Assembly: GCA_019638845.1 (NCBI GenBank)
Contig: JAHBSZ010000002.1
Coordinates: 372,001-436,000, forward strand
Origin: Salinibacterium sp.
Lineage (GTDB): Bacteria; Actinomycetota; Actinomycetes; Actinomycetales; Microbacteriaceae
Direction of reading: 5' to 3'
Length of the DNA stretch: 64,000 nucleotides
Shown here: one piece after another, positions 1-64,000 of the stretch
How the letters are laid out: each line of letters opens with the position of its first letter
How positions within the stretch are numbered: position 1 is the stretch's first letter
Translations under genes and position numbers: made by a program
The notes under the pieces: model-generated
The model's input: only the letters and a program-made list of their open reading frames with translations
The model's database searches: none
Told to the model about the DNA's origin: nothing

Positions 1-980
1 CCCGCCGCGAGCAGCTCGAGCGGCAGGAGCGACATGTTGGTGAGCGAGAGCACGAGCCCTGCGGCGCAACGGTTGTAGAGCTCATTGAGTTTGCCGATGG
101 GCAAAGTGCCGAGATTGCGATAGGGGAAGGGGATCGAGTAGCGGCTGACATCCCACCCGGCAAGGTTGATCAGATAGTCGGGTCGTTCACGCGCGAAGTT
201 GTCGAGCGTCATGATGCCGAGTTCGTATCCTCGACGGGTTGTGCCCGGTCGGGCGTAGAAGAAGATCTCCTTGCGTCGTTCCGTGTTGACGAGATGGTAA
301 TCGTTGCGGTCGGCGCCGAACTCGTATGACCGGGTAGGCATGTGGTACTCACTAGCCAGCTTGGTCGCAAGCCAGTTGCCTGCGGTAATGCCGGAGAACC
401 CGAACCGGTACGTGTTCTCGGCGAGCACCGAGTCGGTGCCGACCCCATAGAAGTAGGGCTCGTAGTCCTGAACGAAGTACAGCCTGCGGGCGGGCGACGA
501 ATCGCGCCAGGCGGGATAGGCGGTCTCCCAGCCCGTCGCGACGAGAACGTCGACGTCGTCGGACACTCCCGACTTCGGGTAGTCCTCAATGGTCGCGGCA
601 ACCGTCGGGTATGACCCGGTCGAAACCCGCGCTGTGATCTGAGGGACCGTATACACGTCGCCCGTGCTGTAGAGATAGATCTTCACGCGGTGACCCGCGC
701 CTTCGAGGTAACGGATGAACCGGAAGATGTTCTGGTGGCCGCCACTGCCCTCGCCAGGCGGCGACATGATCCACGCGACGGTGAGCGGCCCCTTCGGAAG
801 CGCGACGGGGTTGGCGACCGCCGGATGCGGATGGCTCCAGTCCACGGAGCGCGCATCGTCGTACGCAACGAGGGAAACCTTGTTGGCCTCTGGTCCTTCG
901 AACCGCTCGATGACCTTGCGCAGGAACGGCAGCGGCCCCTTCTGCCGAAGGATCAGCCACGCGTTCGTCGCGGCGCCCAC
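1..980 (-). CDS. WsaF-like rhamnan glycosyltransferase (3' end cut by window edge)
   Basis: An open frame of about 326 codons runs on the minus strand from GTG at 980 to the window edge without a stop, so the C-terminus is missing. It reads as a WsaF/rhamnosyltransferase-type GT: a Rossmann-like start VAWIMSPPGEGSGGHQN near residue 70, RLYFVQDYEPYFYGVG near residue 160, and LVLSLTNMSLLPLELLAAG at the cut end, a typical GT4-like C-domain signature. The family transfers rhamnose or similar sugars onto surface polysaccharide in the cytoplasm. The GTG follows the rmlA stop codon directly and in the same frame, which fits translational coupling. The dTDP-rhamnose genes next door support the substrate; the acceptor is unknown. 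Confidence 0.8.
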   Translation of the reverse strand, partial: MGAATNAWLILRQKGPLPFLRKVIERFEGPEANKVSLVAYDDARSVDWSHPHPAVANPVALPKGPLTVAWIMSPPGEGSGGHQNIFRFIRYLEGAGHRVKIYLYSTGDVYTVPQITARVSTGSYPTVAATIEDYPKSGVSDDVDVLVATGWETAYPAWRDSSPARRLYFVQDYEPYFYGVGTDSVLAENTYRFGFSGITAGNWLATKLASEYHMPTRSYEFGADRNDYHLVNTERRKEIFFYARPGTTRRGYELGIMTLDNFARERPDYLINLAGWDVSRYSIPFPYRNLGTLPIGKLNELYNRCAAGLVLSLTNMSLLPLELLAA

Positions 981-1847
981 TCAGGCGCCCCCGAGCAGCC
1001 CGGTCAGGTACGTGCCATAGCCGCTCTTGGTGAGCGGTGCTGCGAGAGTCGCGAGCTGGGCATCCGTGATCCAACCGGCCCGCCACGCAATCTCCTCGAG
1101 GCAGCCGATCTTGAAGCCTTGGCGGTCTTCGATCACTCGAACGAATTCGGTGGCCTGGATCATCGACTCGAAAGTGCCGGTGTCGAGCCACGCCGTGCCA
1201 CGGTCGAGGACGTTGACCTGCAAGCTCCCTCGGTCGAGGTAGTGCTCGTTTACCGTGGAGATCTCCAACTCGCCGCGCGCACTCGGCGTTATCGACTTCG
1301 CGATCTCGACGACGCTGTTGTCATAGAAGTAGAGACCGGGAACCGCGTAATTGCTCTTCGGTATCTCCGGCTTCTCTTCGATCGAAACCGCCCTGAAGTT
1401 GTCGTCGAACTCGACGACGCCATAGGCGCGTGGGTTGCGCACCTGATAAGCGAAGATGAGGGCGCCGTCGATGTCGGTGCTGTTGCGAAGGTTCGAACCC
1501 AGACCTACCCCGTGGAAGATGTTGTCGCCGAGAACGAGCGCGACCTTCTCGTCGCCGATGAACTCCTCGCCGATGAGGAAGGCCTGCGCGAGCCCGTCGG
1601 GCGACGGCTGCGCCGCATAGGTCAACGAGATACCGAGATCACTGCCGTCTCCGAGAAGGCGCTGGAACTGCGACTGGTCGTCGGGCGTGGTGATGATCAA
1701 GATCTCCCGGATGCCCGCCATCATGAGCGTCGATAGGGGGTAGTAGATCATCGGCTTGTCGTAGATGGGCATGAGCTGCTTGGAGATGCCCTTGGTGATC
1801 GGCCACAGGCGGGTTCCGCTGCCACCGGCCAAAATGATGCCGCGCAT
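981..1847 (-). CDS. rmlA: glucose-1-phosphate thymidylyltransferase
   Basis: Makes dTDP-glucose from glucose-1-phosphate and dTTP, the first step of dTDP-L-rhamnose synthesis in the cytoplasm. The 288-residue product starts [18 protein letters not shown], the nucleotidyltransferase signature with the catalytic arginine, and has the family motifs [26 protein letters not shown] and GTAWLDTGT. Length is normal for RmlA. I start at ATG 1847 because an upstream in-frame extension carries no homology and would run into rmlC; the rmlC stop lies one base upstream, so the genes are coupled. With rmlC, rmlB and rmlD nearby the whole rhamnose pathway is present in 5 kb. Confidence 0.96.
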
Positions 1848-1848
1848 G

Positions 1849-2451
1849 TCAGGCGCCGTTTCTCGTGTAGTGCGCCGAGAGTTCGGCGAAATCGGGTAGG
1901 GCGCCGGCCGCAAGCAGGTCAGCGAGGCTCGGGGCCGAACGGTCCTTGGCGGAGAGGATCGGCTCGCCGAGCTCTGGCGGAAACACGAGTCCGAGCTCGG
2001 GGTCGAGCACATTGAGGTCGTGCTCCGCCGCGGGGTTGTACGTCGAACTCACGAGATATGTCAGGGTTGCGTCATCCGTGAGGGCGACGAACGCGTGACC
2101 GAGCCCCTCGGAGAGGAATACGGAACGCCGGGTCTCACTGTCGAGAACCACCGAGTCCCAGCGCCCGAAGGTCGGTGATCCGACGCGGATATCGACGACG
2201 TAGTCGACTCCTGCGCCGTGCGCCACCGAGACGTACTTGGCCTGGCCGGGTGGGGTGTCTGCGTAATGGATGCCCCGCACGACCCCGCGCCGCGAGACCG
2301 ACGTGTTGGCTTGCCGCAACTCGAAGCGGCGCCCCGTGGCCTCTTCGAGCGTGTCGTGTCGGAAGGATTCGAGGAACACTCCCCTGTCGTCCGCCCAGGG
2401 CACGGGGGTGATTTCCCACGCGTCGGACACGGCGAGTTCGCGAATCTGCAC
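1849..2451 (-). CDS. rmlC: dTDP-4-dehydrorhamnose 3,5-epimerase
   Basis: Third enzyme of the dTDP-L-rhamnose pathway, a cupin epimerase. Seen in the sequence: the [10 protein letters not shown] segment near residue 22, GIHYAD with the catalytic-base histidine near 62, and the GLGHAFVAL segment near 117. Start choice: a GTG at 2457 gives MPVQIREL, but a TAGGAT hexamer ends 7 nt before the GTG at 2451, the spacing seen at other leaderless genes here. The resulting start MQIREL also matches the usual RmlC beginning, so I choose 2451 (200 aa). Cotranscribed with rmlA and the WsaF-like gene. Confidence 0.94.
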
Positions 2452-2464
2452 GGGCACGATCCTA
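2452..2464 (-). promoter_or_regulatory. leaderless -10 element of rmlC
   Basis: Minus-strand TAGGAT (2464-2459) followed by 7 nt and GTG at 2451. There is no Shine-Dalgarno sequence between. It decides the rmlC start. Confidence 0.55.
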
Positions 2465-2475
2465 ACGTGCGCGGC

Positions 2476-3462
2476 TCACCGCGCAGGCTGGACAAGGTCG
2501 CGGGCGACGTCGATGAGCCCTCTGCTGAAGGTCGAGTACCGACCGGAGAGCAGACCAGCAGCCACCGCAGGGATGCGCAGCACCCGCGTGCGAGGCACAG
2601 CCTGCCTGCGCCGTTGGTGAAGCAGGTTGCGACGCGCGAGCTCCACTCGATCGGGCGAGACCGCGGGTTGGAGCAGTTCGACGCGTTCGAGGAGATCCTC
2701 GGCGCGCTCCACGAGATGAAGATTGCGCTCCCCCCGCGGCTCGACGAGCTTGCCGAGCTTGTATGCAAATGTCGGCTTCTCTGCGCCGATCTGGTTCTTG
2801 CCGTGCTGACGGTAGTCGATGAGCTCGTCATCGATGAGCAACGTCGAGTCGAGGCAAGCCGCGATGATCGCGAGCCACTCGTCGTGAATCCACCGCGGCG
2901 AAAAGGGCACGGCCTTTTCGAGGAGTTCCCGGCGGAACACGACGGTAGCGCCCGTGACGAGGTTGCGCCGGAGGAACGTGCGAAAGCTCTGGCCATCAAC
3001 GAGTTCGCGTCGCTCCTTCGTGGTCGCTTCGAGACTCTCCAGCAACGAGTGCCGCAACGGGTTCAGATCGCCGTCGACGAGGGTTGCGTCGCTGTGCACG
3101 AGGAGCAGTGCGGGGTGAGCCTCGAACACCGGTTCGACAACCTCGAGCTTGTCCCGGCGCCACACGTCGTCCTGGTCGCTCAGCGCGATCAGGTCGCCCG
3201 TGCAAGCCAACACTGCCTGTTCGAAGTTCGCGACGACACCGAGCGCTGTGGCATTCCGGATGACGACGAGCTCGGGTTTCGGGTCGAGCCAATCCGCCAC
3301 GGTCGCCTCGACGATCGCCACCGTGTCGTCCGTCGACGCGTCATCCGACAGCACGATTTCGCTCGCCGGAACCGTTTGGCGCAGGATGCTCTCCACCTGC
3401 TCGCGCACGTAGGTCGCGCCGTTGTGGGTGCAGAGTGCGACGGAGATCGTCAGGGAGCTCAT
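2476..3462 (-). CDS. family 2 glycosyltransferase (GT-A)
   Basis: Cytoplasmic sugar transferase of 328 aa. Seen: ISVALCTHNGATYVREQVES at the N-terminus (GT2 donor fold), the nucleotide-binding SDDASTDDT near residue 39, and SDQDDVW near residue 95, the metal-binding motif of the RgpF/WbbL-like rhamnosyltransferase group. WIHDEWLAIIAA near 190 is the usual catalytic-base region. No membrane segment is evident. It sits between the rml genes and a divergent second GT2 that shares the SDQDD motif, so transfer of rhamnose or a related sugar in surface glycan synthesis is likely. The exact linkage cannot be read from sequence. Confidence 0.88.
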   Translation of the reverse strand: MSSLTISVALCTHNGATYVREQVESILRQTVPASEIVLSDDASTDDTVAIVEATVADWLDPKPELVVIRNATALGVVANFEQAVLACTGDLIALSDQDDVWRRDKLEVVEPVFEAHPALLLVHSDATLVDGDLNPLRHSLLESLEATTKERRELVDGQSFRTFLRRNLVTGATVVFRRELLEKAVPFSPRWIHDEWLAIIAACLDSTLLIDDELIDYRQHGKNQIGAEKPTFAYKLGKLVEPRGERNLHLVERAEDLLERVELLQPAVSPDRVELARRNLLHQRRRQAVPRTRVLRIPAVAAGLLSGRYSTFSRGLIDVARDLVQPAR

Positions 3463-3503
3463 GGCTCAACCCTATTCGGGCCCCTCCCGTACAATTGCTG
3501 TCT
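3463..3503. promoter_or_regulatory. divergent leaderless promoter pair between two GT2 genes
   Basis: Only 41 bp separate the two start codons. On the minus strand TAGGGT (3474-3469) ends 6 nt before ATG 3462. On the plus strand TACAAT (3490-3495) ends 8 nt before ATG 3504. Neither start has a Shine-Dalgarno sequence. Confidence 0.55.
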
Positions 3504-4448
3504 ATGCCGTCCCCCGCCGAGGCCCTCGCTCTGCCCGAGGTAGTCGTGCTGCTGGCGACCTACAACGGCAAGCGCTGGTTGCCCGAGCAACTGGCGAGCA
3601 TCCTTGACCAAGAGGGCGTACGCGTGCGCGTCGTGGCCCTCGATGACGAGTCGACGGATGGCACCAGAGACTGGCTCGTCGAGCAAGCCACGGCTGACTC
3701 TCGCGTGACGGTATTGCCCTCGATGGGATCGTCGGGCGGCTCGGCTCCCAACTTCTATCGGCTGGCCACCCTCGTCACCCCGCCGGCAGAGGGTTACCTC
3801 GCCTTTAGCGATCAGGATGACCTCTGGCTCCCCGGCAAACTCGCCCGCCACGTGCGGCTACTGCGCGAGGGCGGCCACGACGGCATCTCAGGGAACATCA
3901 CGGCGTTCTCACCCACCGGTTCCCGCACCCTCATCCGCAAGAACTTCCCCCAGCGTCGCTTCGACTACCTCACCGAGAGCCCCGGACCGGGATCGACGTT
4001 CGTGCTCACTCCGCGACTGGCCGCCCTCGTCGCCGCACAACTCACCGACGATGCCTCCCCCGCCCGCACCGCCGACTTCCACGATTCGCTCATCTACGCG
4101 CTCGCCCGAGGGGCGGGGCTGTCGTGGCACATCGACGGGCAGTCCACCCTCGACTACCGCCAGCACGACGACAACGTCATGGGCTCGAACACCGGGATCG
4201 GCTCGGCGCTCGAGCGGTTCCGGTTGATCCGCACCCGGTGGCATCGCAACCAGGCGATCATTCACGCTCGGGCCGCCCTGAGAGTCGCGCCGCCCGAACA
4301 CCGGGAGGGACTCGAGGGCATGCTCGCGCTGCTCGAGGGTCGCGGCATCCGTGCCCGCTGGGCCCTCGCTCGCCGCTCTGGTCAGATGCGCCGCAGGGTG
4401 CGAGACCAGAGGATAATTGGACTTTTGATCGCGATCGGCGTGTGGTGA
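3504..4448 (+). CDS. family 2 glycosyltransferase (GT-A)
   Basis: Second GT2 enzyme of the cluster, 314 aa. Seen: VVVLLATYNGKRWLPEQLAS at the N-terminus, LDDESTDGT near residue 48, and AFSDQDDLWLPGKLARH near residue 101, all family signatures; FHDSLIYALA near 190 matches the catalytic-base region. A longer frame to 3435 exists, but the extra residues have no GT2 character and a -10-like TACAAT lies 8 nt before ATG 3504. Stop is 8 nt from rmlB, so the two are probably cotranscribed. Likely adds sugars to the same rhamnose-containing surface polymer; acceptor unknown. Confidence 0.88.
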   Translation: MPSPAEALALPEVVVLLATYNGKRWLPEQLASILDQEGVRVRVVALDDESTDGTRDWLVEQATADSRVTVLPSMGSSGGSAPNFYRLATLVTPPAEGYLAFSDQDDLWLPGKLARHVRLLREGGHDGISGNITAFSPTGSRTLIRKNFPQRRFDYLTESPGPGSTFVLTPRLAALVAAQLTDDASPARTADFHDSLIYALARGAGLSWHIDGQSTLDYRQHDDNVMGSNTGIGSALERFRLIRTRWHRNQAIIHARAALRVAPPEHREGLEGMLALLEGRGIRARWALARRSGQMRRRVRDQRIIGLLIAIGVW

Positions 4449-4456
4449 AGGAAGCA

Positions 4457-5440
4457 ATGAAAATCCTCGTGACCGGCGGCGCCGGGTTCATCGGCTCGAA
4501 CTTCGTGCGCCGCACCTTGAGCGACGCGTATCCCGGCCTCGAGGGTGCCGAAGTTGTCGTGCTCGACGCCCTTACCTACTCCGGGAATCTCGAGAACCTG
4601 GCCCCGGTTGCAGACTCACCTCGCTACAGCTTCGTGCAGGGCGATATTCGCGATGCTGCCCTGCTCGACACGATCTTCCCCTCGGTCGATGCCGTCGTGC
4701 ACTTCGCTGCCGAGTCGCACGTCGACCGGTCGGTTCGGGATTCCGGAGTGTTCGTCGAGACCAACGTGCTCGGCACCCAGCGACTGCTCGACGCGGCACT
4801 TCGCCACGACCTCAAGCGTTTCGTGCATGTCTCGACCGACGAGGTCTACGGCTCGATCGCCGAAGGATCGTGGGACGAGACACGCTCGCTCGAACCCAAT
4901 TCGCCATACTCCGCATCGAAAGCCGGCAGCGACCTGCTTGCGCGCAGCTACTTCCGCACCCACGGCCTGAACCTCTCGATCACGCGGTGCTCGAACAACT
5001 ACGGGCCGTACCACTTTCCTGAGAAGGTCATCCCGCTGTTCGTCACCAACCTCATCGACGACAAGCACGTGCCGTTGTACGGCGAAGGAAACAACATTCG
5101 CGACTGGCTCCACGTCGATGACCACACCCGCGGCATCGCCATGGTCCTCGTGGGCGGTCGCGCTGGCGAGATCTACAACATCGGCGGGGGAACGGAACTC
5201 ACCAACAAGGAACTCACGCAGTTGCTCCTCGACGCCACCGGCAAGGACTGGTCGTACGTGGATCGCGTCCAAGACCGTCTCGGCCACGACCTCCGATACA
5301 GCGTCGACATTTCCAAGATCCGCGCAGAACTCGGCTACGAGCCGCACGTACCCTTCGAGCAAGGACTCACCGATGTGGTGCAGTGGTACCGCGACAACCG
5401 CGCGTGGTGGGAGCCCCTCAAGGCACGCGCCGCGTTGTGA
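4457..5440 (+). CDS. rmlB: dTDP-glucose 4,6-dehydratase
   Basis: Second enzyme of dTDP-rhamnose synthesis, NAD-dependent, cytoplasmic. The 327-aa protein starts MKILVTGGAGFIGSNFVRR (Rossmann GxxGxxG), has STDEVYGS near residue 125 and the active-site YSASKAGSDLLARSY near 150 (YxxxK). HFPEKVIPLFVTN and VPLYGEGNNIRDWLHVDDH are RmlB-specific. Start at ATG 4457 is supported by a GAAGGAAG Shine-Dalgarno sequence. The stop overlaps the rmlD start by four bases. Confidence 0.97.
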   Translation: MKILVTGGAGFIGSNFVRRTLSDAYPGLEGAEVVVLDALTYSGNLENLAPVADSPRYSFVQGDIRDAALLDTIFPSVDAVVHFAAESHVDRSVRDSGVFVETNVLGTQRLLDAALRHDLKRFVHVSTDEVYGSIAEGSWDETRSLEPNSPYSASKAGSDLLARSYFRTHGLNLSITRCSNNYGPYHFPEKVIPLFVTNLIDDKHVPLYGEGNNIRDWLHVDDHTRGIAMVLVGGRAGEIYNIGGGTELTNKELTQLLLDATGKDWSYVDRVQDRLGHDLRYSVDISKIRAELGYEPHVPFEQGLTDVVQWYRDNRAWWEPLKARAAL

Positions 5441-6288
5441 GCCGATATCTGGTCACGGGTGCCGGCGGCATGCTCGGCACGGACCTGATGGCGGTTCTCG
5501 CTGATCGGGACGCCACAGGATTGTCCCGCGCGCAACTCGACATCACCGATCCGGCCGCCACGCTCTCGGCAGTGGCGGGCTACGACGTCGTGATCAACAC
5601 CTCGGCCTACACGAAAGTCGACGATGCGGAAACGCATGAGGATGCCGCCTACGCCGTCAACGCTCTCGGGGCGCAGAACTTGGCCCGCGCCACCGCTACC
5701 CACGGGGCGATCCTCGTACAGCTCTCGACCGATTATGTGTTCAACGGCACCGCGACCCACCCCTATGCCGAGAACTCCCCGCGCGACCCGCAGTCCGCGT
5801 ACGGACGCACCAAAGCGGAAGGCGAGCGGCTCGCACTGGAAGCCGACCCCGCGGGCACCCGGGTTATTCGCACCGCGTGGCTATATGGCGAGCACGGCGG
5901 CAACTTCGCGAAAACGATGCTGCGCCTGGCTGGTGAACGCGACACCGTTGACGTCGTGACGGACCAAGTCGGGCAACCCACGTGGACGATGGACCTTGCA
6001 CACCAAATCGTCCGGATGATCGACGCCAAGGCACCGGCCGGCATCTACCACGGCACAAACTCGGGTCACGCGAGCTGGTTCGAGTTTGCGCAGGCGATAT
6101 TCGGCCTCGGCGGACACGATCCTGATAGGGTCAGGCCGACCGGGAGCGCGCAGTTCGTTCGCCCGGCCCCGCGACCGTCTTATTCCGTCCTCGGCCACGA
6201 TGCGTGGCTCGCGGCGGGAATCGAACCACCGCGGGACTGGCAGCTCGCGCTCGCAGCGGCATTCAGCACGGGAGCCCTGAAAGCATGA
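5437..6288 (+). CDS. rmlD: dTDP-4-dehydrorhamnose reductase
   Basis: Last enzyme of dTDP-L-rhamnose synthesis, NAD(P)H-dependent, cytoplasmic. 283 aa. Seen: YLVTGAGGMLGTDLMAVL (Rossmann), NTSAYTKVDDAE near 50, VQLSTDYVFNG near 93 and YGRTKAEGE near 120 with the catalytic Tyr and Lys. A longer frame is open to 5383, but GTG 5437 overlaps the rmlB stop (GTGA) and the product then aligns with RmlD from its first residues. It completes the set rmlA, rmlB, rmlC, rmlD. Confidence 0.96.
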   Translation: MSRYLVTGAGGMLGTDLMAVLADRDATGLSRAQLDITDPAATLSAVAGYDVVINTSAYTKVDDAETHEDAAYAVNALGAQNLARATATHGAILVQLSTDYVFNGTATHPYAENSPRDPQSAYGRTKAEGERLALEADPAGTRVIRTAWLYGEHGGNFAKTMLRLAGERDTVDVVTDQVGQPTWTMDLAHQIVRMIDAKAPAGIYHGTNSGHASWFEFAQAIFGLGGHDPDRVRPTGSAQFVRPAPRPSYSVLGHDAWLAAGIEPPRDWQLALAAAFSTGALKA

Positions 6289-7415
6289 CCACCCTCCGCG
6301 TCATCATCGACGAGATGCTCGCGTCCGCGCCCGGAAGCGTCGGCAGGTACACGGAGGAGCTTGTACGCGAGCTCATCAGCACCGCCCCACGTGGCTGCTA
6401 CGTCGAAGCCGTGGTTGCCGCATCCACAGACCCTGAATACACCCTCATCCAGGAACGGTTGCCCGGCCTCCATGCGGTCCACAAGAGTGCGCTCGCCCGT
6501 CGGGAGTTGCAGGCCGCTTGGCAGCACGGATTCACGCGGCTGCCCGGAAAGGGGATGGTGCACGCACCGAGCCTCCTCGCTCCCCTCGCCAAGCACGATC
6601 GGCTTCACGAGAGTGACCAGATTGTCGTCACGGTCCACGATGTCGTCGCGTGGACCCGCCCGGATGCCCTCAGCCCGCGGGTGGTGTCATGGCACAAGTC
6701 GATGCTCAAACGTGCACAGCGCTACGCCGACGCGATAGTCGTGCCGAGCCACGCGGTTGCCGACCAGCTACGGGAGATCGTCGATCTGGGTGACCGCGTG
6801 CGCGTGATCAGTGGCGCCGCGAGCACGTCTCTCGATATCCCAGACGACGCCGACGAACGCGCCGAGCGATTGGGCCTTCCCGAGAGATACCTCTTGGCCA
6901 TCGGGGGCCTCGATCCCCGCAAGGGCATCGATCTACTCGTGGCAGCAATGCCGCAGGTTTCCGATGATGTACCGCTGCTCATCGTGGGGCCGAGCGATGC
7001 TGACGCCGCACTTGTTGGCGCTATCGCGGAGGCCGGGCTTGATTCCCATCGGGTACGCGGGCTGGGTACGCTCACCGATTCTGACCTCGCCGTCGCCCTT
7101 GATCGCGCAGCGGTGTTCGTCTATCCCAATCTCGAGGAGGGCTTCGGAATGCCCGTCTTGGAGGCATTCACGCTCGGCACTCCCGTCGTGCACTCCGATG
7201 CCCCGGCCCTGCTCGAGCTCGCCGTCGATGCAGGGATCGTCGTGGAGCGCGGGGACGACACCGGCTACGGCGAGCGTCTCGCGGTGGGTATCAACTCCGT
7301 TCTCGACGATCACGAACTCGCCGAGCGGCTCACCTATTCGGGGTCTGACCGGGCGAAGGCGTTCAGCTGGCGCGGTGCCGCCGAGAAAGTCTGGCAACTG
7401 CACGCCGATCTCTAG
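6285..7415 (+). CDS. GT4-family glycosyltransferase
   Basis: GT-B fold sugar transferase of 376 aa. Seen: the C-terminal domain begins YLLAIGGLDPRKGIDLLVAA near residue 203 and contains VYPNLEEGFGMPVLEAFTLGTPVVHSD near 277, the EX7E nucleotide-sugar signature. The N-half has VVTVHDVVAWTRPDAL and DAIVVPSHAVADQL. ATG 6285 overlaps the rmlD stop (ATGA), so it belongs to the rml operon. It resembles mannosyl/rhamnosyl transferases of wall polysaccharides; sugar and acceptor are unproven. Stop codon abuts that of the convergent LCP gene. Confidence 0.88.
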   Translation: MTTLRVIIDEMLASAPGSVGRYTEELVRELISTAPRGCYVEAVVAASTDPEYTLIQERLPGLHAVHKSALARRELQAAWQHGFTRLPGKGMVHAPSLLAPLAKHDRLHESDQIVVTVHDVVAWTRPDALSPRVVSWHKSMLKRAQRYADAIVVPSHAVADQLREIVDLGDRVRVISGAASTSLDIPDDADERAERLGLPERYLLAIGGLDPRKGIDLLVAAMPQVSDDVPLLIVGPSDADAALVGAIAEAGLDSHRVRGLGTLTDSDLAVALDRAAVFVYPNLEEGFGMPVLEAFTLGTPVVHSDAPALLELAVDAGIVVERGDDTGYGERLAVGINSVLDDHELAERLTYSGSDRAKAFSWRGAAEKVWQLHADL

Positions 7416-8783
7416 CTAGTTCGTCGGCTCCGGTGTAGCGATCACGAGTTGGCTGGCCACGAGTTCGAGGATGTACGCGAAGTCCGGATTGTCGGGATCA
7501 ACGTTCGGCGGAACGAGTTCGAGCGTCGCGATATCTTGCCCCCGCGACTTGCCCGCCAGATCGACGAACTGACCGAGGACCGACTGCGGGATATCCGTGC
7601 TCACCACCTGCGCCCCGGCCTTGGCGACCGACTGGAACTTGCTCAGGATGTTGGCGGGTTCGAACTGTTGGATGATCGCTTCCTGCACTTGACGCTGACG
7701 TTCCATGCGCGCGTAATCGGTCGTGCCTGCCCTAATCCGTGCGTAGGCGAGGGCGACGCCGCCGTTCATCAGCTGCACTCCAGGCTCGATCCACGAAGCG
7801 TTGGGATCGTAGGGCTGGCCGTTCTCATCGACTTCGTCGGTGACGGGCAGGCGGTCGGCGACATCGATAGTGATTCCGCCGAGCGCGTCGATGAGATCGG
7901 CAAATCCCTGCATGTCGATGAGCACGTAGTACTGGATGGTGATGCCGAGCACACCCTCGACGGCATCCCGCATCGCCTCGATGCCCGGCTGGCTCCCGTT
8001 CTTCTCCGCGTCGGGATACAACTCGGGGTGATAGAGCTCGACCTCGGTGTAGATGGAGTTGATGAGGCACACGTCGACATCACAACCGTCGGTGCCATAG
8101 CCATGGGGATATTCGGCGAGCATGGGTGACCCGGCCACGAACGGTACGTACAGCAGGTTGCGCGGAATGCCGATAATCGTCGCTTTGCCGGTGTCGGCCT
8201 CGACACTCACCACCGAGATGCTGTCGGGTCGAAGCCCTTCGCGATCAGCTCCAGCGTCGCCCCCGAGCAGCATGAAGTTGTAACGTCCATCAACCGGCGG
8301 CACGACCGTCTGGCCCGCAAAGACCTCTCCGACCGTGTCACGGGTCACACCGGCAACCATCACTCCGTAGGCGGCAGTTCCACCCACCGCAACGAGCGCA
8401 ACGATGGCGAGCCCCGCGACGGCCGCCCTCGCCCGCTCGCCCACCCGCACGAGCCGGATGAGGCGCAGAGTGTCGAGCGTGAGTACGACCCAGAGCGCGG
8501 CGTAGAACAGAATCGCCGCCTGCGCGAGCCACAACGAGAAGTAGTTGGTCGCGATCGTAATGAAGACGGGTCGGGCGAGCGTGTAGACGAGCAACCCGAT
8601 GGCGACGAGCGCCCACAGGACGAAGGTCGTACCGACCGCGAACCGACCCAGCCGACGACTACCGGCAAGCAGTTGGGCAGAGCCGGGGAGAAGCAGGTTG
8701 AGAACCACCAGCACCCACGCGCGTCGCGTCATGACACTCGGGTCGCGCGTGTCCGGATAACGGACCGGACTCGTAGACGTCAT
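7416..8783 (-). CDS. LytR-CpsA-Psr (LCP) family wall-glycopolymer ligase
   Basis: LCP enzymes attach undecaprenyl-linked glycopolymers to peptidoglycan outside the membrane. 455 aa. Seen: an unusually long membrane region, with hydrophobic stretches at about 22-40, 48-70, 82-108 and 122-145, then the LCP domain with [11 protein letters not shown] near 168, [28 protein letters not shown] near 185, the paired cysteines of CDVDVC, and [26 protein letters not shown] near 335 with the conserved arginines. Most LCPs have one to three N-terminal helices, so four is on the high side. ATG overlaps the purE stop. Position beside the rhamnan cluster suggests it anchors that polymer. Confidence 0.92.
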
Positions 8784-9274
8784 AGTGATCGGTTGAGCGC
8801 GGCGTTCTTCTCGTCCACGAGAGCCTCGAGCGATCGAGCAAAGTCCGCGAGCTTGAGGGTGAGCGCTTCGTCCCCGGAACCGAGAATGCGAGCCGCGAGC
8901 AGTCCCGCATTCCGAGCGCCCCCGATGGAGACCGTCGCGACAGGGATGCCCGCAGGCATCTGCACGATCGACAGCAGGGAATCCAAGCCGTCCAGCGTGG
9001 CGAGCGGTACTGGAACACCGATGACAGGCAGCGTCGTCACTGCGGCGAGCATTCCCGGCAAGTGCGCCGCTCCACCGGCGCCAGCGATGATGACCCGGAT
9101 GCCCCGGCCCGCGGCGCCCTTACCGAAGGCGATCATCTTCTCGGCACTGCGGTGCGCCGAGACGACCTGCACTTCGTGGGCGATCCCGAACTCGGTGAGC
9201 GCGGCGGCAGCCTCGGACATCACACTCCAGTCGGAGTCTGAGCCCATCACGACGGCGACAACTGGTTCAGGCAC
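8780..9274 (-). CDS. purE: N5-carboxyaminoimidazole ribonucleotide mutase
   Basis: Class I PurE converts N5-CAIR to CAIR in purine synthesis. 164 aa, normal length. Seen: [14 protein letters not shown] near residue 6, [11 protein letters not shown] near 37 with the catalytic His, [14 protein letters not shown] near 62 and [27 protein letters not shown] near 86. GTG 9274 is chosen because the TAGCAT hexamer ends 6 nt upstream and the product starts as in other PurE proteins. purK is 16 nt upstream in the same direction and makes its substrate. Confidence 0.97.
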
Positions 9275-9286
9275 GCACCAATGCTA
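9275..9286 (-). promoter_or_regulatory. leaderless -10 element of purE
   Basis: TAGCAT on the minus strand (9286-9281) with 6 nt to GTG 9274, in the 16-nt purK-purE gap. It suggests purE has its own promoter besides read-through from purK. Confidence 0.5.
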
Positions 9287-9290
9287 GGTG

Positions 9291-10397
9291 TCAATCCTCA
9301 AAGAATGCCGCTGCGGCGCGCGCGCGGAACACCACGTCGTCGAGGTCATCACCGCCCGCTGTAGCATGGCCGACCTTGCGACCGGGGCGCGGTTCCTTGC
9401 CGTAGAAGTGATACTTCACGTCCGGTTGGTCGGCGAAGGCCGCCGGATAGCGGTCGGCGGTGGTGCCCCCGAGCACGTTGACCATGACACTCCACGCGTC
9501 ACGCGTGGTGGTCGGGCCGAGGGGCAGATCCAGTACCGCACGAAGGTGCTGTTCGAATTGGCTCGTCGCGGAACCGTCGATGCTCCAGTGACCACTGTTG
9601 TGTGGTCGCATTGCGAGTTCGTTGACGAGGAGCCGGTCATCCGTAGTCTCGAACAGCTCGACCGCGAACGCGCCCGTGACATCGAGTTCGGCGGCAATCG
9701 TGGTCGCGATCTCGGCTGCGACCTGAATGAGTTTCGTCGACGCGCCGGGAGCCGGCGCGATGACTTCCACGCAGACACCATCGCGTTGAATCGACTCCAC
9801 GACCGGCCACAACGCGATCTCGCCGGACGGGCGGCGCGCAAGCATCTGCGACAGCTCGCGACGGAACTCGACCAGCTCTTCAGCGAGCAAGGGTTCGCCA
9901 CGCTCGAGCCAGTCGGCAACTTCGGCTCCCGCGGACACGACGCGTACCCCTTTGCCGTCATAGCCACCGCGCGGGGTCTTCACGATCGCCCGTCCACCGT
10001 GCTCCGCGAGAAATGCGTCGAGTTCGTCGACGGATGCCACGGCAGCCCAGTCGGGAACGGGCAGCCCGAGTTCCGTGAGGCGCGCACGCATCCGTAGCTT
10101 GTCTTGTGCGAACACCAGCGCATCTGGCCCGGGACGCACGACCACGCCCGCGTCAACCAGCGCGCGGAGCACAGACTGCGGAACATGCTCGTGGTCGAAC
10201 GTGATCACGTCCGCGCCCTCCGCAAAACGCAGGACATCGTCGACGTTTCGGTAGTCGCCGAGCTGCGTGACGGCGATTCCGGCAGATTCTCCTGCGTTTT
10301 CGGCGAGCACGCGGATGCCCAATCCGAGCTCGAGCGCCGGGGGAACCATCATGCGCGCGAGTTGACCGCCACCGATCACGCCGACCGTCAGGGACAT
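9291..10397 (-). CDS. purK: N5-carboxyaminoimidazole ribonucleotide synthase
   Basis: ATP-grasp enzyme carboxylating AIR with bicarbonate. 368 aa. Seen: VGVIGGGQLARMM at residue 5, TFDHEHVPQSVL near 70, KTPRGGYDGKGV near 145 (ATP-grasp loop), and VNELAMRPHNSGHWSIDGS near 262, the PurK signature. ATG 10397 is preceded by GAGGAG at a normal distance. Divergent from gtrA across 64 bp. Acts directly before PurE. Confidence 0.96.
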   Translation of the reverse strand: MSLTVGVIGGGQLARMMVPPALELGLGIRVLAENAGESAGIAVTQLGDYRNVDDVLRFAEGADVITFDHEHVPQSVLRALVDAGVVVRPGPDALVFAQDKLRMRARLTELGLPVPDWAAVASVDELDAFLAEHGGRAIVKTPRGGYDGKGVRVVSAGAEVADWLERGEPLLAEELVEFRRELSQMLARRPSGEIALWPVVESIQRDGVCVEVIAPAPGASTKLIQVAAEIATTIAAELDVTGAFAVELFETTDDRLLVNELAMRPHNSGHWSIDGSATSQFEQHLRAVLDLPLGPTTTRDAWSVMVNVLGGTTADRYPAAFADQPDVKYHFYGKEPRPGRKVGHATAGGDDLDDVVFRARAAAAFFED

Positions 10398-10461
10398 GCG
10401 GATCTCCTCAGTTACACTTCACCGACCACGTCCCATTCTGTCGCACCCCGGAGGCAACGCC

Positions 10462-10989
10462 ATGCGCCTGCTGCTCAGCCAGCTCGCGCGTTTCGGGGTT
10501 GTCGGCCTCATCGGATTCGTCATCGACGTGGGAGTGTTCAACATTCTGCGGGCCACGGTGCTCGAACCGTCCGTATTGCACGAGGGACCGTTCATCGCGA
10601 AGGTCATCTCTACCTGTCTCGCTATCGCGGCGAACTACTTCGGCAATCGGTATTGGACGTTCGGCGCCACCCGCAGGGCGCAAGTCATCCGCGAGGGCGT
10701 CGAGTTCGTGGTCGTGAGTCTCGGGGGAATGGCCATCACCCTCGCGTGTCTGTGGGTCTCGCACTACGGGCTCGGATTCACCTCGGTACTCGCCGACAAC
10801 ATCGCGGGCAATGTCATCGGTCTCGGCCTCGGCACTGTCTTCCGCTTCGCCTTCTATCGGTCTTGGGTGTTTCACCCCAGCCGGTCGATGCCGTTGCGCT
10901 CAGTCACCGGCCCGGTAGCTGTCGTCGACATCGAACCGACTACAGAGACCGGGCAGCCCGCGCAGTCGACTCCACAAGGTCGTGGATAG
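10462..10989 (+). CDS. GtrA-family membrane protein
   Basis: 175-aa integral membrane protein with about four helices (near 8-30, 45-66, 82-103 and 112-134). Seen: LARFGVVGLIGFVIDVGVFN and AANYFGNRYWTFG near 60, the hallmark of GtrA/PF04138 proteins, which are thought to help move polyprenyl-phosphate sugars across the membrane. An upstream in-frame start at 10396 is less likely, because GGAGG precedes ATG 10462. Its 3' end overlaps the convergent PH-domain gene by 50 bp. It may serve the nearby surface glycan genes; that is inference. Confidence 0.88.
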   Translation: MRLLLSQLARFGVVGLIGFVIDVGVFNILRATVLEPSVLHEGPFIAKVISTCLAIAANYFGNRYWTFGATRRAQVIREGVEFVVVSLGGMAITLACLWVSHYGLGFTSVLADNIAGNVIGLGLGTVFRFAFYRSWVFHPSRSMPLRSVTGPVAVVDIEPTTETGQPAQSTPQGRG

Positions 10990-11395
10990 CAGCCTGCACG
11001 AGCGCGGCCGATGGCACGTCGGCGAGCACAATCGTGTCGTTCACCACGACGTCTCCGCTGCGGAAGACCGACTGCAACCCCCGGCGCTCGACGGTGATGT
11101 CGGAGATCTTGAGAAGCAGCACCTCGTGCCTCGAGCGGGCGATGAGCCCGGATGACACGACGACTCTCCGCGTCGTGATCGTGTAGTTTCGCGACGACCA
11201 GCGCAGCAACGGCACCAACCAGCCCAGTAACACCAGTGCCCCCGCGACGGAGAGCAGCGCGGTGTTCTGCCACTGTTCCCGAAAGGTTCCGGAGAGAAAT
11301 CCGACGCCCGCAGCGACGGCGAGCAGCACGAGCGTCGGCCAGAACAGCGCCCGTGCGTGCGGACGAAGGCGGGCGACGACCCTCTCGTCAGTCAC
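10940..11395 (-). CDS. membrane protein with bacterial PH (bPH2/YdbT-like) domain
   Basis: 151 aa. Two hydrophobic segments (about 16-36 and 45-65) precede a bacterial PH-type domain with NYTITTRRVVVSSGLIARSRHEVLLLKISDITVERRGLQSVF, the DUF304 pattern. Function in the family is unclear; such proteins sit in the cytoplasmic membrane. The GTG start overlaps the birA stop (GTGA), so it is coupled to birA. Its last 50 bp lie antisense to the end of gtrA. Confidence 0.85.
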   Translation of the reverse strand: MTDERVVARLRPHARALFWPTLVLLAVAAGVGFLSGTFREQWQNTALLSVAGALVLLGWLVPLLRWSSRNYTITTRRVVVSSGLIARSRHEVLLLKISDITVERRGLQSVFRSGDVVVNDTIVLADVPSAALVQAAIHDLVESTARAARSL

Positions 11396-12129
11396 ACGTA
11401 TCTCAGGTGGGTGACGTCGCCAGCAGCCACAGTGTGACCGTCGACGATCAGTCGGCCTTCACCATCGATGTCGGTCGCCGTGCCATAGAGGTCATCGCCG
11501 CTCGGCAGTTCGACACGCACGCTTCTGCCAATGGTGCTGCACTCCGCCGCGACCTGCGCACGGATGTCCGCCCCGGCGACCCACCCGTCATAGAGGCCGC
11601 GCAACTCCCGGAGATAGGCCGCAAGGGCACGATCGACCAGGTCGTCGGGCGACGCGCCTACGAGCGTAAGAGACGTCGATACCGGAGTCGGCAACTCCTC
11701 CGCCGCCATCGTGAGGTTGAGGCCGGCACCGATGACCACTCCCACCCCCGGTACCAATTCGGCGAGCAGCCCGGAAACTTTGAGCCCGTCCACCTGAACG
11801 TCGTTTGGCCACTTGAGGGTTACCGCGTGATCGGGCACGAGCGAACGAACCGCTCGGGTCATCGCAAGGCCCGCCAGCAGCGGAAGCCAACTGAGCCGGT
11901 CACCCTCAGACGGCGTGAGTAGTACGGATGCCGCGATCGTCTTGCCGGGCGGAGCCACCCAGGTACGCCCCAGCCGGCCGCGACCCGCAGTCTGGCTCGT
12001 GGTCGCGACCACGGAGAACTCCTGCTCGGTACCGGACCGTGCCCGCTGCACGAGAATCGCGTTCGTGGAACCGGTCTCGTCGAGCAGGTCAAGGCGATCA
12101 ACTACCGCGCGGCTGAGGGGAAGGCGCAT
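11392..12129 (-). CDS. birA: biotin--[acetyl-CoA-carboxylase] ligase
   Basis: Attaches biotin to the carrier lysine of acyl-CoA carboxylase. 245 aa, monofunctional: no N-terminal DNA-binding domain. Seen: DETGSTNAILVQRA near residue 16, the biotin-binding TAGRGRLGRTWVAPPGKTIA near 47, LKWPNDVQVDGLKVSG near 101 with the catalytic Lys, and a C-terminal SH3-like cap. A GTG six bases upstream would add Met-Gly, but TAGCCT ends exactly 6 nt before ATG 12129, so I choose that. Divergent from accD, one of its partner enzyme's subunits, across 76 bp; the biotin carrier is at 19517. Confidence 0.95.
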   Translation of the reverse strand: MRLPLSRAVVDRLDLLDETGSTNAILVQRARSGTEQEFSVVATTSQTAGRGRLGRTWVAPPGKTIAASVLLTPSEGDRLSWLPLLAGLAMTRAVRSLVPDHAVTLKWPNDVQVDGLKVSGLLAELVPGVGVVIGAGLNLTMAAEELPTPVSTSLTLVGASPDDLVDRALAAYLRELRGLYDGWVAGADIRAQVAAECSTIGRSVRVELPSGDDLYGTATDIDGEGRLIVDGHTVAAGDVTHLRYV

Positions 12130-12141
12130 CCCCACAGGCTA
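12130..12141 (-). promoter_or_regulatory. leaderless -10 element of birA
   Basis: TAGCCT (12141-12136 on the minus strand), 6 nt from ATG 12129. It rules in the ATG rather than the GTG at 12135. Confidence 0.55.
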
Positions 12142-12193
12142 TCCCCGCGTTTCTGTCAGGTTCCGCCAACGCGACGCGCCATGCCGTGATGGG

Positions 12194-12205
12194 TAAAGTG
12201 ACAGC
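12194..12205 (+). promoter_or_regulatory. leaderless -10 element of accD
   Basis: TAAAGT (12194-12199), then 6 nt and GTG 12206. No ribosome-binding site is visible. Confidence 0.55.
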
Positions 12206-13813
12206 GTGACCGACGACAACGACGCCAAGCACATCCCCGACCTCTCCACCACAGAAGGTCGCATCGCCGACCTCAAGGTGCGCTACCACGAGGCAGTCAC
12301 GGCGAGTGGTGAAGCCGCAGTGGAGAAACAACACGCCAAGGGCAAAAAGACCGCGCGGGAGCGCATCGAACAATTGCTCGACCACGGCTCGTTCGTCGAA
12401 CTCGATGAGTTCGTTCGACACCGCACGCACGCCTTCGGTATGGAGAAGAACCGCCCATACGGTGACGCCGTCGTGACGGGACTCGGAACCATCCACGGTC
12501 GTCAGGTCGCGGTGTACTCGCAAGACTTCACGATCTTCGGAGGATCCCTCGGCGAGGTCGCCGGCGAGAAGATCATCAAGGTCATGGATCACGCGCTCAA
12601 GACCGGCGTGCCGATCATCGGCATGCTCGACTCGGGTGGCGCGCGCATCCAGGAGGGTGTCGTCGCGCTCGGCAAGTACGGCGAGATCTTCCGCCGTAAC
12701 ACCCAAGCATCCGGCGTGATCCCACAGATCTCCATCATCATGGGCCCGGCGGCGGGCGGAGCGGTGTATTCACCCGCGCTGACCGACTTCGTGATCATGG
12801 TCGACAAGACCTCGCAGATGTTCGTGACCGGCCCCGATGTCATCAAGACCGTCACGGGCGAAGATGTCGGCATGGAGGAGTTGGGCGGCGCCCTCACCCA
12901 CAACAAGATCTCCGGTGTTTCCCACTACCTCGCGAGTGACGAGGATGACGCCCTCGACTACGCCCGAACCCTCGTTGGTTTCTTGCCAGACAACAACCTG
13001 GCCGAACTCCCCGTCTACGAGAGCGAAGTCGAACTCGAGATCACCGACGAGGATCGCAAACTCAACAGCATCATCCCCGACAGTCCCAACCAGCCGTATG
13101 ACGTGAAAACGGTCATCGAACACATCGTCGACAACGGCGACTTCCTCGAAACGCAGCCGCTGTACGCACCCAACATCGTCGTGGGATTTGGTCGCGTCGA
13201 GGGGCGCACAGTGGGCATCATCGCCAACCAACCACAGGCAATGGCAGGCACGCTCAACATCGAAGCCGGCGAGAAAGCCGCCCGCTTCCTGCGCTTCTGT
13301 GACGCGTTCAACATCCCGATCCTCACCCTCGTTGACGTGCCCGGCTACCTGCCCGGCACCGACCAAGAGTGGACCGGCGTCATCCGACGCGGTGCGAAAC
13401 TGCTGTACGCCTACGCCGAAGCGACGGTCCCGCTCGTGACAGTCATCACGCGCAAGGCCTACGGAGGCGCATACATCGTCATGGGCTCGAAGCAAATGGG
13501 CGCCGACCTCAACTATGCGTGGCCCACTGCCGAGATCGCCGTGATGGGCGGACAGGGTGCCGTGAACATCCTGTACCGCGGCGAGATCAAGGCTGCGGAG
13601 GCCGCTGGTGAGGACGTCGCCGCAGTGCGGACCAGACTCGCCAACGAGTACACCTACAACGTGGCATCCCCGTTCCTCGCTGCCGAGCGTGGCGAACTCG
13701 ATGGCATCATCGAACCCGCCGCAACCAGGGTCGCCGTCATCAAGGCGCTGCGGGCGCTGCGCACCAAGCGCGCCTCATTGCCCCCCAAGAAGCACGGAAA
13801 CATTCCCCTGTGA
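12206..13813 (+). CDS. accD: acyl-CoA (propionyl/acetyl-CoA) carboxylase beta subunit
   Basis: Carboxyltransferase subunit of the actinobacterial acyl-CoA carboxylase, 535 aa, AccD5/PccB type. Seen: [23 protein letters not shown] near 45, [13 protein letters not shown] near 107, the oxyanion-hole [14 protein letters not shown] near 139, [18 protein letters not shown] near 175, [13 protein letters not shown] near 375 and [23 protein letters not shown] near 426. It works with the biotinylated alpha chain at 19517-21271 to make methylmalonyl- or malonyl-CoA. Substrate range cannot be fixed from sequence. The stop overlaps the epsilon subunit start. Confidence 0.94.
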
Positions 13814-14034
13814 GCGCGGATGCCGCGGGCCCCGAGATTCGCGTGATCTCTTCCTCGGCGACCCCCGAGGACATCGCTGCGGTCACGGTGGTGGTGAACC
13901 ATGCCCTCGCCGAACTGGCGGACGAGCTCGGCGCCGAACCCGGCCCTGGCGTCTCCGCGTGGCAGCGCAGCCAACGGGCTCTTCGCACGCCGATGCGGCC
14001 CGGCCCGGGCGCGTGGCGCAGTTTTTCGGCCTGA
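13810..14034 (+). CDS. acyl-CoA carboxylase epsilon subunit
   Basis: A 74-aa protein of the AccE/PccE type known only in actinobacterial carboxylases, where it strengthens alpha-beta association. Seen: [20 protein letters not shown] at the N-terminus (the usual V-x-x-G/S-x-P-x-x-E/D-E/D-x-A-A pattern), then a charged tail ending [20 protein letters not shown], with the aromatic end common in the family. GTG 13810 overlaps the accD stop (GTGA), which is strong context support. Confidence 0.88.
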
Positions 14035-14383
14035 CATCGGATCACACCCCCCGTACTGGGGTATTTCTGCGGTTCGCCCAGATCGGGCATCCGCAGACAA
14101 CTGAATCCGCAACAAAAACCGTCGAAACAGACCGTTCTACCCCCAAGAGCAGCCCAGAACATCAGGATTCCGTCGAATGTACCCCTATTTCCGCAGTTCT
14201 TCGCATCGTGAATTGCTGGATTTTCGGGGTATTTGTACTCAAAGTGTCCCCCTGACGTCCCCCAAAGAGACGACTTTTCGAACCTGTCTGCCCCACGCAT
14301 AGTTGTAAGTGCTAGATGTTCCTCCTCTGGAGGACATCACCTTCATTGGCCGACTAGGGTAAGCGGGCCAATGTAAAGGGGGC

Positions 14384-14418
14384 GGGTCAGGGCGATATTC
14401 GGGTTATCGCCCTGACCC
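14384..14418. terminator. bidirectional hairpin terminator candidate
   Basis: Perfect 13-bp stem GGGTCAGGGCGAT (14384-14396) with ATCGCCCTGACCC (14406-14418) and a 9-nt loop, between convergent transcription units. No long T run follows, common in GC-rich actinobacteria. Confidence 0.65.
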
Positions 14419-14431
14419 GAATCTTAGCGAG

Positions 14432-14463
14432 GGGCCGGATGTGGTGCTGTGCACCCCCGGCCC
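14432..14463 (-). terminator. terminator candidate after two-component operon
   Basis: GGGCCGG (14432-14438) pairs with CCGGCCC (14457-14463), with an inner GGTGC/GCACC stem. It lies 15 nt past the stop of the last operon gene. Confidence 0.55.
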
Positions 14464-14477
14464 TTCTGCTTCTTCAC

Positions 14478-15527
14478 CTATGGCGTGACAGGAACCCGCG
14501 GTATCTCGAGCCAAAGGTCCACTTCGTCGTCCTCGAGGGAATCCTGACCGAGGGCTACGGACTCGCTCGACGCGACTGATCGCAGCCCCACCACCGTGAC
14601 GGCGACGTCGGAACCTTCCGGCACGGTGCGGGCGATAACCTTGTCGGCCTCCGTTTCGGCGATCGCCAGCGCCAGCCGGTTGAGCACCCGCTCGAGTTCG
14701 TCGTCGGAGAGGTCGTCGATTCCACCCTCGTCGAGAAGCGTGACCGTCGCGCCGCGACGGCGCGCGTTCATGACTTCGTCGCGAACAGCGTCATTGAGCA
14801 GCTTCCGCCCCCGAATTTCATCCCGGATGGCGCTCTCGAGATAGGTGCATTCGGCGCGTTGTTCGTCGGTGAGCGCACCGCCAGCATCCTGAATCTGGCG
14901 AAGCATGGTGAGGGCCATCGCGCTGGTCTGTCCAAGCCGGAACTGCCGCTCGTGCACGTGTGCCTCTTGGGCCGCCTGCCAGTCGGTCGCCTCGCGCTCG
15001 GCGAGGGAGAAGCGCTGGGCATCCTTGGACGCCTTGGCAAGCGCTGTAGCGAGAACATGGGAGACGGCTACCCACGATGCGCTCCCGACGATGCCGAGGC
15101 TGAAGATGCCCGCAGGACCAACTGCCCCCACGCCCACGACGGTGTGGACCACGAGGAATCCGATTCCGAGCCACGCGAAGGTGTGCCTGCCGCGCGTGGA
15201 CGTGATGGTCATCAGAGTTCCGGATGCCGCGACATACCAACTCGCATAGCCCGTGCCCCCCGGGCGGGAGAAGTCGAGCTCATTCGCCACAAGCAGGGTG
15301 ATCGCGATCACGATGGCGAAGTTGAACGCCGCCATCCAAATCGGCATGCGCACGGGACCCCACGGAAGCAAGCTCAGGATCGTGGCGACCGCATACAGCG
15401 CCATCGCCACGAAGATCGGTTCCATGTGCCGAGGGATGTCGAGCGTGTACGTGGCGAGCACGAGGTGATAGCCGGAGAAAACGCCAGCCATGCCGACGAT
15501 GAGATAGCGGGGTACACCGATATTCAC
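14478..15527 (-). CDS. membrane protein partner of two-component system
   Basis: 349 aa. The first 150 or so residues hold about six hydrophobic segments (for example around 8-28, 38-56, 62-82, 92-108, 115-133 and 138-158); the rest is soluble with a helical region ERQFRLGQTSAMALTMLRQI near 193 and an acidic C-terminus. It looks like a sensor kinase layout, but I find no phospho-acceptor histidine box and no HATPase motifs. ATG 15527 overlaps the stop of the histidine kinase gene (ATGA), so it is the third gene of that operon and probably modulates or receives the same signal. Family not recognised. Confidence 0.7.
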   Translation of the reverse strand: MNIGVPRYLIVGMAGVFSGYHLVLATYTLDIPRHMEPIFVAMALYAVATILSLLPWGPVRMPIWMAAFNFAIVIAITLLVANELDFSRPGGTGYASWYVAASGTLMTITSTRGRHTFAWLGIGFLVVHTVVGVGAVGPAGIFSLGIVGSASWVAVSHVLATALAKASKDAQRFSLAEREATDWQAAQEAHVHERQFRLGQTSAMALTMLRQIQDAGGALTDEQRAECTYLESAIRDEIRGRKLLNDAVRDEVMNARRRGATVTLLDEGGIDDLSDDELERVLNRLALAIAETEADKVIARTVPEGSDVAVTVVGLRSVASSESVALGQDSLEDDEVDLWLEIPRVPVTP

Positions 15528-16786
15528 GCGTTACCCCCGGGCTCCAGCACGGGCGCTGCGACCGCATGCGGCCACCGGATGGTGACAATAGTTCCCTCTC
15601 CGGGAGCCGACTGGATCGTTGCCCGCCCGCCGGCATTGGCAATGCGTTCGAGAATGGAGACACGCACCCCAAGGCGATCGCTGGAGGCGGAAGTGTCGAA
15701 CCCCGCGCCGGTGTCACCGATGACTACCTCGATACCGCCAGGGGCAACCGCTCGAACGGAAACCCAGCGGGTGACCTCCGCTTCCCCAGCGTGCTGGAGA
15801 CTGTTGACCATTGCCTGAACCGATGCAGAGTAGATCGATTCGGATGCTTGCACCGGCAGCGAGCGGGTACCCACACTGCGCACGCGCAGCTCAAAGGGGC
15901 TCGACAGTGCCTCCGCGGCGCTTGTGATTCGCTCCGCGAGGCTGGTGAAGCGCACCATACTGCCATCGTCAGGGGTGGCGGCAGCAGCGTCGCGCAGATA
16001 CCCGATCGCGTTGCCTGCCATCGTTGCGGCGAGTGCCTGTGCTTGCGGTGTGAACGCGCGAGCCGCCGAAATGAAGGTGGTGAGCACGCTGTCGTGCACG
16101 ATCGAGTCGACCTGAACGCGCTCGACCTCGGTCGCATGCTGCCGTACGGCGTGACTGTAGCGGTCGAGAGCAGTTGCCTGCGCATTGTCGACCGAACTCG
16201 CCGCCTGACGGAGCATCGTCACGATGATCACGATTGCTGAGCCGAGGATGAGCGCGTACACGCCCTCGAGCACGGCGAGCTGCCAGGTGGCGCCGCCCCC
16301 CAGTGGCGTGATGCGCACGATGATGTAGATGAACGGGCACAAGAACAGGTAGATCGACGTGATGAGCGTCGGAAAGGCGATTGCTGCCATCGCCGTCGCC
16401 TGCGTGATGAGGTAGTTCAGCCAGTGGATCCCGTCGAACACCTCGGCGCCTGGGAGCACGAAGAATGGCCAGGTGATGAGTGCGGCGAGATACAGAATCG
16501 CGAAGAGGCCCTGCGACTGGCGCACCCAAACCTGGACTATCGACAGCACGAGGACAACGACGAGCATGCCGAACAGTGCGGGAACGACGATCCACAGCCA
16601 GACGGGTTGTGCCTCATCGAGCTGGCCGAGCATCCACGGAATCGTCTGCGCACCGAAAACGACACCAAACACCGCGACGCTGCGGGAAATTACCTTCTCG
16701 ACCTGCTTGCGGCTGATCGGATTTCTCGGCTGCTTACTCTGCGGAAGCGGCCGGACGGCGATGGCGCTATCGACCATCTCCGCCAT
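15524..16786 (-). CDS. NarL-type sensor histidine kinase
   Basis: About 420 aa. Several membrane helices lie between about 35 and 210 (VAVFGVVFGAQTIPWML, WLWIVVPALFGMLVVVLVLSIVQVW and so on). A VHDSVLTTFISAARAF segment near 240 gives the phospho-acceptor His, as in HisKA_3-like kinases. The C-terminal ATPase domain shows MVNSLQHAGEAEVTRW (N box), VVIGDTGAGFD (G1) and LGVRVSILERIANAGG. The frame is open further upstream, but inside the regulator gene; ATG 16786 gives a 20-nt overlap with the regulator, and ATG 16777 is an alternative. Phosphorylates the adjacent response regulator; signal unknown. Confidence 0.86.
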   Translation of the reverse strand: MAEMVDSAIAVRPLPQSKQPRNPISRKQVEKVISRSVAVFGVVFGAQTIPWMLGQLDEAQPVWLWIVVPALFGMLVVVLVLSIVQVWVRQSQGLFAILYLAALITWPFFVLPGAEVFDGIHWLNYLITQATAMAAIAFPTLITSIYLFLCPFIYIIVRITPLGGGATWQLAVLEGVYALILGSAIVIIVTMLRQAASSVDNAQATALDRYSHAVRQHATEVERVQVDSIVHDSVLTTFISAARAFTPQAQALAATMAGNAIGYLRDAAAATPDDGSMVRFTSLAERITSAAEALSSPFELRVRSVGTRSLPVQASESIYSASVQAMVNSLQHAGEAEVTRWVSVRAVAPGGIEVVIGDTGAGFDTSASSDRLGVRVSILERIANAGGRATIQSAPGEGTIVTIRWPHAVAAPVLEPGGNA

Positions 16787-17468
16787 CCGGGTCGAGCCCT
16801 GGCAGAATGCCGTCTTCGACAGCACGGCGGAGAAGATCGACCTTCGTTGGCGCTGGACGCCCGACCTCGACGTATTTGACGCGAATGCGATCGAGATATT
16901 CGCGTGCTGTCGAGTACCCGATTCCCAGTTGCTGCGCGGCGAGCTTGAGTGGAAGGCCCGAGGCGTAGAGGTGGAGAATTTCCCGTTCACGGCGACCTAG
17001 TTGAGCCTTCGCGAAGTCGCGGTCCGCGTCGATTGCGGTCGCCCACTCGAGGTTGTTGAGCACCTCGCCGCGCGCCACAGTTGCCGCGGCCGCGAGGACC
17101 GTGCTGGTGGCCGAAGATTTGGGAATAACCCCCGCGGCGCCGGCGGCGAGCGCTTCCCGAACGCTCGCTACCCGGTCCGCGATGGAATGAACAAGCACTG
17201 CAGATCCCGTCGCCTGAACCCGCTTGACGTTGTCGGTGACCGTCGAACCGTCGCCCAGAGAGAGGTCGAGTACGACGACGTCCACCTCACGACCGGCAAG
17301 ACTCTCGACGAATTCGTCAACGGTTGCTGCAGCAGTGACGAACTCGTAGCCCTGGTCGATGAAGGCGGCCTTGAGGCCGAGACGCACCGACTCGTGGTCA
17401 TCGACGACGGCGACACGTACGAGGGACGTCGGGTGTGAGCCGTCCGTCTCCGTCGTCCTTGGCTGCAT
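16767..17468 (-). CDS. NarL/FixJ-type response regulator
   Basis: DNA-binding regulator of 233 aa. Receiver domain: VRVAVVDDHESVRLGLKAAF with acidic pocket DDHE near 23-26, phospho-acceptor D68 in VVVLDLSLGDG, and K117 in GVIPKSS. A serine replaces the usual switch threonine (VLVHSIADR). C-terminal LuxR-type HTH at about 158-218: LGRREREILHLYASGLPLKLAAQQLGIG with STAREYLDRIRVKY. First gene of a three-gene operon with the kinase and a membrane protein. A TACGAT hexamer about 40 nt upstream and a GGAAC near the ATG suggest ordinary leadered expression. Confidence 0.9.
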   Translation of the reverse strand: MQPRTTETDGSHPTSLVRVAVVDDHESVRLGLKAAFIDQGYEFVTAAATVDEFVESLAGREVDVVVLDLSLGDGSTVTDNVKRVQATGSAVLVHSIADRVASVREALAAGAAGVIPKSSATSTVLAAAATVARGEVLNNLEWATAIDADRDFAKAQLGRREREILHLYASGLPLKLAAQQLGIGYSTAREYLDRIRVKYVEVGRPAPTKVDLLRRAVEDGILPGLDPDGGDGR

Positions 17469-17552
17469 GATGTTCCGTTCTCGCTGGCCTGCGGTGGTAT
17501 CTCATCGTACTGGCGTACCCGTGCAATGGTGCAGGAGACATACCGCCCGGCG

Positions 17553-18785
17553 CTAGGACCGCGCGAGTGTCCCGACCGCCTCCAGATGGTGAGTATGAGG
17601 AAACAGGTCGAAAGCGCGCAGCGCCGTCAACGTGTATCCGTGTCGCGAGAAGAGTTCGACGTCGCGCGCAAAAGCGACTGGGTCGCAGGCGACATAGACG
17701 ATCTGGGCTGGCAAGAGTCCGGCCAGCGCGTCGACGACCTCCTTGCCAGCACCCGAGCGCGGCGGGTCGAGAACGACAGTTGCCCTAGCGAGTCGTGCGC
17801 GCTCCGACGGTGAGACAGAGGTGGCGAGTTCACGCACCCAGCGCTCGACTCGTGCGGTCTCAGCACGAGCGCCGAGCCACTCGGAAAGGTTCTCCGCCGC
17901 AAAGTCCGTTGCCTTGGCATCGCTCTCCACAGTCGTGATTCGGGTACCGGCGCCGAAGCGGTCGCCCACGGCTGCGGCGAACAGGCCCACGCCGCCGTAG
18001 AGGTCGAGGTTGTGGGCGTGCGGATCGAACGCATCGGGATCAATTGCACCCTGTACAGCCTGGGTGAGGGCCTCGGCAGCCGAGCGGTGCACTTGCCAGA
18101 ATCCGCGATCGGAGAGTCTGAATTCCCGCCCGGCGACGACCTCGGTGATGATCGAGGGCTTCTGGTCCCCGATCACGAGGCGCGTGCCGCCCGTGGACGG
18201 GTTCAGGACGTCGACGTGGTCGAAACCCGTGAAGTCCTGATCGAGCGGGGCCGCGGCGGCAAGTTCATCCGTCGCCAACGGCAGGTCACTGACCGGGATG
18301 ACCCGGTGCGAGCGAGCGGCGTAGGGGCCGGGGCGTCCGTCCTCGCCGACGTGCAGGCGCACGCGCGTTCGCCACCCGGTACCGGACCGTTCCTCATCGC
18401 CGGGCAGCGCTTCGACGAGAACATCGCTCTCGATACCTGCCATGCGCTTCAGAGAATCCGTCAGAACGTGTCGCTTGAGCTCCCGCTGGTGCGCGAGTTC
18501 GATGTGACCGAACTCGGCGCCGCCCGCGCGGTCCGCCGGGTCGCGCTCGAGCGCGGCGGCCGACCAGACGTGATCGCGCCGGAACTCGCTGGGTTCCACC
18601 ACCGTGAGGGTTTCCGCACGCCAAAACTTCGCCTTGCTGTCATCGCTAACGCGGGCGATAACCCGTTCACCGGGGATCGCGTCGGCAACGAAGACGACAC
18701 GTCCCTCGTGTCGCGCGACGGAGACTCCCCCGTGCGCGATGTTGGTAACGTCGACCTCGATCGACTTTCCAGCCCATTCACCCAT
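17553..18785 (-). CDS. TRAM-domain class I SAM RNA (uracil-C5) methyltransferase
   Basis: TrmA/RumA-family enzyme of 410 aa, probably methylating a uracil in tRNA or 23S rRNA. Seen: N-terminal TRAM domain (IEVDVTNIAHGGVSVARHEGRVVFVADAIPGE), SAM motif NLDLYGGVGLFAAAVGD near 266, VVLDPPRSGAGKEVVDAL near 343, and the catalytic cysteine in IVYVACDPVAFARDV near 367. The FeS-cluster cysteines of some RumA proteins are not obvious. TATGCT ends 6 nt before ATG 18785. Divergent from maf across 20 bp. Target base not determinable. Confidence 0.88.
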   Translation of the reverse strand: MGEWAGKSIEVDVTNIAHGGVSVARHEGRVVFVADAIPGERVIARVSDDSKAKFWRAETLTVVEPSEFRRDHVWSAAALERDPADRAGGAEFGHIELAHQRELKRHVLTDSLKRMAGIESDVLVEALPGDEERSGTGWRTRVRLHVGEDGRPGPYAARSHRVIPVSDLPLATDELAAAAPLDQDFTGFDHVDVLNPSTGGTRLVIGDQKPSIITEVVAGREFRLSDRGFWQVHRSAAEALTQAVQGAIDPDAFDPHAHNLDLYGGVGLFAAAVGDRFGAGTRITTVESDAKATDFAAENLSEWLGARAETARVERWVRELATSVSPSERARLARATVVLDPPRSGAGKEVVDALAGLLPAQIVYVACDPVAFARDVELFSRHGYTLTALRAFDLFPHTHHLEAVGTLARS

Positions 18786-18797
18786 CCTCCGAGCATA
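18786..18797 (-). promoter_or_regulatory. leaderless -10 element of the RNA methyltransferase
   Basis: TATGCT (18797-18792 on the minus strand) with 6 nt to ATG 18785. The 6 nt also contain GGAGG, but touching the ATG, too close for a Shine-Dalgarno role. Confidence 0.5.
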
Positions 18798-18805
18798 GGA
18801 GTCCC

Positions 18806-19438
18806 GTGCGTCTGTATCTCGCGTCGACGTCTCCTGCGAGGCTCGCGACCCTGCGCGCGGCGGGAGTCGAACCTGTTCTGGTGTCGCCCGGGGTCGACGA
18901 GGAAGCGGCCGCGGCCGCGGCCGGACCGCTGGACGGTCCCGGTCTCGTGCAACTACTCGCGCGAGCCAAAGCCGAGGCCATCGTCGACACCCTGGTCAAC
19001 GACCGCGCGATCGACGGAGTCATCCTCGGAGGCGACTCGGCTTTCGAACTCGATGGCGAGCTGTTCGGCAAACCTCACCACCCCGAGGTGGCCCGCGAGC
19101 GCTGGCGCGCCCAGCGCGGCCGCACGGGCCTTCTGCACTCGGGACACTGGGTGATCGACCACCGGGACGGCGCGGCCCGGGCCGCCGTGGGTGGCGTGTC
19201 CACGGCATCCGTGACCTTCGCCGACATCTCTGACGCCGAGATCGACGCCTATGTCGCTACCGGGGAGCCGCTTCAGGTCGCCGGCGCCTTCACCATCGAT
19301 AGCCTCGGATCGGCATTCATCACCCGCGTGGAGGGTGACCCGCACGCCGTCGTCGGTCTCTCAGTGTCACTCCTGCGTTCGCTGCTACTCGACCTCGGAA
19401 TCACGTGGTCGGACCTGTGGAACGTCCCGCGGTTGTAG
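18806..19438 (+). CDS. maf: Maf-family nucleoside triphosphate pyrophosphatase
   Basis: Hydrolyses non-canonical or pyrimidine NTPs. 210 aa. Seen: LYLASTSPARLATLRAAGV at the start (Maf S-x-S-P-x-R), ILGGDSAFELDGELFGKPHH near 72 with the catalytic acid, and GAFTIDSLGSAFITRVEGDPHAVVGLS near 158, the conserved C-terminal signature. GTG 18806 is preceded by AGGAG at a short distance. Commonly lies beside accC/accD in actinobacteria, as here. Confidence 0.93.
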   Translation: MRLYLASTSPARLATLRAAGVEPVLVSPGVDEEAAAAAAGPLDGPGLVQLLARAKAEAIVDTLVNDRAIDGVILGGDSAFELDGELFGKPHHPEVARERWRAQRGRTGLLHSGHWVIDHRDGAARAAVGGVSTASVTFADISDAEIDAYVATGEPLQVAGAFTIDSLGSAFITRVEGDPHAVVGLSVSLLRSLLLDLGITWSDLWNVPRL

Positions 19439-19516
19439 GCCCCCACAGCGCATGTCGCTGGTTTTTGTCGGGTACACCTCATCCGGTGCGCTCGTGCGCC
19501 AATAGGCTGGGGGATT

Positions 19517-21271
19517 ATGTCTCGCATCACGAAGGTCCTCATCGCCAACCGCGGGGAGATCGCAGTTCGCGTTATCCGCGCTGCGAAAGACAGTGGCATC
19601 GCCTCCGTCGCGGTTTACGCCGATCAGGATAGGGATGCTCGGCACGTCAAGCTGGCCGACGAGGCATACTCCCTCGACGGCACCACGAGCGCCGAGACGT
19701 ACCTCGTCATCGAGAAGCTGCTGTCGGTCGCGCGTCGCTCGGGAGCGGACGCCGTTCATCCCGGTTACGGCTTCCTCGCGGAGAACGCGGTCTTCGCGCA
19801 ATCGGTCATCGATGCCGGGCTCATCTGGATCGGCCCGTCGCCGGACGCGATCGAGAAGCTCGGCGACAAGGTCTCCGCTCGGCACATCGCCGAGAAAGTC
19901 GGCGCACCGCTCGCGCCGGGAACGCTCAATCCGGTATCCGGCGCCGACGAGGTGCTCGAGTTCGTCGACCTGCACGGGCTTCCCGTCGCGATCAAGGCGG
20001 CCTTCGGCGGCGGCGGTCGCGGTCTCAAAGTGGCCCGCACGCGGGAAGAGATTCCGGAACTTTTTGAGTCCGCGACGCGCGAGGCGATCGCCGCTTTCGG
20101 TCGCGGCGAGTGCTTCGTCGAGAAGTACCTCGACCAGCCCCGCCACGTCGAGACCCAGTGCCTCGCCGACTCCCACGGCAACGTCGTCGTCATCTCGACC
20201 CGGGACTGTTCCCTGCAACGCCGCCACCAGAAGCTCGTCGAGGAGGCGCCCGCGCCGTTCCTCACCGATGAGCAGAATGCCGAGCTCTACTCCTCCTCAA
20301 AGGCGATCCTCAAAGAGGTCGGATACCTGGGCGCCGGCACCTGCGAGTTCCTCGTGGCCAAAGACGGCACAATCTCCTTCCTCGAGGTGAACACCCGACT
20401 TCAAGTCGAGCACCCCGTCTCTGAAGAGGTCACGGGCATCGACCTCGTGCGCGAGCAATTCCGCATCGCTGAGGGCCAGGCGATCGGCTACGACGACCCG
20501 ACTCCCATCGGCCACTCCTTCGAGTTCCGCATCAACGGCGAAGACCCCGGACTCAACTTCATGCCCTCCCCCGGCCCCGTCAGCGTGCTCCGGATGCCCG
20601 GAGGCCCGGGCGTCCGCGTCGACTCCGGCGTCACCACCGGCGATGTCATCAGTGGCGCATTCGACTCGCTCCTCGCCAAACTCATCGTCACCGGATCCAG
20701 TCGCGAAGACGCCCTCGAGCGCTCCCGTCGCGCACTCGACGAGTTCGAGGTTGCTGGCCTGCCGACCGTGCTGCCGTTCCACCGCAAGATCGTGCGGGAC
20801 TCTGCATTCACGTCATCGCCGTTCTCGATCTACACCCGCTGGATCGAAACCGACTTCGTCAACGACATCGAGCCGTGGAGCGGGTCCCTTCCCGAAGGCG
20901 CAGCACCTGTCGCGCGCCACAACGTCGTCCTCGAGGTCGCGGGCAAGCGGGTCGAGATCTCATTGCCCACCAAGCTCGTTCCCACCAGCGGCGGTGGCAC
21001 GGCGCTCGCTGCACCGCCCAAGCGGCGGGCCGCGTCATCCGTCAGCACCGTCACCGGCGACTCGGTCAAGGCGCCGATGCAAGCAACAGTGGTCAAACTG
21101 GCCGTGGCGGAAGGTGATCGCGTGGTGAAAGGTGACCTGATCCTGGTGCTCGAGGCGATGAAGATGGAACAGCCGCTCACCGCCCACAAAGACGGTACGG
21201 TCACCTCGGTCAACGCCAAGGTAGGCATGACGGTGTCGTCGGGTCACCTGCTCCTGAACATCGCGGACTAG
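19517..21271 (+). CDS. accC: acyl-CoA carboxylase alpha chain: biotin carboxylase + BCCP
   Basis: AccA3-type fusion of 584 aa. Biotin carboxylase domain (about 1-450): [33 protein letters not shown] near 77, the ATP-grasp loop [14 protein letters not shown] near 157, [18 protein letters not shown] near 230, [22 protein letters not shown] near 290. The last 75 residues are a biotinyl domain with [17 protein letters not shown]; the Lys in EAMKM is biotinylated by BirA (11392-12129). Provides the carboxyl group to AccD (12206). A TAGGCT hexamer lies 8 nt before the ATG. Confidence 0.96.
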
Positions 21272-21285
21272 CGCCCCGCCCCCCG

Positions 21286-21393
21286 CGGTTCAGAATTCCG
21301 GATGCGGCGTGGCTGGTGAGGCCACTGGGAGCACCGTGACCCCTCTGACGCCTTCGTGCACAACTGCCCCGCAGCATCCGGAATCCTGAACCG
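21286..21393. repeat. DUF559 locus 1, downstream hairpin (inverted repeat pair)
   Basis: Arm CGGTTCAGAATTCCGGATGC (21286-21305) faces GCATCCGGAATCCTGAACCG (21374-21393), 19 of 20 pairs, with a 68-nt spacer. Begins 14 nt past the accC stop and ends 3 nt before the stop of the DUF559-type gene. Confidence 0.85.
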
Positions 21394-21396
21394 GGG

Positions 21397-22248
21397 CTAC
21401 GCGGGCAGGACCGGGTTCCAGGCTCGAGTGGCTAGCGCGCCCAGCACCATCGACTCGCACCACTCCCAGCGCGTGGTGACTGCCTCGAACGAGAGCCGCA
21501 CCACGACGTAGCCCCGCCGGAGCAGCTCGGCGTCACGCCGCCGATCATTTTCGAACGCTGTCGGGTCTTGGTGGTAGGTGCGCCCGTCGACCTCGACGAC
21601 GAGGCGAGTTCCGCGCACAACCATGTCGACGTCGCCGACTCCGGCGATCCTCACCTGCCGATCAACCCGGATGCCCCGACCCGCCAATCGCTGCGACACC
21701 AGTGACTCCGCGCCCGAACCGCAGCCGGGTCGCGCCCGTGACGCAAGGAGTCGTGCAGCAGCCGACTCTCCCTCAAACACTGCCAGGAGATCCGCAACCG
21801 ACAGCTGTCCGAGAGCAGATTCCAGACATGCCAGAGCTGTCTCGCGATCACACCACGCGACGACCTGACGCAACGTCGTGGGGATATCGAGCCGCCAGCA
21901 TTCGGCGTCGACTCGCAACGGCGGCGCATCCCAATGGAGCACCACCCTACGCGGCACGCGCGCCAGACGAGTCGCATGCGGCTCGACCGACACATGGATT
22001 CGCTTGTCGAAACCCGCCCAGAGACCGTACGTATGTGCACTGCTAGGGCCAGCAAGTCGCGCACCAAGCCGAACCGCCGCCACGATCTCCGGCCGCGTCG
22101 AGGGGAGCACATAGCGGGCCTGCCGAACCCGAATGATTCCACCGCCGCGAACGGCCGCCGCGATCTGGCGACCTGTCGAACCGCCGGCGAGAAGCTGGCG
22201 CCGGGTACTCGCAGAGCCCCAGCGCGCTACAGTCGCTGCTGCTGTCAT
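21397..22248 (-). CDS. AbiEi/HTH-like N-terminus + DUF559 (Vsr-like PD-(D/E)XK) protein, copy 1
   Basis: 283 aa, function unknown. N-terminal HTH-like part at about 12-62 (TRRQLLAGGSTGRQIAAAVR, RVRQARYVLP, VRLGARLAGPSSAHTYGLW), as in AbiEi-type antitoxin domains. C-terminal 100 residues are a DUF559/Vsr-like nuclease fold with E181 (GAESLV), D208 (GDVDMV), E219 and D221 (LVVEVDGRTYH) and DRRRDAEL near 235-242. The putative catalytic residues are intact. Flanked on both sides by inverted-repeat hairpins. No toxin partner gene adjoins it. ATG 22248 has no clear Shine-Dalgarno sequence. Biochemical role unproven. Confidence 0.82.
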   Translation of the reverse strand: MTAAATVARWGSASTRRQLLAGGSTGRQIAAAVRGGGIIRVRQARYVLPSTRPEIVAAVRLGARLAGPSSAHTYGLWAGFDKRIHVSVEPHATRLARVPRRVVLHWDAPPLRVDAECWRLDIPTTLRQVVAWCDRETALACLESALGQLSVADLLAVFEGESAAARLLASRARPGCGSGAESLVSQRLAGRGIRVDRQVRIAGVGDVDMVVRGTRLVVEVDGRTYHQDPTAFENDRRRDAELLRRGYVVVRLSFEAVTTRWEWCESMVLGALATRAWNPVLPA

Positions 22249-22308
22249 GGGATGAGGATGCCGCGGCGCAGCGGCGCCGAGGCGCGATCACTGGCATCCG
22301 TGGCCGTT

Positions 22309-22406
22309 CATCACTCCGGGGTTGCTGTTGAGGATGTGGCGCACGAGCGCGTCGTGACCTCCCGAGCCCCATCGGCCTCACCCACCACGCAGACTCCGGA
22401 ATGATG
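22309..22406. repeat. DUF559 locus 1, upstream hairpin (inverted repeat pair)
   Basis: CATCACTCCGG (22309-22319) faces CCGGAATGATG (22396-22406), 10 of 11 pairs, spacer 76 nt. The TTCA..ACTCCGG core resembles the 21286 arm. It lies 60 nt upstream of the DUF559-type start. Confidence 0.65.
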
Positions 22407-22446
22407 GCCCGGCCGGGGCCGGCCCCGGGCCCGGTGCCCCGGGCGG
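22407..22446. terminator. GC-only hairpin after lpdA
   Basis: A stretch of almost pure G and C just past the lpdA stop, with a perfect 16-bp palindrome at 22413-22428 (CCGGGGCC/GGCCCCGG). Likely a terminator for lpdA; no T run is visible. Confidence 0.5.
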
Positions 22447-22449
22447 GGA

Positions 22450-23886
22450 CTAGTTGACGATGTGCATCGCGCGCGCGGCATCCGTGATGCTGCTGGTGAG
22501 CGACGGGTATACCGAGAAGGCACGCGCGAGTTGGTCGACCGTGAGGCGGTGCTCGACGGCGAGCGCGATGGGGAGGATGAGTTCTGACGCCTTCGGGGCC
22601 ACGATGACGCCGCCGATGACGGTGCCAGACCCCGTGCGCGCGAACAGTTTCACGAAACCGTCCTTGATGCCCATCATTTTGGCGCGCGGGTTGGAGGCGA
22701 GCGGAAGCTTGTAGATATCGCCCTGGGCGATGCCGTCTTCAATCTGTTTCTGAGTCCACCCGACTGTTGCGATCTCGGGCTGGGTGAAGATGTTCGACGT
22801 GATGTTGCGCAGTTCCGTGGGGTTCACTGCGTCACCCATGGCGTGGAACACGGCCGTTCGACCCTGCTGCGATGCGACAGACGCCAGCGGCAGGAAGTCG
22901 GAGCAGTCGCCGGCCGCGTAGATCGATGGCATCGAGGTACGCGCGACCCGATTCACCCGGATGTGCCCGGATTCGGTGAGCTGCACCCCAGCCTCCGCTA
23001 ATCCGAGGCCCTCGGTGTTGGGGATGGATCCCACGGCGAGCAAGCAGTGCGACCCCTCGACAGTCCGGCCGTCCGCGAGGGTCGCCACGACCCCGTCCTT
23101 GGTGCGCTTGACCGAGTCAGCACGTGACTTGGAGAGCACGGTCATCCCGTTGCGCTTGAAAACATCCTCGATGACTCGCGCAGCGTCGAGGTCCTCACCC
23201 GGGAGCACCCGGTCACGGGAGGAGATGAGGGTGACCTTCGAGCCGAGGGCGGTGTAGGCAGACGCGAACTCGGCGCCTGTGACACCCGAGCCGACCACGA
23301 TCAGGTGTTCCGGCACCTCCTCGAGCGTGTAGAGCTGTGTCCAGGTGAAGATGCGTTCGCCGTCCGGCTTCGCGGTGGAAAGGATGCGCGGCCGCGCCCC
23401 CACCGAAATGACGACCGTATCGGCGTTGACTTCGTCGAAATCCGTTCCCGATTTGCCCTTTCCCGTGGACACCACGAGGCGCTGCGGACCGTCGAGCCGA
23501 CCCTCACCGTGGATGATCCGCACGCCCGCCTTGATGAGCTGCGACTTCATGTCTTCGGATTGCTGACGAGCGAGGCGCATGAGCCGGGCGTTGACCGCAG
23601 CGAGATTCACTGTGACCTCGGGGCGCACCGCGCGCCCCGAGTCGGAGCGCGCGAAGAATTGAACGCCGAGGTCTGCGGCTTCGCCAATGCCGTTGGTGGC
23701 TTCCGCCGTCGCGATGAGCGACTTGGAGGGAACGACATCGGTGAGAACCGCCGAACCGCCGACGCCCTCCCGCTCGACGAGCGTGACCTCGGCACCGAGC
23801 TGTGCGCCGGCCAGGGCTGCCTCGTAACCACCGGGGCCGCCGCCGAGGATCGCGATGCGCTGCTTTCGCTCGAATTCATAGGCCAT
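22450..23886 (-). CDS. lpdA: LpdA-type NAD(P)H-quinone reductase (flavoprotein disulfide reductase family)
   Basis: 478 aa. Seen: RIAILGGGPGGYEAALAGAQLGAEVTLVE (FAD site), EHLIVVGSGVTGAEFASAYTALGS near 178 (NAD site), IYAAGDCSDFLPLASVASQQGRTA near 322 and a C-terminal dimerisation domain. The redox-active Cys pair of lipoamide dehydrogenase is absent: where GGTCLNxGCIPSK is expected the protein has GGSAVLTDVVPSK (about 43-55). This is the known feature of mycobacterial LpdA (Rv3303c), which reduces quinones rather than lipoamide. ATG 23886 follows GGGAGG at 8 nt; an upstream in-frame start at 23910 is rejected. Confidence 0.93.
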   Translation of the reverse strand: MAYEFERKQRIAILGGGPGGYEAALAGAQLGAEVTLVEREGVGGSAVLTDVVPSKSLIATAEATNGIGEAADLGVQFFARSDSGRAVRPEVTVNLAAVNARLMRLARQQSEDMKSQLIKAGVRIIHGEGRLDGPQRLVVSTGKGKSGTDFDEVNADTVVISVGARPRILSTAKPDGERIFTWTQLYTLEEVPEHLIVVGSGVTGAEFASAYTALGSKVTLISSRDRVLPGEDLDAARVIEDVFKRNGMTVLSKSRADSVKRTKDGVVATLADGRTVEGSHCLLAVGSIPNTEGLGLAEAGVQLTESGHIRVNRVARTSMPSIYAAGDCSDFLPLASVASQQGRTAVFHAMGDAVNPTELRNITSNIFTQPEIATVGWTQKQIEDGIAQGDIYKLPLASNPRAKMMGIKDGFVKLFARTGSGTVIGGVIVAPKASELILPIALAVEHRLTVDQLARAFSVYPSLTSSITDAARAMHIVN

Positions 23887-24011
23887 GCTGCAATCCTCCC
23901 TTAAACGCACCCCGCATGCCTGCCACCGGGCCGCAGTACGCGCGCTGACCGTGGGTGGTGCCGAGGCATCCCGACAGGGTTAAACACGCCGCGGAGTCCT
24001 AGAGTGTTGGG
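23887..24011. promoter_or_regulatory. divergent lpdA / purine nucleoside phosphorylase promoter region
   Basis: 125 bp. Next to lpdA is a GGGAGG ribosome-binding site. On the plus strand TAGAGT (24000-24005) ends 6 nt before ATG 24012, giving a leaderless start. Confidence 0.55.
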
Positions 24012-24833
24012 ATGCCCAATCCCTTGGATGACCTCGCCACAAACCCCTTCGACATTGCCGCCGAGGCCGCGACGCAGATCGCGGAGAAGACGGGCGTCGA
24101 ACGCCATGACATCGCACTGACCCTCGGGAGCGGCTGGGCGAAAGCAGCGGATCTCATCGGCGAGACAACCGCAACCATCACCGCACAGGACATCGTGGGG
24201 TTCGGCAAGCCGGCGCTCGAGGGCCACGTTGGCACCCTTCGGTCGATCCTCCTGCCGAACGGCAAGCGAGCCCTCGTGATCGGCGCTCGCACGCACTATT
24301 ACGAAGGTCACGGCGTTCGACGAGTCGTGCATTCGGTGCGGACCGCAGCGGCGACCGGCGCCACGACCATGATCCTCACTAACGGTGCGGGCGGCATCAA
24401 GGAGACCTGGAAGCCCGGCACCCCGGTACTGATCAGCGACCACATCAACCTCACGGCGGATTCGCCCCTGGAGGGTGCGACCTTCATCGATCTGACCGAT
24501 CTCTACAGCTCACGGCTGCGCTCGATCGCGAAGGGCATTGACGGCGACCTCGACGAGGGCGTGTACTGCCAGTTCCGCGGACCCAACTACGAGACCCCCG
24601 CCGAAGTGCAAATGGCGAAGACGATCGGCGGGCACATCGTGGGAATGTCCACCGCACTCGAGGCGATCGCCGCCCGTCAGGCCGGAATGGAGATCCTCGG
24701 GATGTCACTCATCACCAACCTCGCAGCGGGCATCCAGAAGACCCCGCTCAGCCATGAAGAGGTCATTCAGGCGGGCAAAGATGCCGAAGTGAAGATTAGC
24801 GGCCTGCTGGCTCAGATTGTGGCGGCGATCTAA
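24012..24833 (+). CDS. punA: purine-nucleoside phosphorylase (trimeric, PNP family)
   Basis: Splits inosine/guanosine and deoxy forms with phosphate to base and (deoxy)ribose-1-phosphate. 273 aa. Seen: LTLGSGWAKAADLIG near 37, ALVIGARTHYYEGHGVRRVVHSVR near 87 and MILTNGAGGIKETWKPG near 119, signature of the low-molecular-weight trimeric class, then VQMAKTIGGHIVGMSTALEAIAARQAGMEILGMSLITNLAAG near 199. Stop overlaps the mutase start (TAATG), so the ribose-1-phosphate product can pass to the next enzyme. Opens the nucleoside salvage island. Confidence 0.95.
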   Translation: MPNPLDDLATNPFDIAAEAATQIAEKTGVERHDIALTLGSGWAKAADLIGETTATITAQDIVGFGKPALEGHVGTLRSILLPNGKRALVIGARTHYYEGHGVRRVVHSVRTAAATGATTMILTNGAGGIKETWKPGTPVLISDHINLTADSPLEGATFIDLTDLYSSRLRSIAKGIDGDLDEGVYCQFRGPNYETPAEVQMAKTIGGHIVGMSTALEAIAARQAGMEILGMSLITNLAAGIQKTPLSHEEVIQAGKDAEVKISGLLAQIVAAI

Positions 24834-26467
24834 TGGACCTCCTGACGACCGCGCGGGCCTGGCGCGACCAAGACCCGGATGCCACGACCAGAGCCGAACT
24901 CGATGACCTCATCACCGCCGCCGAGGCCGGTGAGCTCACGCCTCTCGCTGAGCGCTTCTCGTCCCGCTTGGCTTTCGGAACGGCTGGACTCCGCGGCGAA
25001 CTGGGTGCCGGGCCGAACCGCATGAACCGGGTTCTCGTCACCCAGGCGGCTGCGGGACTCGCCGCATACCTCCTGTCGAAGGATCCAAGCCCGAGCATCG
25101 TGATCGGGTATGACGGCCGACGCAACTCCGAGGTGTTCGCACGCGACACTGCCACGATCATGGCTGGCGCCGGAGTGGCGACTACGCTGCTCCCCCGGCA
25201 CCTCCCGACTCCCGTCCTCGCCTTCGCCGTGCGTCACTTCGACACGAGCGCCGGAGTCATGGTTACCGCGAGCCACAATCCCGCGAACGACAACGGCTAC
25301 AAGGTCTACCTCGGCAAAGACGACCATGGCTCGCAAATCGTGCCGCCCGAAGACGGGCTCATCGCCGCCGACATCGACATCGTCGCGAAGGGCTCGATCA
25401 CCGATCTGCCACGCTCGACCGACTTCATCGTCGCCGACGACACCGTCGTGCACGAGTACGTGCGTGAGACGGCGGCCCTCGCGACTCCGGGCGCTCCCCT
25501 GTCCTTCGTGTATTCCGCGATGCACGGGGTCGGCTGGGAGACCGCGAAGGCCGTGTTCATCGCTGCGGGCTTCGGCGAGCCTGCCGTCGTCACCGAACAG
25601 GTCGAGCCGGATGCCACCTTCCCCACGGTCGCTTTCCCGAACCCCGAGGAACCCGGCGCCATGGATCTCACCTTCGCACGGGCTGAGGAGGTCGGCGCCG
25701 ACCTCGCGATCGTCAACGATCCGGACGCCGACCGGCTCGCGGTCGCCGTGCCATCCGCTGACGGCGTCTGGCGACGTCTCACGGGCAACGAGGTCGGGTA
25801 TCTGCTCGGCTGGCGCGCCGCGGAAAGGGCCGACGCGGATGGCGTGCTCGCGGCATCCATCGTCTCGTCCCCCGCTCTGCGGGCCGTCGCGGACGCGTAC
25901 CAGCTGCGCTACGAAGACACTCTCACCGGCTTCAAATGGATCTCGCGGGTGCCAGGCCTTTCCTACGGCTACGAGGAGGCACTCGGCTATCTGGTCGACC
26001 CCGGCGTGGTGCGGGACAAGGACGGCATCTCGGCAGCGGTCGACTTCCTCTCCCTGGTTTCCGAGCTCAAAGCCGACGGCAAGTCCGTCGATGATCACCT
26101 CAACGACTTCGCCGACCGGTTCGGGGCGTTCGCGTCGGCCCAACTATCGCTGCGCTTCGACGACCTCTCCCTCATCGGTGCCGCGATGAGTCGCCTGCGC
26201 GCGACACCTCCCGTCCACGTTGGTTCGGTGATCGTCGAAACTATTGACGACTTCGCCGACGGGTTCGCGCACTATCCAGCAAGCGACATACTCAGGATGC
26301 ACCTCACCGACGGTGCCCGGATCGTCGTGCGGCCCAGCGGGACGGAACCTAAGCTCAAGGTCTACATCGACGCGTCGAGCAACTCCGGTACCGCGCACGA
26401 GCGTCGCGCCGCCGCCGAGGCTGTCGTTGCCGAACTTGAGGCCGGGATGAAGGCGTTACTCGCGTAG
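24833..26467 (+). CDS. phosphosugar mutase (PGM2-like; probable phosphopentomutase)
   Basis: Alpha-D-phosphohexomutase superfamily, 544 aa. Seen: FGTAGLRGELGAGPNRMN near 45, catalytic-serine loop VMVTASHNPANDNGYKVYLG near 142, metal loop IVNDPDADRLAVAVP near 293, sugar loop EEALGYLVDPGVVRDKDGISAA near 382, and phosphate loop RIVVRPSGTEPKLKVYID near 500. Often labelled phosphomannomutase, but this long subgroup includes phosphopentomutases, and coupling to the phosphorylase gene argues for isomerising (deoxy)ribose-1-phosphate to the 5-phosphate. Substrate is inferred from context. Confidence 0.88.
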   Translation: MDLLTTARAWRDQDPDATTRAELDDLITAAEAGELTPLAERFSSRLAFGTAGLRGELGAGPNRMNRVLVTQAAAGLAAYLLSKDPSPSIVIGYDGRRNSEVFARDTATIMAGAGVATTLLPRHLPTPVLAFAVRHFDTSAGVMVTASHNPANDNGYKVYLGKDDHGSQIVPPEDGLIAADIDIVAKGSITDLPRSTDFIVADDTVVHEYVRETAALATPGAPLSFVYSAMHGVGWETAKAVFIAAGFGEPAVVTEQVEPDATFPTVAFPNPEEPGAMDLTFARAEEVGADLAIVNDPDADRLAVAVPSADGVWRRLTGNEVGYLLGWRAAERADADGVLAASIVSSPALRAVADAYQLRYEDTLTGFKWISRVPGLSYGYEEALGYLVDPGVVRDKDGISAAVDFLSLVSELKADGKSVDDHLNDFADRFGAFASAQLSLRFDDLSLIGAAMSRLRATPPVHVGSVIVETIDDFADGFAHYPASDILRMHLTDGARIVVRPSGTEPKLKVYIDASSNSGTAHERRAAAEAVVAELEAGMKALLA

Positions 26468-26472
26468 TCGCA

Positions 26473-26514
26473 GATCCGCCGGCAGGAGACTCGAGCCCGA
26501 GCCCCAAGCGGATC
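26473..26514. terminator. hairpin between convergent genes
   Basis: GATCCGC (26473-26479) pairs with GCGGATC (26508-26514) across 28 nt, between the mutase and PTS genes. The right arm overlaps the PTS IIB stop codon by two bases. Confidence 0.4.
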
Positions 26515-26785
26515 AACCGAGCGCACCCTCGAGCTTCGTGCTCAGCTCTGCGGTGTCGAAGTAGTTCTCGATCACGATGACGGAAGCGTTGGTCTTGCCG
26601 ATTGCCTCGACGAACTCGTTCGAGGTGAGGATCACCTGAGCGTCCGCGGCGACCTGCTTGACTGACGCGATGTCGGCGGCAATCACTGTCGCCTCGACAC
26701 CCAGCTTGCGAAGCACCCGCTCGGCGTTCACCTTGAGGATTCCGGAGCTACCGATACCCGCGCCACAGATGGTCACGATCTTCAC
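26513..26785 (-). CDS. PTS EIIB component (lactate/ascorbate/galactitol type)
   Basis: 90-aa phosphocarrier. Seen: MKIVTICGAGIGSSGILKVNAERVL with the phospho-acceptor Cys7 in a P-loop-like CGAGIGSS, and VILTSNEFVEAI. This is the PTS_IIB type of the SgaB/GatB group. The start is GTG 26785, overlapping the IIA stop (GTGA). No membrane EIIC gene is present in this window, so transport by these proteins alone cannot occur; see the finding on the orphan IIA/IIB pair. EI (ptsI) is at 44700-46343. Confidence 0.88.
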   Translation of the reverse strand: MKIVTICGAGIGSSGILKVNAERVLRKLGVEATVIAADIASVKQVAADAQVILTSNEFVEAIGKTNASVIVIENYFDTAELSTKLEGALG

Positions 26786-27231
26786 ACTTCCACCGCGCCC
26801 ATGATGCGTTGAACCTCGTCGGCGCTCGTCGCCGCCGCGAGATCGGCGATGGCCGAAGAATCGTTGAACACGTTGGCGACCGCGGCGACCGCGGCGAGGT
26901 GCTCCGATGACGTCCGCACAGCAAGCCCCAGCACCACGCTCACCGGATCGTTGTAAGGGTGGCCGAAGTCGACAGGCTCAGCGAGAGTGACGATCGACAG
27001 TCCGTCGGCGAGTACCTCCGGCCCCGGGCGGGCGTGCGCAAGCGCAAGCCCCGGTGCGATCACGACGTAGGGGCCGTGTTCCTCGATCATCCGGATCATC
27101 TCGCCGGAGTAGCCCACACGCGCGGCTCCCGACCGTGCGAGCGCTTCGCCCGCTAGGGTCACCGCCGCGCGCCAGTCGGCCGCCTCTGCGGCGATGACGA
27201 TGGCGCTCTCCGGGAGCGGGGGAAGGGTCAT
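26782..27231 (-). CDS. PTS EIIA component (mannitol/fructose/ascorbate type)
   Basis: 149-aa PTS_EIIA_2 domain protein. The phospho-acceptor His lies in VIAPGLALAHARPGPEV near residue 66, and PVSVVLGLAVRTSSEHLAAVAAVANVF near 95 is typical of the fold. The gene starts 3 nt after the adenosine deaminase stop and overlaps the IIB gene, so all three form one operon. The linkage to a purine enzyme rather than to a sugar permease suggests either a role in uptake of a nucleoside-related compound with an EIIC elsewhere, or regulation. Undetermined. Confidence 0.88.
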   Translation of the reverse strand: MTLPPLPESAIVIAAEAADWRAAVTLAGEALARSGAARVGYSGEMIRMIEEHGPYVVIAPGLALAHARPGPEVLADGLSIVTLAEPVDFGHPYNDPVSVVLGLAVRTSSEHLAAVAAVANVFNDSSAIADLAAATSADEVQRIMGAVEV

Positions 27232-27234
27232 CCG

Positions 27235-28356
27235 CTAGGCCGCTTCGAACCCTGAGGTGATGATGTCGGCAAGTTCCTCGCGGTCTTCGAGCGGGAGGAA
27301 CGACGCCGCAGCAGCGTTGAGCTGGAACACCGCGAGGTCGGTGAGATCGTAGCCAAAGGCATCAGCCAGGATGAACAACTCGCGGCTGAGCGAGGTCGCA
27401 CTCATGAGGCGATTGTCGGTGTTGACCGTGACCCGGAATCCCAACTGGTACAGCAAGTCGAAGGGGTGGTCGACAAGCTCGGAGCCCCACTGCTCGATCG
27501 CGCCGGTCTGCAAGTTCGAACTCGGTGAAAGCTCCAGCGCAATCTCGCGATCCTTGACCCATTGGGCAACCGGTCCGAGAGTCACGTACGTGTTTTCGTC
27601 GTCCTCGCGAGCGGTCGTGATGTCTTCCGCAAGGCGAACACCGTGACCCAGTCGCAGTGCGCGACCGTCGAAGAGTGCTCCGCGAATCGATTCGATGCCG
27701 TCTGCCTCGCCCGCGTGCACGGTGGCGGGCATGTAGTGCCGCGCGAGGTAGTCGAAGGCTTCCCGGAGATTTACCGCGGGAAACCCAGCCTCGGCCCCAG
27801 CGATGTCAAACCCCACCACGCCGTGGTTACGGTGCCGCACCGCGAGTTCGGCAATCTCGAGGCCTCGATCGGCGTGCCTCATGGCGCTGATCAGTTGACC
27901 GACACGGATGCTGCCGCCTCCGGCCGCGACGTCGGCGACTCCAGCCTCGAGGCCCTCCTGCACCGCCTCGACGGTCTGGTCGAGGGTGAGCCCCCTGGTG
28001 AGGTGCTGCTCGGGCGCCCAGCGGATCTCGCCGTAGACCACGCCGTCGGCGCCGAGGTCGTGAACGAACTCGCGGGCGACTCGGGTGAGGCCCTCCGGGG
28101 TCTGCATGACACCGGTCGTGATGTCGAACGTCTTGAGGTACTCGACCAGCGACCCGGAGTCGGCTTGGTTCGCGAACCAAGAACCGAGTTCCGCGGCATC
28201 CGTCGCAGGAACCTCCATACCGACAGCATCGGCAAGTTCGATGATCGTCTGCGGCCGTAGCCCGCCGTCGAGGTGATCATGGAGGGAGACCTTCGGCAGC
28301 GCCGTGATGTTTGCCCCACCACCGGGCATGATGAAGTCGTCATGAGCAGCGTTCAT
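27235..28356 (-). CDS. add: adenosine deaminase
   Basis: Deaminates (deoxy)adenosine to inosine, cytoplasmic zinc enzyme, 373 aa. Seen: LPKVSLHDHLDGGLRPQTI near 20 with the first metal histidines, VVGFDIAGAEAGFP near 184, YMPATVHAGEADG near 212 (third His and catalytic region), GVRLAEDIT and ELSPSSNLQTGAI near 275, and VTVNTDNRLMSAT near 315 with the metal/catalytic Asp. Its product feeds the purine phosphorylase at 24012. TAGATT ends 6 nt before ATG 28356. Confidence 0.95.
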   Translation of the reverse strand: MNAAHDDFIMPGGGANITALPKVSLHDHLDGGLRPQTIIELADAVGMEVPATDAAELGSWFANQADSGSLVEYLKTFDITTGVMQTPEGLTRVAREFVHDLGADGVVYGEIRWAPEQHLTRGLTLDQTVEAVQEGLEAGVADVAAGGGSIRVGQLISAMRHADRGLEIAELAVRHRNHGVVGFDIAGAEAGFPAVNLREAFDYLARHYMPATVHAGEADGIESIRGALFDGRALRLGHGVRLAEDITTAREDDENTYVTLGPVAQWVKDREIALELSPSSNLQTGAIEQWGSELVDHPFDLLYQLGFRVTVNTDNRLMSATSLSRELFILADAFGYDLTDLAVFQLNAAAASFLPLEDREELADIITSGFEAA

Positions 28357-28399
28357 GGGTCAAATCTATCTCTCTCCCGCTGGGCACTAGCCTCGAACT
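28357..28399. promoter_or_regulatory. divergent leaderless promoters, add / nucleoside hydrolase
   Basis: Minus strand: TAGATT (28368-28363), 6 nt to ATG 28356. Plus strand: TAGCCT (28388-28393), 6 nt to GTG 28400. The whole gap is 43 bp. Confidence 0.6.
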
Positions 28400-29344
28400 G
28401 TGCCCACCAAGATCATCCTCGACTGCGACCCCGGCCACGACGACGCGATAGCCATGCTTCTCGCGTGGGGGAACCCCGAAATCGACCTCGTCGGAGTGAC
28501 CACCGTCATGGGCAACCAGACGATCGAGAAGGTCACCAGAAACGCGCTCTCGGTCGCCAGAGTCGCCGGCATCACCGGTGTTCCGTTCGCGCGCGGGGCC
28601 CACCGCCCCCTCGTCAGGCAGGTCGAGGTCGCCGAATCGATCCACGGCGATTCGGGGCTCGACGGTCCGGTGCTTCCGGACCCCACGATCGAACTCGATC
28701 CTCGCCACGCCGTCGATTTCATCATCGATACCGTCATGGCCGCCGAACCTGGCGAGATCACCCTGGTGCCGACCGGCGCCCTCACGAACATCGCAATGGC
28801 CGTGCGAAAGGAACCTCGCATCGCGTCCCGTGTGAAGCAGGTAGTGCTCATGGGTGGCGGTGTAAACGTGGGCAACTGGAGCGCCACGAGCGAGTTCAAC
28901 ATCGTCATCGATCCCGAGTCGGCGCACATCGTGTTCAACGAGGCATGGCCCCTCACGATGGTCGGCCTCGACCTCACCCACGAAGCGCTGGCCACCCCCG
29001 AGGTCGCCGCCGCCATCGCGGCGGTCGGAACGGGGCCTGCGCGATTCGTGGGTGAACTGCTGGAGTTTTTCGGCCACACCTACCGTGACCAGCAGGGTTT
29101 CGAGTATCCGCCGGTACATGATCCCTGCGCTGTCGCCTTTGTGATCGACCCGACGGTCATGCAGACGGTGCGAGTACCGCTGGACGTCGAGCTCACCGGC
29201 ACCCTGACCCTCGGGATGACCGTGGCCGACTTCCGCGCCCCGGCACCGGAGGACTGCACGACACAGGTCGCGCGCAAGCTCGACCACCCGAAGTTCTGGG
29301 GGCTCGTGGTTGACGCGCTGGAGCGTATCGGCGACCCGGAGTAG
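28400..29344 (+). CDS. inosine-uridine preferring nucleoside hydrolase
   Basis: Hydrolyses ribonucleosides to base and ribose. 314 aa. Seen: KIILDCDPGHDDAIAMLLAW at the start (calcium-binding DxDxGxDD pattern, family hallmark), LVPTGALTNIAMAVR near 117, VVLMGGGVNVGNWSATSEFNIVIDPESAHIV near 150, and HDPCAVAFVIDP near 239 with the catalytic His/Asp region. Divergent from add, in the middle of the salvage island. Exact nucleoside preference cannot be told. Confidence 0.93.
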   Translation: MPTKIILDCDPGHDDAIAMLLAWGNPEIDLVGVTTVMGNQTIEKVTRNALSVARVAGITGVPFARGAHRPLVRQVEVAESIHGDSGLDGPVLPDPTIELDPRHAVDFIIDTVMAAEPGEITLVPTGALTNIAMAVRKEPRIASRVKQVVLMGGGVNVGNWSATSEFNIVIDPESAHIVFNEAWPLTMVGLDLTHEALATPEVAAAIAAVGTGPARFVGELLEFFGHTYRDQQGFEYPPVHDPCAVAFVIDPTVMQTVRVPLDVELTGTLTLGMTVADFRAPAPEDCTTQVARKLDHPKFWGLVVDALERIGDPE

Positions 29345-29364
29345 TCCCGCACATGCTCTCGCCT

Positions 29365-29430
29365 CCGTGAGAGTACACACATGTGCGTACTCTCACGGAA
29401 CGAGGGAGCGGATGCACGTACTTTCGCGGG
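29365..29430. repeat. DUF559 locus 2, upstream palindrome and extra half-unit
   Basis: A near-perfect 34-bp palindrome at 29365-29398: CCGTGAGAGTAC / GTACTCTCACGG around CACATGTG, one mismatched pair. A third related half-unit GATGCACGTACTTTCGCGGG (29411-29430) ends right at the ATG of the next gene. A decayed copy may lie at 29348-29364. Confidence 0.85.
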
Positions 29431-30321
29431 ATGCACTCACTCCCTCCGGAACTCTGGAATCGCTCATTCGGCGTCAGCGAGGCGCTGGAGCTCGGAATCA
29501 CGGCCGCTCAGTTGAGATCGCCACGGCTCGCGCACCCGTTTTGGGGCATCCGGGCAGAGTCCGAGCGAACGGGCCTTGACCTCATCCGGGCGTTCGCACC
29601 ACGGATGCCCCCGCGCGCCTTCTACTACGGCACGACGGCGGCGTTGCTGCACGGGCTTCCCTTGCCACCGCGGCTCAAGCGGAAGGTGCTACCCCTACAC
29701 ATCGCCGTGATGGCGGGCCAACGAAGGGTCGTTGCCCGTGGGGTGACGGCGCACCATGTGACCATCGACCCGGACGACATTGAAACGATCGACGGGCTGC
29801 GCGTCACCACCGTGGAGCGTACGTGGTGCGACCTAGCGGCCACCGGTGTCACCTTGGCAGAGCTCGTAGCTGCGGGAGATGCTGCCCTGTGGCGCCGCGA
29901 TCCCAAGACTCACCTCCGGCGCATCCGGGCAGCAACCGCTCGCTATGAGGGTCGGCGCGGAGCACGCCTCATCCGCGATGCCGTGCCGTTGCTGACGGAT
30001 CGCTCAGACTCGCCACCGGAGTCAGAGCTCCGGGTGGCCTTCATCCAGGCAGGGCTGCCAAGGCCACTCCCCAACTACCAGATCCGTCATCTCGGTCGTC
30101 TGGTCGCCACCCCCGACCTAACGTGGCCAGAAAGGCGTGTTCTCGTTGAGTACGAGGGGGAGCACCATCTCACGGATGCACGCCAGTGGGCGTACGACAT
30201 CGAGCGGTATGCACGTCTGACTGAACTGGGGTGGACCGTCATCCGCGCAACCGCAGCGGACTATCGCGACCCGGCAAAGCTCATCGCGCGAGTTGCTCGT
30301 GCCCTCACTACGGCTCACTGA
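29431..30321 (+). CDS. AbiEi-like N-terminus + DUF559 (Vsr-like) protein, copy 2
   Basis: 296 aa, function unknown. N-terminus PELWNRSFGVSEALELGITAAQLRSPRLAHPFWGIR is the usual opening of this protein group; the middle has ALLHGLPLP and VTTVERTWCDLA; the C-terminus is a Vsr-like domain with E197/E199 (PPESELRVAF), D229 (VATPDLTW), E240 and E242 (VLVEYEGEHH), H245, and YDIERYARLTELGWTVIR. An upstream in-frame start at 29383 lies inside the palindrome; homology begins at M 29431. The stop codon TGA sits inside the left arm of the downstream repeat. Diverged from copies 1 and 3. Confidence 0.8.
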   Translation: MHSLPPELWNRSFGVSEALELGITAAQLRSPRLAHPFWGIRAESERTGLDLIRAFAPRMPPRAFYYGTTAALLHGLPLPPRLKRKVLPLHIAVMAGQRRVVARGVTAHHVTIDPDDIETIDGLRVTTVERTWCDLAATGVTLAELVAAGDAALWRRDPKTHLRRIRAATARYEGRRGARLIRDAVPLLTDRSDSPPESELRVAFIQAGLPRPLPNYQIRHLGRLVATPDLTWPERRVLVEYEGEHHLTDARQWAYDIERYARLTELGWTVIRATAADYRDPAKLIARVARALTTAH

Positions 30322-30376
30322 GAGTACATATTTCTGCTCCCCCCATCCGCGAAAGGCCGCGTATGTGCGTACTCTC
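30319..30376. repeat. DUF559 locus 2, downstream inverted repeat pair
   Basis: TGAGAGTACATA (30319-30330) faces TATGTGCGTACTCTC (30362-30376). Core GAGAGTAC/GTACTCTC equals that of the upstream palindrome, and ATGTGCGTACTCTC recurs identically at 29381-29394. The TGA of the left arm is the stop of the DUF559-type gene. Confidence 0.8.
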
Positions 30377-30378
30377 GC

Positions 30379-30412
30379 GGGGCGGGGCGGGGCGGGCGGG
30401 GCGGGCGGGGGG
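30379..30412 (+). repeat. G-run tract, G-quadruplex candidate
   Basis: 34 nt made of seven G-runs (3 to 6 Gs) separated only by single Cs. It lies between the repeat and the stop of deoA, so the deoA transcript would carry the C-rich complement just past its stop. Confidence 0.7.
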
Positions 30413-30413
30413 C

Positions 30414-31709
30414 TCAGTCGACGCGACCCGCGATGAGCGGTCCGCCATTGTCGATCGCGGAACCCGCGTCCCCCACCGCGTAGCCGCCCGCGACGGCCTC
30501 GATGGCCCGCTCAAAGCGGGCCGGGTCGCTCGTGTGCATCGTGAAGAGCGGTTGGCCCTTGGTCACTGCGTCGCCAGGCTTGGCGTGCAGGTCGATGCCA
30601 GCGGCATGGTCAACCGGATCCTCCTTGCGAGCGCGACCCGCTCCGAGACGCCACGCGGCGACACCGAAAGGCAGTGCATGCTGCGTGGTGAGAACGCCGT
30701 CGCGCTCGGCGGTCACGATATGGGATTCCTTCGCGACCGGGAGCGCGGCATCCGGATCACCCCCTTGGGCGGAGATCATTGCGCGCCAAGTGTCCATCGC
30801 CCGACCGTCGGCGAGGGCAGCTTCGACGTCGGCGTCCGGTTGACCAGCGAGGGCGAGCATCTCCCGCGCGAGGGCGATCGTGAGCTCGACGACATCCTTG
30901 GGGCCACCACCGGCGAGAACCTCGACCGACTCACGAACTTCGTTGGCATTGCCGATGGCGAACCCGAGCGGAACGTTCATGTTGCTCAGCAACGCGACGG
31001 TCTTGACACCGGCATCCTTGCCGATGCGCACCATCGTCTCCGCCAGTTCACGGCTTCGCACGGGGTCTTGCATAAACGCGCCAGAGCCGAACTTCACATC
31101 GAGCACGAGAGCCGCAGTGCCCTCGGCGATCTTCTTGCTCATGATCGAGGACGCAATCAGTGGTATCGCCTCAACGGTCCCCGTAATGTCACGAAGGGCG
31201 TACAGCTTGCCGTCGGCAGGGGCGAGCCCGGAGCCTGCAGCACACACCACAGCGCCGACCGAGCGCAACTGCGCCATGAACTCCTCGTTCGTGAGCGATG
31301 CGCGCCAGCCCGGGATGCTCTCCAGCTTGTCGAGTGTGCCCCCGGTGTGGCCGAGGCCACGGCCAGAGAGTTGCGGCACCGCCACGCCGAACGAGGCCAC
31401 GAGAGGCGCGAGGGGCAAGGTGATCTTGTCGCCGACACCGCCAGTGGAATGCTTGTCGGTCGTGGGCTTGCCGAGTCCGTCGAACGACAGCGTTTCCCCC
31501 GAAGCGATCATTGCGAGGGTCAGATCGCGGATTTCCTCGCGCTCCATCCCGTTGAGGAAGATGGCCATCGCCATCGCCGCCATCTGCTCGTCGCCAACAT
31601 AGCCTCGCGTGTACGCGTCGATAAGCCAATTGACTTGCGCGGTGGTGAGCGTGCCCTTGTCGCGTTTAGTCCGGATGAGATCTACTACGTCGAACGCCTC
31701 GACACTCAT
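30414..31709 (-). CDS. deoA: thymidine/pyrimidine-nucleoside phosphorylase
   Basis: Phosphorolysis of thymidine or uridine to base and sugar-1-phosphate. 431 aa. Seen: VDLIRTKRDKGTLTTAQVNWLIDAY near 7, SFDGLGKPTTDKHSTGGVGDKITLPLAPLVASFGV near 74 (phosphate-binding KHSTGGVGDK), QLSGRGLGHTGGTLDKLESIPG near 115 (family signature), IASSIMSKKIAEG near 185, and a C-terminal PYNP domain. ATG 31709 overlaps the cdd stop, so it is the end of the cdd-deoA part of the nucleoside operon. Confidence 0.96.
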   Translation of the reverse strand: MSVEAFDVVDLIRTKRDKGTLTTAQVNWLIDAYTRGYVGDEQMAAMAMAIFLNGMEREEIRDLTLAMIASGETLSFDGLGKPTTDKHSTGGVGDKITLPLAPLVASFGVAVPQLSGRGLGHTGGTLDKLESIPGWRASLTNEEFMAQLRSVGAVVCAAGSGLAPADGKLYALRDITGTVEAIPLIASSIMSKKIAEGTAALVLDVKFGSGAFMQDPVRSRELAETMVRIGKDAGVKTVALLSNMNVPLGFAIGNANEVRESVEVLAGGGPKDVVELTIALAREMLALAGQPDADVEAALADGRAMDTWRAMISAQGGDPDAALPVAKESHIVTAERDGVLTTQHALPFGVAAWRLGAGRARKEDPVDHAAGIDLHAKPGDAVTKGQPLFTMHTSDPARFERAIEAVAGGYAVGDAGSAIDNGGPLIAGRVD

Positions 31710-32128
31710 GCGCGCTTCTCTCCCTCAGCGGAATAGGCCTCGAGCGTGCGTGGCCCGAACGCATCGGGGATCACCTCGTCGATCGTCCTGATTCCCGACA
31801 CGGTCTCCAGCAGCATGCCCTCTGCCGAATGTTCGAAGAGAAGCTGCCGACAACGACCGCACGGCATAAGCGCATTGCCGTGGCCGTCCACGCAGGTGAA
31901 GGCGACGAGCTTGCCGCCGCCAGTCATGTGCAGGCTCGACACGAGAGCGCACTCCGCGCACAGCGTGAGCCCATACGACGCGTTCTCGACATTGGCTCCC
32001 GAAAGCACGCGACCGTCATCCACGATTGCGGCCACCCCCACGGGAAAGTTCGAGTACGGAACGTAGGCATGCTGGAGCGCATCCTTGGCAACAGCCCGCA
32101 GGGCATCCCAATCAATGTGGGTGGTCAT
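31706..32128 (-). CDS. cdd: cytidine deaminase
   Basis: Deaminates (deoxy)cytidine to (deoxy)uridine, giving deoA its substrate. 140 aa, small homotetrameric class. Seen: HAYVPYSNFPVGVAAIVDDG near 20, NVENASYGLTLCAECALVSSL near 47 with zinc Cys and catalytic Glu (CAE), and MPCGRCRQLL near 88 with the other two zinc cysteines. Overlaps both neighbours by 4 bases, consistent with one transcript from the ABC transporter genes. Confidence 0.96.
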   Translation of the reverse strand: MTTHIDWDALRAVAKDALQHAYVPYSNFPVGVAAIVDDGRVLSGANVENASYGLTLCAECALVSSLHMTGGGKLVAFTCVDGHGNALMPCGRCRQLLFEHSAEGMLLETVSGIRTIDEVIPDAFGPRTLEAYSAEGEKRA

Positions 32129-33417
32129 GACTTTATGTACGGCTTTCCGTCCGCTGCGGGCGCTCGCACCTGGCCGACCAGGCCCGCTACCGCGAAGATC
32201 GTGACGAGGTAGGGCAGCATCAACATGAACTCGCTGGGAACCGGTGAGCCGATAATGCTGAGCACGTTTTGCAGGTTCGAGGCGAATCCGAACAGCAGCG
32301 CAGCGAGCGTCGCCCTGATCGGATCCCAGCGACCGAAGATCACCGCGGCGAGGGCGATGAATCCTGCACCCGCCGTCATCTCCTTGTTGAACGCACCGAC
32401 CGAGCCGAGCGTGAAGTACGCTCCGCCGAAGCCGGCGATGGCACCGGCAAGCGATACATTCCAGAATCGCGTGCGGTTGACGTTGATACCGACCGTGTCC
32501 GCGGCCTGCGGGTGCTCACCGACCGAGCGGAGGCGAAGGCCCCAGCGGGTCTTGAACAGCGCAAACCACACCACGGCGACCGCGATGTACATGATGTACA
32601 CGATGACCGTCTGGCGGAACAGAACCGGCCCGATAATCGGGATCTCTCCCAAGATCGGGATCGGCAAGCGCGGGAAACGTGGCGGACTGTTCAACAACGC
32701 GGCGTTCGGCGCGAGCACCTTGGAGAACAGGAAGCTCGTGAGGCCGATCACAAGAACATTGAGCACGACGCCGACAATGACCTGCTCGACGACGTACTTG
32801 ATAGCAAAGGCGGCGAGCACGAAGGAGACGAGCACCCCCGCGACGACTGCGGCGAACAAGCCGGCGATCGGCTGTTGAGTGATGGATGCCACGATCGCAG
32901 AGGCGAACGCGCCGGCGAGGAGCTGACCCTCAATCGCCACGTTCACAACCCCGCCGCGCTCCGAGATCACTCCGCCGAGGGCGCCGAAGATGAGCGGAAC
33001 GCTCAATCCCACAGTGCCGACAAGAAGCCCGGGAATCGGAATCGTTGCCCCGGAGGCGGCCCAGGTGAGGAAGGCCGCGAGGAACAGCGCCGCAAACACC
33101 GCGATTATCCACAGTGGAGTCTTACGTGCCCGGAACGACAGGTATGCCGACGCGGCAGCAGCGAGAAACAACAGCACGATCACGACGGTTGTCACAATGG
33201 TGACGTCAGCGAAGACCGCCGGGAGCTGGATGATGTCGCTGTCGGTCGAGAGCAGGAAGGTCGTGACTCCGCCGCGCGCGCCAACCACGAAGATCAGCAC
33301 CGCGATGATCGCGAATGCGGCGAACCCGATGGGCGGCTTCCAGTTGCGAACCGCCGCGCGCTCGAGGACTCGAGGCGATCTGGCCGTCGCGGAACGTGTT
33401 GACTCGACGGTGCTCAC
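32125..33417 (-). CDS. nucleoside ABC transporter permease (YufQ-like)
   Basis: 430-aa inner-membrane permease, BPD_transp_2 family. About ten hydrophobic helices; VPLIFGALGGVISERGGVVNVAIEGQLLAGAF near 140 is the family signature, and VGEHPQAADTVGINVNRTRFWNVSLAGAIAGFGGAYFTLG near 306 is the coupling loop for the ATPase. Pairs with the next permease (33414) to form the channel, with the ATPase (34691) and BMP lipoproteins. GTG 33417 overlaps the stop of the other permease. Confidence 0.93.
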   Translation of the reverse strand: MSTVESTRSATARSPRVLERAAVRNWKPPIGFAAFAIIAVLIFVVGARGGVTTFLLSTDSDIIQLPAVFADVTIVTTVVIVLLFLAAAASAYLSFRARKTPLWIIAVFAALFLAAFLTWAASGATIPIPGLLVGTVGLSVPLIFGALGGVISERGGVVNVAIEGQLLAGAFASAIVASITQQPIAGLFAAVVAGVLVSFVLAAFAIKYVVEQVIVGVVLNVLVIGLTSFLFSKVLAPNAALLNSPPRFPRLPIPILGEIPIIGPVLFRQTVIVYIMYIAVAVVWFALFKTRWGLRLRSVGEHPQAADTVGINVNRTRFWNVSLAGAIAGFGGAYFTLGSVGAFNKEMTAGAGFIALAAVIFGRWDPIRATLAALLFGFASNLQNVLSIIGSPVPSEFMLMLPYLVTIFAVAGLVGQVRAPAADGKPYIKS

Positions 33418-34694
33418 TTGGTGACCTCGACCTTCGGGACGACTCGGGTACGACGTTTCTTCACGACGCCAGGTATCGGCAGTCGGAAGATCGCGCGCAC
33501 CAACGGCGGGGCCGCGATGAACAGCACGATGAGCGACTGAACGACCAACACGATGTCGATCGGCACACCCTGTGCCGCCTGCATCGAGTAGCCGCCGGCC
33601 TTCAGCGCACCGAACAGGATTCCCGCAAAGAACACACCGATCGGCTTGGATCGGCCGAGCAGTGCGACTGTGATCGCATCGAAGCCCACTCCCGCGTCGA
33701 TGCCGCTCGAGAATCCGGTGGTCACCGTGCCGAGCACCTGCGCGACACCGGCAAGTCCGACAAGGGCTCCGGAGATGAGCATCGCGTAGACATAGACCTT
33801 CTTAACGTGGATGCCCGCCACGCGCGCCGCGTTGGGGTTCTCCCCCACCGCCCGGAACTTGAAGCCCATACTCGACCGGTTGATCAAGTACCACATCAAC
33901 GCCGTCGCGATGATGACGACGATGAATCCCCAGTGCAGGTTGTACTGGGGCCCGAACAGATCGGGGAAGACCGCAGTATCGAGCATGGGTGCGGACTTGG
34001 GATTCGTCGACCCTGGAGCCTGCAACAACCCGGGAGTACGGAGCAGGTATCCGACCAGATAGAACCCGACGTAGTTGAGCATGATGGTCACGATGACCTC
34101 GTGAGCTCCCGTCGTCGCCTTGAGTAGCCCGACGATCCCGCCCCAGATCGCGCCTGCGATCATGCCGACGAGCACCGCGACGAGAACGTGGATGCCGAAC
34201 GGGAGGTGCCACGCGAAGCCCACGTACCCAGCAGCACCGGCCGCAACGAGCATCTGCCCGCGACCACCGATGTTGAAGAGTCCCACTCGGAAGGCGATTG
34301 CGACGCCCAGTCCCGCTGCGATGAGCGGGGTGGCGAACGTCAAGGTCTCGGTGAGGGGGCGGATTCCGGACGCGAAATCCGGGCGCTTGAAGTTGTAGAT
34401 CGAGCCTTGGAAGAGGGCCGTGTACGCGCCAGACGCGGCATTCCAGATCGCCGTGAAGGTGTCGCCGGGACGGGAGAAGAAGTAGCCGGATGCCGCCTGC
34501 ACCGTCTTGTCCGTCAGGGCGATAAGAATCGCTCCGACGAGAAGCGCAAGAAGCACCGCGAGCACGGAGATCATCGCCGTGCCGCCCATGATCTCGCGGA
34601 TCACCTGCTGCGATCGAGTTGGCTCTGCGTCGTCCAGCATCGGGGTCTCGACGAGCTCCGTGGCCTTGCCCTTGGTGGGTTTGTGGTCGCTCAT
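33414..34694 (-). CDS. nucleoside ABC transporter permease (YufP-like)
   Basis: 426-aa permease. A soluble N-tail of about 40 residues is followed by multiple helices (MISVLAVLLALLVGAILIAL first). Signature: PLTETLTFATPLIAAGLGVAIAFRVGLFNIGGRGQMLVAAGAAGYVG near 112, and RAVGENPNAARVAGIHVKKVYVYAMLISGALVGLAG near 277 for the ATPase contact. Overlaps the ATPase gene by four bases. The transporter imports nucleosides in characterised relatives such as B. subtilis NupNOPQ. Confidence 0.93.
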   Translation of the reverse strand: MSDHKPTKGKATELVETPMLDDAEPTRSQQVIREIMGGTAMISVLAVLLALLVGAILIALTDKTVQAASGYFFSRPGDTFTAIWNAASGAYTALFQGSIYNFKRPDFASGIRPLTETLTFATPLIAAGLGVAIAFRVGLFNIGGRGQMLVAAGAAGYVGFAWHLPFGIHVLVAVLVGMIAGAIWGGIVGLLKATTGAHEVIVTIMLNYVGFYLVGYLLRTPGLLQAPGSTNPKSAPMLDTAVFPDLFGPQYNLHWGFIVVIIATALMWYLINRSSMGFKFRAVGENPNAARVAGIHVKKVYVYAMLISGALVGLAGVAQVLGTVTTGFSSGIDAGVGFDAITVALLGRSKPIGVFFAGILFGALKAGGYSMQAAQGVPIDIVLVVQSLIVLFIAAPPLVRAIFRLPIPGVVKKRRTRVVPKVEVTK

Positions 34695-36226
34695 GCTACC
34701 GACTCCTTTGTGCTTGCGGCGATCGATGCGGGGACTTCGCCCGCCATCATGAGGCCGAGCACCTCACGAGGCGTGTCACCGGGCACGATGCCGACGATGC
34801 CACCGCGATACATCACGGCGATACGGTCGGCGAGGGCTGCTACCTCGTCGAGTTCCGTCGAGACGACGATGACCGGAACACCGGCATCCCTCGCCTCGAT
34901 GATGCGAGTGTGGACGAATTCGACCGAGCCGACGTCGAGCCCGCGCGTGGGCTGGGCAGCGACGAACAACCGCAACGGACGGCTGAGTTCGCGAGCGAGC
35001 ACAACCTTCTGCTGATTGCCGCCGGAGAGGCGACCGACGTGTGTGGTGATCCCCTGCGCTCGAATGTCGAACTCGGTGACCTTCTCTTCCGCAAAAGTTG
35101 CGAGATCAGCGAGTTGCAGAGTGCCCCACTTGACGAAGGGTGGCTTGTCCGATCGGTCGAGCATGAGGTTTTCGGCGATCGTGAATTCCGCGACGAGTCC
35201 GTCTTCGTTGCGATCCTCGGGAATGAAGCCGACGCCTGCGTCGAGAACTTGGCGCACCGACCTGCCCCGCAGGGAGGCCCCGTCCAAGCTGATGCTTCCG
35301 GTTACTCGCTTCTGAAGGCCCAACAGCGCCTCGGTGAGTTCCGTCTGGCCGTTGCCCTGAACCCCCGCGATCGCGAGAACTTCACCCTTACGAACATCGA
35401 AGCTGACGTTCTTGACGACGATCTGATTCAGGGCGTCGATGACGGAGAGGTTCTTGACGACGAGACCCGCGGCGCCGGGTTCGGCCGGGCCCTTGTCGAC
35501 GGTCAGGTCGATCGCGCGACCGACCATGAGGGACGCGAGCTCTTCGTTGGTCGCGGTGGGAGAGGGCTCGCCCACGACCTTTCCCAGACGGATGACCGTA
35601 ATGCGATCGGCAACCTCGCGGACTTCCCGCAACTTGTGCGTGATGAAAACTATGGAGGTACCCGCCTCCTTGAGCTGGCGCATGATCACCATGAGCTCAT
35701 CGGTCTCTTGCGGGGTGAGCACTGCGGTGGGCTCGTCGAACACGAGAACCTTCGCGTCGCGGGACAGCGCCTTGATGATCTCGACGCGCTGCTGAACTCC
35801 GACGGGAAGGTCTTCGACGAGCGCATCGGGGTCAACGTCAAAGCCAAAGCGGCTGGAAATCTCGCGCACCTTCTCGCGTGCACCAGCGAGGTCGAGACGC
35901 CCACCAAACTTGGTGTCCTCATGCCCGAGCATGACGTTCTCGGCAACCGTGAAGACGGGGATGAGCATGAAATGCTGATGCACCATGCCGATTCCGGCCT
36001 TCATCGCGTCGCCAGGGCCGGCAAAGTGCTGAACCACGTCGTCGAGCAGGATTTCGCCCTCGTCGGCCCGATACAGGCCGTAGAGCACGTTCATGAGGGT
36101 GGACTTGCCAGCCCCGTTTTCGCCTAGGAGGCTGTGGATCTCGCCCGGTTCGACCGTGAGGTCAATATGGTCGTTGGCGACCAGTGAACCGAACCTCTTG
36201 GTGACCCCGCGAAGTTCTAGCTTCAT
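34691..36226 (-). CDS. nucleoside ABC transporter ATP-binding protein (two ABC domains)
   Basis: 511-aa tandem ATPase of the RbsA/YufO type. First domain: LLGENGAGKSTLMNVLYGL near 33 (Walker A), LPVGVQQRVEIIKALSRDAKVLVFDEPTAVLT near 137. Second domain: AIAGVQGNGQTELTEALLGL near 285 lacks the usual GKST, normal for the second site of this family, and LSGGNQQKVVLARELSRPLRLFVAAQPTRGLD near 400. A TTG three codons upstream is rejected: TAGATT ends 7 nt before ATG 36226. It starts the operon ATPase-permease-permease-cdd-deoA. Confidence 0.95.
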   Translation of the reverse strand: MKLELRGVTKRFGSLVANDHIDLTVEPGEIHSLLGENGAGKSTLMNVLYGLYRADEGEILLDDVVQHFAGPGDAMKAGIGMVHQHFMLIPVFTVAENVMLGHEDTKFGGRLDLAGAREKVREISSRFGFDVDPDALVEDLPVGVQQRVEIIKALSRDAKVLVFDEPTAVLTPQETDELMVIMRQLKEAGTSIVFITHKLREVREVADRITVIRLGKVVGEPSPTATNEELASLMVGRAIDLTVDKGPAEPGAAGLVVKNLSVIDALNQIVVKNVSFDVRKGEVLAIAGVQGNGQTELTEALLGLQKRVTGSISLDGASLRGRSVRQVLDAGVGFIPEDRNEDGLVAEFTIAENLMLDRSDKPPFVKWGTLQLADLATFAEEKVTEFDIRAQGITTHVGRLSGGNQQKVVLARELSRPLRLFVAAQPTRGLDVGSVEFVHTRIIEARDAGVPVIVVSTELDEVAALADRIAVMYRGGIVGIVPGDTPREVLGLMMAGEVPASIAASTKESVA

Positions 36227-36239
36227 GTGAACCAATCTA
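36227..36239 (-). promoter_or_regulatory. leaderless -10 element of the nucleoside transporter operon
   Basis: TAGATT (36239-36234 on the minus strand), 7 nt from ATG 36226. Same hexamer as at add. Confidence 0.55.
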
Positions 36240-36272
36240 ATATGCGGGCTTCGTCGGCCGCGTAGGGAGCTG

Positions 36273-36284
36273 TTAACACGTTAA
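36273..36284. promoter_or_regulatory. palindromic operator candidate
   Basis: TTAAC-AC-GTTAA, a perfect 5-bp inverted repeat with a 2-bp spacer, about 35 bp upstream of the transporter -10 element. Right place for a regulator; regulator unknown. Confidence 0.35.
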
Positions 36285-36295
36285 GCGCAGAAATG

Positions 36296-36338
36296 ACGAG
36301 GTCGGGGAAACCAGCGAAGCTGGCCTCCCCGACCTCGT
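36296..36338 (-). terminator. terminator after the BMP lipoprotein gene
   Basis: ACGAGGTCGGGGA (36296-36308) pairs with TCCCCGACCTCGT (36326-36338), plus an inner CCAGC/GCTGG stem. On the minus strand the stem is followed by CATTTCTG. It separates the lipoprotein gene from the transporter operon. Confidence 0.8.
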
Positions 36339-36347
36339 TATTGGAGA

Positions 36348-37445
36348 CTATCCGAGGTAGGACTTGACGGGGATAGATCCGTCGATGATGCCTGCCTTGA
36401 TCGTGTCAAGTTCGCCCTGGAGGTCAGGCGAGACCTTCGAAGCGAAGTTGTGGAAGTCGGCGTAGCCGACTCCATCGTTCTCCAGCGTGCCGACGTAAGC
36501 GTCGCTCGAGAAGTCGCCAGCCGCAGCAGCAGCGACGACATCGTTCGTCGCCGTCTTGATGCCCTTGAGGATCGACGTCAGGATGATCGCATCCGTGGTC
36601 GGGTCAGTGACGAAGAGGTCAGCGTCAACACCGACGAGGGCAATGTCCTTGCCCGAGTCAGCGATAGCCGCAACGGCGCTCTGGTAGATCGGTCCGCCGA
36701 CCGGGAGCAGCACGTCGGCGCCCTGGTCGATGAAGTTCTGAGCCGTCGACTTTGCGACGTCGTTGGCCTCGAAGCCACCGGTCAGGGTGTAGGTGTCGGG
36801 GGTCGCTGGGTCATAACCCAGAACCTGGACAGCCGTGCCCTTCTGAGTGTTGTAGTACGCAACACCCTGCGCGAACCCGTCGGAGAAGATCGACACGGTG
36901 GGGAAGTTCATGCCACCCCAGGTCGCGACGATTCCAGCCTTCGAGTAGCTCGCTGCGGCGTAGCCGACGAGGAACGCGGCCTGAGCCGTGTTGAACACGA
37001 TGGGCTTGATGTTGGGCGCATCGACCTTGCCGTCGAAGTTGTTGTCTGCTGCGTCATCGATGATGGCGAACTCAACGTCCGGGTTGGCAAGTGCTGCTTC
37101 GACGGTCGCGGCCGAAAGGGCGAAGCCGACGGTCACGATCAGGTTGCAGCCCTGGTCAACGAGGTTCTGGATGTTGGGTGCATAGTCGGTCTCAGCGTTG
37201 GACTGAACCGTGATGGCTTCGACGCCGAGGGTGCTAGCTGCCTCGGTGATGCCCTCATAACCGAGCTGGTTGAACGACTTGTCATCGAACCCGCCCAAGT
37301 CAGAGACCATGCAGGGGATGAACGCGCTAGCGGTCGGGGCGGTGGTGCTGTCAACAGGTGCTGCTGCGCAACCGGCGAGCACGAGTGCGCTCGATCCGAT
37401 CAATGCGATACCGCCGAGTACGCGGCCGCGAGAGGTGATTCTCAA
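36348..37445 (-). CDS. BMP-family nucleoside-binding lipoprotein 1
   Basis: Extracellular substrate receptor of the nucleoside ABC transporter, 365 aa. Signal peptide RGRVLGGIALIGSSALVLAGC with lipobox LVLAGC; the Cys near residue 26 would be lipidated. BMP fold motifs: DLGGFDDKSFNQLGYEGITEA, IVTVGFALSAATVEAALANPDVEFAIIDD, and GADVLLPVGGPIYQSAVAA. Start: the frame is open to ATG 37493, but GGAGG lies 5 nt before a TTG at 37445 and that start gives a normal-length signal peptide, so I choose TTG. A strong terminator follows. PnrA/Med-like proteins bind purine or pyrimidine nucleosides. Confidence 0.9.
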   Translation of the reverse strand: MRITSRGRVLGGIALIGSSALVLAGCAAAPVDSTTAPTASAFIPCMVSDLGGFDDKSFNQLGYEGITEAASTLGVEAITVQSNAETDYAPNIQNLVDQGCNLIVTVGFALSAATVEAALANPDVEFAIIDDAADNNFDGKVDAPNIKPIVFNTAQAAFLVGYAAASYSKAGIVATWGGMNFPTVSIFSDGFAQGVAYYNTQKGTAVQVLGYDPATPDTYTLTGGFEANDVAKSTAQNFIDQGADVLLPVGGPIYQSAVAAIADSGKDIALVGVDADLFVTDPTTDAIILTSILKGIKTATNDVVAAAAAGDFSSDAYVGTLENDGVGYADFHNFASKVSPDLQGELDTIKAGIIDGSIPVKSYLG

Positions 37446-37617
37446 GGTGTCCTCCAAGATGCTGTCCGACGAGGAACGTCGGGCATAGTCCATACAGATT
37501 ACATAATGTTACGGACCCGAATAGCCTGAAAAAGCGAGCCGACGCCGAAAGGTTACAAAGTCGCTACACCCTGAAATCAACTCGACGCAGTGGGAGCGCG
37601 CATTCGCCCCACCGCGG
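37446..37617. promoter_or_regulatory. intergenic region between two BMP lipoprotein genes
   Basis: 172 bp. Contains the GGAGG ribosome-binding site (37451-37455), an AT-rich stretch near 37496-37512 with TAATCT on the minus strand as a possible -10 of lipoprotein 1, and no recognisable gene. Confidence 0.4.
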
Positions 37618-38688
37618 CTATCTAGGCGTGTTGGGGCTGATTACCGAAAGCGTCCCGCTGATGATGTCGGCGCGTAACTGGTCGATCTCCGCGCTGAGCT
37701 CAGGGCTCACGCGATTCGCGAGATCATGGAATGCCGCAATATCAACTCCGCCGTTCGCGAGCGTTCCCACGTACTGGCTGTTGGTGAACGTTCCGTCGAT
37801 GCTGGATTTGACGATCTCTACGACGGCATCGCCCGTGTTCTTGAGCACAGAGGTGAGCAGGATCGGTCGAAACTCAGCCGACAGTACGTCATATCCATCC
37901 GAGTCGACCCATATCACCAGGGCCTTCCCCTTCGAATCTAGGGCGGCGCGCGCAGCACCCTCGCCGACCTGACCTGCGACCGGCAGGATGACGTCCGCGC
38001 CCTGGTCGATGAAGCCTTGGGCTGTCGTGAGGCCCTTGTTGATATCTTCGAAGTCGCCCGTGAACACCCCATCTTGGGTTGCTTTGTCCCAACCGAGCGC
38101 GACTACCGCGGTGCCATGCACCTCGTTGTACTTCGCAACCCCGTCGACGAAGCCGTCCATAAACAGGGTCACGGGAGGCTGATTGCCGCCTCCGAAAGTT
38201 GCTACCTTTCCGGTCTGCGAAACCCCTGCCGCGAGGTATCCCGCGAGATATGCCGCCTGAGCGGTGTCAAACACGATCGGCTTGACGTTGGGTGCATCAA
38301 CGACCTCGTCAACGATCGCGAAGTCGATGCCAGGATTCTTCTGGGCTTGGTCGGCGGTCGCGGGAGCGAGTTCGTATCCCACAGTGAGCACGAAGCCGCA
38401 TCCGGTGTACACCGCCTGCTGCACGTTAGGCGCGAGATCGGTCTCCGACGTCGAGACGAGCACATCGACTCCAATTCCGAAGTCAGTAGCCGCCTGCTGG
38501 AGACCCTTCCAGCTCGCGTCATTGAACGAGCGGTCATTCAGACCGCCGGAGTTGGTGACCATGCGTGCGCAGAACTGCTCACCCGTGCCGCCCTCCCCCG
38601 GCCGTTCCGGTGCTGGCGCGCACCCCGCGAGTAGTAGCACCGCGGCACCGATCATGGCGCTCGCACGTATTACGAATGACTTCGACAT
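37618..38688 (-). CDS. BMP-family nucleoside-binding lipoprotein 2
   Basis: 356 aa. Signal peptide SFVIRASAMIGAAVLLLAGC, lipobox LLLAGC near residue 23. Motifs: NSGGLNDRSFNDASWKGLQQAATDFGI, FVLTVGYELAPATADQAQKNPGIDFAIVDE, GADVILPVAGQVGEGAARAALDSKGK. Clearly a paralogue of lipoprotein 1 but well diverged. ATG 38688 follows AAGGAG at 9 nt. Two receptors next to one transporter suggests two substrate ranges; not provable here. Confidence 0.9.
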   Translation of the reverse strand: MSKSFVIRASAMIGAAVLLLAGCAPAPERPGEGGTGEQFCARMVTNSGGLNDRSFNDASWKGLQQAATDFGIGVDVLVSTSETDLAPNVQQAVYTGCGFVLTVGYELAPATADQAQKNPGIDFAIVDEVVDAPNVKPIVFDTAQAAYLAGYLAAGVSQTGKVATFGGGNQPPVTLFMDGFVDGVAKYNEVHGTAVVALGWDKATQDGVFTGDFEDINKGLTTAQGFIDQGADVILPVAGQVGEGAARAALDSKGKALVIWVDSDGYDVLSAEFRPILLTSVLKNTGDAVVEIVKSSIDGTFTNSQYVGTLANGGVDIAAFHDLANRVSPELSAEIDQLRADIISGTLSVISPNTPR

Positions 38689-38737
38689 GGTGTCGGACTC
38701 CTTGGGGCTGGACCGCGATGGCGGCGCGAGTGGATGG

Positions 38738-39856
38738 CTAAAGTACGTCGCTTCGTCCGGAGAGCTTGAGCGCGTCCACGACTGACTTCACGCGCTGGGC
38801 ATTTGCGGTAGTGGTGACGAGCAGGGCATCCGGGGTATCGACGACGACAATGTCGGTTACCCCGATCAGCGAAATGAGCCTGCCGGTCTGGCTGATGACG
38901 ACTCCCGTCGACGCGTCCGCCAGGACGCGCGCGTTTTCACCGAGGATCGCGAGATCAGACTTACGGCCACCCGAGTGCAGCTTGGCGATCGAGGCGAAGT
39001 CCCCGACGTCATCCCAGTCGAAGTCACCGGGAATGACCACGAGCCGACCAGCGGCGGCGGCAGGCTCGGCAACCGAATAGTCGATAGCGATCTTGGTAAG
39101 CCGTGGCCACACCCGATCGACTACTGCGCCACGGCGCGGGGTGTCCCACGCCTCCGCGAGTTCAGTGAGACCCGCGAGGAGCTCGGGCTGGGTTTGTCCC
39201 AACTGGGCAAGAAGAACGTCAGCGCGGGCGATGAACATGCCACCGTTCCACAGGTGGTTGCCGTCGGCGAGGTACCGTTCGGCGGTGACGAGGTCGGGCT
39301 TCTCGACGAACGAGTCCACACCTACGGCGTGCGGTGCACCCTCGATCTGCAGCGGCGGCCCACAGTGGATGTAGCCGAAGCCGATGGCCGGCTCGGTGGG
39401 CGTGATGCCGATTGTCGCGATATAGCCCGCGCGCGCAACGGCGATTCCCTCGCCTACCGCCCGTCTGAACCCACGGTTGTCCTTGATCACGTGGTCAGCG
39501 GCAAAGGAACCTACGATGACGTCTGGTTCGCGTCTGAGCAGAATTGCGGCAGCCAACCCGATTGCCGCTGACGAATCCTTGGGGTCGCTCTCGAGCACCA
39601 CATTGGGGTCAGCGAGTTCAGGGATTTGCTCCTCGACCGCCGCGCGATGAGCTCTACCCGTCACCACCATGATTCGGTCGGGGCCAGAGAGGGGTGCAAG
39701 TCGGTCCCAGGTGTCGCGCAGAAGTGTCTTGCCCGATCCGGTGAGATCGTGCAGAAACTTGGGGGCGTCAGCGCGCGACAGCGGCCACAGCCGCGAACCG
39801 ATGCCACCTGCCGGAATCACGCTGTAGAAGTCGGTGAACGCCTTCGCTGTCGTCAT
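38738..39856 (-). CDS. manC: mannose-1-phosphate guanylyltransferase
   Basis: Makes GDP-mannose from mannose-1-phosphate and GTP. 372 aa, without the C-terminal isomerase domain of bifunctional ManC. Seen: YSVIPAGGIGSRLWPLSRADAPKFLHDLTG near 11 (nucleotidyltransferase signature with catalytic Arg and Lys), VGSFAADHVIKD near 113, GFGYIHCG near 155, FVEKPDL near 178, LWNGGMFIARAD near 200 and IPGDFDWDDVGDFAS near 273. TATGTT ends 6 nt before ATG 39856. Divergent from a GT4 mannosyltransferase-like gene. Confidence 0.94.
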   Translation of the reverse strand: MTTAKAFTDFYSVIPAGGIGSRLWPLSRADAPKFLHDLTGSGKTLLRDTWDRLAPLSGPDRIMVVTGRAHRAAVEEQIPELADPNVVLESDPKDSSAAIGLAAAILLRREPDVIVGSFAADHVIKDNRGFRRAVGEGIAVARAGYIATIGITPTEPAIGFGYIHCGPPLQIEGAPHAVGVDSFVEKPDLVTAERYLADGNHLWNGGMFIARADVLLAQLGQTQPELLAGLTELAEAWDTPRRGAVVDRVWPRLTKIAIDYSVAEPAAAAGRLVVIPGDFDWDDVGDFASIAKLHSGGRKSDLAILGENARVLADASTGVVISQTGRLISLIGVTDIVVVDTPDALLVTTTANAQRVKSVVDALKLSGRSDVL

Positions 39857-39943
39857 GCCACAAACATAGACTTAAGCAGCCATTCATCTGGGCGCCATGA
39901 GCCTGGCCCACGGGCGCCACCGGCAGTTCCTAGCGTCGTTGGC
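39857..39943. promoter_or_regulatory. divergent leaderless promoters, manC / GT4
   Basis: Minus strand: TATGTT (39868-39863), 6 nt to ATG 39856. Plus strand: TAGCGT (39931-39936), 7 nt to ATG 39944. Both start codons lack a Shine-Dalgarno sequence. Confidence 0.55.
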
Positions 39944-41074
39944 ATGCGAGTAGTGGTTGTCAGCGAAAGCTTCCTCCCCACCGTCAATGGAGTCACCAAC
40001 AGCGTCAAGAAGGTGCTCGATCACCTCGCCGCCAATGGCCATGAAGCAATGGTGATTGTTCCCGCCGCCGGTGCCCCTAAGGAATATGCAGGATTCCGCG
40101 TGCACGAGGTCCCGGCGATTGCCTACCGGCAGTTCCCCGTGGGGTTGCCCAGTCCGCTCGTACAGAAACTCATCGCTGACTTCCGGCCCGACGTGATTCA
40201 CGCGGCCTCCCCGTTCTTGCTCGGGGCTCAGGCGATCGCCGCGGGCGGACGGCTGGGCATCCCGTCGGTAGCGATCTTCCAAACCGATGTTGCCGGATAC
40301 GCGCGACGCAACCACCTCGGCGCGGCGACCAAGGTTGCGTGGCGAATCGTCCGTTGGATCCACGAGGGAGCCGACCTCACCCTCGTGCCATCGAGTGCGT
40401 CCATGGCCGACCTGGAAGCTGCGGGCATCCGGCGTCTCCATCGGTGGGGGCGCGGCGTCGACCTTAACGCCTACCATCCGCGCAATCGGCAGGATTCGGC
40501 AACGATCCGTCTGCGCGAGCGACTCGCCCCGAACGGGGAAGTGATCGTCGGGTATGTCGGCCGTCTGGCGCCGGAGAAGCAGGTCGAGCGCATGGCAGCG
40601 CTGCGCGGACTCGACAACGTCCGGCTCGTGCTCGTGGGCGACGGCCCCTCGCGGCCGCTCCTGACGAGAGAACTGGCCGGGATGCCCGTCACAATGCTCG
40701 GCGCGCTCGGCGGCGCAGAGTTGGCCGCCGCCTACGCCAGCTTCGACATCTTCCTGCACACCGGAACCGAGGAGACCTTCGGTCAAACCGTGCAGGAGGC
40801 GCACGCGAGCGGAATCCCCGTCGTCGCCCCACGCGCGGGCGGGCCGATCGACTTGGTTGACCACGGGGTCAACGGATACCTCTATACCCCCGGCGACGAC
40901 GCCCAGTTGCGTGCGTTCGTCGAGGGGCTCACGATCGACCTCGAAGCGCGGGCCCGGATGGGCGAGGCCGGGCGTCGCGCGGTGCTCGGCCGATCATGGG
41001 AGGGAGTGTGTTCGCAACTCGTGGGGCACTACGAGACCGCGATAGCGCGGCGCGCGGCACCCGTCACCCTGTAA
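39944..41074 (+). CDS. GT4 glycosyltransferase, probable GDP-mannose-dependent mannosyltransferase
   Basis: 376 aa, GT-B fold. Seen: MRVVVVSESFLPTVNGVTNSVKKVLDHL (the MgtA/PimB-like N-terminus), FQTDVAGYARRNHLG near 108, GRGVDLNAYHPRNR near 170, VGYVGRLAPEKQVERMAAL near 202, and HTGTEETFGQTVQEAHASGIPVVAPRAGGP near 272 (EX7E). Relatives in corynebacteria and mycobacteria mannosylate glycolipids using GDP-mannose, and the divergent neighbour makes GDP-mannose. The frame extends far upstream through manC antisense, but homology starts at ATG 39944. Exact lipid acceptor unknown. Confidence 0.88.
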   Translation: MRVVVVSESFLPTVNGVTNSVKKVLDHLAANGHEAMVIVPAAGAPKEYAGFRVHEVPAIAYRQFPVGLPSPLVQKLIADFRPDVIHAASPFLLGAQAIAAGGRLGIPSVAIFQTDVAGYARRNHLGAATKVAWRIVRWIHEGADLTLVPSSASMADLEAAGIRRLHRWGRGVDLNAYHPRNRQDSATIRLRERLAPNGEVIVGYVGRLAPEKQVERMAALRGLDNVRLVLVGDGPSRPLLTRELAGMPVTMLGALGGAELAAAYASFDIFLHTGTEETFGQTVQEAHASGIPVVAPRAGGPIDLVDHGVNGYLYTPGDDAQLRAFVEGLTIDLEARARMGEAGRRAVLGRSWEGVCSQLVGHYETAIARRAAPVTL

Positions 41075-41116
41075 AAAAGGTGAGTTCTTTCGAAAAGAAT
41101 CTCGACATCGAGCTAT

Positions 41117-41132
41117 TTAGGTGGGCCTAACC
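41117..41132. promoter_or_regulatory. DtxR/IdeR-like iron box upstream of sdhCDAB
   Basis: TTAGGTGGGCCTAACC agrees with the DtxR/IdeR 19-bp consensus at about 14 positions and contains the TTAGG/CCTAA inverted repeat. It lies 117 bp before sdhC, in the only promoter region of the operon. Confidence 0.45.
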
Positions 41133-41248
41133 GGCGAGCGCCTTGTCGTCGGAATACACTGGAAGAGTCCGCTTTCCGGACAGTTACCCGGCCGCCCAGC
41201 GTTCGCCAGAATCAGCCGCGGCCCTCATTCCGCTAGGAGGGGTTGCTC

Positions 41249-41689
41249 GTGCCAGAGAAGACGGCGGGTACCCTGGCGGGCGACAACCTCGTCGCCCCCA
41301 AGATCAGCATGCCGAGACGGCCTGCAGGAACGCTGTATCGCGGCCGTGAAGGCATGTGGTCTTGGGTACTGCATCGCATCACGGGTGTCGCGATCTACTT
41401 CTTCCTGCTTGTCCACATCCTGGACACGGCACTGGTGCGCGTCAGTCCCGAGGCGTACAACGCGGTGATCGACACCTACAAGACGCCCATCATGGGCCTC
41501 GGTGAGACTGCCCTCGTGGCGGCGATCGGCCTGCACGCCCTCAACGGGCTGCGCATCATCCTCATCGACTTCTGGAGCGTCGGCACCAAATACCAGCGTC
41601 TTCTCTTCTGGATCGTCATCGGCCTGTGGGTGGTCCTCCTCATCGGATTCGTGCCCCGCCAGTTCATGCACATCTTCGGAGCACACTGA
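41249..41689 (+). CDS. sdhC: succinate dehydrogenase cytochrome b subunit
   Basis: Membrane anchor of complex II, 146 aa. Three hydrophobic helices (about 42-62, 82-102, 115-138). Seen: REGMWSWVLHRITGVAIYFFLLVHILDTALV near 34, the SdhC signature with quinone-site Ser/Arg and heme-ligand His region. A TTG at 41243 is in frame, but AGGAGGG ends 7 nt before GTG 41249, the better start. The sdhD start overlaps its stop. First gene of sdhCDAB. Confidence 0.93.
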   Translation: MPEKTAGTLAGDNLVAPKISMPRRPAGTLYRGREGMWSWVLHRITGVAIYFFLLVHILDTALVRVSPEAYNAVIDTYKTPIMGLGETALVAAIGLHALNGLRIILIDFWSVGTKYQRLLFWIVIGLWVVLLIGFVPRQFMHIFGAH

Positions 41690-42135
41690 TGAGCCTCATC
41701 GAAGCACCCCGTTCCCCCGTCCAGCGCCGCCGCAAGCGCGGCATCAACTGGGAGAAGTGGGGCTGGATCTACATGCGCGCGAGCGGTGTGGTCCTTGTCG
41801 TTCTGATCTTCGGCCATCTCTTCGTCAACCTCGTGGCGGGCGAGGGCGTCAATGCCATCGACTTCGCCTTCGTGGCGGGCAAGCTCGCCGATCCGTTCTG
41901 GGTCACCTGGGACACCCTGCTGCTGTGGCTCGCCCTCATCCATGGAGCCAATGGCATCCGCACCATCATCAACGACTACGCGAACCAGCCGGTCGTCCGT
42001 CGAATTCTGTTGGGCGCCGTCGTCGTGTCGACTGCCGTCCTCCTCATCTTGGGAACTCTCGTGATCTATACCTTCGACCCCTGCCCCGCCGGCTCCCCGG
42101 CTGACCTGCTCCCCAGCTTCTGCCCGGTGCCCTAG
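41689..42135 (+). CDS. sdhD: succinate dehydrogenase hydrophobic membrane anchor
   Basis: 148 aa with three helices (about 28-50, 68-88, 104-126). Seen: [25 protein letters not shown] near 26 and [18 protein letters not shown] near 82, the second membrane subunit pattern. An upstream in-frame start at 41626 lies inside sdhC and is rejected; ATG 41689 overlaps the sdhC stop (TGATG). Shares its last base with the sdhA start. Confidence 0.93.
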
Positions 42136-43934
42136 TGGTGGAGATCGACGACAGCACCGTTATTGACGGCGTGCACTACCACCAGTTCGACATCGTCATC
42201 GTGGGTGCAGGTGGGGCCGGGATGCGCGCCGCCATCGAAGCGGGTCCGCACGCGCGCACCGCGGTGATCTCCAAGCTGTATCCGACGCGTTCCCACACGG
42301 GCGCCGCTCAGGGTGGCATGGCCGCTGCCCTCGCGAACGTCGAGGACGACAACTGGGAGTGGCACACCTACGACACGGTCAAGGGTGGCGACTACCTGGT
42401 CGACCAGGACGCCGCAGAGATCCTCGCCAAGGAAGCCATCGACGCGGTCATCGACCTCGAGAACATGGGTCTTCCGTTCAACCGCACGCCTGACGGCAAA
42501 ATCGACCAGCGCCGTTTCGGCGGGCACACCCGTGAGCACGGCAAGGCACCGGTGCGCCGCGCCTGCTACGCAGCGGACCGCACGGGTCACATGATTCTTC
42601 AGACGCTCTTCCAGAACTGCGTCCGGCTCGGCATCAACTTCTTCAACGAGTTCTACGTGCTCGACATGGTCATGACCGAGGTGGATGGCGTTCAGCAGCC
42701 GTCCGGGGTGGTCGCCTACGAGCTCGCCACCGGCGACCTGCACGTCTTCCAGTCCAAGGCGATCATCTTCGCGACGGGCGGCTTCGGCAAGATCTTCAAG
42801 ACCACCTCCAACGCTCACACCCTGACCGGTGATGGTGTCGGAATCATCTGGCGCAAGGGACTGCCCCTTGAAGACATGGAGTTCTTCCAGTTCCACCCGA
42901 CCGGACTCGCCGGACTCGGCATCCTTCTATCCGAGGCCGCACGAGGTGAAGGTGCGATCCTGCGCAACGCCTCGGGCGAACGTTTCATGGAGCGCTACAC
43001 GCCGACCCTCAAAGACCTTGCGCCGCGTGACATCGTCGCACGCTCGATGGCGCTCGAGATCCGTGAGGGTCGTGGTGCCGGTCCTAATAAGGACTACCTA
43101 TACCTCGACATCACGCACCTTGAACCGGCCGTCATCGATGAGAAGCTTCCGGACATCACCGAGTTCGCCCGCACCTACTTGGGTGTCGAGCCCTACACCG
43201 AGCCCGTCCCGGTGCTCCCCACTGCGCACTATGCGATGGGTGGGATCCCGACAACAGTCGACGCCGAGGTGTTGCGCGACAACACCACGGTGGTGCCGGG
43301 GCTCTACGCTGCGGGCGAGTGTGCGTGTGTTTCCGTGCACGGGTCGAATCGGCTCGGAACCAATTCACTTCTCGACATCAATGTCTTCGGCAAGCGCGCC
43401 GGCAAGAACGCCGTTAAGTACGTGAAGACGGCAAAGTTCATCGACCTGCCGGAAAACCCGACCGCGGGCATCCAGGGCATCCTCGACATGGTGCGATCCG
43501 GCGACGGCACCGAGCGCATTGCGGTGATCCGCAAAGAGCTGCAGGACTCGATGGACCGCAACGCGCAGATCTTCCGCACCGAGGAAAGCCTCAAGGAGGT
43601 GACGGAGCTCATCGAGAAGCTCCGTGCGCGCTACAAGAACATCCAAGTGCAAGACAAGGGCAAGCGGTTCAACACCGACTTGCTCGAGGCCGTCGAACTG
43701 GGGTTCCTGCTCGATCTGGCAGAGGTGCTCGTCTATTCCGCACGCTCACGCCACGAATCGCGAGGCGGTCATATGCGTGAGGACTACCCCGACCGTGACG
43801 ACGAGAAGTTCCTCGTGCACACCATGGCGTACCTCGTGGGCGACCCGGAATCTGCCGACGCTGGCGAACACATCAAGCTCGACTGGAAACCCGTCGTGAT
43901 TACGAACTACCCGCCGATGGAGAGAAAGTACTGA
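42135..43934 (+). CDS. sdhA: succinate dehydrogenase flavoprotein subunit
   Basis: Oxidises succinate to fumarate, FAD-dependent, cytoplasmic face of the membrane. 599 aa. Seen: [20 protein letters not shown] near 15 (FAD site), [21 protein letters not shown] near 43 with the His that binds FAD covalently, HFNEFYV-like and [14 protein letters not shown] near 250, and [28 protein letters not shown] near 394. GTG 42135 shares its G with the sdhD stop; the second GTG codon is an equally possible start. Confidence 0.96.
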
Positions 43935-44695
43935 TGTCGAACGCAGTCATGGAGTCCAAGCCGAGCGTGCCCGACGAGATTCCGACGTTCACAGCGACCC
44001 TGATCATCCGGCGCTTTGATCCGGAGGTTGACGCCGAGCCCCGCTGGCAGGACTTCGATGTCGAGCTGCACGGCACCGATCGTGTGCTCGATGCGCTCCA
44101 CAAGATCAAGTGGGAGCAGGACGGCTCACTCACCTTCCGCCGGTCGTGCGCTCACGGCGTGTGCGGTTCGGATGCGATGCGCATCAACGGCCGAAACCGC
44201 CTCGCCTGCAAGACCCTCATCAAAGACCTAGACATCACGCAGCCCATTTACGTTGAGGCGATCAAGGGGTTGCCGCTCGAAAAGGATCTTGTTGTCGACA
44301 TGGAGCCATTCTTCGACTCCTTCAGGTCGGTCAATCCGTTCCTCATGGCGGGCATCGTGCCCAAGGGCGGCAAGGAGCGCAAGCAGAGCCCCGTCGAGCG
44401 CGCGCGTTTCGACGACACCACCAAGTGCATTCTGTGCGCCGCGTGCACGTCGAGTTGCCCAGTCTTCTGGACTGACGGCCAGTACTTCGGCCCCGCGGCC
44501 ATCGTCAACGCCCATCGCTTCATCTTCGATTCGCGCGACGAGAACGCGCAGGTTCGCCTCGACATCCTCAACGACAGGGAAGGCGTGTGGCGGTGCCGCA
44601 CGACCTTCAACTGCACCGACGCGTGCCCCCGCGGCATCGAGGTGACGAAGGCGATCGCCGAGGTGAAGCAGGCCATCCTTCGCGGAAAGCCGTAG
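43934..44695 (+). CDS. sdhB: succinate dehydrogenase iron-sulfur subunit
   Basis: 253 aa, carries the three FeS clusters. [2Fe-2S] ligands RSCAHGVCGSDAMRINGRNRLACK, in which an Asp replaces the third ligand cysteine as in E. coli SdhB; then CILCAACTSSCPVFW and CRTTFNCTDACPRGIEVTK for the [4Fe-4S] and [3Fe-4S] clusters. Electrons go from SdhA to quinone in SdhC/D. ATG shares a base with the sdhA stop. The gene ends 4 nt from the convergent ptsI stop. Confidence 0.96.
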   Translation: MSNAVMESKPSVPDEIPTFTATLIIRRFDPEVDAEPRWQDFDVELHGTDRVLDALHKIKWEQDGSLTFRRSCAHGVCGSDAMRINGRNRLACKTLIKDLDITQPIYVEAIKGLPLEKDLVVDMEPFFDSFRSVNPFLMAGIVPKGGKERKQSPVERARFDDTTKCILCAACTSSCPVFWTDGQYFGPAAIVNAHRFIFDSRDENAQVRLDILNDREGVWRCRTTFNCTDACPRGIEVTKAIAEVKQAILRGKP

Positions 44696-44699
44696 CCCA

Positions 44700-46343
44700 C
44701 TAGGCGTTCGCGGCGGCCGTTCGAGCAGCCGCAGCATCCGATGCGCCCAGCGCGGCGACCGCCCGAGCTTTCGCCTGCTCGAGCGTGACCGTTGCCAGTT
44801 CTGCGCGCACATCGGCAAGCGCGGCTGGCGTCATCGACAGGGTCGTCGCTCCCAGACCCACGAGCACGACCGCGAGTTGCGGGTCGGCGGCTGCTTCACC
44901 GCAGATTCCGACGCCCTTTCCTGCCGCAGCGCCCGCATCCCCGAGCATCTTCACCAGGCGAAGCACCGCCGGATGCCACGGATCCTGGTAGCTCGCCACC
45001 GAACCGAGCATCCGGTCCGCAGCCATCGTGTACTGGGTGAGATCGTTCGTGCCGATCGATACGAAGTCCGCCGCAGCGAGGACCTGATCGGCCATCACCG
45101 CGAGTGATGGCACCTCGGCCATGACGCCGACCGTCGTGAGACCGAGGGACTTGCCCAGCTCGACGAAGTACTTCGTCTCCTCCGCGTCGGCGACCATGGG
45201 GGCCATGACCCACAGGTCGGCGTCCGTCGCATCCTGAGCACCCTTGAGTGCGGTGAGCTGGTCGACGAGAATCTGCTCGCTCGCCCGCAGCGCGCGCAGC
45301 CCGCGCAATCCGAGTGCCGGGTTCTCCTCGTGGTCGGAGTTCAGGAACGCAAGCGGCTTGTCGGCCCCCGCGTCGAGGGCTCGCACGACGACCTTCTTGC
45401 CGGGGAAGTAGGAGAGAAGTTCGGTGTACTTCTCCTGCTGATCCGCGACGGTCGGCGCGGTCTTCGAGTCGAGGAACAGGAACTCGGTACGAAACAGTCC
45501 AACACCTTCCGCGCCCAACTCGACAGCACCTGGGCCGTCCTTCGGTGAACCGACATTCGCCAGCAGCGGCACCTTCGTACCGTCGGCGAGCGCGCCATCC
45601 ACGATCGGGAGGGTCGATGCCACCGCTCGGGCCGCGATGCGCTCGTTGGCGTCGCTGATGAGCGCGTCACTCGGGTCGGCCGTCACGAGACCTGCCGCGG
45701 CATCCATCACGACCACTGTGCCGTCACTGAGCTCGAGCGCTCCCGTGACCCCCACAATCGCGGGAATCGACTTCGAACGCGCGAGAATCGCGGTATGGCT
45801 GGTCGGCCCACCGTCGCGTGTGATCAGGCCGAGCACCTTGTCGAGATCGAGCAGGGCCGTGTCAGCAGGGGCAAGATCGGAGGCGACAAGGATGAACGGG
45901 GTGTCGCTTGTCGGGACGCCGGGAGCGGGCACACCGCGGAGGTGGGCGATGATGCGCTGGGCAACGTCGCCGAGGTCGGTCGCACGTTCGGCCATGTAGC
46001 CGCCCATGCCGATCAGGATGTCTTGGAACGCCGCGAAGGCCTCGAACACCGCACGTTCGCCACTCGTCCCGGAGTCGATGCGCACCTTGATGTCGTCGCT
46101 CAATGTCGGGTCTTGCGCCATCATGGCTGCCGCCTCGAGCACGGCCTGTGCTTCGCCGCCAGCCGCGGCCCCCTTCGCGGCGAGTTCGCCAGCAACGGCG
46201 GTGAGCGATTCCTGAACCGTGGCGTACTCGGCAGCGGCGTCTCCGCCGTGGGTACCCGCTTCGGGCTCGGGCAGCGGGTCGGGCATCCTGAGGATCGGCC
46301 CCACCGCGACTCCCCGGCCGACTCCAACTCCGTGTAGCTCCAT
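44700..46343 (-). CDS. ptsI: phosphoenolpyruvate-protein phosphotransferase (PTS enzyme I)
   Basis: First phosphocarrier of the PTS, cytoplasmic, 547 aa. Seen: GVGVGRGVAVGPILRM at the N-terminus, GLITRDGGPTSHTAILARSKSIPAIVG near 170 with the phospho-His, GVGLFRTEFLFLD near 275 and VMAEVPSLAVMADQVLAAADFVSIGTNDLTQYTMAADR near 407 (PEP site). A GTG at 46373 is in frame, but GAGAGGA precedes ATG 46343, the preferred start. Would phosphorylate HPr and through it the IIA at 26782. HPr itself is not in this window. Confidence 0.94.
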   Translation of the reverse strand: MELHGVGVGRGVAVGPILRMPDPLPEPEAGTHGGDAAAEYATVQESLTAVAGELAAKGAAAGGEAQAVLEAAAMMAQDPTLSDDIKVRIDSGTSGERAVFEAFAAFQDILIGMGGYMAERATDLGDVAQRIIAHLRGVPAPGVPTSDTPFILVASDLAPADTALLDLDKVLGLITRDGGPTSHTAILARSKSIPAIVGVTGALELSDGTVVVMDAAAGLVTADPSDALISDANERIAARAVASTLPIVDGALADGTKVPLLANVGSPKDGPGAVELGAEGVGLFRTEFLFLDSKTAPTVADQQEKYTELLSYFPGKKVVVRALDAGADKPLAFLNSDHEENPALGLRGLRALRASEQILVDQLTALKGAQDATDADLWVMAPMVADAEETKYFVELGKSLGLTTVGVMAEVPSLAVMADQVLAAADFVSIGTNDLTQYTMAADRMLGSVASYQDPWHPAVLRLVKMLGDAGAAAGKGVGICGEAAADPQLAVVLVGLGATTLSMTPAALADVRAELATVTLEQAKARAVAALGASDAAAARTAAANA

Positions 46344-46385
46344 GCTGTGGTCCTCTCCCTCGAAGTTGCCCACAGCCAGCCTAGC

Positions 46386-46397
46386 TATGGTGGGGAG
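46386..46397 (+). promoter_or_regulatory. leaderless -10 element of YihY-like gene
   Basis: TATGGT (46386-46391), 6 nt to ATG 46398. Selects this ATG over an in-frame start at 46347. Confidence 0.5.
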
Positions 46398-47348
46398 ATG
46401 ACGGTGAAGCAGCGCATCGCCGCGGTGGTGGCATGGGTCATGGGGCTCAAGCCGGTCCGCGTGTTCCTCCAGTACAACGCCAAAGGCGGGCCCGTGCTCG
46501 CGGCGGGCCTCGCTTTTCAGGCGATCTTTGCCGTCTTCGCCGCGGTCTGGGTCGGATTCTCGATCGCAGGGTTCGCGGTCACATCGAGTCCTCGACTCAG
46601 CGAGGCATTTCTCACCCTGCTCGCGACCAATGTCCCCGGCCTTATCGACACCGGCAACGGCGGCGCCATCGATGCGGATGCTCTCCTCGGCACCGGGGTA
46701 CTGACGTGGACTGGCGCCATCGCCGCGATTGGGCTGCTCATCACTGCGGTCGGCTGGCTCGCCGCCGGCCGCGATGCCGTACGACTGCTCTTCGGCTTGC
46801 CGACCCCGCCAACCAACTTCCTGCTGCTCAAGCTCAAAGACCTCGCACTCGCACTCGCATTTGGGCTTGCCATGTTCATCTCGGCCGCAGTTTCCGTGCT
46901 CAGCACCGGTGCGCTGAACTGGGTTTTCGACTGGGCAGCCATCGACAAGACCTCCGTTGTGGCCACCGTCGCCGCGAACGCGGTCGGCCCGATCATCGTG
47001 CTCGTTCTGGATGCGCTAGTGCTCGTCGCGTTCTACCGGGTGGTGTCGAGCATCCGTATCCCGTGGCACCAGTTGTGGCAAGGAGTGCTCATCGCGGCGC
47101 TCGCCCTCGGGGTGCTGCAGTCCCTCGGGAGCTCATTGCTCGGCGGTGCGACGCGCAACCCGCTACTCGCCTCGTTCGCCGTCATCATCGGCCTGCTGAT
47201 CTGGTTCAACCTGATCAGCCAGATCATCCTCATCGGTGCGACGTGGATCGCGGTGAGCGCCGACGACGCCGACGTCGACCTGTCGGGGCGACGACGGTCG
47301 GGCACGTCGACACCCCACCGGCCGAGCGGCGTCGGTACCGCTCTCTAG
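46398..47348 (+). CDS. YihY/virulence-factor-BrkB-family membrane protein
   Basis: 316-aa inner-membrane protein with about six helices. Seen: FLQYNAKGGPVLAAGLAFQAIFAVFAAVWVGFSIAGF near 23, the YihY/UPF0761 signature, and LLIWFNLISQIILIGATWIAV near 268. Despite the old ribonuclease BN label for this family it is a membrane protein of unsettled role. Divergent from ptsI and directly before xthA; neither neighbour explains it. Confidence 0.88.
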   Translation: MTVKQRIAAVVAWVMGLKPVRVFLQYNAKGGPVLAAGLAFQAIFAVFAAVWVGFSIAGFAVTSSPRLSEAFLTLLATNVPGLIDTGNGGAIDADALLGTGVLTWTGAIAAIGLLITAVGWLAAGRDAVRLLFGLPTPPTNFLLLKLKDLALALAFGLAMFISAAVSVLSTGALNWVFDWAAIDKTSVVATVAANAVGPIIVLVLDALVLVAFYRVVSSIRIPWHQLWQGVLIAALALGVLQSLGSSLLGGATRNPLLASFAVIIGLLIWFNLISQIILIGATWIAVSADDADVDLSGRRRSGTSTPHRPSGVGTAL

Positions 47349-47358
47349 GATCGGAGAC
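47346..47358 (+). promoter_or_regulatory. leaderless -10 element of xthA
   Basis: TAGGAT (47346-47351), 7 nt to ATG 47359. Its TAG is the stop codon of the YihY-like gene. Confidence 0.5.
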
Positions 47359-48204
47359 ATGGCCAGACCCTTGCGCATTGCGACCGTCAACACGAACGGC
47401 GTGCGCGCCTCCTTCCGGAAGGGAATGGGTGAGTGGCTCGCCGCCCGCGACGTCGACATCCTCGCCTTGCAGGAGGTACGAGCGTCGACCGAAGATCTCG
47501 AGCAACTCCTAGGACCGGAGTGGGACATCCTGCACGACGCCGCCACGGCGAAGGGTCGCGCGGGTGTCGCGCTCGCTTCACGTCGCAAGCCGACCATCCA
47601 CCGCGTCGCTTTCGGGGCCGAAGATTTCGATAGTGCTGGCCGTTGGTTGGAGGCCGACTACGAAGTGGGCGACCGCATCATCACGGTCGTCAGCACGTAC
47701 GTCCACACCGGTGAAGCCGGGACCCCCAAGCAAGACGAGAAGTGGACGTTTCTCGACACGATGGAGGCGCGGATGTCGGAGCTCCAGAAGCACAGCCCAC
47801 TCTCGCTCATCGTGGGCGACCTCAACGTCGGCCACCGCGAGCTCGATATCCGCAACTGGCGCGGAAACCGGAAGAACGCTGGCTTCCTTCCCCGCGAACG
47901 CGCCTACTTCGACAGATTCTTCGGAGAAGCCGGTGCTCTCGTGGACACGGTCGATGGCGAGTCGGGCACCGGCCTCGGCTGGGTGGACGTCGGTCGCCGC
48001 TGGTCCGGCGAAGTCGACGGGCCCTACACCTGGTGGTCACAGCGCGGGCAAGCCTTCGACAATGACACCGGCTGGCGTATCGACTACCACATGGCCTCCC
48101 CTGACCTCGCCGCGACGGTGGTCGATTACCGCGTGGATCGGGCTGAGGCCTACGACAAGCGATGGAGCGACCACTCGCCCGTGGTGGTCGACTACGCCCT
48201 TTAA
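47359..48204 (+). CDS. xthA: exodeoxyribonuclease III (AP endonuclease)
   Basis: Base-excision-repair nuclease of the EEP superfamily, 281 aa. Seen: LRIATVNTNGVRASFRKGMGEWLA at the start (first metal Asn), LALQEVRAS near 35 (catalytic Glu), VVSTYVHTG near 112, LIVGDLNVGHRELDIRNW near 151 (Asp/Asn pair), RIDYHMASPDLAAT near 240 and RWSDHSPVVVDY near 267 (catalytic His). Stop TAA is also the start of the trpS -10 hexamer. Confidence 0.95.
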   Translation: MARPLRIATVNTNGVRASFRKGMGEWLAARDVDILALQEVRASTEDLEQLLGPEWDILHDAATAKGRAGVALASRRKPTIHRVAFGAEDFDSAGRWLEADYEVGDRIITVVSTYVHTGEAGTPKQDEKWTFLDTMEARMSELQKHSPLSLIVGDLNVGHRELDIRNWRGNRKNAGFLPRERAYFDRFFGEAGALVDTVDGESGTGLGWVDVGRRWSGEVDGPYTWWSQRGQAFDNDTGWRIDYHMASPDLAATVVDYRVDRAEAYDKRWSDHSPVVVDYAL

Positions 48205-48213
48205 GCTGTAGGG
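48202..48213 (+). promoter_or_regulatory. leaderless -10 element of trpS
   Basis: TAAGCT (48202-48207), 6 nt to ATG 48214. The TAA is the xthA stop codon. Confidence 0.5.
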
Positions 48214-49221
48214 ATGAGCACCAAGACCCGCCTCTTTTCCGGGATGCAGCCGTCGGCTTCCTCCCTCCAGATCGGCAACTACATCGGGGCCTTGCTGCAG
48301 TGGAAGCAACTCCAGCAAACGCACGATGCAGTCTTCTGCGTCGTCGACCTGCACGCGATCACAGTGCCGCAAGACCCTGCCGAACTGCGCGAAGCAACCC
48401 GTCGAACTGCGGCCCAGTACATCGCCGCGGGCATCGATCCGGCCGAGTCGATCTTGTTCGTGCAGTCGCACGTCGCCGCGCATTCTCAACTTGCTTGGGT
48501 GCTCAACACCATCACGGGCTTCGGTGAGGCCAGCCGGATGATCCAATTCAAAGAGAAGTCGCAGAAGCAGGGTGCCGATGGCACGAACGTTGGCCTGTTC
48601 ACCTACCCCATGCTCATGGCAGCAGATGTGCTTCTCTACGACGCCGAGATCGTTCCCGTCGGCGAGGACCAGCGCCAGCACGTCGAACTCACGCGCGACC
48701 TCGCCGTGCGATTCAACCAACGCTTTGGCGACACCTTCGTCATTCCCGAGGCCAGAATCCAGAAGGAGACAGCCAAGGTCTACGACCTTCAGGAGCCCGG
48801 CAACAAAATGAGCAAGTCGGCGTCGTCCGAGAAAGGGGTCGTCTGGCTTCTCGACGACCCTTCGGCGAGCGCGAAGAAGATCAAGGCCGCGACCACAGAC
48901 AGCGAGGGTTCCGTGCGGTTCGACCCGGCGACCAAGCCGGGCATCTCGAACCTGCTCACGATCTACTCGGTACTGACAGGGCGCACGATTCCCGACGTCG
49001 AACGCGAATACGAAGGGCACGGCTACGGCGACTTCAAGTCCGGCCTCGCCGAGGTCGTCACGGAGACCTTCGGCCCCATCCGAGCGCGCGCCCTTGAGCT
49101 ACTGGACGACCGTGCAGAGCTCGACCGGATTCTCGCGGGCAACGCCGACCGCGCCGCCGAGATCGCCGATGCCACCCTGGCCCGGGCCAACGACAGGGTC
49201 GGGCTGTTGCCGCGCGCATGA
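48214..49221 (+). CDS. trpS: tryptophanyl-tRNA synthetase
   Basis: Class I aminoacyl-tRNA synthetase, 335 aa. Seen: [25 protein letters not shown] at the start (HIGH-equivalent QIGN), [11 protein letters not shown] near 40, [36 protein letters not shown] near 129, and [12 protein letters not shown] near 197 (KMSKS loop). Normal length. ATGA overlap with the acetyltransferase gene that follows. Confidence 0.97.
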
Positions 49222-49760
49222 TTCCCGTCACGCTCACGACGCCGCGGCTCGTGCTCGACCAACCCACATCGGCCGACAGTACGGTCATCGCCGAATACTG
49301 CACCGACCCCGTGTTCGAGATCAACATGACCACACCGTGGCCCTACGAACTCAAGCACGCGACGCACTTTGTCTCGGACTACGTGCCCATGGGATGGCGC
49401 ACGGGCGAGGAGTACACCTGGGCGATCCGCAGCGACGGGGTCTTCTTGGGGATGGTGGGCTACCGAGTACCGTCAGGCATGATCGGGTACTGGCTGGGGG
49501 CGCCCCATCGAGGACAGGGCATCATGACGGAGGCCGCGACGGCAGTTGTCGACTGGCTGTTCAGTGTGGGCATCCCCTCGCTCGGGTGGGAATGCATTCC
49601 GGGAAACACCGCCTCCGTGTCCGTCGCACGCAAGCTCGGCTTCACCTTTTTGGGCCTGCGGGACGCGCTCGTGCCGGATCGTGACGGCTCCACGCCTCCC
49701 GTCTGGCAGGCGGCACTCGCATCCAATGACGACCGCAGCGAAAAGCCGGGCTGGCCGTGA
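49218..49760 (+). CDS. GNAT-family N-acetyltransferase (RimJ/RimL type)
   Basis: 180 aa. Seen: [26 protein letters not shown] at the N-terminus, [26 protein letters not shown] near 92 (acetyl-CoA loop R/Q-x-x-G-x-G/A), and [20 protein letters not shown] near 132. RimJ/RimL-like enzymes acetylate protein N-termini, antibiotics or small amines; substrate unknown. Starts inside the trpS stop and ends inside the HAD gene start, so translationally coupled to both. Confidence 0.9.
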
Positions 49761-50473
49761 TCCGGCTAGCGCTCTTCGATCTGGACGACACACTGTTCCA
49801 TCATCGACAAGCCGTCCGTGCCGGCATCGCCGCACACGTAGCGACGACCCTGCCAGGAATTGACGCGAGTTCCCACCTCGACCGGTGGGATGCCTTGGAA
49901 GAACAGCACTATCACCGCTACCTCAGCGGCGAGATCGACTACCTCGGCCAACGCCGAGCTCGAGCACGCGACTTCATGGCGGGCTTCGGTGTCACTCTCG
50001 GCGAGGATGCGGCGGCCGAGGACTGGTTCGAGACCTACCTCGTCGAGTACGTACGGGCATGGACGCTGTTCGACGACGCGCTGCCCTGCCTCTCGACCCT
50101 GGCTGCACAGGGTGTTCGTGTGGGGATGATCACCAACGGCATCCCAAGCTTTCAGCAGCCCAAACTCGACACGCTCGAACTATCGGCGCACTTCGAACAC
50201 GTCGTCACGAGCGGGGAGTTCGGGGTGCCGAAGCCCGACCCCGCGATCTACCTACACACCTGCAACCTCTTCGGCGTGGACCCGGCCGAGGCAGCATACG
50301 TCGGCGACCGCCTCCACACCGATGCCCTCGGGGCCGCCGGAGCCGGACTACTCGGGGTGTGGCTCGACCGGGAGGCGACGGCCTCCCCCGCTGAGACCGC
50401 AACGGCCGCGGATTCCGGTGCCCACATCATCGCCTCGCTCCACCAGCTCGCGCCGCTGCTCGCGCGTTCATAA
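49757..50473 (+). CDS. HAD-superfamily hydrolase
   Basis: 238-aa phosphatase-like protein. Seen: LALFDLDDTLFHHRQAV at the start (nucleophile DxD), VGMITNGIPSFQQPKLDTLEL near 118 (motif II Thr), VPKPDPAIYLHTCNLFG near 156 (motif III Lys) and AAYVGDRLHTDALGAAGAGLLGVW near 179 (motif IV). Related to YjjG/PynA-type nucleotidases; substrate unknown. Stop TAA (50471-50473) lies inside the left arm of the DUF559 locus 3 repeat. Confidence 0.92.
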   Translation: MIRLALFDLDDTLFHHRQAVRAGIAAHVATTLPGIDASSHLDRWDALEEQHYHRYLSGEIDYLGQRRARARDFMAGFGVTLGEDAAAEDWFETYLVEYVRAWTLFDDALPCLSTLAAQGVRVGMITNGIPSFQQPKLDTLELSAHFEHVVTSGEFGVPKPDPAIYLHTCNLFGVDPAEAAYVGDRLHTDALGAAGAGLLGVWLDREATASPAETATAADSGAHIIASLHQLAPLLARS

Positions 50474-50550
50474 CTCCTGCACGTCTGGCCCAACGCACGA
50501 CGTGACGGCGGTTCGAGGGGTCCCCGGGACGGCATCGCAGGAGTTGTGAA
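50467..50550. repeat. DUF559 locus 3, downstream inverted repeat pair
   Basis: TTCATAACTCCTGC (50467-50480) faces GCAGGAGTTGTGAA (50537-50550): 14-bp stem with one G-T wobble, 56-nt spacer that itself holds CACGTC/GACGTG. The left arm includes the TAA stop of the HAD gene. The terminal sequence is nearly identical to the repeat at 51512. Confidence 0.88.
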
Positions 50551-50556
50551 CGTCGC

Positions 50557-51441
50557 TCAGACGTGAACCCGGAAGTTGTGGCTCGCGAGCAGTAGCTGTC
50601 TCACCGCGTCGACCACCTCGGACGTCGACGACATGGTCCGGCCGTAGGCGGGCCTCACGGTCGGGTAGCCCAGCCGCGCCGCATCGATGTCCCGATTTCG
50701 ATCCCGTACGTGCAGCTCCCAGCTGTCGTGGGCCAGCCGGCTGTCCGCTTCGACGATCACACAGCCTTCGACGATCAGATCAACGCGGCCAACGCCATGG
50801 AGAATCACTTGCAGGTCGCAGTGGAATCCGGCGTCTTGGAGGGCGAGCCGCAACACTGTCTCCTGACCCGCCTCGGCCCGACCGTCGATTCGTGCTCGCA
50901 TCGGCTGGAAGCGCTCGGGGAGATGGCGGAAGATCTCCGCCACTTCGGATTCCTCAATCGCCCCGGTGAACAGAGCATTGTCGAGCGAGGCGATGGCAAA
51001 CCGAGATTCCTGGCATTGGACGACCTGAGCAAGGGCGTCACTAACACCCACCGAGAACTCGTTTCCTCCTCCGGTTTCGATCAGTGCGCCCCAGTGCACT
51101 GTCGCGCCTCCCCGGGGCGAGCCCAGCGGGCGATTCCGCCGATCGGGATCACGAGGCCGAGAAGCGGTACGCGCGAGGTGCACGTGCGTCGCCGACGAGT
51201 CGATGGCGAAGATTCCCCTGTGCGCGAGTGCCGAGAGACAACCGATCCTTCCGCCAATCCGAACAGCTCGGATGATCGGCTTCGGCGTTCCGGGGAGTAC
51301 ATAGTGATCCCGCCGCACTCGCAGAAGGTGCCCTTGCTGCACCGCCGCGGTGAGGTCGCGGCCAGTCGCACCCGCCGAGAGGAGTCCCTCACGCGACACG
51401 ACCAGCACGTTCAAGTCTCGGAATGCCTCGCTCCACGTCAT
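50557..51441 (-). CDS. AbiEi/HTH-like N-terminus + DUF559 (Vsr-like) protein, copy 3
   Basis: 294 aa, function unknown. N-terminus: VVSREGLLSAGATGRDLTAAVQQGHLLRVRRDHYVLP near 15-50 and AVRIGGRIGCLSALAHRGIF near 59, an AbiEi-like winged-helix region. C-terminus: E194 (AGQETVLRLAL), D221 (VGRVDLIVEG), E231 and D233 (VIVEADSRLAH), H238, and DRNRDIDAARLGYPTVR. The putative nuclease residues are kept. A longer frame to 51609 runs through the upstream hairpin and lacks homology; I start at ATG 51441. Bracketed by near-identical hairpins at 50467 and 51512. Confidence 0.82.
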   Translation of the reverse strand: MTWSEAFRDLNVLVVSREGLLSAGATGRDLTAAVQQGHLLRVRRDHYVLPGTPKPIIRAVRIGGRIGCLSALAHRGIFAIDSSATHVHLARTASRPRDPDRRNRPLGSPRGGATVHWGALIETGGGNEFSVGVSDALAQVVQCQESRFAIASLDNALFTGAIEESEVAEIFRHLPERFQPMRARIDGRAEAGQETVLRLALQDAGFHCDLQVILHGVGRVDLIVEGCVIVEADSRLAHDSWELHVRDRNRDIDAARLGYPTVRPAYGRTMSSTSEVVDAVRQLLLASHNFRVHV

Positions 51442-51511
51442 CCCGGGAGTGTTGCTGCCTCGGCTCCCCCGAGCACCGTCCGGCCGGGACTCGGTGCAGA
51501 ACGCCCCTCGC

Positions 51512-51605
51512 TCATAACTCCTGCAGGAGGGGTCCCTCGCGGGCGTGTTCCCCTGCACCTTCCGGCACCACCGGGCTCCAAGGGGGCGAGCTGCAGGAGT
51601 TGTGA
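51512..51605. repeat. DUF559 locus 3, upstream inverted repeat pair
   Basis: TCATAACTCCTGCAG (51512-51526) faces CTGCAGGAGTTGTGA (51591-51605), with the same single wobble as at 50467. The spacer is 64 nt. Both flanks of the gene share TCATAACTCCTGCA and GCAGGAGTTGTGAAC and an inner GAGGGGTCCC word. Confidence 0.9.
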
Positions 51606-51632
51606 ACACCGGGACGCCGTCAGGGGGCCGCC

Positions 51633-51665
51633 GGGTCCGGGTCCGGGTCCGGGGCCGGGGGCGGG
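51633..51665 (+). repeat. GGGTCC tandem repeat / G-quadruplex candidate
   Basis: Three direct GGGTCC hexamers followed by GGGGCC and further G-runs: six runs of 3 to 5 Gs in 33 nt. Lies about 27 bp before the -10 of the riboflavin operon. Confidence 0.6.
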
Positions 51666-51691
51666 AATACTGTGCGTTCCGCTGCGTTGAC

Positions 51692-51697
51692 TACACT
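51692..51697 (+). promoter_or_regulatory. probable -10 of the riboflavin operon
   Basis: TACACT about 18 nt before the riboswitch, in an AT-richer patch. A TTGACT just before it overlaps and may instead be a -35 for a later start. Not certain. Confidence 0.35.
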
Positions 51698-51714
51698 TGC
51701 AATCAGCAACACAA

Positions 51715-51864
51715 CGTGCTCCGGGGTCGGTGAAAGTCCGAACCGGCGGTGATAGTCCGCGAGCCTCACGCGAGTGAGGTTGACCTGGTGAAATTCCGGG
51801 ACCGACGGTAATGGGTTGGCAAAGTTTCAGGTGCCAGCCTTCAGTCCGGATGAGAGGAAGCACG
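51715..51864 (+). ncRNA. FMN riboswitch (RFN element)
   Basis: Closing stem CGTGCT (51715-51720) with AGCACG (51859-51864). Conserved core words are present in order: GGGTCGGTGAAAGTCCGAAC, GGCGGTGATAGTCCGCGAGC, GGTGAAATTCCGGGACCGAC, GGTAATGGGTTGG, CAGTCCGGATGAGAGGAAG. FMN binding in this class lowers expression of riboflavin genes, here ribD-ribE-ribBA-ribH. A possible expression-platform stem GGGTTCG/CGAACCC follows at about 51867-51901. Confidence 0.97.
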
Positions 51865-51929
51865 GTGGGTTCGGCGACGCCGATTCCACTTTCGAACCCG
51901 GAGTCCGTCTTGACGACAGGACTATCCGG

Positions 51930-52937
51930 ATGACCGAGCACTACGAGACCGCAATGCGCCGTGCTCTCGTGCTCGCCGCGAACGGCCCGGCTCTGGGCAT
52001 CAACCCGCAGGTCGGCTGCGTGCTCCTCGATGCGGACGGCACTATCGTCGCCGAAGGGTGGCACCGCGGGTCCGGTACCCCGCACGCTGAGGTCGACGCC
52101 CTGTCCAAAGTTCCGGATGCCTCAGGCCTCACCGCTGTCGTCACCCTCGAGCCGTGCAACCACACCGGCCGAACCGGACCGTGCAGCGAAGCCCTTATCG
52201 CGGCCGGCGTGAGCACGGTCGTGTATGCGTTATCCGATCCGGGCCCGAACTCGTCCGGCGGGGCACAGACCCTCCGCGCCGCGGGCGTCACCGTCGAGAG
52301 CGGGGTCCTCGACGTCGAAGCCGAGGAGTTCCTGCACGAGTGGCTCACGTCGGCACGGCTACAGCGGCCTTATGTGACGGTGAAATGGGCGTCCACGCTG
52401 GACGGGCGGGCCGCAGCAGCGGACGGGTCAAGCCAGTGGATCACCGGTACTGCCGCTCGCCAGCGCGTGCACGAACAACGGGCCGCGAGCGATGCGATCC
52501 TCGTCGGCACGGGCACCGTGTTCGCCGACGACCCGAGCCTCACCGCGCGTGGCGATGCCGGCGAATTGTTGGCCCACCAGCCGCTCCCGATCGTGATCGG
52601 CACGCGCCCGATCCCCGGCACGGCACGGCTGTGGGATCACCCGCGCGGGGTGCTCGAATCGGGCAGTCGGAACCTCGACGAGGTGCTCACGTGGCTGTTC
52701 GAGCAGGGCATCCGCCGTGCGTACGTCGAAGGCGGTCCGACGCTCGCCAGCGCGTTCATCGCGGCGGGTCTCGTCGATGAGTACGCCATTTTTCTCGCAC
52801 CCACAGTGCTTGGCGGCGACAAGATGGCCATCGGCGACATCGGCGTCGACTCCCTAGCCGGCGCGCGCAAACTTCACATCACCTCGGTAGAAATCCTCGG
52901 CGACGACCTCTTGGTCACCGCAAGGCCAAAGGAGTAA
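51930..52937 (+). CDS. ribD: riboflavin biosynthesis deaminase/reductase
   Basis: Bifunctional enzyme performing the second and third steps after GTP cyclohydrolase II. 335 aa. N-terminal deaminase (about 1-145): NPQVGCVLLDADG, GTPHAEVDAL with zinc His and catalytic Glu, and LEPCNHTGRTGPCSEALI with two zinc cysteines. C-terminal reductase: VTVKWASTLDGRAAAADGSSQWITG near 150 and VEGGPTLASAFIAAGLVDEYAIFLAP near 270. A frame open to 51816 runs through the riboswitch; ATG 51930 is the first start after it. First gene of the rib operon. Confidence 0.96.
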   Translation: MTEHYETAMRRALVLAANGPALGINPQVGCVLLDADGTIVAEGWHRGSGTPHAEVDALSKVPDASGLTAVVTLEPCNHTGRTGPCSEALIAAGVSTVVYALSDPGPNSSGGAQTLRAAGVTVESGVLDVEAEEFLHEWLTSARLQRPYVTVKWASTLDGRAAAADGSSQWITGTAARQRVHEQRAASDAILVGTGTVFADDPSLTARGDAGELLAHQPLPIVIGTRPIPGTARLWDHPRGVLESGSRNLDEVLTWLFEQGIRRAYVEGGPTLASAFIAAGLVDEYAIFLAPTVLGGDKMAIGDIGVDSLAGARKLHITSVEILGDDLLVTARPKE

Positions 52938-52939
52938 CC

Positions 52940-53548
52940 ATGTTCACTGGAATCATCGAAGAACTCGGCGAGGTGCTCGCGTGGGAGCGAGAGACGGATG
53001 CCGCGCGCCTGACCGTACGCGCCCCGCTCGCGGTTTCGGATGCAACCCACGGCGACTCGATCTCGGTGAGCGGCGTGTGCCTCACCGTCGTCGAGCAGGG
53101 CAACGACTGGTTCACCGCAGACGTGATGGCCGAGTCGATCGCGATGAGCTGGTTCGACGCCATGTCCGTCGGCCGACGGGTCAACATCGAGCGAGCAGCA
53201 CAGGTCGGCGACCGGCTAGGCGGGCACATCGTGCAGGGCCACATCGACGGTACCGCCGCTGTGCTCTCCGTCGAGAACGGCAGCGCCTGGCGGGTGCTGC
53301 GCTTCGCATTGGAGCCGGATGTCGCCCCACTCGTCGCTCGCAAGGGATCGATAGCCGTTGACGGTGTTTCCCTCACGGTGAGCGCTGTTGGCCGCGACTG
53401 GTTCGAGGTCTCGCTCATCCCGGAGACCCTGACCGCCACCACTCTCGGCGCGCTCGCGCCGGGCGACCGGGTCAACATCGAGACAGATATCCTCGCTCGC
53501 CATGTCGCCCGCATGGCCGAGTTCGCAGACCAAGGAGCACACGCATGA
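52940..53548 (+). CDS. ribE: riboflavin synthase alpha chain
   Basis: Dismutates two lumazines to riboflavin. 202 aa, two internally repeated lumazine-binding domains: MFTGIIEELGEVLAWERE / GDSISVSGVCLTVVEQGNDWFTADVMAES in the first, GHIVQGHIDGTAAV / KGSIAVDGVSLTVSAVGRDWFEVSLIPETL in the second. Start 2 nt after ribD stop; last bases overlap the ribBA start. Makes the final product from the lumazine formed by RibH. Confidence 0.96.
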   Translation: MFTGIIEELGEVLAWERETDAARLTVRAPLAVSDATHGDSISVSGVCLTVVEQGNDWFTADVMAESIAMSWFDAMSVGRRVNIERAAQVGDRLGGHIVQGHIDGTAAVLSVENGSAWRVLRFALEPDVAPLVARKGSIAVDGVSLTVSAVGRDWFEVSLIPETLTATTLGALAPGDRVNIETDILARHVARMAEFADQGAHA

Positions 53549-54810
53549 GCCTGTCAACGATCCCCGAAGCAATCGCGGCCCTTCGCGAGGGGCGGCCGAT
53601 CATCGTCGCCGACGACGAAGGCCGTGAAAACGAAGGCGATGTGATCATCGCCGCCGAGTTGGCAAGCCAAGAGTGGATCGCGTGGCTGGTCCGCAACTCG
53701 TCTGGCTTCATCTGCGCACCCATGACCAATGAGATCGCCGACGGACTGGGGCTGCCGCTCATGGTCGAGCACAACGAGGACCCTCGGGGAACCGCCTACA
53801 CGGTGTCGGTGGACGCGACCGATCGTCTGAGCACCGGAATCAGTGCTGCCGACCGCGCCCACACTTTGCGTGTGCTCGCCAATCCGGATTCCACCCCGGC
53901 GAGCCTGCACCGCCCCGGGCACATACTTCCCCTGCGTGCCGTCGATGGCGGAGTCAAGGAACGCGACGGGCACACCGAGGCAGCCGTCGATCTGATGAAG
54001 CTCGCCGGTCTACGCCCCGTCGCGGCGATTTCCGAGATCGTGGCAGAAGACGGCGAGATGATGCGCTTGCCCGGATTGCTCGAGCTCGGCCTGCGCGAGA
54101 ACGTGCCGGTCATCACCATCGCCGATCTCATCGTGTGGCTCACGGAACACCACTGTGACGGGATCCCGGACGACATCGTGCCTGAGCTCGAAACGTCCCG
54201 CGTCTCGTTCGAGGTGCAGACGACAGTCCCCACGGTGCACGGTCCGTTCACGGTTCGCGCCTACCGCGACCGTTCGACCGGAGCCGACCACGTTGCGTTC
54301 ATCAAGGGTCCGGTGCACGACGGTGCGCTCGTGCGCGTGCACTCTGAGTGCCTCACCGGCGAGGCGTTCGGCTCCCTCAAGTGCGAGTGCGGGCCGCAGC
54401 TTCAGACGGCGCTGGACACCATCCAGAAGGAGGGCGGTGTGGTCGTCTACCTGCGCGGCCACGAGGGGCGCGGAATCGGCCTCATCAATAAGCTGCGCGC
54501 CTACCGCCTTCAGGAGGATGGCCTCGACACCCTCGACGCCAACCTCGCTCTTGGCTTGCCCGCAGACGCACGCGACTACGGAGCCGCCCACGCGATCCTG
54601 AAGGATATTGGCCTCACCTCGGTGCGACTGCTGAGCAACAATCCCGAGAAGCAGCGCCAGCTCGAGGAGCGCGGCGTCACCGTGACCGAACTCGTTCCGC
54701 TCGTGGTGGGCGTGGGTGACGACAACGAGGGATACCTGGGGACCAAACGGGATCGCATGGGGCACTCCCTCCCCTCCGATGCAGTACTCACACGAAAGGC
54801 ACATTCATGA
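53545..54810 (+). CDS. ribBA: 3,4-dihydroxy-2-butanone-4-phosphate synthase / GTP cyclohydrolase II
   Basis: Fusion enzyme of 421 aa providing both precursors of riboflavin. RibB half (about 1-205): IIVADDEGRENEGDVIIAAE with the acidic catalytic loop, TGISAADRAHTLRVL and HRPGHILPLRAVDGGVKERDGHTEAAVDL. RibA half: VHSECLTGEAFGSLKCECG near 264 (three zinc cysteines), YLRGHEGRGIGLINKLRAY near 302 and RDYGAAHAILKDIGLTSVRLLSNNPEKQ near 343. Both halves keep their active residues. Overlaps ribE and ribH by four bases each. Confidence 0.96.
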   Translation: MSLSTIPEAIAALREGRPIIVADDEGRENEGDVIIAAELASQEWIAWLVRNSSGFICAPMTNEIADGLGLPLMVEHNEDPRGTAYTVSVDATDRLSTGISAADRAHTLRVLANPDSTPASLHRPGHILPLRAVDGGVKERDGHTEAAVDLMKLAGLRPVAAISEIVAEDGEMMRLPGLLELGLRENVPVITIADLIVWLTEHHCDGIPDDIVPELETSRVSFEVQTTVPTVHGPFTVRAYRDRSTGADHVAFIKGPVHDGALVRVHSECLTGEAFGSLKCECGPQLQTALDTIQKEGGVVVYLRGHEGRGIGLINKLRAYRLQEDGLDTLDANLALGLPADARDYGAAHAILKDIGLTSVRLLSNNPEKQRQLEERGVTVTELVPLVVGVGDDNEGYLGTKRDRMGHSLPSDAVLTRKAHS

Positions 54811-55277
54811 GCGGCGAAGGCCACCCCACACTCGACACCGACGGCACCGGACTCAAGGTGACTATCGTGTCTGGACTCTGGCACCACGCGATCGCCGACG
54901 GTCTGTTGGCGGGGGCACGACGCGTGCTGGATGCCTCGGGCGCCGAGGTAACGCTCGTGCAAGTTCCCGGCAGTTTCGAGCTTCCGCTGGTGAGCAAGGC
55001 TGCCCTCGATGCGGGTGCCGACGCGGTGGTAGCTCTGGGCGTGATCGTGAGAGGCGGAACCCCGCACTTCGAGTACGTGAGTGCCGCCGCGACCGACGGA
55101 CTCACCCGGGTTGCACTCGATACCGGCAAGCCCGTGGGCTTCGGCGTGCTCACCCTCGACAACGAACAACAGGGACTCGACCGGGCCGGGCTCCCCAAGT
55201 CGAAGGAAGACAAGGGTGCCGAAGCGGCGGAGGCCGCCCTCGCTACGGCAATCGTGTTGCGCAAACTCCGCACCTAG
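54807..55277 (+). CDS. ribH: 6,7-dimethyl-8-ribityllumazine synthase
   Basis: Condenses the RibB and RibD-pathway products to lumazine, forming large capsid-like assemblies in many species. 156 aa. Seen: VTIVSGLWHHAIADGLLAGA near 14 (substrate loop), VQVPGSFELPLVSKAAL near 51, ALGVIVRGGTPHFEYVSAAATDGLTRVALDTGKPVGFGVLTLDN near 77 with the catalytic His. ATGA overlap with ribBA; last gene of the operon. Confidence 0.97.
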   Translation: MSGEGHPTLDTDGTGLKVTIVSGLWHHAIADGLLAGARRVLDASGAEVTLVQVPGSFELPLVSKAALDAGADAVVALGVIVRGGTPHFEYVSAAATDGLTRVALDTGKPVGFGVLTLDNEQQGLDRAGLPKSKEDKGAEAAEAALATAIVLRKLRT

Positions 55278-55289
55278 TAGCCTGACGCT
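55278..55289 (+). promoter_or_regulatory. leaderless -10 element of MFS transporter
   Basis: TAGCCT (55278-55283), 6 nt to GTG 55290. Overlaps the end of the 3' region of ribH by position, so the transporter can be expressed apart from the rib operon. Confidence 0.5.
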
Positions 55290-56561
55290 GTGACGTCACC
55301 CACAACTCCCGCCGCTTTTACCCCGTTCGCCGAACCGACTCGCAAAGTCACTGCAGGGTGGATCACTCTGTTCGCGACCGCGTGGTTCGGCATCTGGATG
55401 GCGCAGCTGACGCCGGTGCAATTGCTGCTCCCGCTCCAGATCGATAACCTGCTCAAACCCACCGACTGGACGGAGAGCGTCGTCGCGTTCGGGATAATCT
55501 CGGGCATCGCAGGGGCGTGCGCCCTCATCACGTACCCGCTCACCGGGGCCTTCTCCGACCGCACCACATCGCGGTTCGGGCGTCGTCGGCCGTGGATCCT
55601 TGCCGGCACGGTGGTGTTCGCGGTCTCGCTCATTCTGTTGAGCATCCAGACCAACATCGTCGGGGTCGGCGTGTTCTGGTCGCTCGCGATCATCGGGTTC
55701 TGCATGGTGTCTGCCGCGATCACGGCGACGATTTCCGATCAGGTGCCGGTGCTGCAGCGCGGCCTCGTGTCGGGATTCGTCTCCGCGCCTCAGGCCGTCG
55801 GAACTGTGCTCGGCATCCTGCTGGTCACCGAGTTGTCCCTCGGGCAGGTGGTCGGCTATTCGGTTGTCGCCGTTGCCCTGCTCATCCTCGTGATCCCGTT
55901 CGTGCTCGTCATTCCCGACGAGGTGCTTCCCAAGGTGCTTCGCCCCAAGTTCACTCTTGGCGCACTGATCAGGGGTTTCTGGATCAACCCCGTGGCGTTC
56001 CCTGATTTCGGCTGGACTCTTTTCAGCCGCATCTTGGTTAACCTCGGCAACGCACTCGGCACCACGCTGCTGCTGTACTTCATCATGTTCGGGCTGAACC
56101 GCCCCGACACCGCCGAAGATGACCTGCTTCAACTCACGGTGATCTACCTCGTGACCTTCATCATTGCGTCCCTCGGTTTCGGGCGCCTCAGTGACGTGCT
56201 GCGCAAGCGCAAGCCGTTCGTCTACCTCGCCGCCTACCTCCAGGGACTCGCCGCACTCCTGCTCGCGTTTGTCCCTGAGTTCTCGATCGCAATGGTGGGT
56301 GCCGCTTTGCTCGGTCTCGGCTACGGCTGCTTCATGGCCGTCGACCAAGCCCTCGCGACCCAGGTGCTACCCAGCTCGCACACGCGCGGAAAAGACCTCG
56401 GAATCATGAACATCGCCACCGCAGTGCCGCAGGCTGTCGCTCCCCTGTTGGGTTCCGCGATCGTCGCCACCCTTGGCGGTTTCACGGGCCTCTTCGTCGC
56501 CTCAGCAGTTTTCGCTGGCCTCGGCGGTCTCGCGGTCATTCGGGTCAAGTCCGTCAAGTAG
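55290..56561 (+). CDS. MFS transporter (sugar/cation symporter-like)
   Basis: 423 aa, about twelve hydrophobic helices. Seen: QLTPVQLLLPLQIDNLLKPTDW near 35, PLTGAFSDRTTSRFGRRRPWILAG near 84 (MFS loop 2-3 motif in the SLC45/GPH-like form), FGRLSDVLRKRKPFVYLAAYL near 297 (second copy of the loop), and KDLGIMNIATAVPQAVAPLLGSAIV near 370. Substrate unknown. It follows the rib operon closely but appears to have its own promoter, so a riboflavin role is not implied. Confidence 0.87.
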   Translation: MTSPTTPAAFTPFAEPTRKVTAGWITLFATAWFGIWMAQLTPVQLLLPLQIDNLLKPTDWTESVVAFGIISGIAGACALITYPLTGAFSDRTTSRFGRRRPWILAGTVVFAVSLILLSIQTNIVGVGVFWSLAIIGFCMVSAAITATISDQVPVLQRGLVSGFVSAPQAVGTVLGILLVTELSLGQVVGYSVVAVALLILVIPFVLVIPDEVLPKVLRPKFTLGALIRGFWINPVAFPDFGWTLFSRILVNLGNALGTTLLLYFIMFGLNRPDTAEDDLLQLTVIYLVTFIIASLGFGRLSDVLRKRKPFVYLAAYLQGLAALLLAFVPEFSIAMVGAALLGLGYGCFMAVDQALATQVLPSSHTRGKDLGIMNIATAVPQAVAPLLGSAIVATLGGFTGLFVASAVFAGLGGLAVIRVKSVK

Positions 56562-56583
56562 AGGCGCCGGTCCGGTCCAGCGT

Positions 56584-57411
56584 TCAGTCGAGGAAGAGCG
56601 CCCGCAGCCTGCGCGTGGTGAAGATCAGACCCAGCACGATCATCACGGCGAAGTACAGCAGATGCAGAAGCATCACGGGTGAGAGCGCACCCGTCGTGAG
56701 TCCGCGCACAAGTTCGACCGCATGCCACAACGGGAGCGCCTGCACGAACCACTGGATCCAGACCGGATACACGGTCAGCGGGTAGAACGTCGCCGACAGC
56801 AGGAACATCGGCAGCATCACGAACGGGATCCAGTCCATTTGCTGGAACGTCTTCAGGTAGCTCGTGATCCCCATGCCCAAGCTCGCGAACCCGAAGGCGA
56901 TGACGACGAGAGCTGGCAGCGCCAAGAAGGCCGTCCACGAGAGATTCAAGCCGAGCACCTGCATGACGAGCAGGAACGTCACACCGTAGGCGGCCCCTCT
57001 GAGCAGCGCGAGCGCGATCTCCCCCAGCGCTACGTCGAGCGGACCGAGCTTGGTCGCCAGCATGCCCGCGTACAACTTGCCGAAGTGCATCTTGAAGAAG
57101 ACATTCCACGTCGAATCGTAGATCGCACCGTTCATCGCCGACACCGCGAGCAACGCGGGCGCGATATATGCCGCGTACGGAATCTCATTGCCGAGCGGAT
57201 CAGTGACGCCCTCGATGTAGCTGCCAAGACCGATTCCCAGAGCCAGCAGGTAGAAGATGGGCTCGAATACTCCGGTGAGGACGACTATCCAGTTCGTGCT
57301 GCGGGTGGCGAGCAGGCCGCGTGCCATGACTGCTCGTGCATTGCCCGAGTAGAGCGCGCGAACACCGCTCGTGCGGGGGGCCCGGGCCGGGGCATCCGTG
57401 GTCGCGGTCAC
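56584..57411 (-). CDS. ABC-2 type permease (NodJ/DrrB-like), second of pair
   Basis: 275-aa inner-membrane permease with about six helices. Seen: RSTNWIVVLTGVFEPIFYLLALGIGLGSYI near 38, YAAYIAPALLAVSAMNGAIYDSTWNVFFKMHFGKLYAGMLATKLGPLDVALGE near 80, the NodJ-like signature, and WIPFVMLPMFLLSATFYPLTVYP near 190. The long frame to 57918 is antisense noise; GTG 57411 overlaps the stop of the other permease. Both permeases and the ATPase form an exporter of a lipid-linked sugar or small molecule; cargo unknown. Confidence 0.88.
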   Translation of the reverse strand: MTATTDAPARAPRTSGVRALYSGNARAVMARGLLATRSTNWIVVLTGVFEPIFYLLALGIGLGSYIEGVTDPLGNEIPYAAYIAPALLAVSAMNGAIYDSTWNVFFKMHFGKLYAGMLATKLGPLDVALGEIALALLRGAAYGVTFLLVMQVLGLNLSWTAFLALPALVVIAFGFASLGMGITSYLKTFQQMDWIPFVMLPMFLLSATFYPLTVYPVWIQWFVQALPLWHAVELVRGLTTGALSPVMLLHLLYFAVMIVLGLIFTTRRLRALFLD

Positions 57412-58202
57412 TTGTCGAGCCTCTTCGTCGCGATACGCACGGTGAACGCCCAGCCCAGCGCGGCGATGCCGACGAGGTAGACGACATGGATGCCCGTGAG
57501 CCAGATCGGCTCCGTCGGGCCGTAGGAGAACTGCCTGCCGAGCTCGGCGCCGTGCCACAGCGGGGAGAGCCATCCGATCCACTGCAGGTAGATCGGGAGC
57601 TGGGTGAGCGGGAAGACCGTGCCGCTGAACAGCGTGAGCGGAAGGATGATCACCCGCTGCAGAATCGCGAACTGACCCTTGTCTTCGGTGATCGTCGCCG
57701 AATACGCCGCCATCGGCGAGAACGCAAGCCCGGTGAGGATGCCCGTCGGGATCATCGCGAGCCCCCAGGCCGAAGGTACCGCGCCGAAGGCGAGCATGAT
57801 CGCGTAGTAGATGACCGTGACGATGAGCATGCGAATGGCCACAAAGAGGAAAACGCCGTCGATGATCTGTCGACCCGTGAGGGGCGTCGAGTTCATGCCT
57901 ACGAAGGTCGGATTCCATTTGAAGCCCAAGAGAATTCCGAACAGGAACTCTTCAGTCCCGACGGCCACCGCCGCCATGGCCAGAAGGGCCGGTGCCACGA
58001 ATTGCAGGTAGCTGTGTCCGCCGGGCCCGACGTTGCCCGTCACGAGGGTAGCGAGCCCCACCCCGAACGCGAACAGGTACAGGACCGGTGTGCCGATGGC
58101 GGTGGCAGCCACCGTGCCGGCATAGCTGCGCAGGCCGCGGAGACGATGCTCGGCGACATACCAAGCCCCCCAGCGCCGTGAGGTGAGTGCGAGATTGCTC
58201 AT
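57408..58202 (-). CDS. ABC-2 type permease (NodJ/DrrB-like), first of pair
   Basis: 264 aa, about six helices. Seen: TSRRWGAWYVAEHRLRGLRSYAGTVAATAIGTPVLYLFAFGVGLATLV, SYLQFVAPALLAMAAVAVGTEEFLFGILLGFKWNPTFVGMNSTPL near 65, and ILPLTLFSGTVFPLTQLPIYLQWIGWLSPLWHGAELGRQF near 185. Parallels the next permease, so the two are paralogues likely forming a heterodimer. ATG 58202 overlaps the ATPase stop. Confidence 0.88.
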   Translation of the reverse strand: MSNLALTSRRWGAWYVAEHRLRGLRSYAGTVAATAIGTPVLYLFAFGVGLATLVTGNVGPGGHSYLQFVAPALLAMAAVAVGTEEFLFGILLGFKWNPTFVGMNSTPLTGRQIIDGVFLFVAIRMLIVTVIYYAIMLAFGAVPSAWGLAMIPTGILTGLAFSPMAAYSATITEDKGQFAILQRVIILPLTLFSGTVFPLTQLPIYLQWIGWLSPLWHGAELGRQFSYGPTEPIWLTGIHVVYLVGIAALGWAFTVRIATKRLDK

Positions 58203-59122
58203 TCGATCAGCGTCCTGCCCGTCAAGCGGAGAAACACGTCCTCCAGACTCGACCTGCGAACGAGGCTCGTGATGGGCTGGAGACCGCGCTTGATGACCTC
58301 GACCAGCGCACCTTCACCGTTGTCGGAGTACACCAAAATACGGTCCGGAAGCACCTCGAGGCGACCGAGACCCTCGAGCTTGCTCGCCGCCTCCGCATTG
58401 CGCTCGGAACCGAAGCGCACCTCGAGCACCTCCTTGCTGGAGTACTCCCGAATCAGTGCGGAGGGTGACCCTTCTGCCATGATCTGCCCCTTGTCGACCA
58501 CAACGAGCCGGTCGCACAGTTGTTCGGCCTCATCCATGTAGTGCGTCGTCACGACGAGAGTCGTGCCCTGCTCCTTGAGCCTGAACAGTCGGTCCCACAA
58601 AATATGCCGCGCCTGCGGATCGAGGCCGGTGGTGGGCTCATCCAGCAGCAGGATGCGCGGTTCGTTGATCAGCGCCCGCGCGATGGTGAGGCGGCGCTTC
58701 ATCCCGCCCGACAGGTCGTCCACTTTCGCCTTCGCGCGATCGGCGAGTTGCGCGAATTCGAGTAGCTCGTCGGCCCGCTTCGCGACGATGGCCCGCGGAA
58801 TCCCAAAGTAGCGACCGTAGACGAGGAGGTTGTCGCGCACTCGCAGATCGGTGTCGAGGTTGTCAGCCTGCGGCACGACGCCGAGCTGCGACCGGATCTC
58901 CGGCCCGTGCTCATTCGGGTCCATGCCCAAGATCGACAACTCTCCGCTGGTGCGAGTCGAGACCGCACCAACCATGCGCATGGTCGTCGATTTCCCGGCG
59001 CCGTTGGGGCCGAGAAGGCCAAAGGATTCGCCGGGCGCGACCTCGAAGCTGATGCCGTCAACTGCGGCGAAATCCTTGTACTTCTTGGTGAGCGCGGTCG
59101 CAGTGATCACGGAGTCTGGCAC
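58199..59122 (-). CDS. ABC exporter ATPase (NodI/DrrA-like)
   Basis: 307 aa. Seen: FGLLGPNGAGKSTTMRMVGAV near 35 (Walker A), DDLSGGMKRRLTIARALINEPRILLLDEPTTGLDPQ near 136 (signature and Walker B), VVTTHYMDEAEQLCDRLVVVDKGQIMAEG near 187 (H-loop), then a regulatory C-domain of DrrA type. Powers the two permeases downstream. TAGTGT ends 6 nt before GTG 59122. Family members export antibiotics or lipo-oligosaccharides. Confidence 0.93.
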   Translation of the reverse strand: MPDSVITATALTKKYKDFAAVDGISFEVAPGESFGLLGPNGAGKSTTMRMVGAVSTRTSGELSILGMDPNEHGPEIRSQLGVVPQADNLDTDLRVRDNLLVYGRYFGIPRAIVAKRADELLEFAQLADRAKAKVDDLSGGMKRRLTIARALINEPRILLLDEPTTGLDPQARHILWDRLFRLKEQGTTLVVTTHYMDEAEQLCDRLVVVDKGQIMAEGSPSALIREYSSKEVLEVRFGSERNAEAASKLEGLGRLEVLPDRILVYSDNGEGALVEVIKRGLQPITSLVRRSSLEDVFLRLTGRTLIE

Positions 59123-59247
59123 CCCTAGACACTAACAACTACGTCGGACATGTTCACGCCGTCAACTCCGTTGGCTGCACGACCACACCGGAGAGATACC
59201 CCCGCTGTAGTACTGGGGCTCGATCCGACCACGAGAGACTAGGAACC
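59123..59247. promoter_or_regulatory. divergent promoter region of two ABC exporters
   Basis: 125 bp. Minus strand: TAGTGT (59134-59129), 6 nt to GTG 59122. Plus strand: a TAGTAC near 59210 and AGGA just before ATG 59248, so the plus gene seems leadered. Confidence 0.5.
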
Positions 59248-61098
59248 ATGACCACCACGACGCCAGAACGCCAGAGCCGCTCCCTCTTTGGGCGGCAGGC
59301 AAAGGACGACGGCCCCCGGGCGACATTCCGCCAACTCCTTCCCTATCTCGCCGAGCATCGCCGCGTCCTCGGGGTGGTGATCGCCCTCAGCATTCTGGGG
59401 GCCGGAACCGCTCTCGGCCAGCCGCTCCTCGTCAGCCAGGTCATCAGCGTCGTTCAGGCCGGCGACCCGCTCGGCTGGATCGTGTGGGCCCTCGTCGCTC
59501 TGGTGGTGGTGTCTGCGCTGCTGAGCGGCTTCCAGCACTACCTGCTGCAGCGCACCGGTACGAGCGTCGTCCTCTCCGCTCGCCGCCAGTTGGTGCGCCG
59601 GATGCTCCGCCTCCCGATCAGCGAATTCGATACCCGCCGTACCGGCGATCTCGTCTCGCGGGTCGGCGCCGACACAACGCTGCTCTACGCCGTCATCACC
59701 CAGGGTCTCGTGGACGCGATCGGCGGGGCACTCATCTTCGTTGGTGCACTCATCGCCATGCTCGTCATCGATCCGGTGCTCCTGGGACTTACCGTCGCCG
59801 TCATAGCGGTTTCGGTGATCACGGTCGTCACTCTTTCCGGGCGGATCCGGGTGGCCAGCCGCAAGCAGCAAGAGAAGGTCGGCGACCTCGCCGCTGCCGT
59901 CGAGCGTTCCCTCAGCGCCATCCGCACGGTTCGCGCCTCGAACGCAACCGAACGAGAGATCGCCATCGTCGAGAAGGATGCCGAGGGTGCCTGGACCCAG
60001 GGCATCGCCGTCGCCAAAATCTCAGCGCTCGTGGTTCCCATCGCCGGGATCGCGCTGCAGGTGTCGCTGCTCGTGGTGCTCGGTGTCGGTGGATTCCGGG
60101 TGGCCAGTGGTGCGATCACGATCGCGAGCCTGGTGTCGTTCATCCTCTTCCTGTTCATGATGATCATGCCGCTCGGCCAGGCCTTCGGCGCCCTGAATTC
60201 GGTCAACCAAGCGCTGGGTGCGCTCGGTCGTATCCAGGAGATCATTGAGCTGCCGAGCGAGTCGGAGGGCGACGCGGCCATCACGCCCGTAGCTGCGATC
60301 GACACGGATGCCGCGATCACCTTCGAGAACGTCGAGTTCACCTATCCGGAGGACTCCGTGGTTACGGCGCTCGTCAGCGATATCGCGACGATCGAGGGCA
60401 AGGAGCCCCCGCGCGATCTCACCGTGCTGCGCGGAGTCTCGTTTTCGGCCGAACGAGGCAAGCGCACTGCCCTCGTCGGCCCATCCGGCGCGGGCAAAAG
60501 CACGATCCTCGCCCTCATCGAACGCTTCTACGACCCCACCGCGGGAGTCGTGCGTCTCGGCGGCATCGACATCCGAAGCCTCGATCGCGTCGACCTGCGG
60601 TCGCAGATCGGCTATGTCGAGCAGGATGCCCCAGTGCTCGCCGGCTCGATCCGCCAGAACCTCTTGCTCAGTGCCCCGGATGCCACAGACGAGCAGTGCA
60701 TCGCAGTGCTCGCGGCTGTCAACCTCACCGAGGTGCTCGAACGCAATCCCGAGGGGCTGGATGCCGCGGTCGGCGAGGACGGCGTCATGCTCTCCGGCGG
60801 TGAACGTCAACGGCTCGCGATCGCGCGCACACTCCTCGCGGCTCCGCCCATCCTGTTGCTCGACGAGTCGACCTCGTCGCTCGACGGACTCAACGAGCAG
60901 ATGCTGCGCGAAGCTATCGACGCGGTTGCCGAGAACCGCACACTCATTGTGATCGCGCACCGGCTGTCGACCGTGGTGGACTCCGATCAGATCGTGGTTC
61001 TCGATCACGGTGGCGTCGTCGGTGTCGGCACGCATTCGGAGCTCGTCAAGAGCACGCCGCTCTACAAGCAGCTCGCAAAACACCAGTTGCTCGTCTAG
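59248..61098 (+). CDS. one-chain ABC transporter (MsbA/LmrA-type exporter)
   Basis: 616-aa half-transporter, permease then ATPase. Transmembrane domain about 25-320 (VLGVVIALSILGAGTALGQPLLVSQVIS, LVDAIGGALIFVGALIAMLVI and so on) with RVGADTTLLYAVITQGL. ATPase: ALVGPSGAGKSTILALIERFYDP near 410, QIGYVEQDAPVLAGSIRQNL near 453, LSGGERQRLAIARTLLAAPPILLLDESTSSLDG near 514 and IVIAHRLSTVVDSDQIVVLDHG near 570. Works as homodimer or with a partner; cargo (drug or lipid) unknown. Confidence 0.93.
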   Translation: MTTTTPERQSRSLFGRQAKDDGPRATFRQLLPYLAEHRRVLGVVIALSILGAGTALGQPLLVSQVISVVQAGDPLGWIVWALVALVVVSALLSGFQHYLLQRTGTSVVLSARRQLVRRMLRLPISEFDTRRTGDLVSRVGADTTLLYAVITQGLVDAIGGALIFVGALIAMLVIDPVLLGLTVAVIAVSVITVVTLSGRIRVASRKQQEKVGDLAAAVERSLSAIRTVRASNATEREIAIVEKDAEGAWTQGIAVAKISALVVPIAGIALQVSLLVVLGVGGFRVASGAITIASLVSFILFLFMMIMPLGQAFGALNSVNQALGALGRIQEIIELPSESEGDAAITPVAAIDTDAAITFENVEFTYPEDSVVTALVSDIATIEGKEPPRDLTVLRGVSFSAERGKRTALVGPSGAGKSTILALIERFYDPTAGVVRLGGIDIRSLDRVDLRSQIGYVEQDAPVLAGSIRQNLLLSAPDATDEQCIAVLAAVNLTEVLERNPEGLDAAVGEDGVMLSGGERQRLAIARTLLAAPPILLLDESTSSLDGLNEQMLREAIDAVAENRTLIVIAHRLSTVVDSDQIVVLDHGGVVGVGTHSELVKSTPLYKQLAKHQLLV

Positions 61099-61119
61099 GC
61101 GGGTGCATCCCGCTCCCCT

Positions 61120-61223
61120 GTCCAGAACTCCGGACATCCCGGTGCATGCGGGACCAGAGTGCCTCGCGTGGCCTCAGGACCGGTCGAGAGCCACCCGAGC
61201 ACCACGATCTCCGGAATTCTGAC
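61120..61223. repeat. solo hairpin element related to the DUF559-locus repeats
   Basis: CAGAACTCCGGA (61123-61134) faces TCCGGAATTCTG (61210-61221), 11 of 12 pairs, plus GT/AC at the base; spacer 75 nt. The core equals the CAGAATTCCGGA of locus 1. No DUF559-type gene is near. The right arm lies inside the methyltransferase gene and the stop codon is inside the spacer. Confidence 0.8.
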
Positions 61224-62022
61224 GCGGCGAAGGTTCTGCCGCGAGCGCGAACATCGCCACTGCGGCCGTCGCTGCGACGTTGAGCGAGTCGATGCCGTGC
61301 GCCATCGGGATCGTCACGATTGTGTCGGCGGCGGCGATTGCTTCGGGCGTGAGCCCATCCCCTTCCGCGCCCAGAACGAGGGCTACTCGCTCCGGCGCGC
61401 GCGCTGCGAACTCCCGCAGTGACACTGCGTTCTCGGAGAGCGCGAGCGCCGCAATGTGGAAACCTGCGAGCTCGGCGGCCGCGGCATTCCACTCTCCCAT
61501 GCGCGTCCACGGCACCTGGAGCACTGTCCCCATCGACACCCGGATCGCGCGCCGGTAGAACGGGTCCGAACACCGCGAAGTAACGAGCACAGCATCGGCG
61601 CCAATCGCTGCCACCGAACGAAATATGGCTCCCACGTTCGTCGGGTCAGCAACATTTTCCAGAATGACAATGCGACGCGCATCACGGATGAGCTCGCTCA
61701 CGCCGAGCAGCGGGGGTCGGTTGAGCGAGCCGATCAAACCGCGGTGAAGCTCATATCCGGTGAGTTCGGCGAGCAACTCACCCGGCCCCGAAAACACGGG
61801 CACGTCGTCCCCGACGAGGGCCGCGGCCTCCTCGGCTGTGCCGCCCAGAGCCAGCACCGAACGCGGAACGTGCCCCGCCCGAAGCGCGCGCTCAAGTACG
61901 AGCGCCGACTCGGCGAGGTAGATGCCGTGTTCGGTACCGCGCGCCTTCTTGAGCGCGACATCGGTCTGGTGCGAATAGTCCGCGAGCCGCGGGTCCGCCA
62001 GGTCAGTGACGGGGACGATCAC
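61174..62022 (-). CDS. SpoU/TrmH-family RNA 2'-O-methyltransferase
   Basis: 282 aa. Seen: an N-terminal substrate domain (VALKKARGTEHGIYLAESALVLERALRAGHVPRSVLAL), then the SPOUT knot: RRIVILENVADPTNVGAIFRSVAAIGADAVLV near 120 (motif 1 with Asn and Arg), RVALVLGAEGDGLTPEAI near 224, and TIVTIPMAHGIDSLNVAATAAVAMF near 241. A frame is open to 62127, but GTG 62022 overlaps the stop of the next gene (GTGA). The last 15-20 residues (from SPRQNSG on) are encoded by a hairpin element and are probably not native to the family. Confidence 0.9.
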   Translation of the reverse strand: MIVPVTDLADPRLADYSHQTDVALKKARGTEHGIYLAESALVLERALRAGHVPRSVLALGGTAEEAAALVGDDVPVFSGPGELLAELTGYELHRGLIGSLNRPPLLGVSELIRDARRIVILENVADPTNVGAIFRSVAAIGADAVLVTSRCSDPFYRRAIRVSMGTVLQVPWTRMGEWNAAAAELAGFHIAALALSENAVSLREFAARAPERVALVLGAEGDGLTPEAIAAADTIVTIPMAHGIDSLNVAATAAVAMFALAAEPSPRQNSGDRGARVALDRS

Positions 62023-62543
62023 GAGGTCGGAGTGTACAGCTCGTCGAACGCCACGATTGTTCGGCCATCGCGCGTGCCTGTCACTGCGGTTGAGAACCCG
62101 TCGCCCGCGCTGAGCGGGCGTTCCCACAGCCTCACCTCGCGCAGGTCACGGGCGGCCTCGGGTAGATCGAGAAGGGCGTCGATCTCCTCGTATGCGTTCG
62201 ACATCGTCACGAGCCCGCCCTCGGGAAGGACGACCTCCGCACGGAATTCATGGAGGGTACCGAGCTCCTGCGCGTACCCCGAGCGCACCTCTGTGCCCGG
62301 CGGCAGAGCAATGCCTGAGAGCTCTTCAACGCTCGCCACGGAGAGTTCGGCGCAGGGCGCAACGGTGATCCGGCACAAGCCGGCCTCCGTCTGCGAAAAG
62401 GTGCCGACGAGCCAACTGCCCACGCCGAAAATCGCCCCGAAGGCGAGCCCAATTCCCACAAGTGCAACGAGCAGCCGAGGAAGCTGACCGCGAGTGGGCT
62501 CGTCCCCCACTTCGACCGGATCTCCCCACTGCTCCATGCTCAT
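62019..62543 (-). CDS. small single-pass membrane protein of unknown function
   Basis: 174 aa. A charged N-tail of about 20 residues, one helix LLVALVGIGLAFGAIFGVGSWLVGTF (about 25-50), then an extracytoplasmic domain of about 120 residues containing a possible disulfide pair (CRITVAPC). I do not recognise a family. Overlaps the dehydrogenase gene upstream and the methyltransferase gene downstream by four bases each, so it is cotranscribed with both. Topology prediction only. Confidence 0.75.
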   Translation of the reverse strand: MSMEQWGDPVEVGDEPTRGQLPRLLVALVGIGLAFGAIFGVGSWLVGTFSQTEAGLCRITVAPCAELSVASVEELSGIALPPGTEVRSGYAQELGTLHEFRAEVVLPEGGLVTMSNAYEEIDALLDLPEAARDLREVRLWERPLSAGDGFSTAVTGTRDGRTIVAFDELYTPTS

Positions 62544-64000
62544 GCGAGGGTTGGGTCGGGAATGAGGGTGTACTTCGTCGAAAGGTACTCGTGGATGCCC
62601 TCGGCTCCACCTTCGCGCCCAAGACCAGACTGCTTGAGGCCACCGAACGGGGCCGCTGCGTTCGACACGACGCCCACGTTGATGCCCATCATTCCGGTAT
62701 CGATGGCGTCGATCATCCGGTGCGCACGTGCCAGGTCGCGCGTGAAGACGTAGCCGACGAGGCCATACTCGGTGGAGTTTGCAAGACGCACGGCTTCATT
62801 CTCGTCGCTGAAGGTCACGATGCTCAGCACCGGGCCGAAAATCTCCTCCACGAGGATGTCGCTACCGGCGGGCACGCCGGAAATGACGGTTGGCGCGTAG
62901 AACGAACCGACGCCCGCGATCGCCTTGCCGCCAGTGAGAACCGTTGCGCCCCGCGAGACCGCATCCTGAACGAGGTCGCCGACCTTGGCGACGGCCTTGT
63001 CGTCGATGAGTGGGCCGATGGTGACGCCCTCTTCGGTGCCACGGCCGACCTTCATCGCCTTGACCCGGTCCGCGACGCGCGACGCGAACTCGCTGGCAAC
63101 CGACTCGTGCACGATGAACCGGTTCGCGGCCGTGCAGGCTTGGCCGATGTTGCGAAACTTCGCGATCATCGCGCCATCGACAGCCTTGTCGAGGTCTGCG
63201 TCGTCGAACACGACGAAGGGTGCGTTGCCGCCGAGTTCCATCGAGGTGCGAAGCACGCCGTCTGCCGCTTGCTTGAGCAACGCGACACCCACCGGGGTCG
63301 ACCCAGTGAAACTGAGTTTGCGGAGACGGTCATCGGTGAGAATCGGCTCGGAAATCTGCGCGGATGACGTGCTCGTGAGCACGTTGACGACACCTGCAGG
63401 CAGCCCAGCCTCCTCGAGCAGAGCGACGAGGTGAAGGGTGGTCAGCGGGGTCAGCGCTGCGGGCTTGATGACGACCGTGCAGCCCGCCGCGAGCGCCGGC
63501 GCGATCTTGCGGGTTGCCATCGCGAGCGGAAAGTTCCACGGTGTGATGAGGTAGCAGGGCCCGACCGGTCGCTGGGTGACGATCATCCGCCCGGTGCCCT
63601 CGGGATTGGTGCCATAGCGGCCGGAGATTCGCACGGCCTCCTCACTGAACCAGCGCAGGAACTCGCCGCCGTACGCCACTTCGCCGCGCGCCTCGGCGAG
63701 TGGCTTCCCCATCTCGAGCGTCATCAGCAAGGCGAACTCGTCAGCTCGTTCCTGCAGCAGGTCGAACGTGCGGCGCAGGATCTCACCGCGAACCCGAGGG
63801 GCTGTCGCCGCCCACGAATCCTGGGCTGCTGCCGCGGCATCCATCGCTACTCTCGCGTCGTGTGCGGTCGCATCGGCGATGGACTTGATCACCGCTCCCG
63901 TTGCGGGATCGAGCACGTCGAAAGTCTTGCCGGACTCGGATGGCACCCACTGCCCGTCGATAAAAAGTTCCCCCGGGACGCGAGCGAGAAGGGTATTTTC
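62540..64000 (-). CDS. gabD: succinate-semialdehyde dehydrogenase (5' end cut by window edge)
   Basis: NAD(P)-dependent aldehyde dehydrogenase of the GabD group, oxidising succinate semialdehyde to succinate. The frame is open to the edge ([23 protein letters not shown] at the visible start), so only a few N-terminal residues can be missing. Seen: [66 protein letters not shown] (catalytic Glu), [20 protein letters not shown] (catalytic Cys), [13 protein letters not shown] and [24 protein letters not shown]. The product succinate would be oxidised by the SDH at 41249-44695. Confidence 0.93.

Follow-up and report, generated by a model that had tools for sequence, protein, structure and literature searches.

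Paired inverted repeats beside AbiEi-like/Vsr-like nuclease genes of Microbacteriaceae: a REPIN/RAYT-like arrangement with a different enzyme

Three genes for predicted nucleases lie between candidate inverted-repeat pairs in the window, that is, the whole 64,000-nt stretch of Salinibacterium sp. DNA analysed here (GCA_019638845.1, contig JAHBSZ010000002.1, positions 372,001-436,000 of the forward strand), and the arrangement of gene and paired repeats was confirmed as general in the protein family, far above chance at the family level. It appears somewhat probable that both form a two-part REPIN/RAYT-like system, made up of a gene for a nuclease with an AbiEi winged helix and a Vsr-like EDxHD domain and of dispersed paired elements, for which we infer binding, cutting and mobilisation.

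Genes and flanking elements of the window

The three genes and six inverted pairs of the initial annotation were found at their places, and its cassette lengths of 1121, 1012 and 1139 bp were consistent with the arm coordinates. The best inverted pair of each flank was compared with 500 dinucleotide shuffles. The features are as follows:

21286..21393, no strand: element on the 3' side of the locus 1 gene, arms CGGTTCAGAATTCCGGATGC.../...GCATCCGGAATCCTGAACCG, loop 52 (0/500 shuffles)
21397..22248, minus strand: locus 1 gene, predicted AbiEi-like/Vsr-like nuclease, 283 aa (MTES_1575 2.9e-12, DUF559 6.3e-8)
22309..22406, no strand: element on the 5' side of locus 1, CATCACTCCGG--76--CCGGAATGATG, score 8 (weak alone, not above chance)
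29364..29399, no strand: element on the 5' side of locus 2, tight palindrome with GAGAGTAC core (0/500 shuffles)
29431..30321, plus strand: locus 2 gene, start codon ATG at 29431, 296 aa (MTES_1575 5.4e-6; PADLOC AbiEi models 5.7e-11)
30320..30376, no strand: element on the 3' side of locus 2, GAGAGTAC--41--GTACTCTC, overlapping the stop codon (38/500 shuffles, weak alone)
50465..50552, no strand: element on the 3' side of locus 3, CGTTCATAACTCCTGC--56--GCAGGAGTTGTGAACG (0/500 shuffles)
50557..51441, minus strand: locus 3 gene, 294 aa, protein chosen for the structure model (Pfam MTES_1575 only 0.13)
51512..51605, no strand: element on the 5' side of locus 3, TCATAACTCCTGCAG--64--CTGCAGGAGTTGTGA (3/500 shuffles)

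Inverted pairs on both sides of all three genes, as first annotated, were confirmed; taken singly, four of the six were beyond chance, those on the 5' side of locus 1 and the 3' side of locus 2 were not. The top pair in the 5' stretch of locus 1 was a different one (score 9), reached in 166/500 shuffles, and the 5' element of locus 2 was a tight palindrome rather than a long-loop pair.

The modelled locus 3 protein presented an AbiEi fold (residues 1-188) followed by a Vsr-like fold (187-289). The predicted fold matched the AbiEi structure 6y8q (Foldseek E 2.5e-5) and the C-terminal part resembled Vsr, I-Bth0305I and NGO0050; according to this model, the protein joins an AbiEi-like module to a nuclease of Vsr/EDxHD-like type. 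As to the acidic residues that had been described as conserved in all three proteins, E194, D221 and E231 (numbered as in locus 3) did not vary among 26 homologs, the three window proteins being part of this set. Over 41 homologs, Pfam matches were obtained to MTES_1575 (35/41), AbiEi_4 (17/41) and Vsr (1/41, E 0.01). No Y1 transposase family was matched by any of the three proteins of the window (E<=1), nor did one figure in the list of families obtained for the 41 homologs (E<=0.01).

Two Pfam searches gave six more matches in the same genome beyond loci 1 and 2. Matched pairs were present on both sides of L002 and L005 and on one side of L006; L003 displayed only weak pairs (score 9-10), with CAACTGGCTT common to them by eye, the flanks of L007 were without a pair, and L008 (1262 aa) was without one at score 12. 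The same searches also returned a doubtful 91-aa frame, L017. There was one gene copy per arm type in this genome. The genes directly next to the three window loci, six in all, encode metabolic enzymes, and no AbiEii toxin gene is among them.

Occurrence in Microbacteriaceae and lone copies

Homologs of the locus 3 protein were found in 198 of 299 Microbacteriaceae genomes (E<=1e-10). Among 90 homologs of the family, long-loop pairs (score >=11) occurred in 58 upstream and 60 downstream flanks, as compared to 29/1074 shuffles and 11/178 outer stretches, so that the excess of inverted repeats expected beside other family members was indeed present. At least one side carried such a pair in 74/90 homologs and both sides in 44/90, while 16/90 had none at this score. 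The same arm stood on both sides in 42 of the 44 loci vs. 231 of 1892 cross pairs (0/10000 permutations as extreme). Arm similarity tracked protein identity (Spearman 0.36, 127 loci, 0/500 permutations); arms thus diverged along with the protein, a match of arms and resident gene clade that the initial annotation had set as a check. Elements were typically 60-110 bp long, each with a pair of arms that measure about 14 bp and are inverted to one another, and with an arm-to-arm spacing that rose in steps of about 10.5 bp, i.e., whole helical turns.

The pairs might instead arise by chance, or be transcription terminators, in intergenic DNA rich in G+C; this would fit with elements that are mostly intergenic and with the weakness of two of the six window pairs. 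After the flank-pair and both-sides arm-match controls this is untenable as a general explanation; the long loops, the helical steps and an Rfam search of positions 20000-53000, whose sole match was an FMN riboswitch, also stand against it, and we regard it as very improbable.

The arrangement had limits. Outside Microbacteriaceae, pairs were mostly weak or missing. Nine relatives carried another gene type (312-339 aa, GEFDG motif) at the site of locus 1, with a weak Pfam AbiEi_4 match in one of four tested; of these genes, only that of G311 had pairs (score >=11, long loop or matched sides) on both sides and only that of G300 on one. The G313 ortholog of locus 1 (59% identical) had no recognisable pair. 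Not every nuclease of such shape carries elements.

Solo elements, for which the initial annotation had suggested a genome-wide look, were found: they reached 41 copies per genome and were enriched where the gene carries the same arm, with exceptions. Arm A pairs occurred in 11/11 genomes whose examined gene has arm A vs. 10/288 others, the reversed control giving 0 in each genome. A second arm, forecast for five genomes, was present in 5/5; it also appeared in 22/294 genomes where no matching gene was seen, which speaks against its restriction to the forecast genomes. In a cross test within Cryobacterium, 10 arm-A genes accompanied 8-41 A copies and 0-2 B copies, and nine arm-B genes accompanied 3-18 B copies. 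Conversely, G325, G327 and G330 held 11-12 arm-A copies each although the examined gene (one per genome) has another arm, and G345 held 17 although its only examined gene has arm ACAACGTCGGC. The two inverted short repeats behaved as one dispersed unit (10 pairs vs. 0 in the control). In the Salinibacterium genome of the window, fifteen sites had no more than one mismatch and 14 of them lay within a pair (L022 by eye), and single arms with at most three mismatches showed no excess (119/115 vs. 146/142 in the control).

The positions of lone elements bear on an operator model, in which an AbiEi-like repressor would act on an operator pair beside its gene and, as a regulon, on more operators elsewhere. 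AbiEi antitoxins are reported to bind inverted repeats in their promoter (PMC7319586), which favours this model, as does its agreement with duplex recognition (see below). Of the 20 lone elements in G333, however, nine could be classed with rough gene calls, five lying between convergent genes and one between divergent genes; on similarly rough calls, the eight in the window's own genome comprised two convergent, two divergent, two tandem and two inside a predicted frame. These positions weaken the regulon reading, and elements also stand 3' of the gene, whose nuclease residues are conserved; we consider the operator model improbable.

Arm spacing, turnover and possible mode of action

Arm spacing in steps of about 10.5 bp indicates that duplex DNA, and not a hairpin, is probably the form recognised. 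The hairpin put forward in the initial annotation is therefore unsupported, while recognition by the N-terminal HTH, likewise proposed there, stands as likely for the arms, on the basis of the AbiEi-like winged-helix fold and of the antitoxin behaviour cited above. Recognition has good support, and mobilisation would be the work of the nuclease.

Arms and whole-turn spacing were conserved and most spacers were not, apart from an 84-bp class with a conserved centre. Spacers of the two elements flanking one gene were alike beyond 99% of cross pairs in 17/75 loci, up to 0.93; most spacers of one genome were barely alike (mean 0.45 vs. 0.40 shuffled in G333), which is unlike recent copies from one master.

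Empty orthologous sites, where viewed, lacked the arms; this covered 2 of the 2 fetched for locus 1, 6 of 6 for locus 2 and 7 of 11 for locus 3. Two exceptions came from locus 2, where G313 has a lone pair whose arms are different ones (score 13) and G316 a tight palindrome (score 21). The viewed sites gave no sign of arms kept regardless of the gene's presence. Gene-filled and empty sites both occur in the genus, being too diverged to show precise insertion, and the gene appears to be mostly inherited vertically. Among congeners, one lone copy was present or absent at one site, and at one site a pair was replaced by a pair with other arms (by eye); the nuclease would be a candidate agent of the presence/absence difference. 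No target-site duplication was recognised by eye at the site differing among congeners. Arms differed between species, changing on both flanks together.

Typical MITEs are short, gene-free elements with inverted ends. The elements could be MITEs whose ordinary transposase is encoded somewhere else in the genome, with the nuclease gene as a frequent passenger, and they are indeed short, inverted-ended and gene-free, the nuclease activity being a prediction. Their arms, however, track the AbiEi-Vsr protein family, and the lack of a visible target duplication also makes this origin quite improbable.

A rather unlikely reading, although it deserves more weight, is that selection keeps the elements as sites that protein binds in some host task (chromosome organisation, repair or defence) and at which the nuclease acts or is held, their spread being due to other means. 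The conservation of arms and spacing over most spacers and the conserved centre of the 84-bp class would suit such sites, as would the role in defence proposed for Vsr-type domains of this family (PMC3710099). Turnover among congeners, including the replacement seen by eye, argues against it, as do arms that vary between species with the same task, both flanks changing together.

In the two-part system that we favour, the element on each side of the gene and those scattered over the genome would be the partner set of the nuclease. Protomers would use their winged helices to bind the two arms of an element from the same face of the duplex; the nuclease domains may then nick or cleave the element itself or the DNA next to it, and repair or replication of the break would keep, amplify and relocate the elements. 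In favour of this system stand the flank pairs, the same arm on both sides, the co-divergence of arm and protein, the lone copies that go with a matching gene, the empty sites, the difference among congeners, the helical spacing, the fold and the like spacers in 17/75 loci. Against it stand the lone copies in genomes where no matching gene was seen, the poor likeness of most spacers, the target-site duplication looked for in vain, single arms at control level, the 16 homologs lacking a pair and the weak or missing pairs beyond Microbacteriaceae. It is a substantial possibility, a little short of even, that this is an independent non-HuH partnership of enzyme and interspersed repeat, in which an AbiEi-Vsr nuclease reads paired inverted sites of duplex DNA set whole turns apart and, by cutting, spreads or maintains them, a single bacterial family holding many distinct enzyme/arm specificities. 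If a non-HuH origin is true, this would form a class of its own among bacterial repeat systems and not a REPIN/RAYT variant. With an unrelated enzyme as a second case of the arrangement, the persistence of enzyme/repeat pairs could be tested by comparing the two; specificity would be directly testable through the spacing rule and the variety of enzyme/arm pairs, and part of the large, uncharacterised DUF559/MTES_1575 gene set would gain a role.

Comparison with known systems

No description of such a system was found in the open-access papers searched, a set without preprints. The predicted AbiEi fold is shared with AbiE type IV toxin-antitoxin systems; unlike these, the protein has a fused nuclease, no AbiEii stands beside the three loci, and elements occur on both sides and genome-wide. 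The EDxHD homing endonuclease I-Bth0305I has a similar Vsr-like catalytic domain with acidic/His residues, whereas the gene described here is free-standing and bounded by its own repeats, with many lone repeats and no intron seen. The Vsr mismatch endonuclease nicks beside T:G mismatches; only the fold is in common, and an AbiEi module is added here. The nuclease domain is like that of the MTES_1575 REase family, matched by most homologs, whose founding description concerns giant helicase/HEPN proteins (PMC3710099). Unlike those, the protein here is small and has its own repeats.

Among enzymes that live alongside short repeats of their own, REPIN/RAYT is the best known example. TnpA_REP acts on single-stranded REP, whereas the arm spacing observed here follows the duplex helix; the RAYT/TnpA_REP enzyme (IS200/IS605) is of the HuH/Y1 type and the present one AbiEi plus Vsr-like. 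For REPIN/RAYT, inverted doublets next to the gene, scattered copies, a repeat type of its own for each gene, a gene that is not multiplied, and co-variation of gene and repeat are reported (PMC3116915, PMC8266576). Doublets beside the gene, scattered copies, a gene-specific repeat type and co-variation are likewise found here, as in such a REPtron, and the gene is not multiplied either, as seen for the arm types of the window's own genome. REPIN repeats are described as bearing a GTAG tag at one end (PMC3733652), unlike the arms GCATAACTCCTGC, GGCTAACTCAGGA, CGAAATGCAGGA and others, which have no common GTAG. The initial idea of a REPIN/RAYT-like arrangement with a different enzyme agrees with the matched arms, the lone copies, the arms following the gene clade and the empty sister sites without arms. 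The system would work like REPIN/RAYT, with an unrelated enzyme that is not a RAYT.

Inverted pairs beside the nuclease genes

The three genes, each coding for an AbiEi-like module and a Vsr-like nuclease, lie where the initial annotation had placed them:

21397-22248 (-), nuclease gene, locus 1
29431-30321 (+), nuclease gene, locus 2
50557-51441 (-), nuclease gene, locus 3

Each was also said to stand between two elements (inverted arms around a spacer), and this held: pairs were present at all six flanks, and four of them each exceeded 500 shuffles alone, the 5' side of locus 1 and the 3' side of locus 2 not being above shuffles when taken alone. Short repeat-like tracts of G+C only occur on one outer side of each cassette (gene plus its elements) at window positions 22408-22447, 30377-30412 and 51633-51665, and an FMN riboswitch (51713-51866), upstream of ribD, lies immediately beyond the locus 3 cassette.

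Inverted pairs with loops of 20-80 nt were scored in 90 Microbacteriaceae loci (30 retrieved when 299 genomes of the family were searched with locus 3, locus 3 itself among them, and 60 further rows of that list, leaving out G254:C84, G262:C81 and G254:C203, at a contig edge or partial, and G278:C10:528420). The top-scoring pair reached at least 11 at 58/90 upstream and 60/90 downstream flanks vs. 29/1074 shuffles and 11/178 outer stretches, the latter being mostly coding and therefore no pure intergenic control; at a score of at least 15 the values were 36 upstream and 27 downstream flanks (n = 90 each) vs. no shuffles and one outer stretch. Beyond Microbacteriaceae, pairs beside homologs were mostly weak or absent. 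At L287, beside a Luteimicrobium homolog, a perfect 29-bp inverted pair with a 69-nt loop occurs 3' of the match, on that single side.

Matching and spacing of the arms

An arm was common to both sides in 42 of the 44 two-sided loci (exceptions L106 and L135) vs. 231 of 1892 cross pairs, and the observed mean match was reached by 0/10000 permutations. A match of arms to the clade of the resident gene, raised initially, was likewise seen: arm similarity rose with protein identity (Spearman 0.36, reached by 0/500 permutations) across the 127 loci that had a pair on one side or both, taken from the 90 plus 79 named loci minus duplicates and frames with stops. Strong arm likeness was found in 88% of pairs at 60-80% protein identity and in 2% at 30-35%.

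Spans of arm A (AACTCCTGC...GCAGGAGTT type), available for the 91 of 163 pairs listed with coordinates, were 63-64 (n = 15), 72-75 (n = 25) and 83-86 bp (n = 51), with none between these classes in the search range 58-88 and a best period of 10.6 bp. Distinct arm-A elements in fetched loci (n = 85, overlapping in part with the 91) numbered 4, 18 and 63 from the short to the long class, and 31 elements of another type, arm B, spanned 62-63 (n = 8), 74-75 (n = 5) and 83-85 bp (n = 18). The classes recur in several genera, elements of related genomes not being independent events because of common ancestry. Whatever the arm family, 51 of 67 loci had two elements whose spans were within 0-2 bp of each other; the difference was 9-12 bp in 12 loci, 19-22 in three and 43 in one, and never 3-8 or 13-18 bp (eight more loci, with arms weakly matched or in opposite polarity, were excluded). 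Steps of whole turns place the two arms on the same side of the double helix, and duplex DNA is probably the target of the nuclease system. The 84-bp class (L078-L093, L292-L314) showed a conserved symmetric centre near CCCGGAATTCCGGG and unconserved linkers, in a count made symmetric, which favours palindromes.

Lone copies and comparison of sites

Pairs of AACTCCTGC...GCAGGAGTT occurred in 21/299 genomes with 1-24 copies each (163 in total; reversed control, 0). All 11 genomes with a known gene of this arm had 3-24 copies; among the remaining 288, at least one copy was found in 10 and more than two in 5, the latter count being given because a gene's own flanks supply up to two copies per carrier. 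A second arm, AAATGCAGGA, was predicted beforehand in five genomes and found in all five; it was also present in 22/294 others, whose genes were examined in part. The highest count of this arm was 36, in G127.

The solo copies that the initial annotation proposed to look for were found genome-wide, with up to 41 arm-A copies per genome in an A/B cross test. This test used 26 genomes from the set of named loci, most of them Cryobacterium. There, 10 arm-A genes lay in genomes with 8-41 A and 0-2 B copies, and nine arm-B genes in genomes with 3-18 B and 0-12 A copies. G337, with gene arms AACTCCTCCA and AACTCCTTCAG, had a single B copy and no A; B was missing from G327 and G334, with TTCAGGA in place of CTCAGGA. 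Exceptions were the 12 A copies of G327 and the 17 of G345, whose gene has another arm. The genome of the window (2.96 Mb in 13 contigs) contained 10 locus 3-type pairs vs. 0 in the control, and no excess of single arms at up to three mismatches. Near-identical adjoining elements, as after local duplication, were noted at G191:C96:254957-255454, G277:C4:58985-59265 and G029:C3:73892-74090.

Empty sites, which the initial annotation also proposed to look for, do exist: within 27 genomes of the genus, each of the three sites is occupied in some members and vacant in others, and the empty orthologous sites viewed had none of the arms. At the locus 3 site, orthologs (44-60% identity) occur in six other species. 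Two-sided pairs were found in three of them, with arms AAGAACTCAGGCAG (G304), AACTCCTGCAG (G314) and GATAACTCCTGCA (G310), the same within each species and different among species; G317 and G313 had a one-sided pair and G311 none at threshold. Since these species-specific arms agree on both flanks, a gene can persist while its repeat changes on both sides. The lone element H2 of G333 is also in G323; the corresponding site lacks it in G320, G321, G322, G329 and G342. At another site, H1, G320-G322 carry what looks by eye like a pair with different arms. G320 and G321 are ~86-97% identical to G333 in pieces around the compared sites. The locus 1 site holds another gene type (312-339 aa, GEFDG motif), mostly without matched pairs, in nine congeners (L160, L161, L163, L166-L171), and the locus 2 site in eleven (L184-L194) a frame of ~490-513 aa, membrane-transporter-like by eye.

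Copying, selection and likeness to REPIN/RAYT

Active copying is favoured by spacers alike between the two flanking elements in 17/75 loci and by near-identical neighbouring copies, e.g., in G191:C96 and G277:C4; spacers within one genome are only weakly alike, which speaks against it. The main rival is selection acting on the arms and spacing of standing copies.

The open-access papers searched gave no joint treatment of DUF559 with REPIN, inverted repeat or AbiEi, and none of them brought RAYT, REPIN and Actinobacteria together; wider open-access searches showed no such system among the matches listed. The REPIN/RAYT-like arrangement with a different enzyme proposed initially is supported: the characters from which REPINs and RAYTs came to be known (PMC3116915) are present here, with an enzyme unrelated to RAYT. 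The arrangement can be said to work like REPIN/RAYT, rather than to be one.
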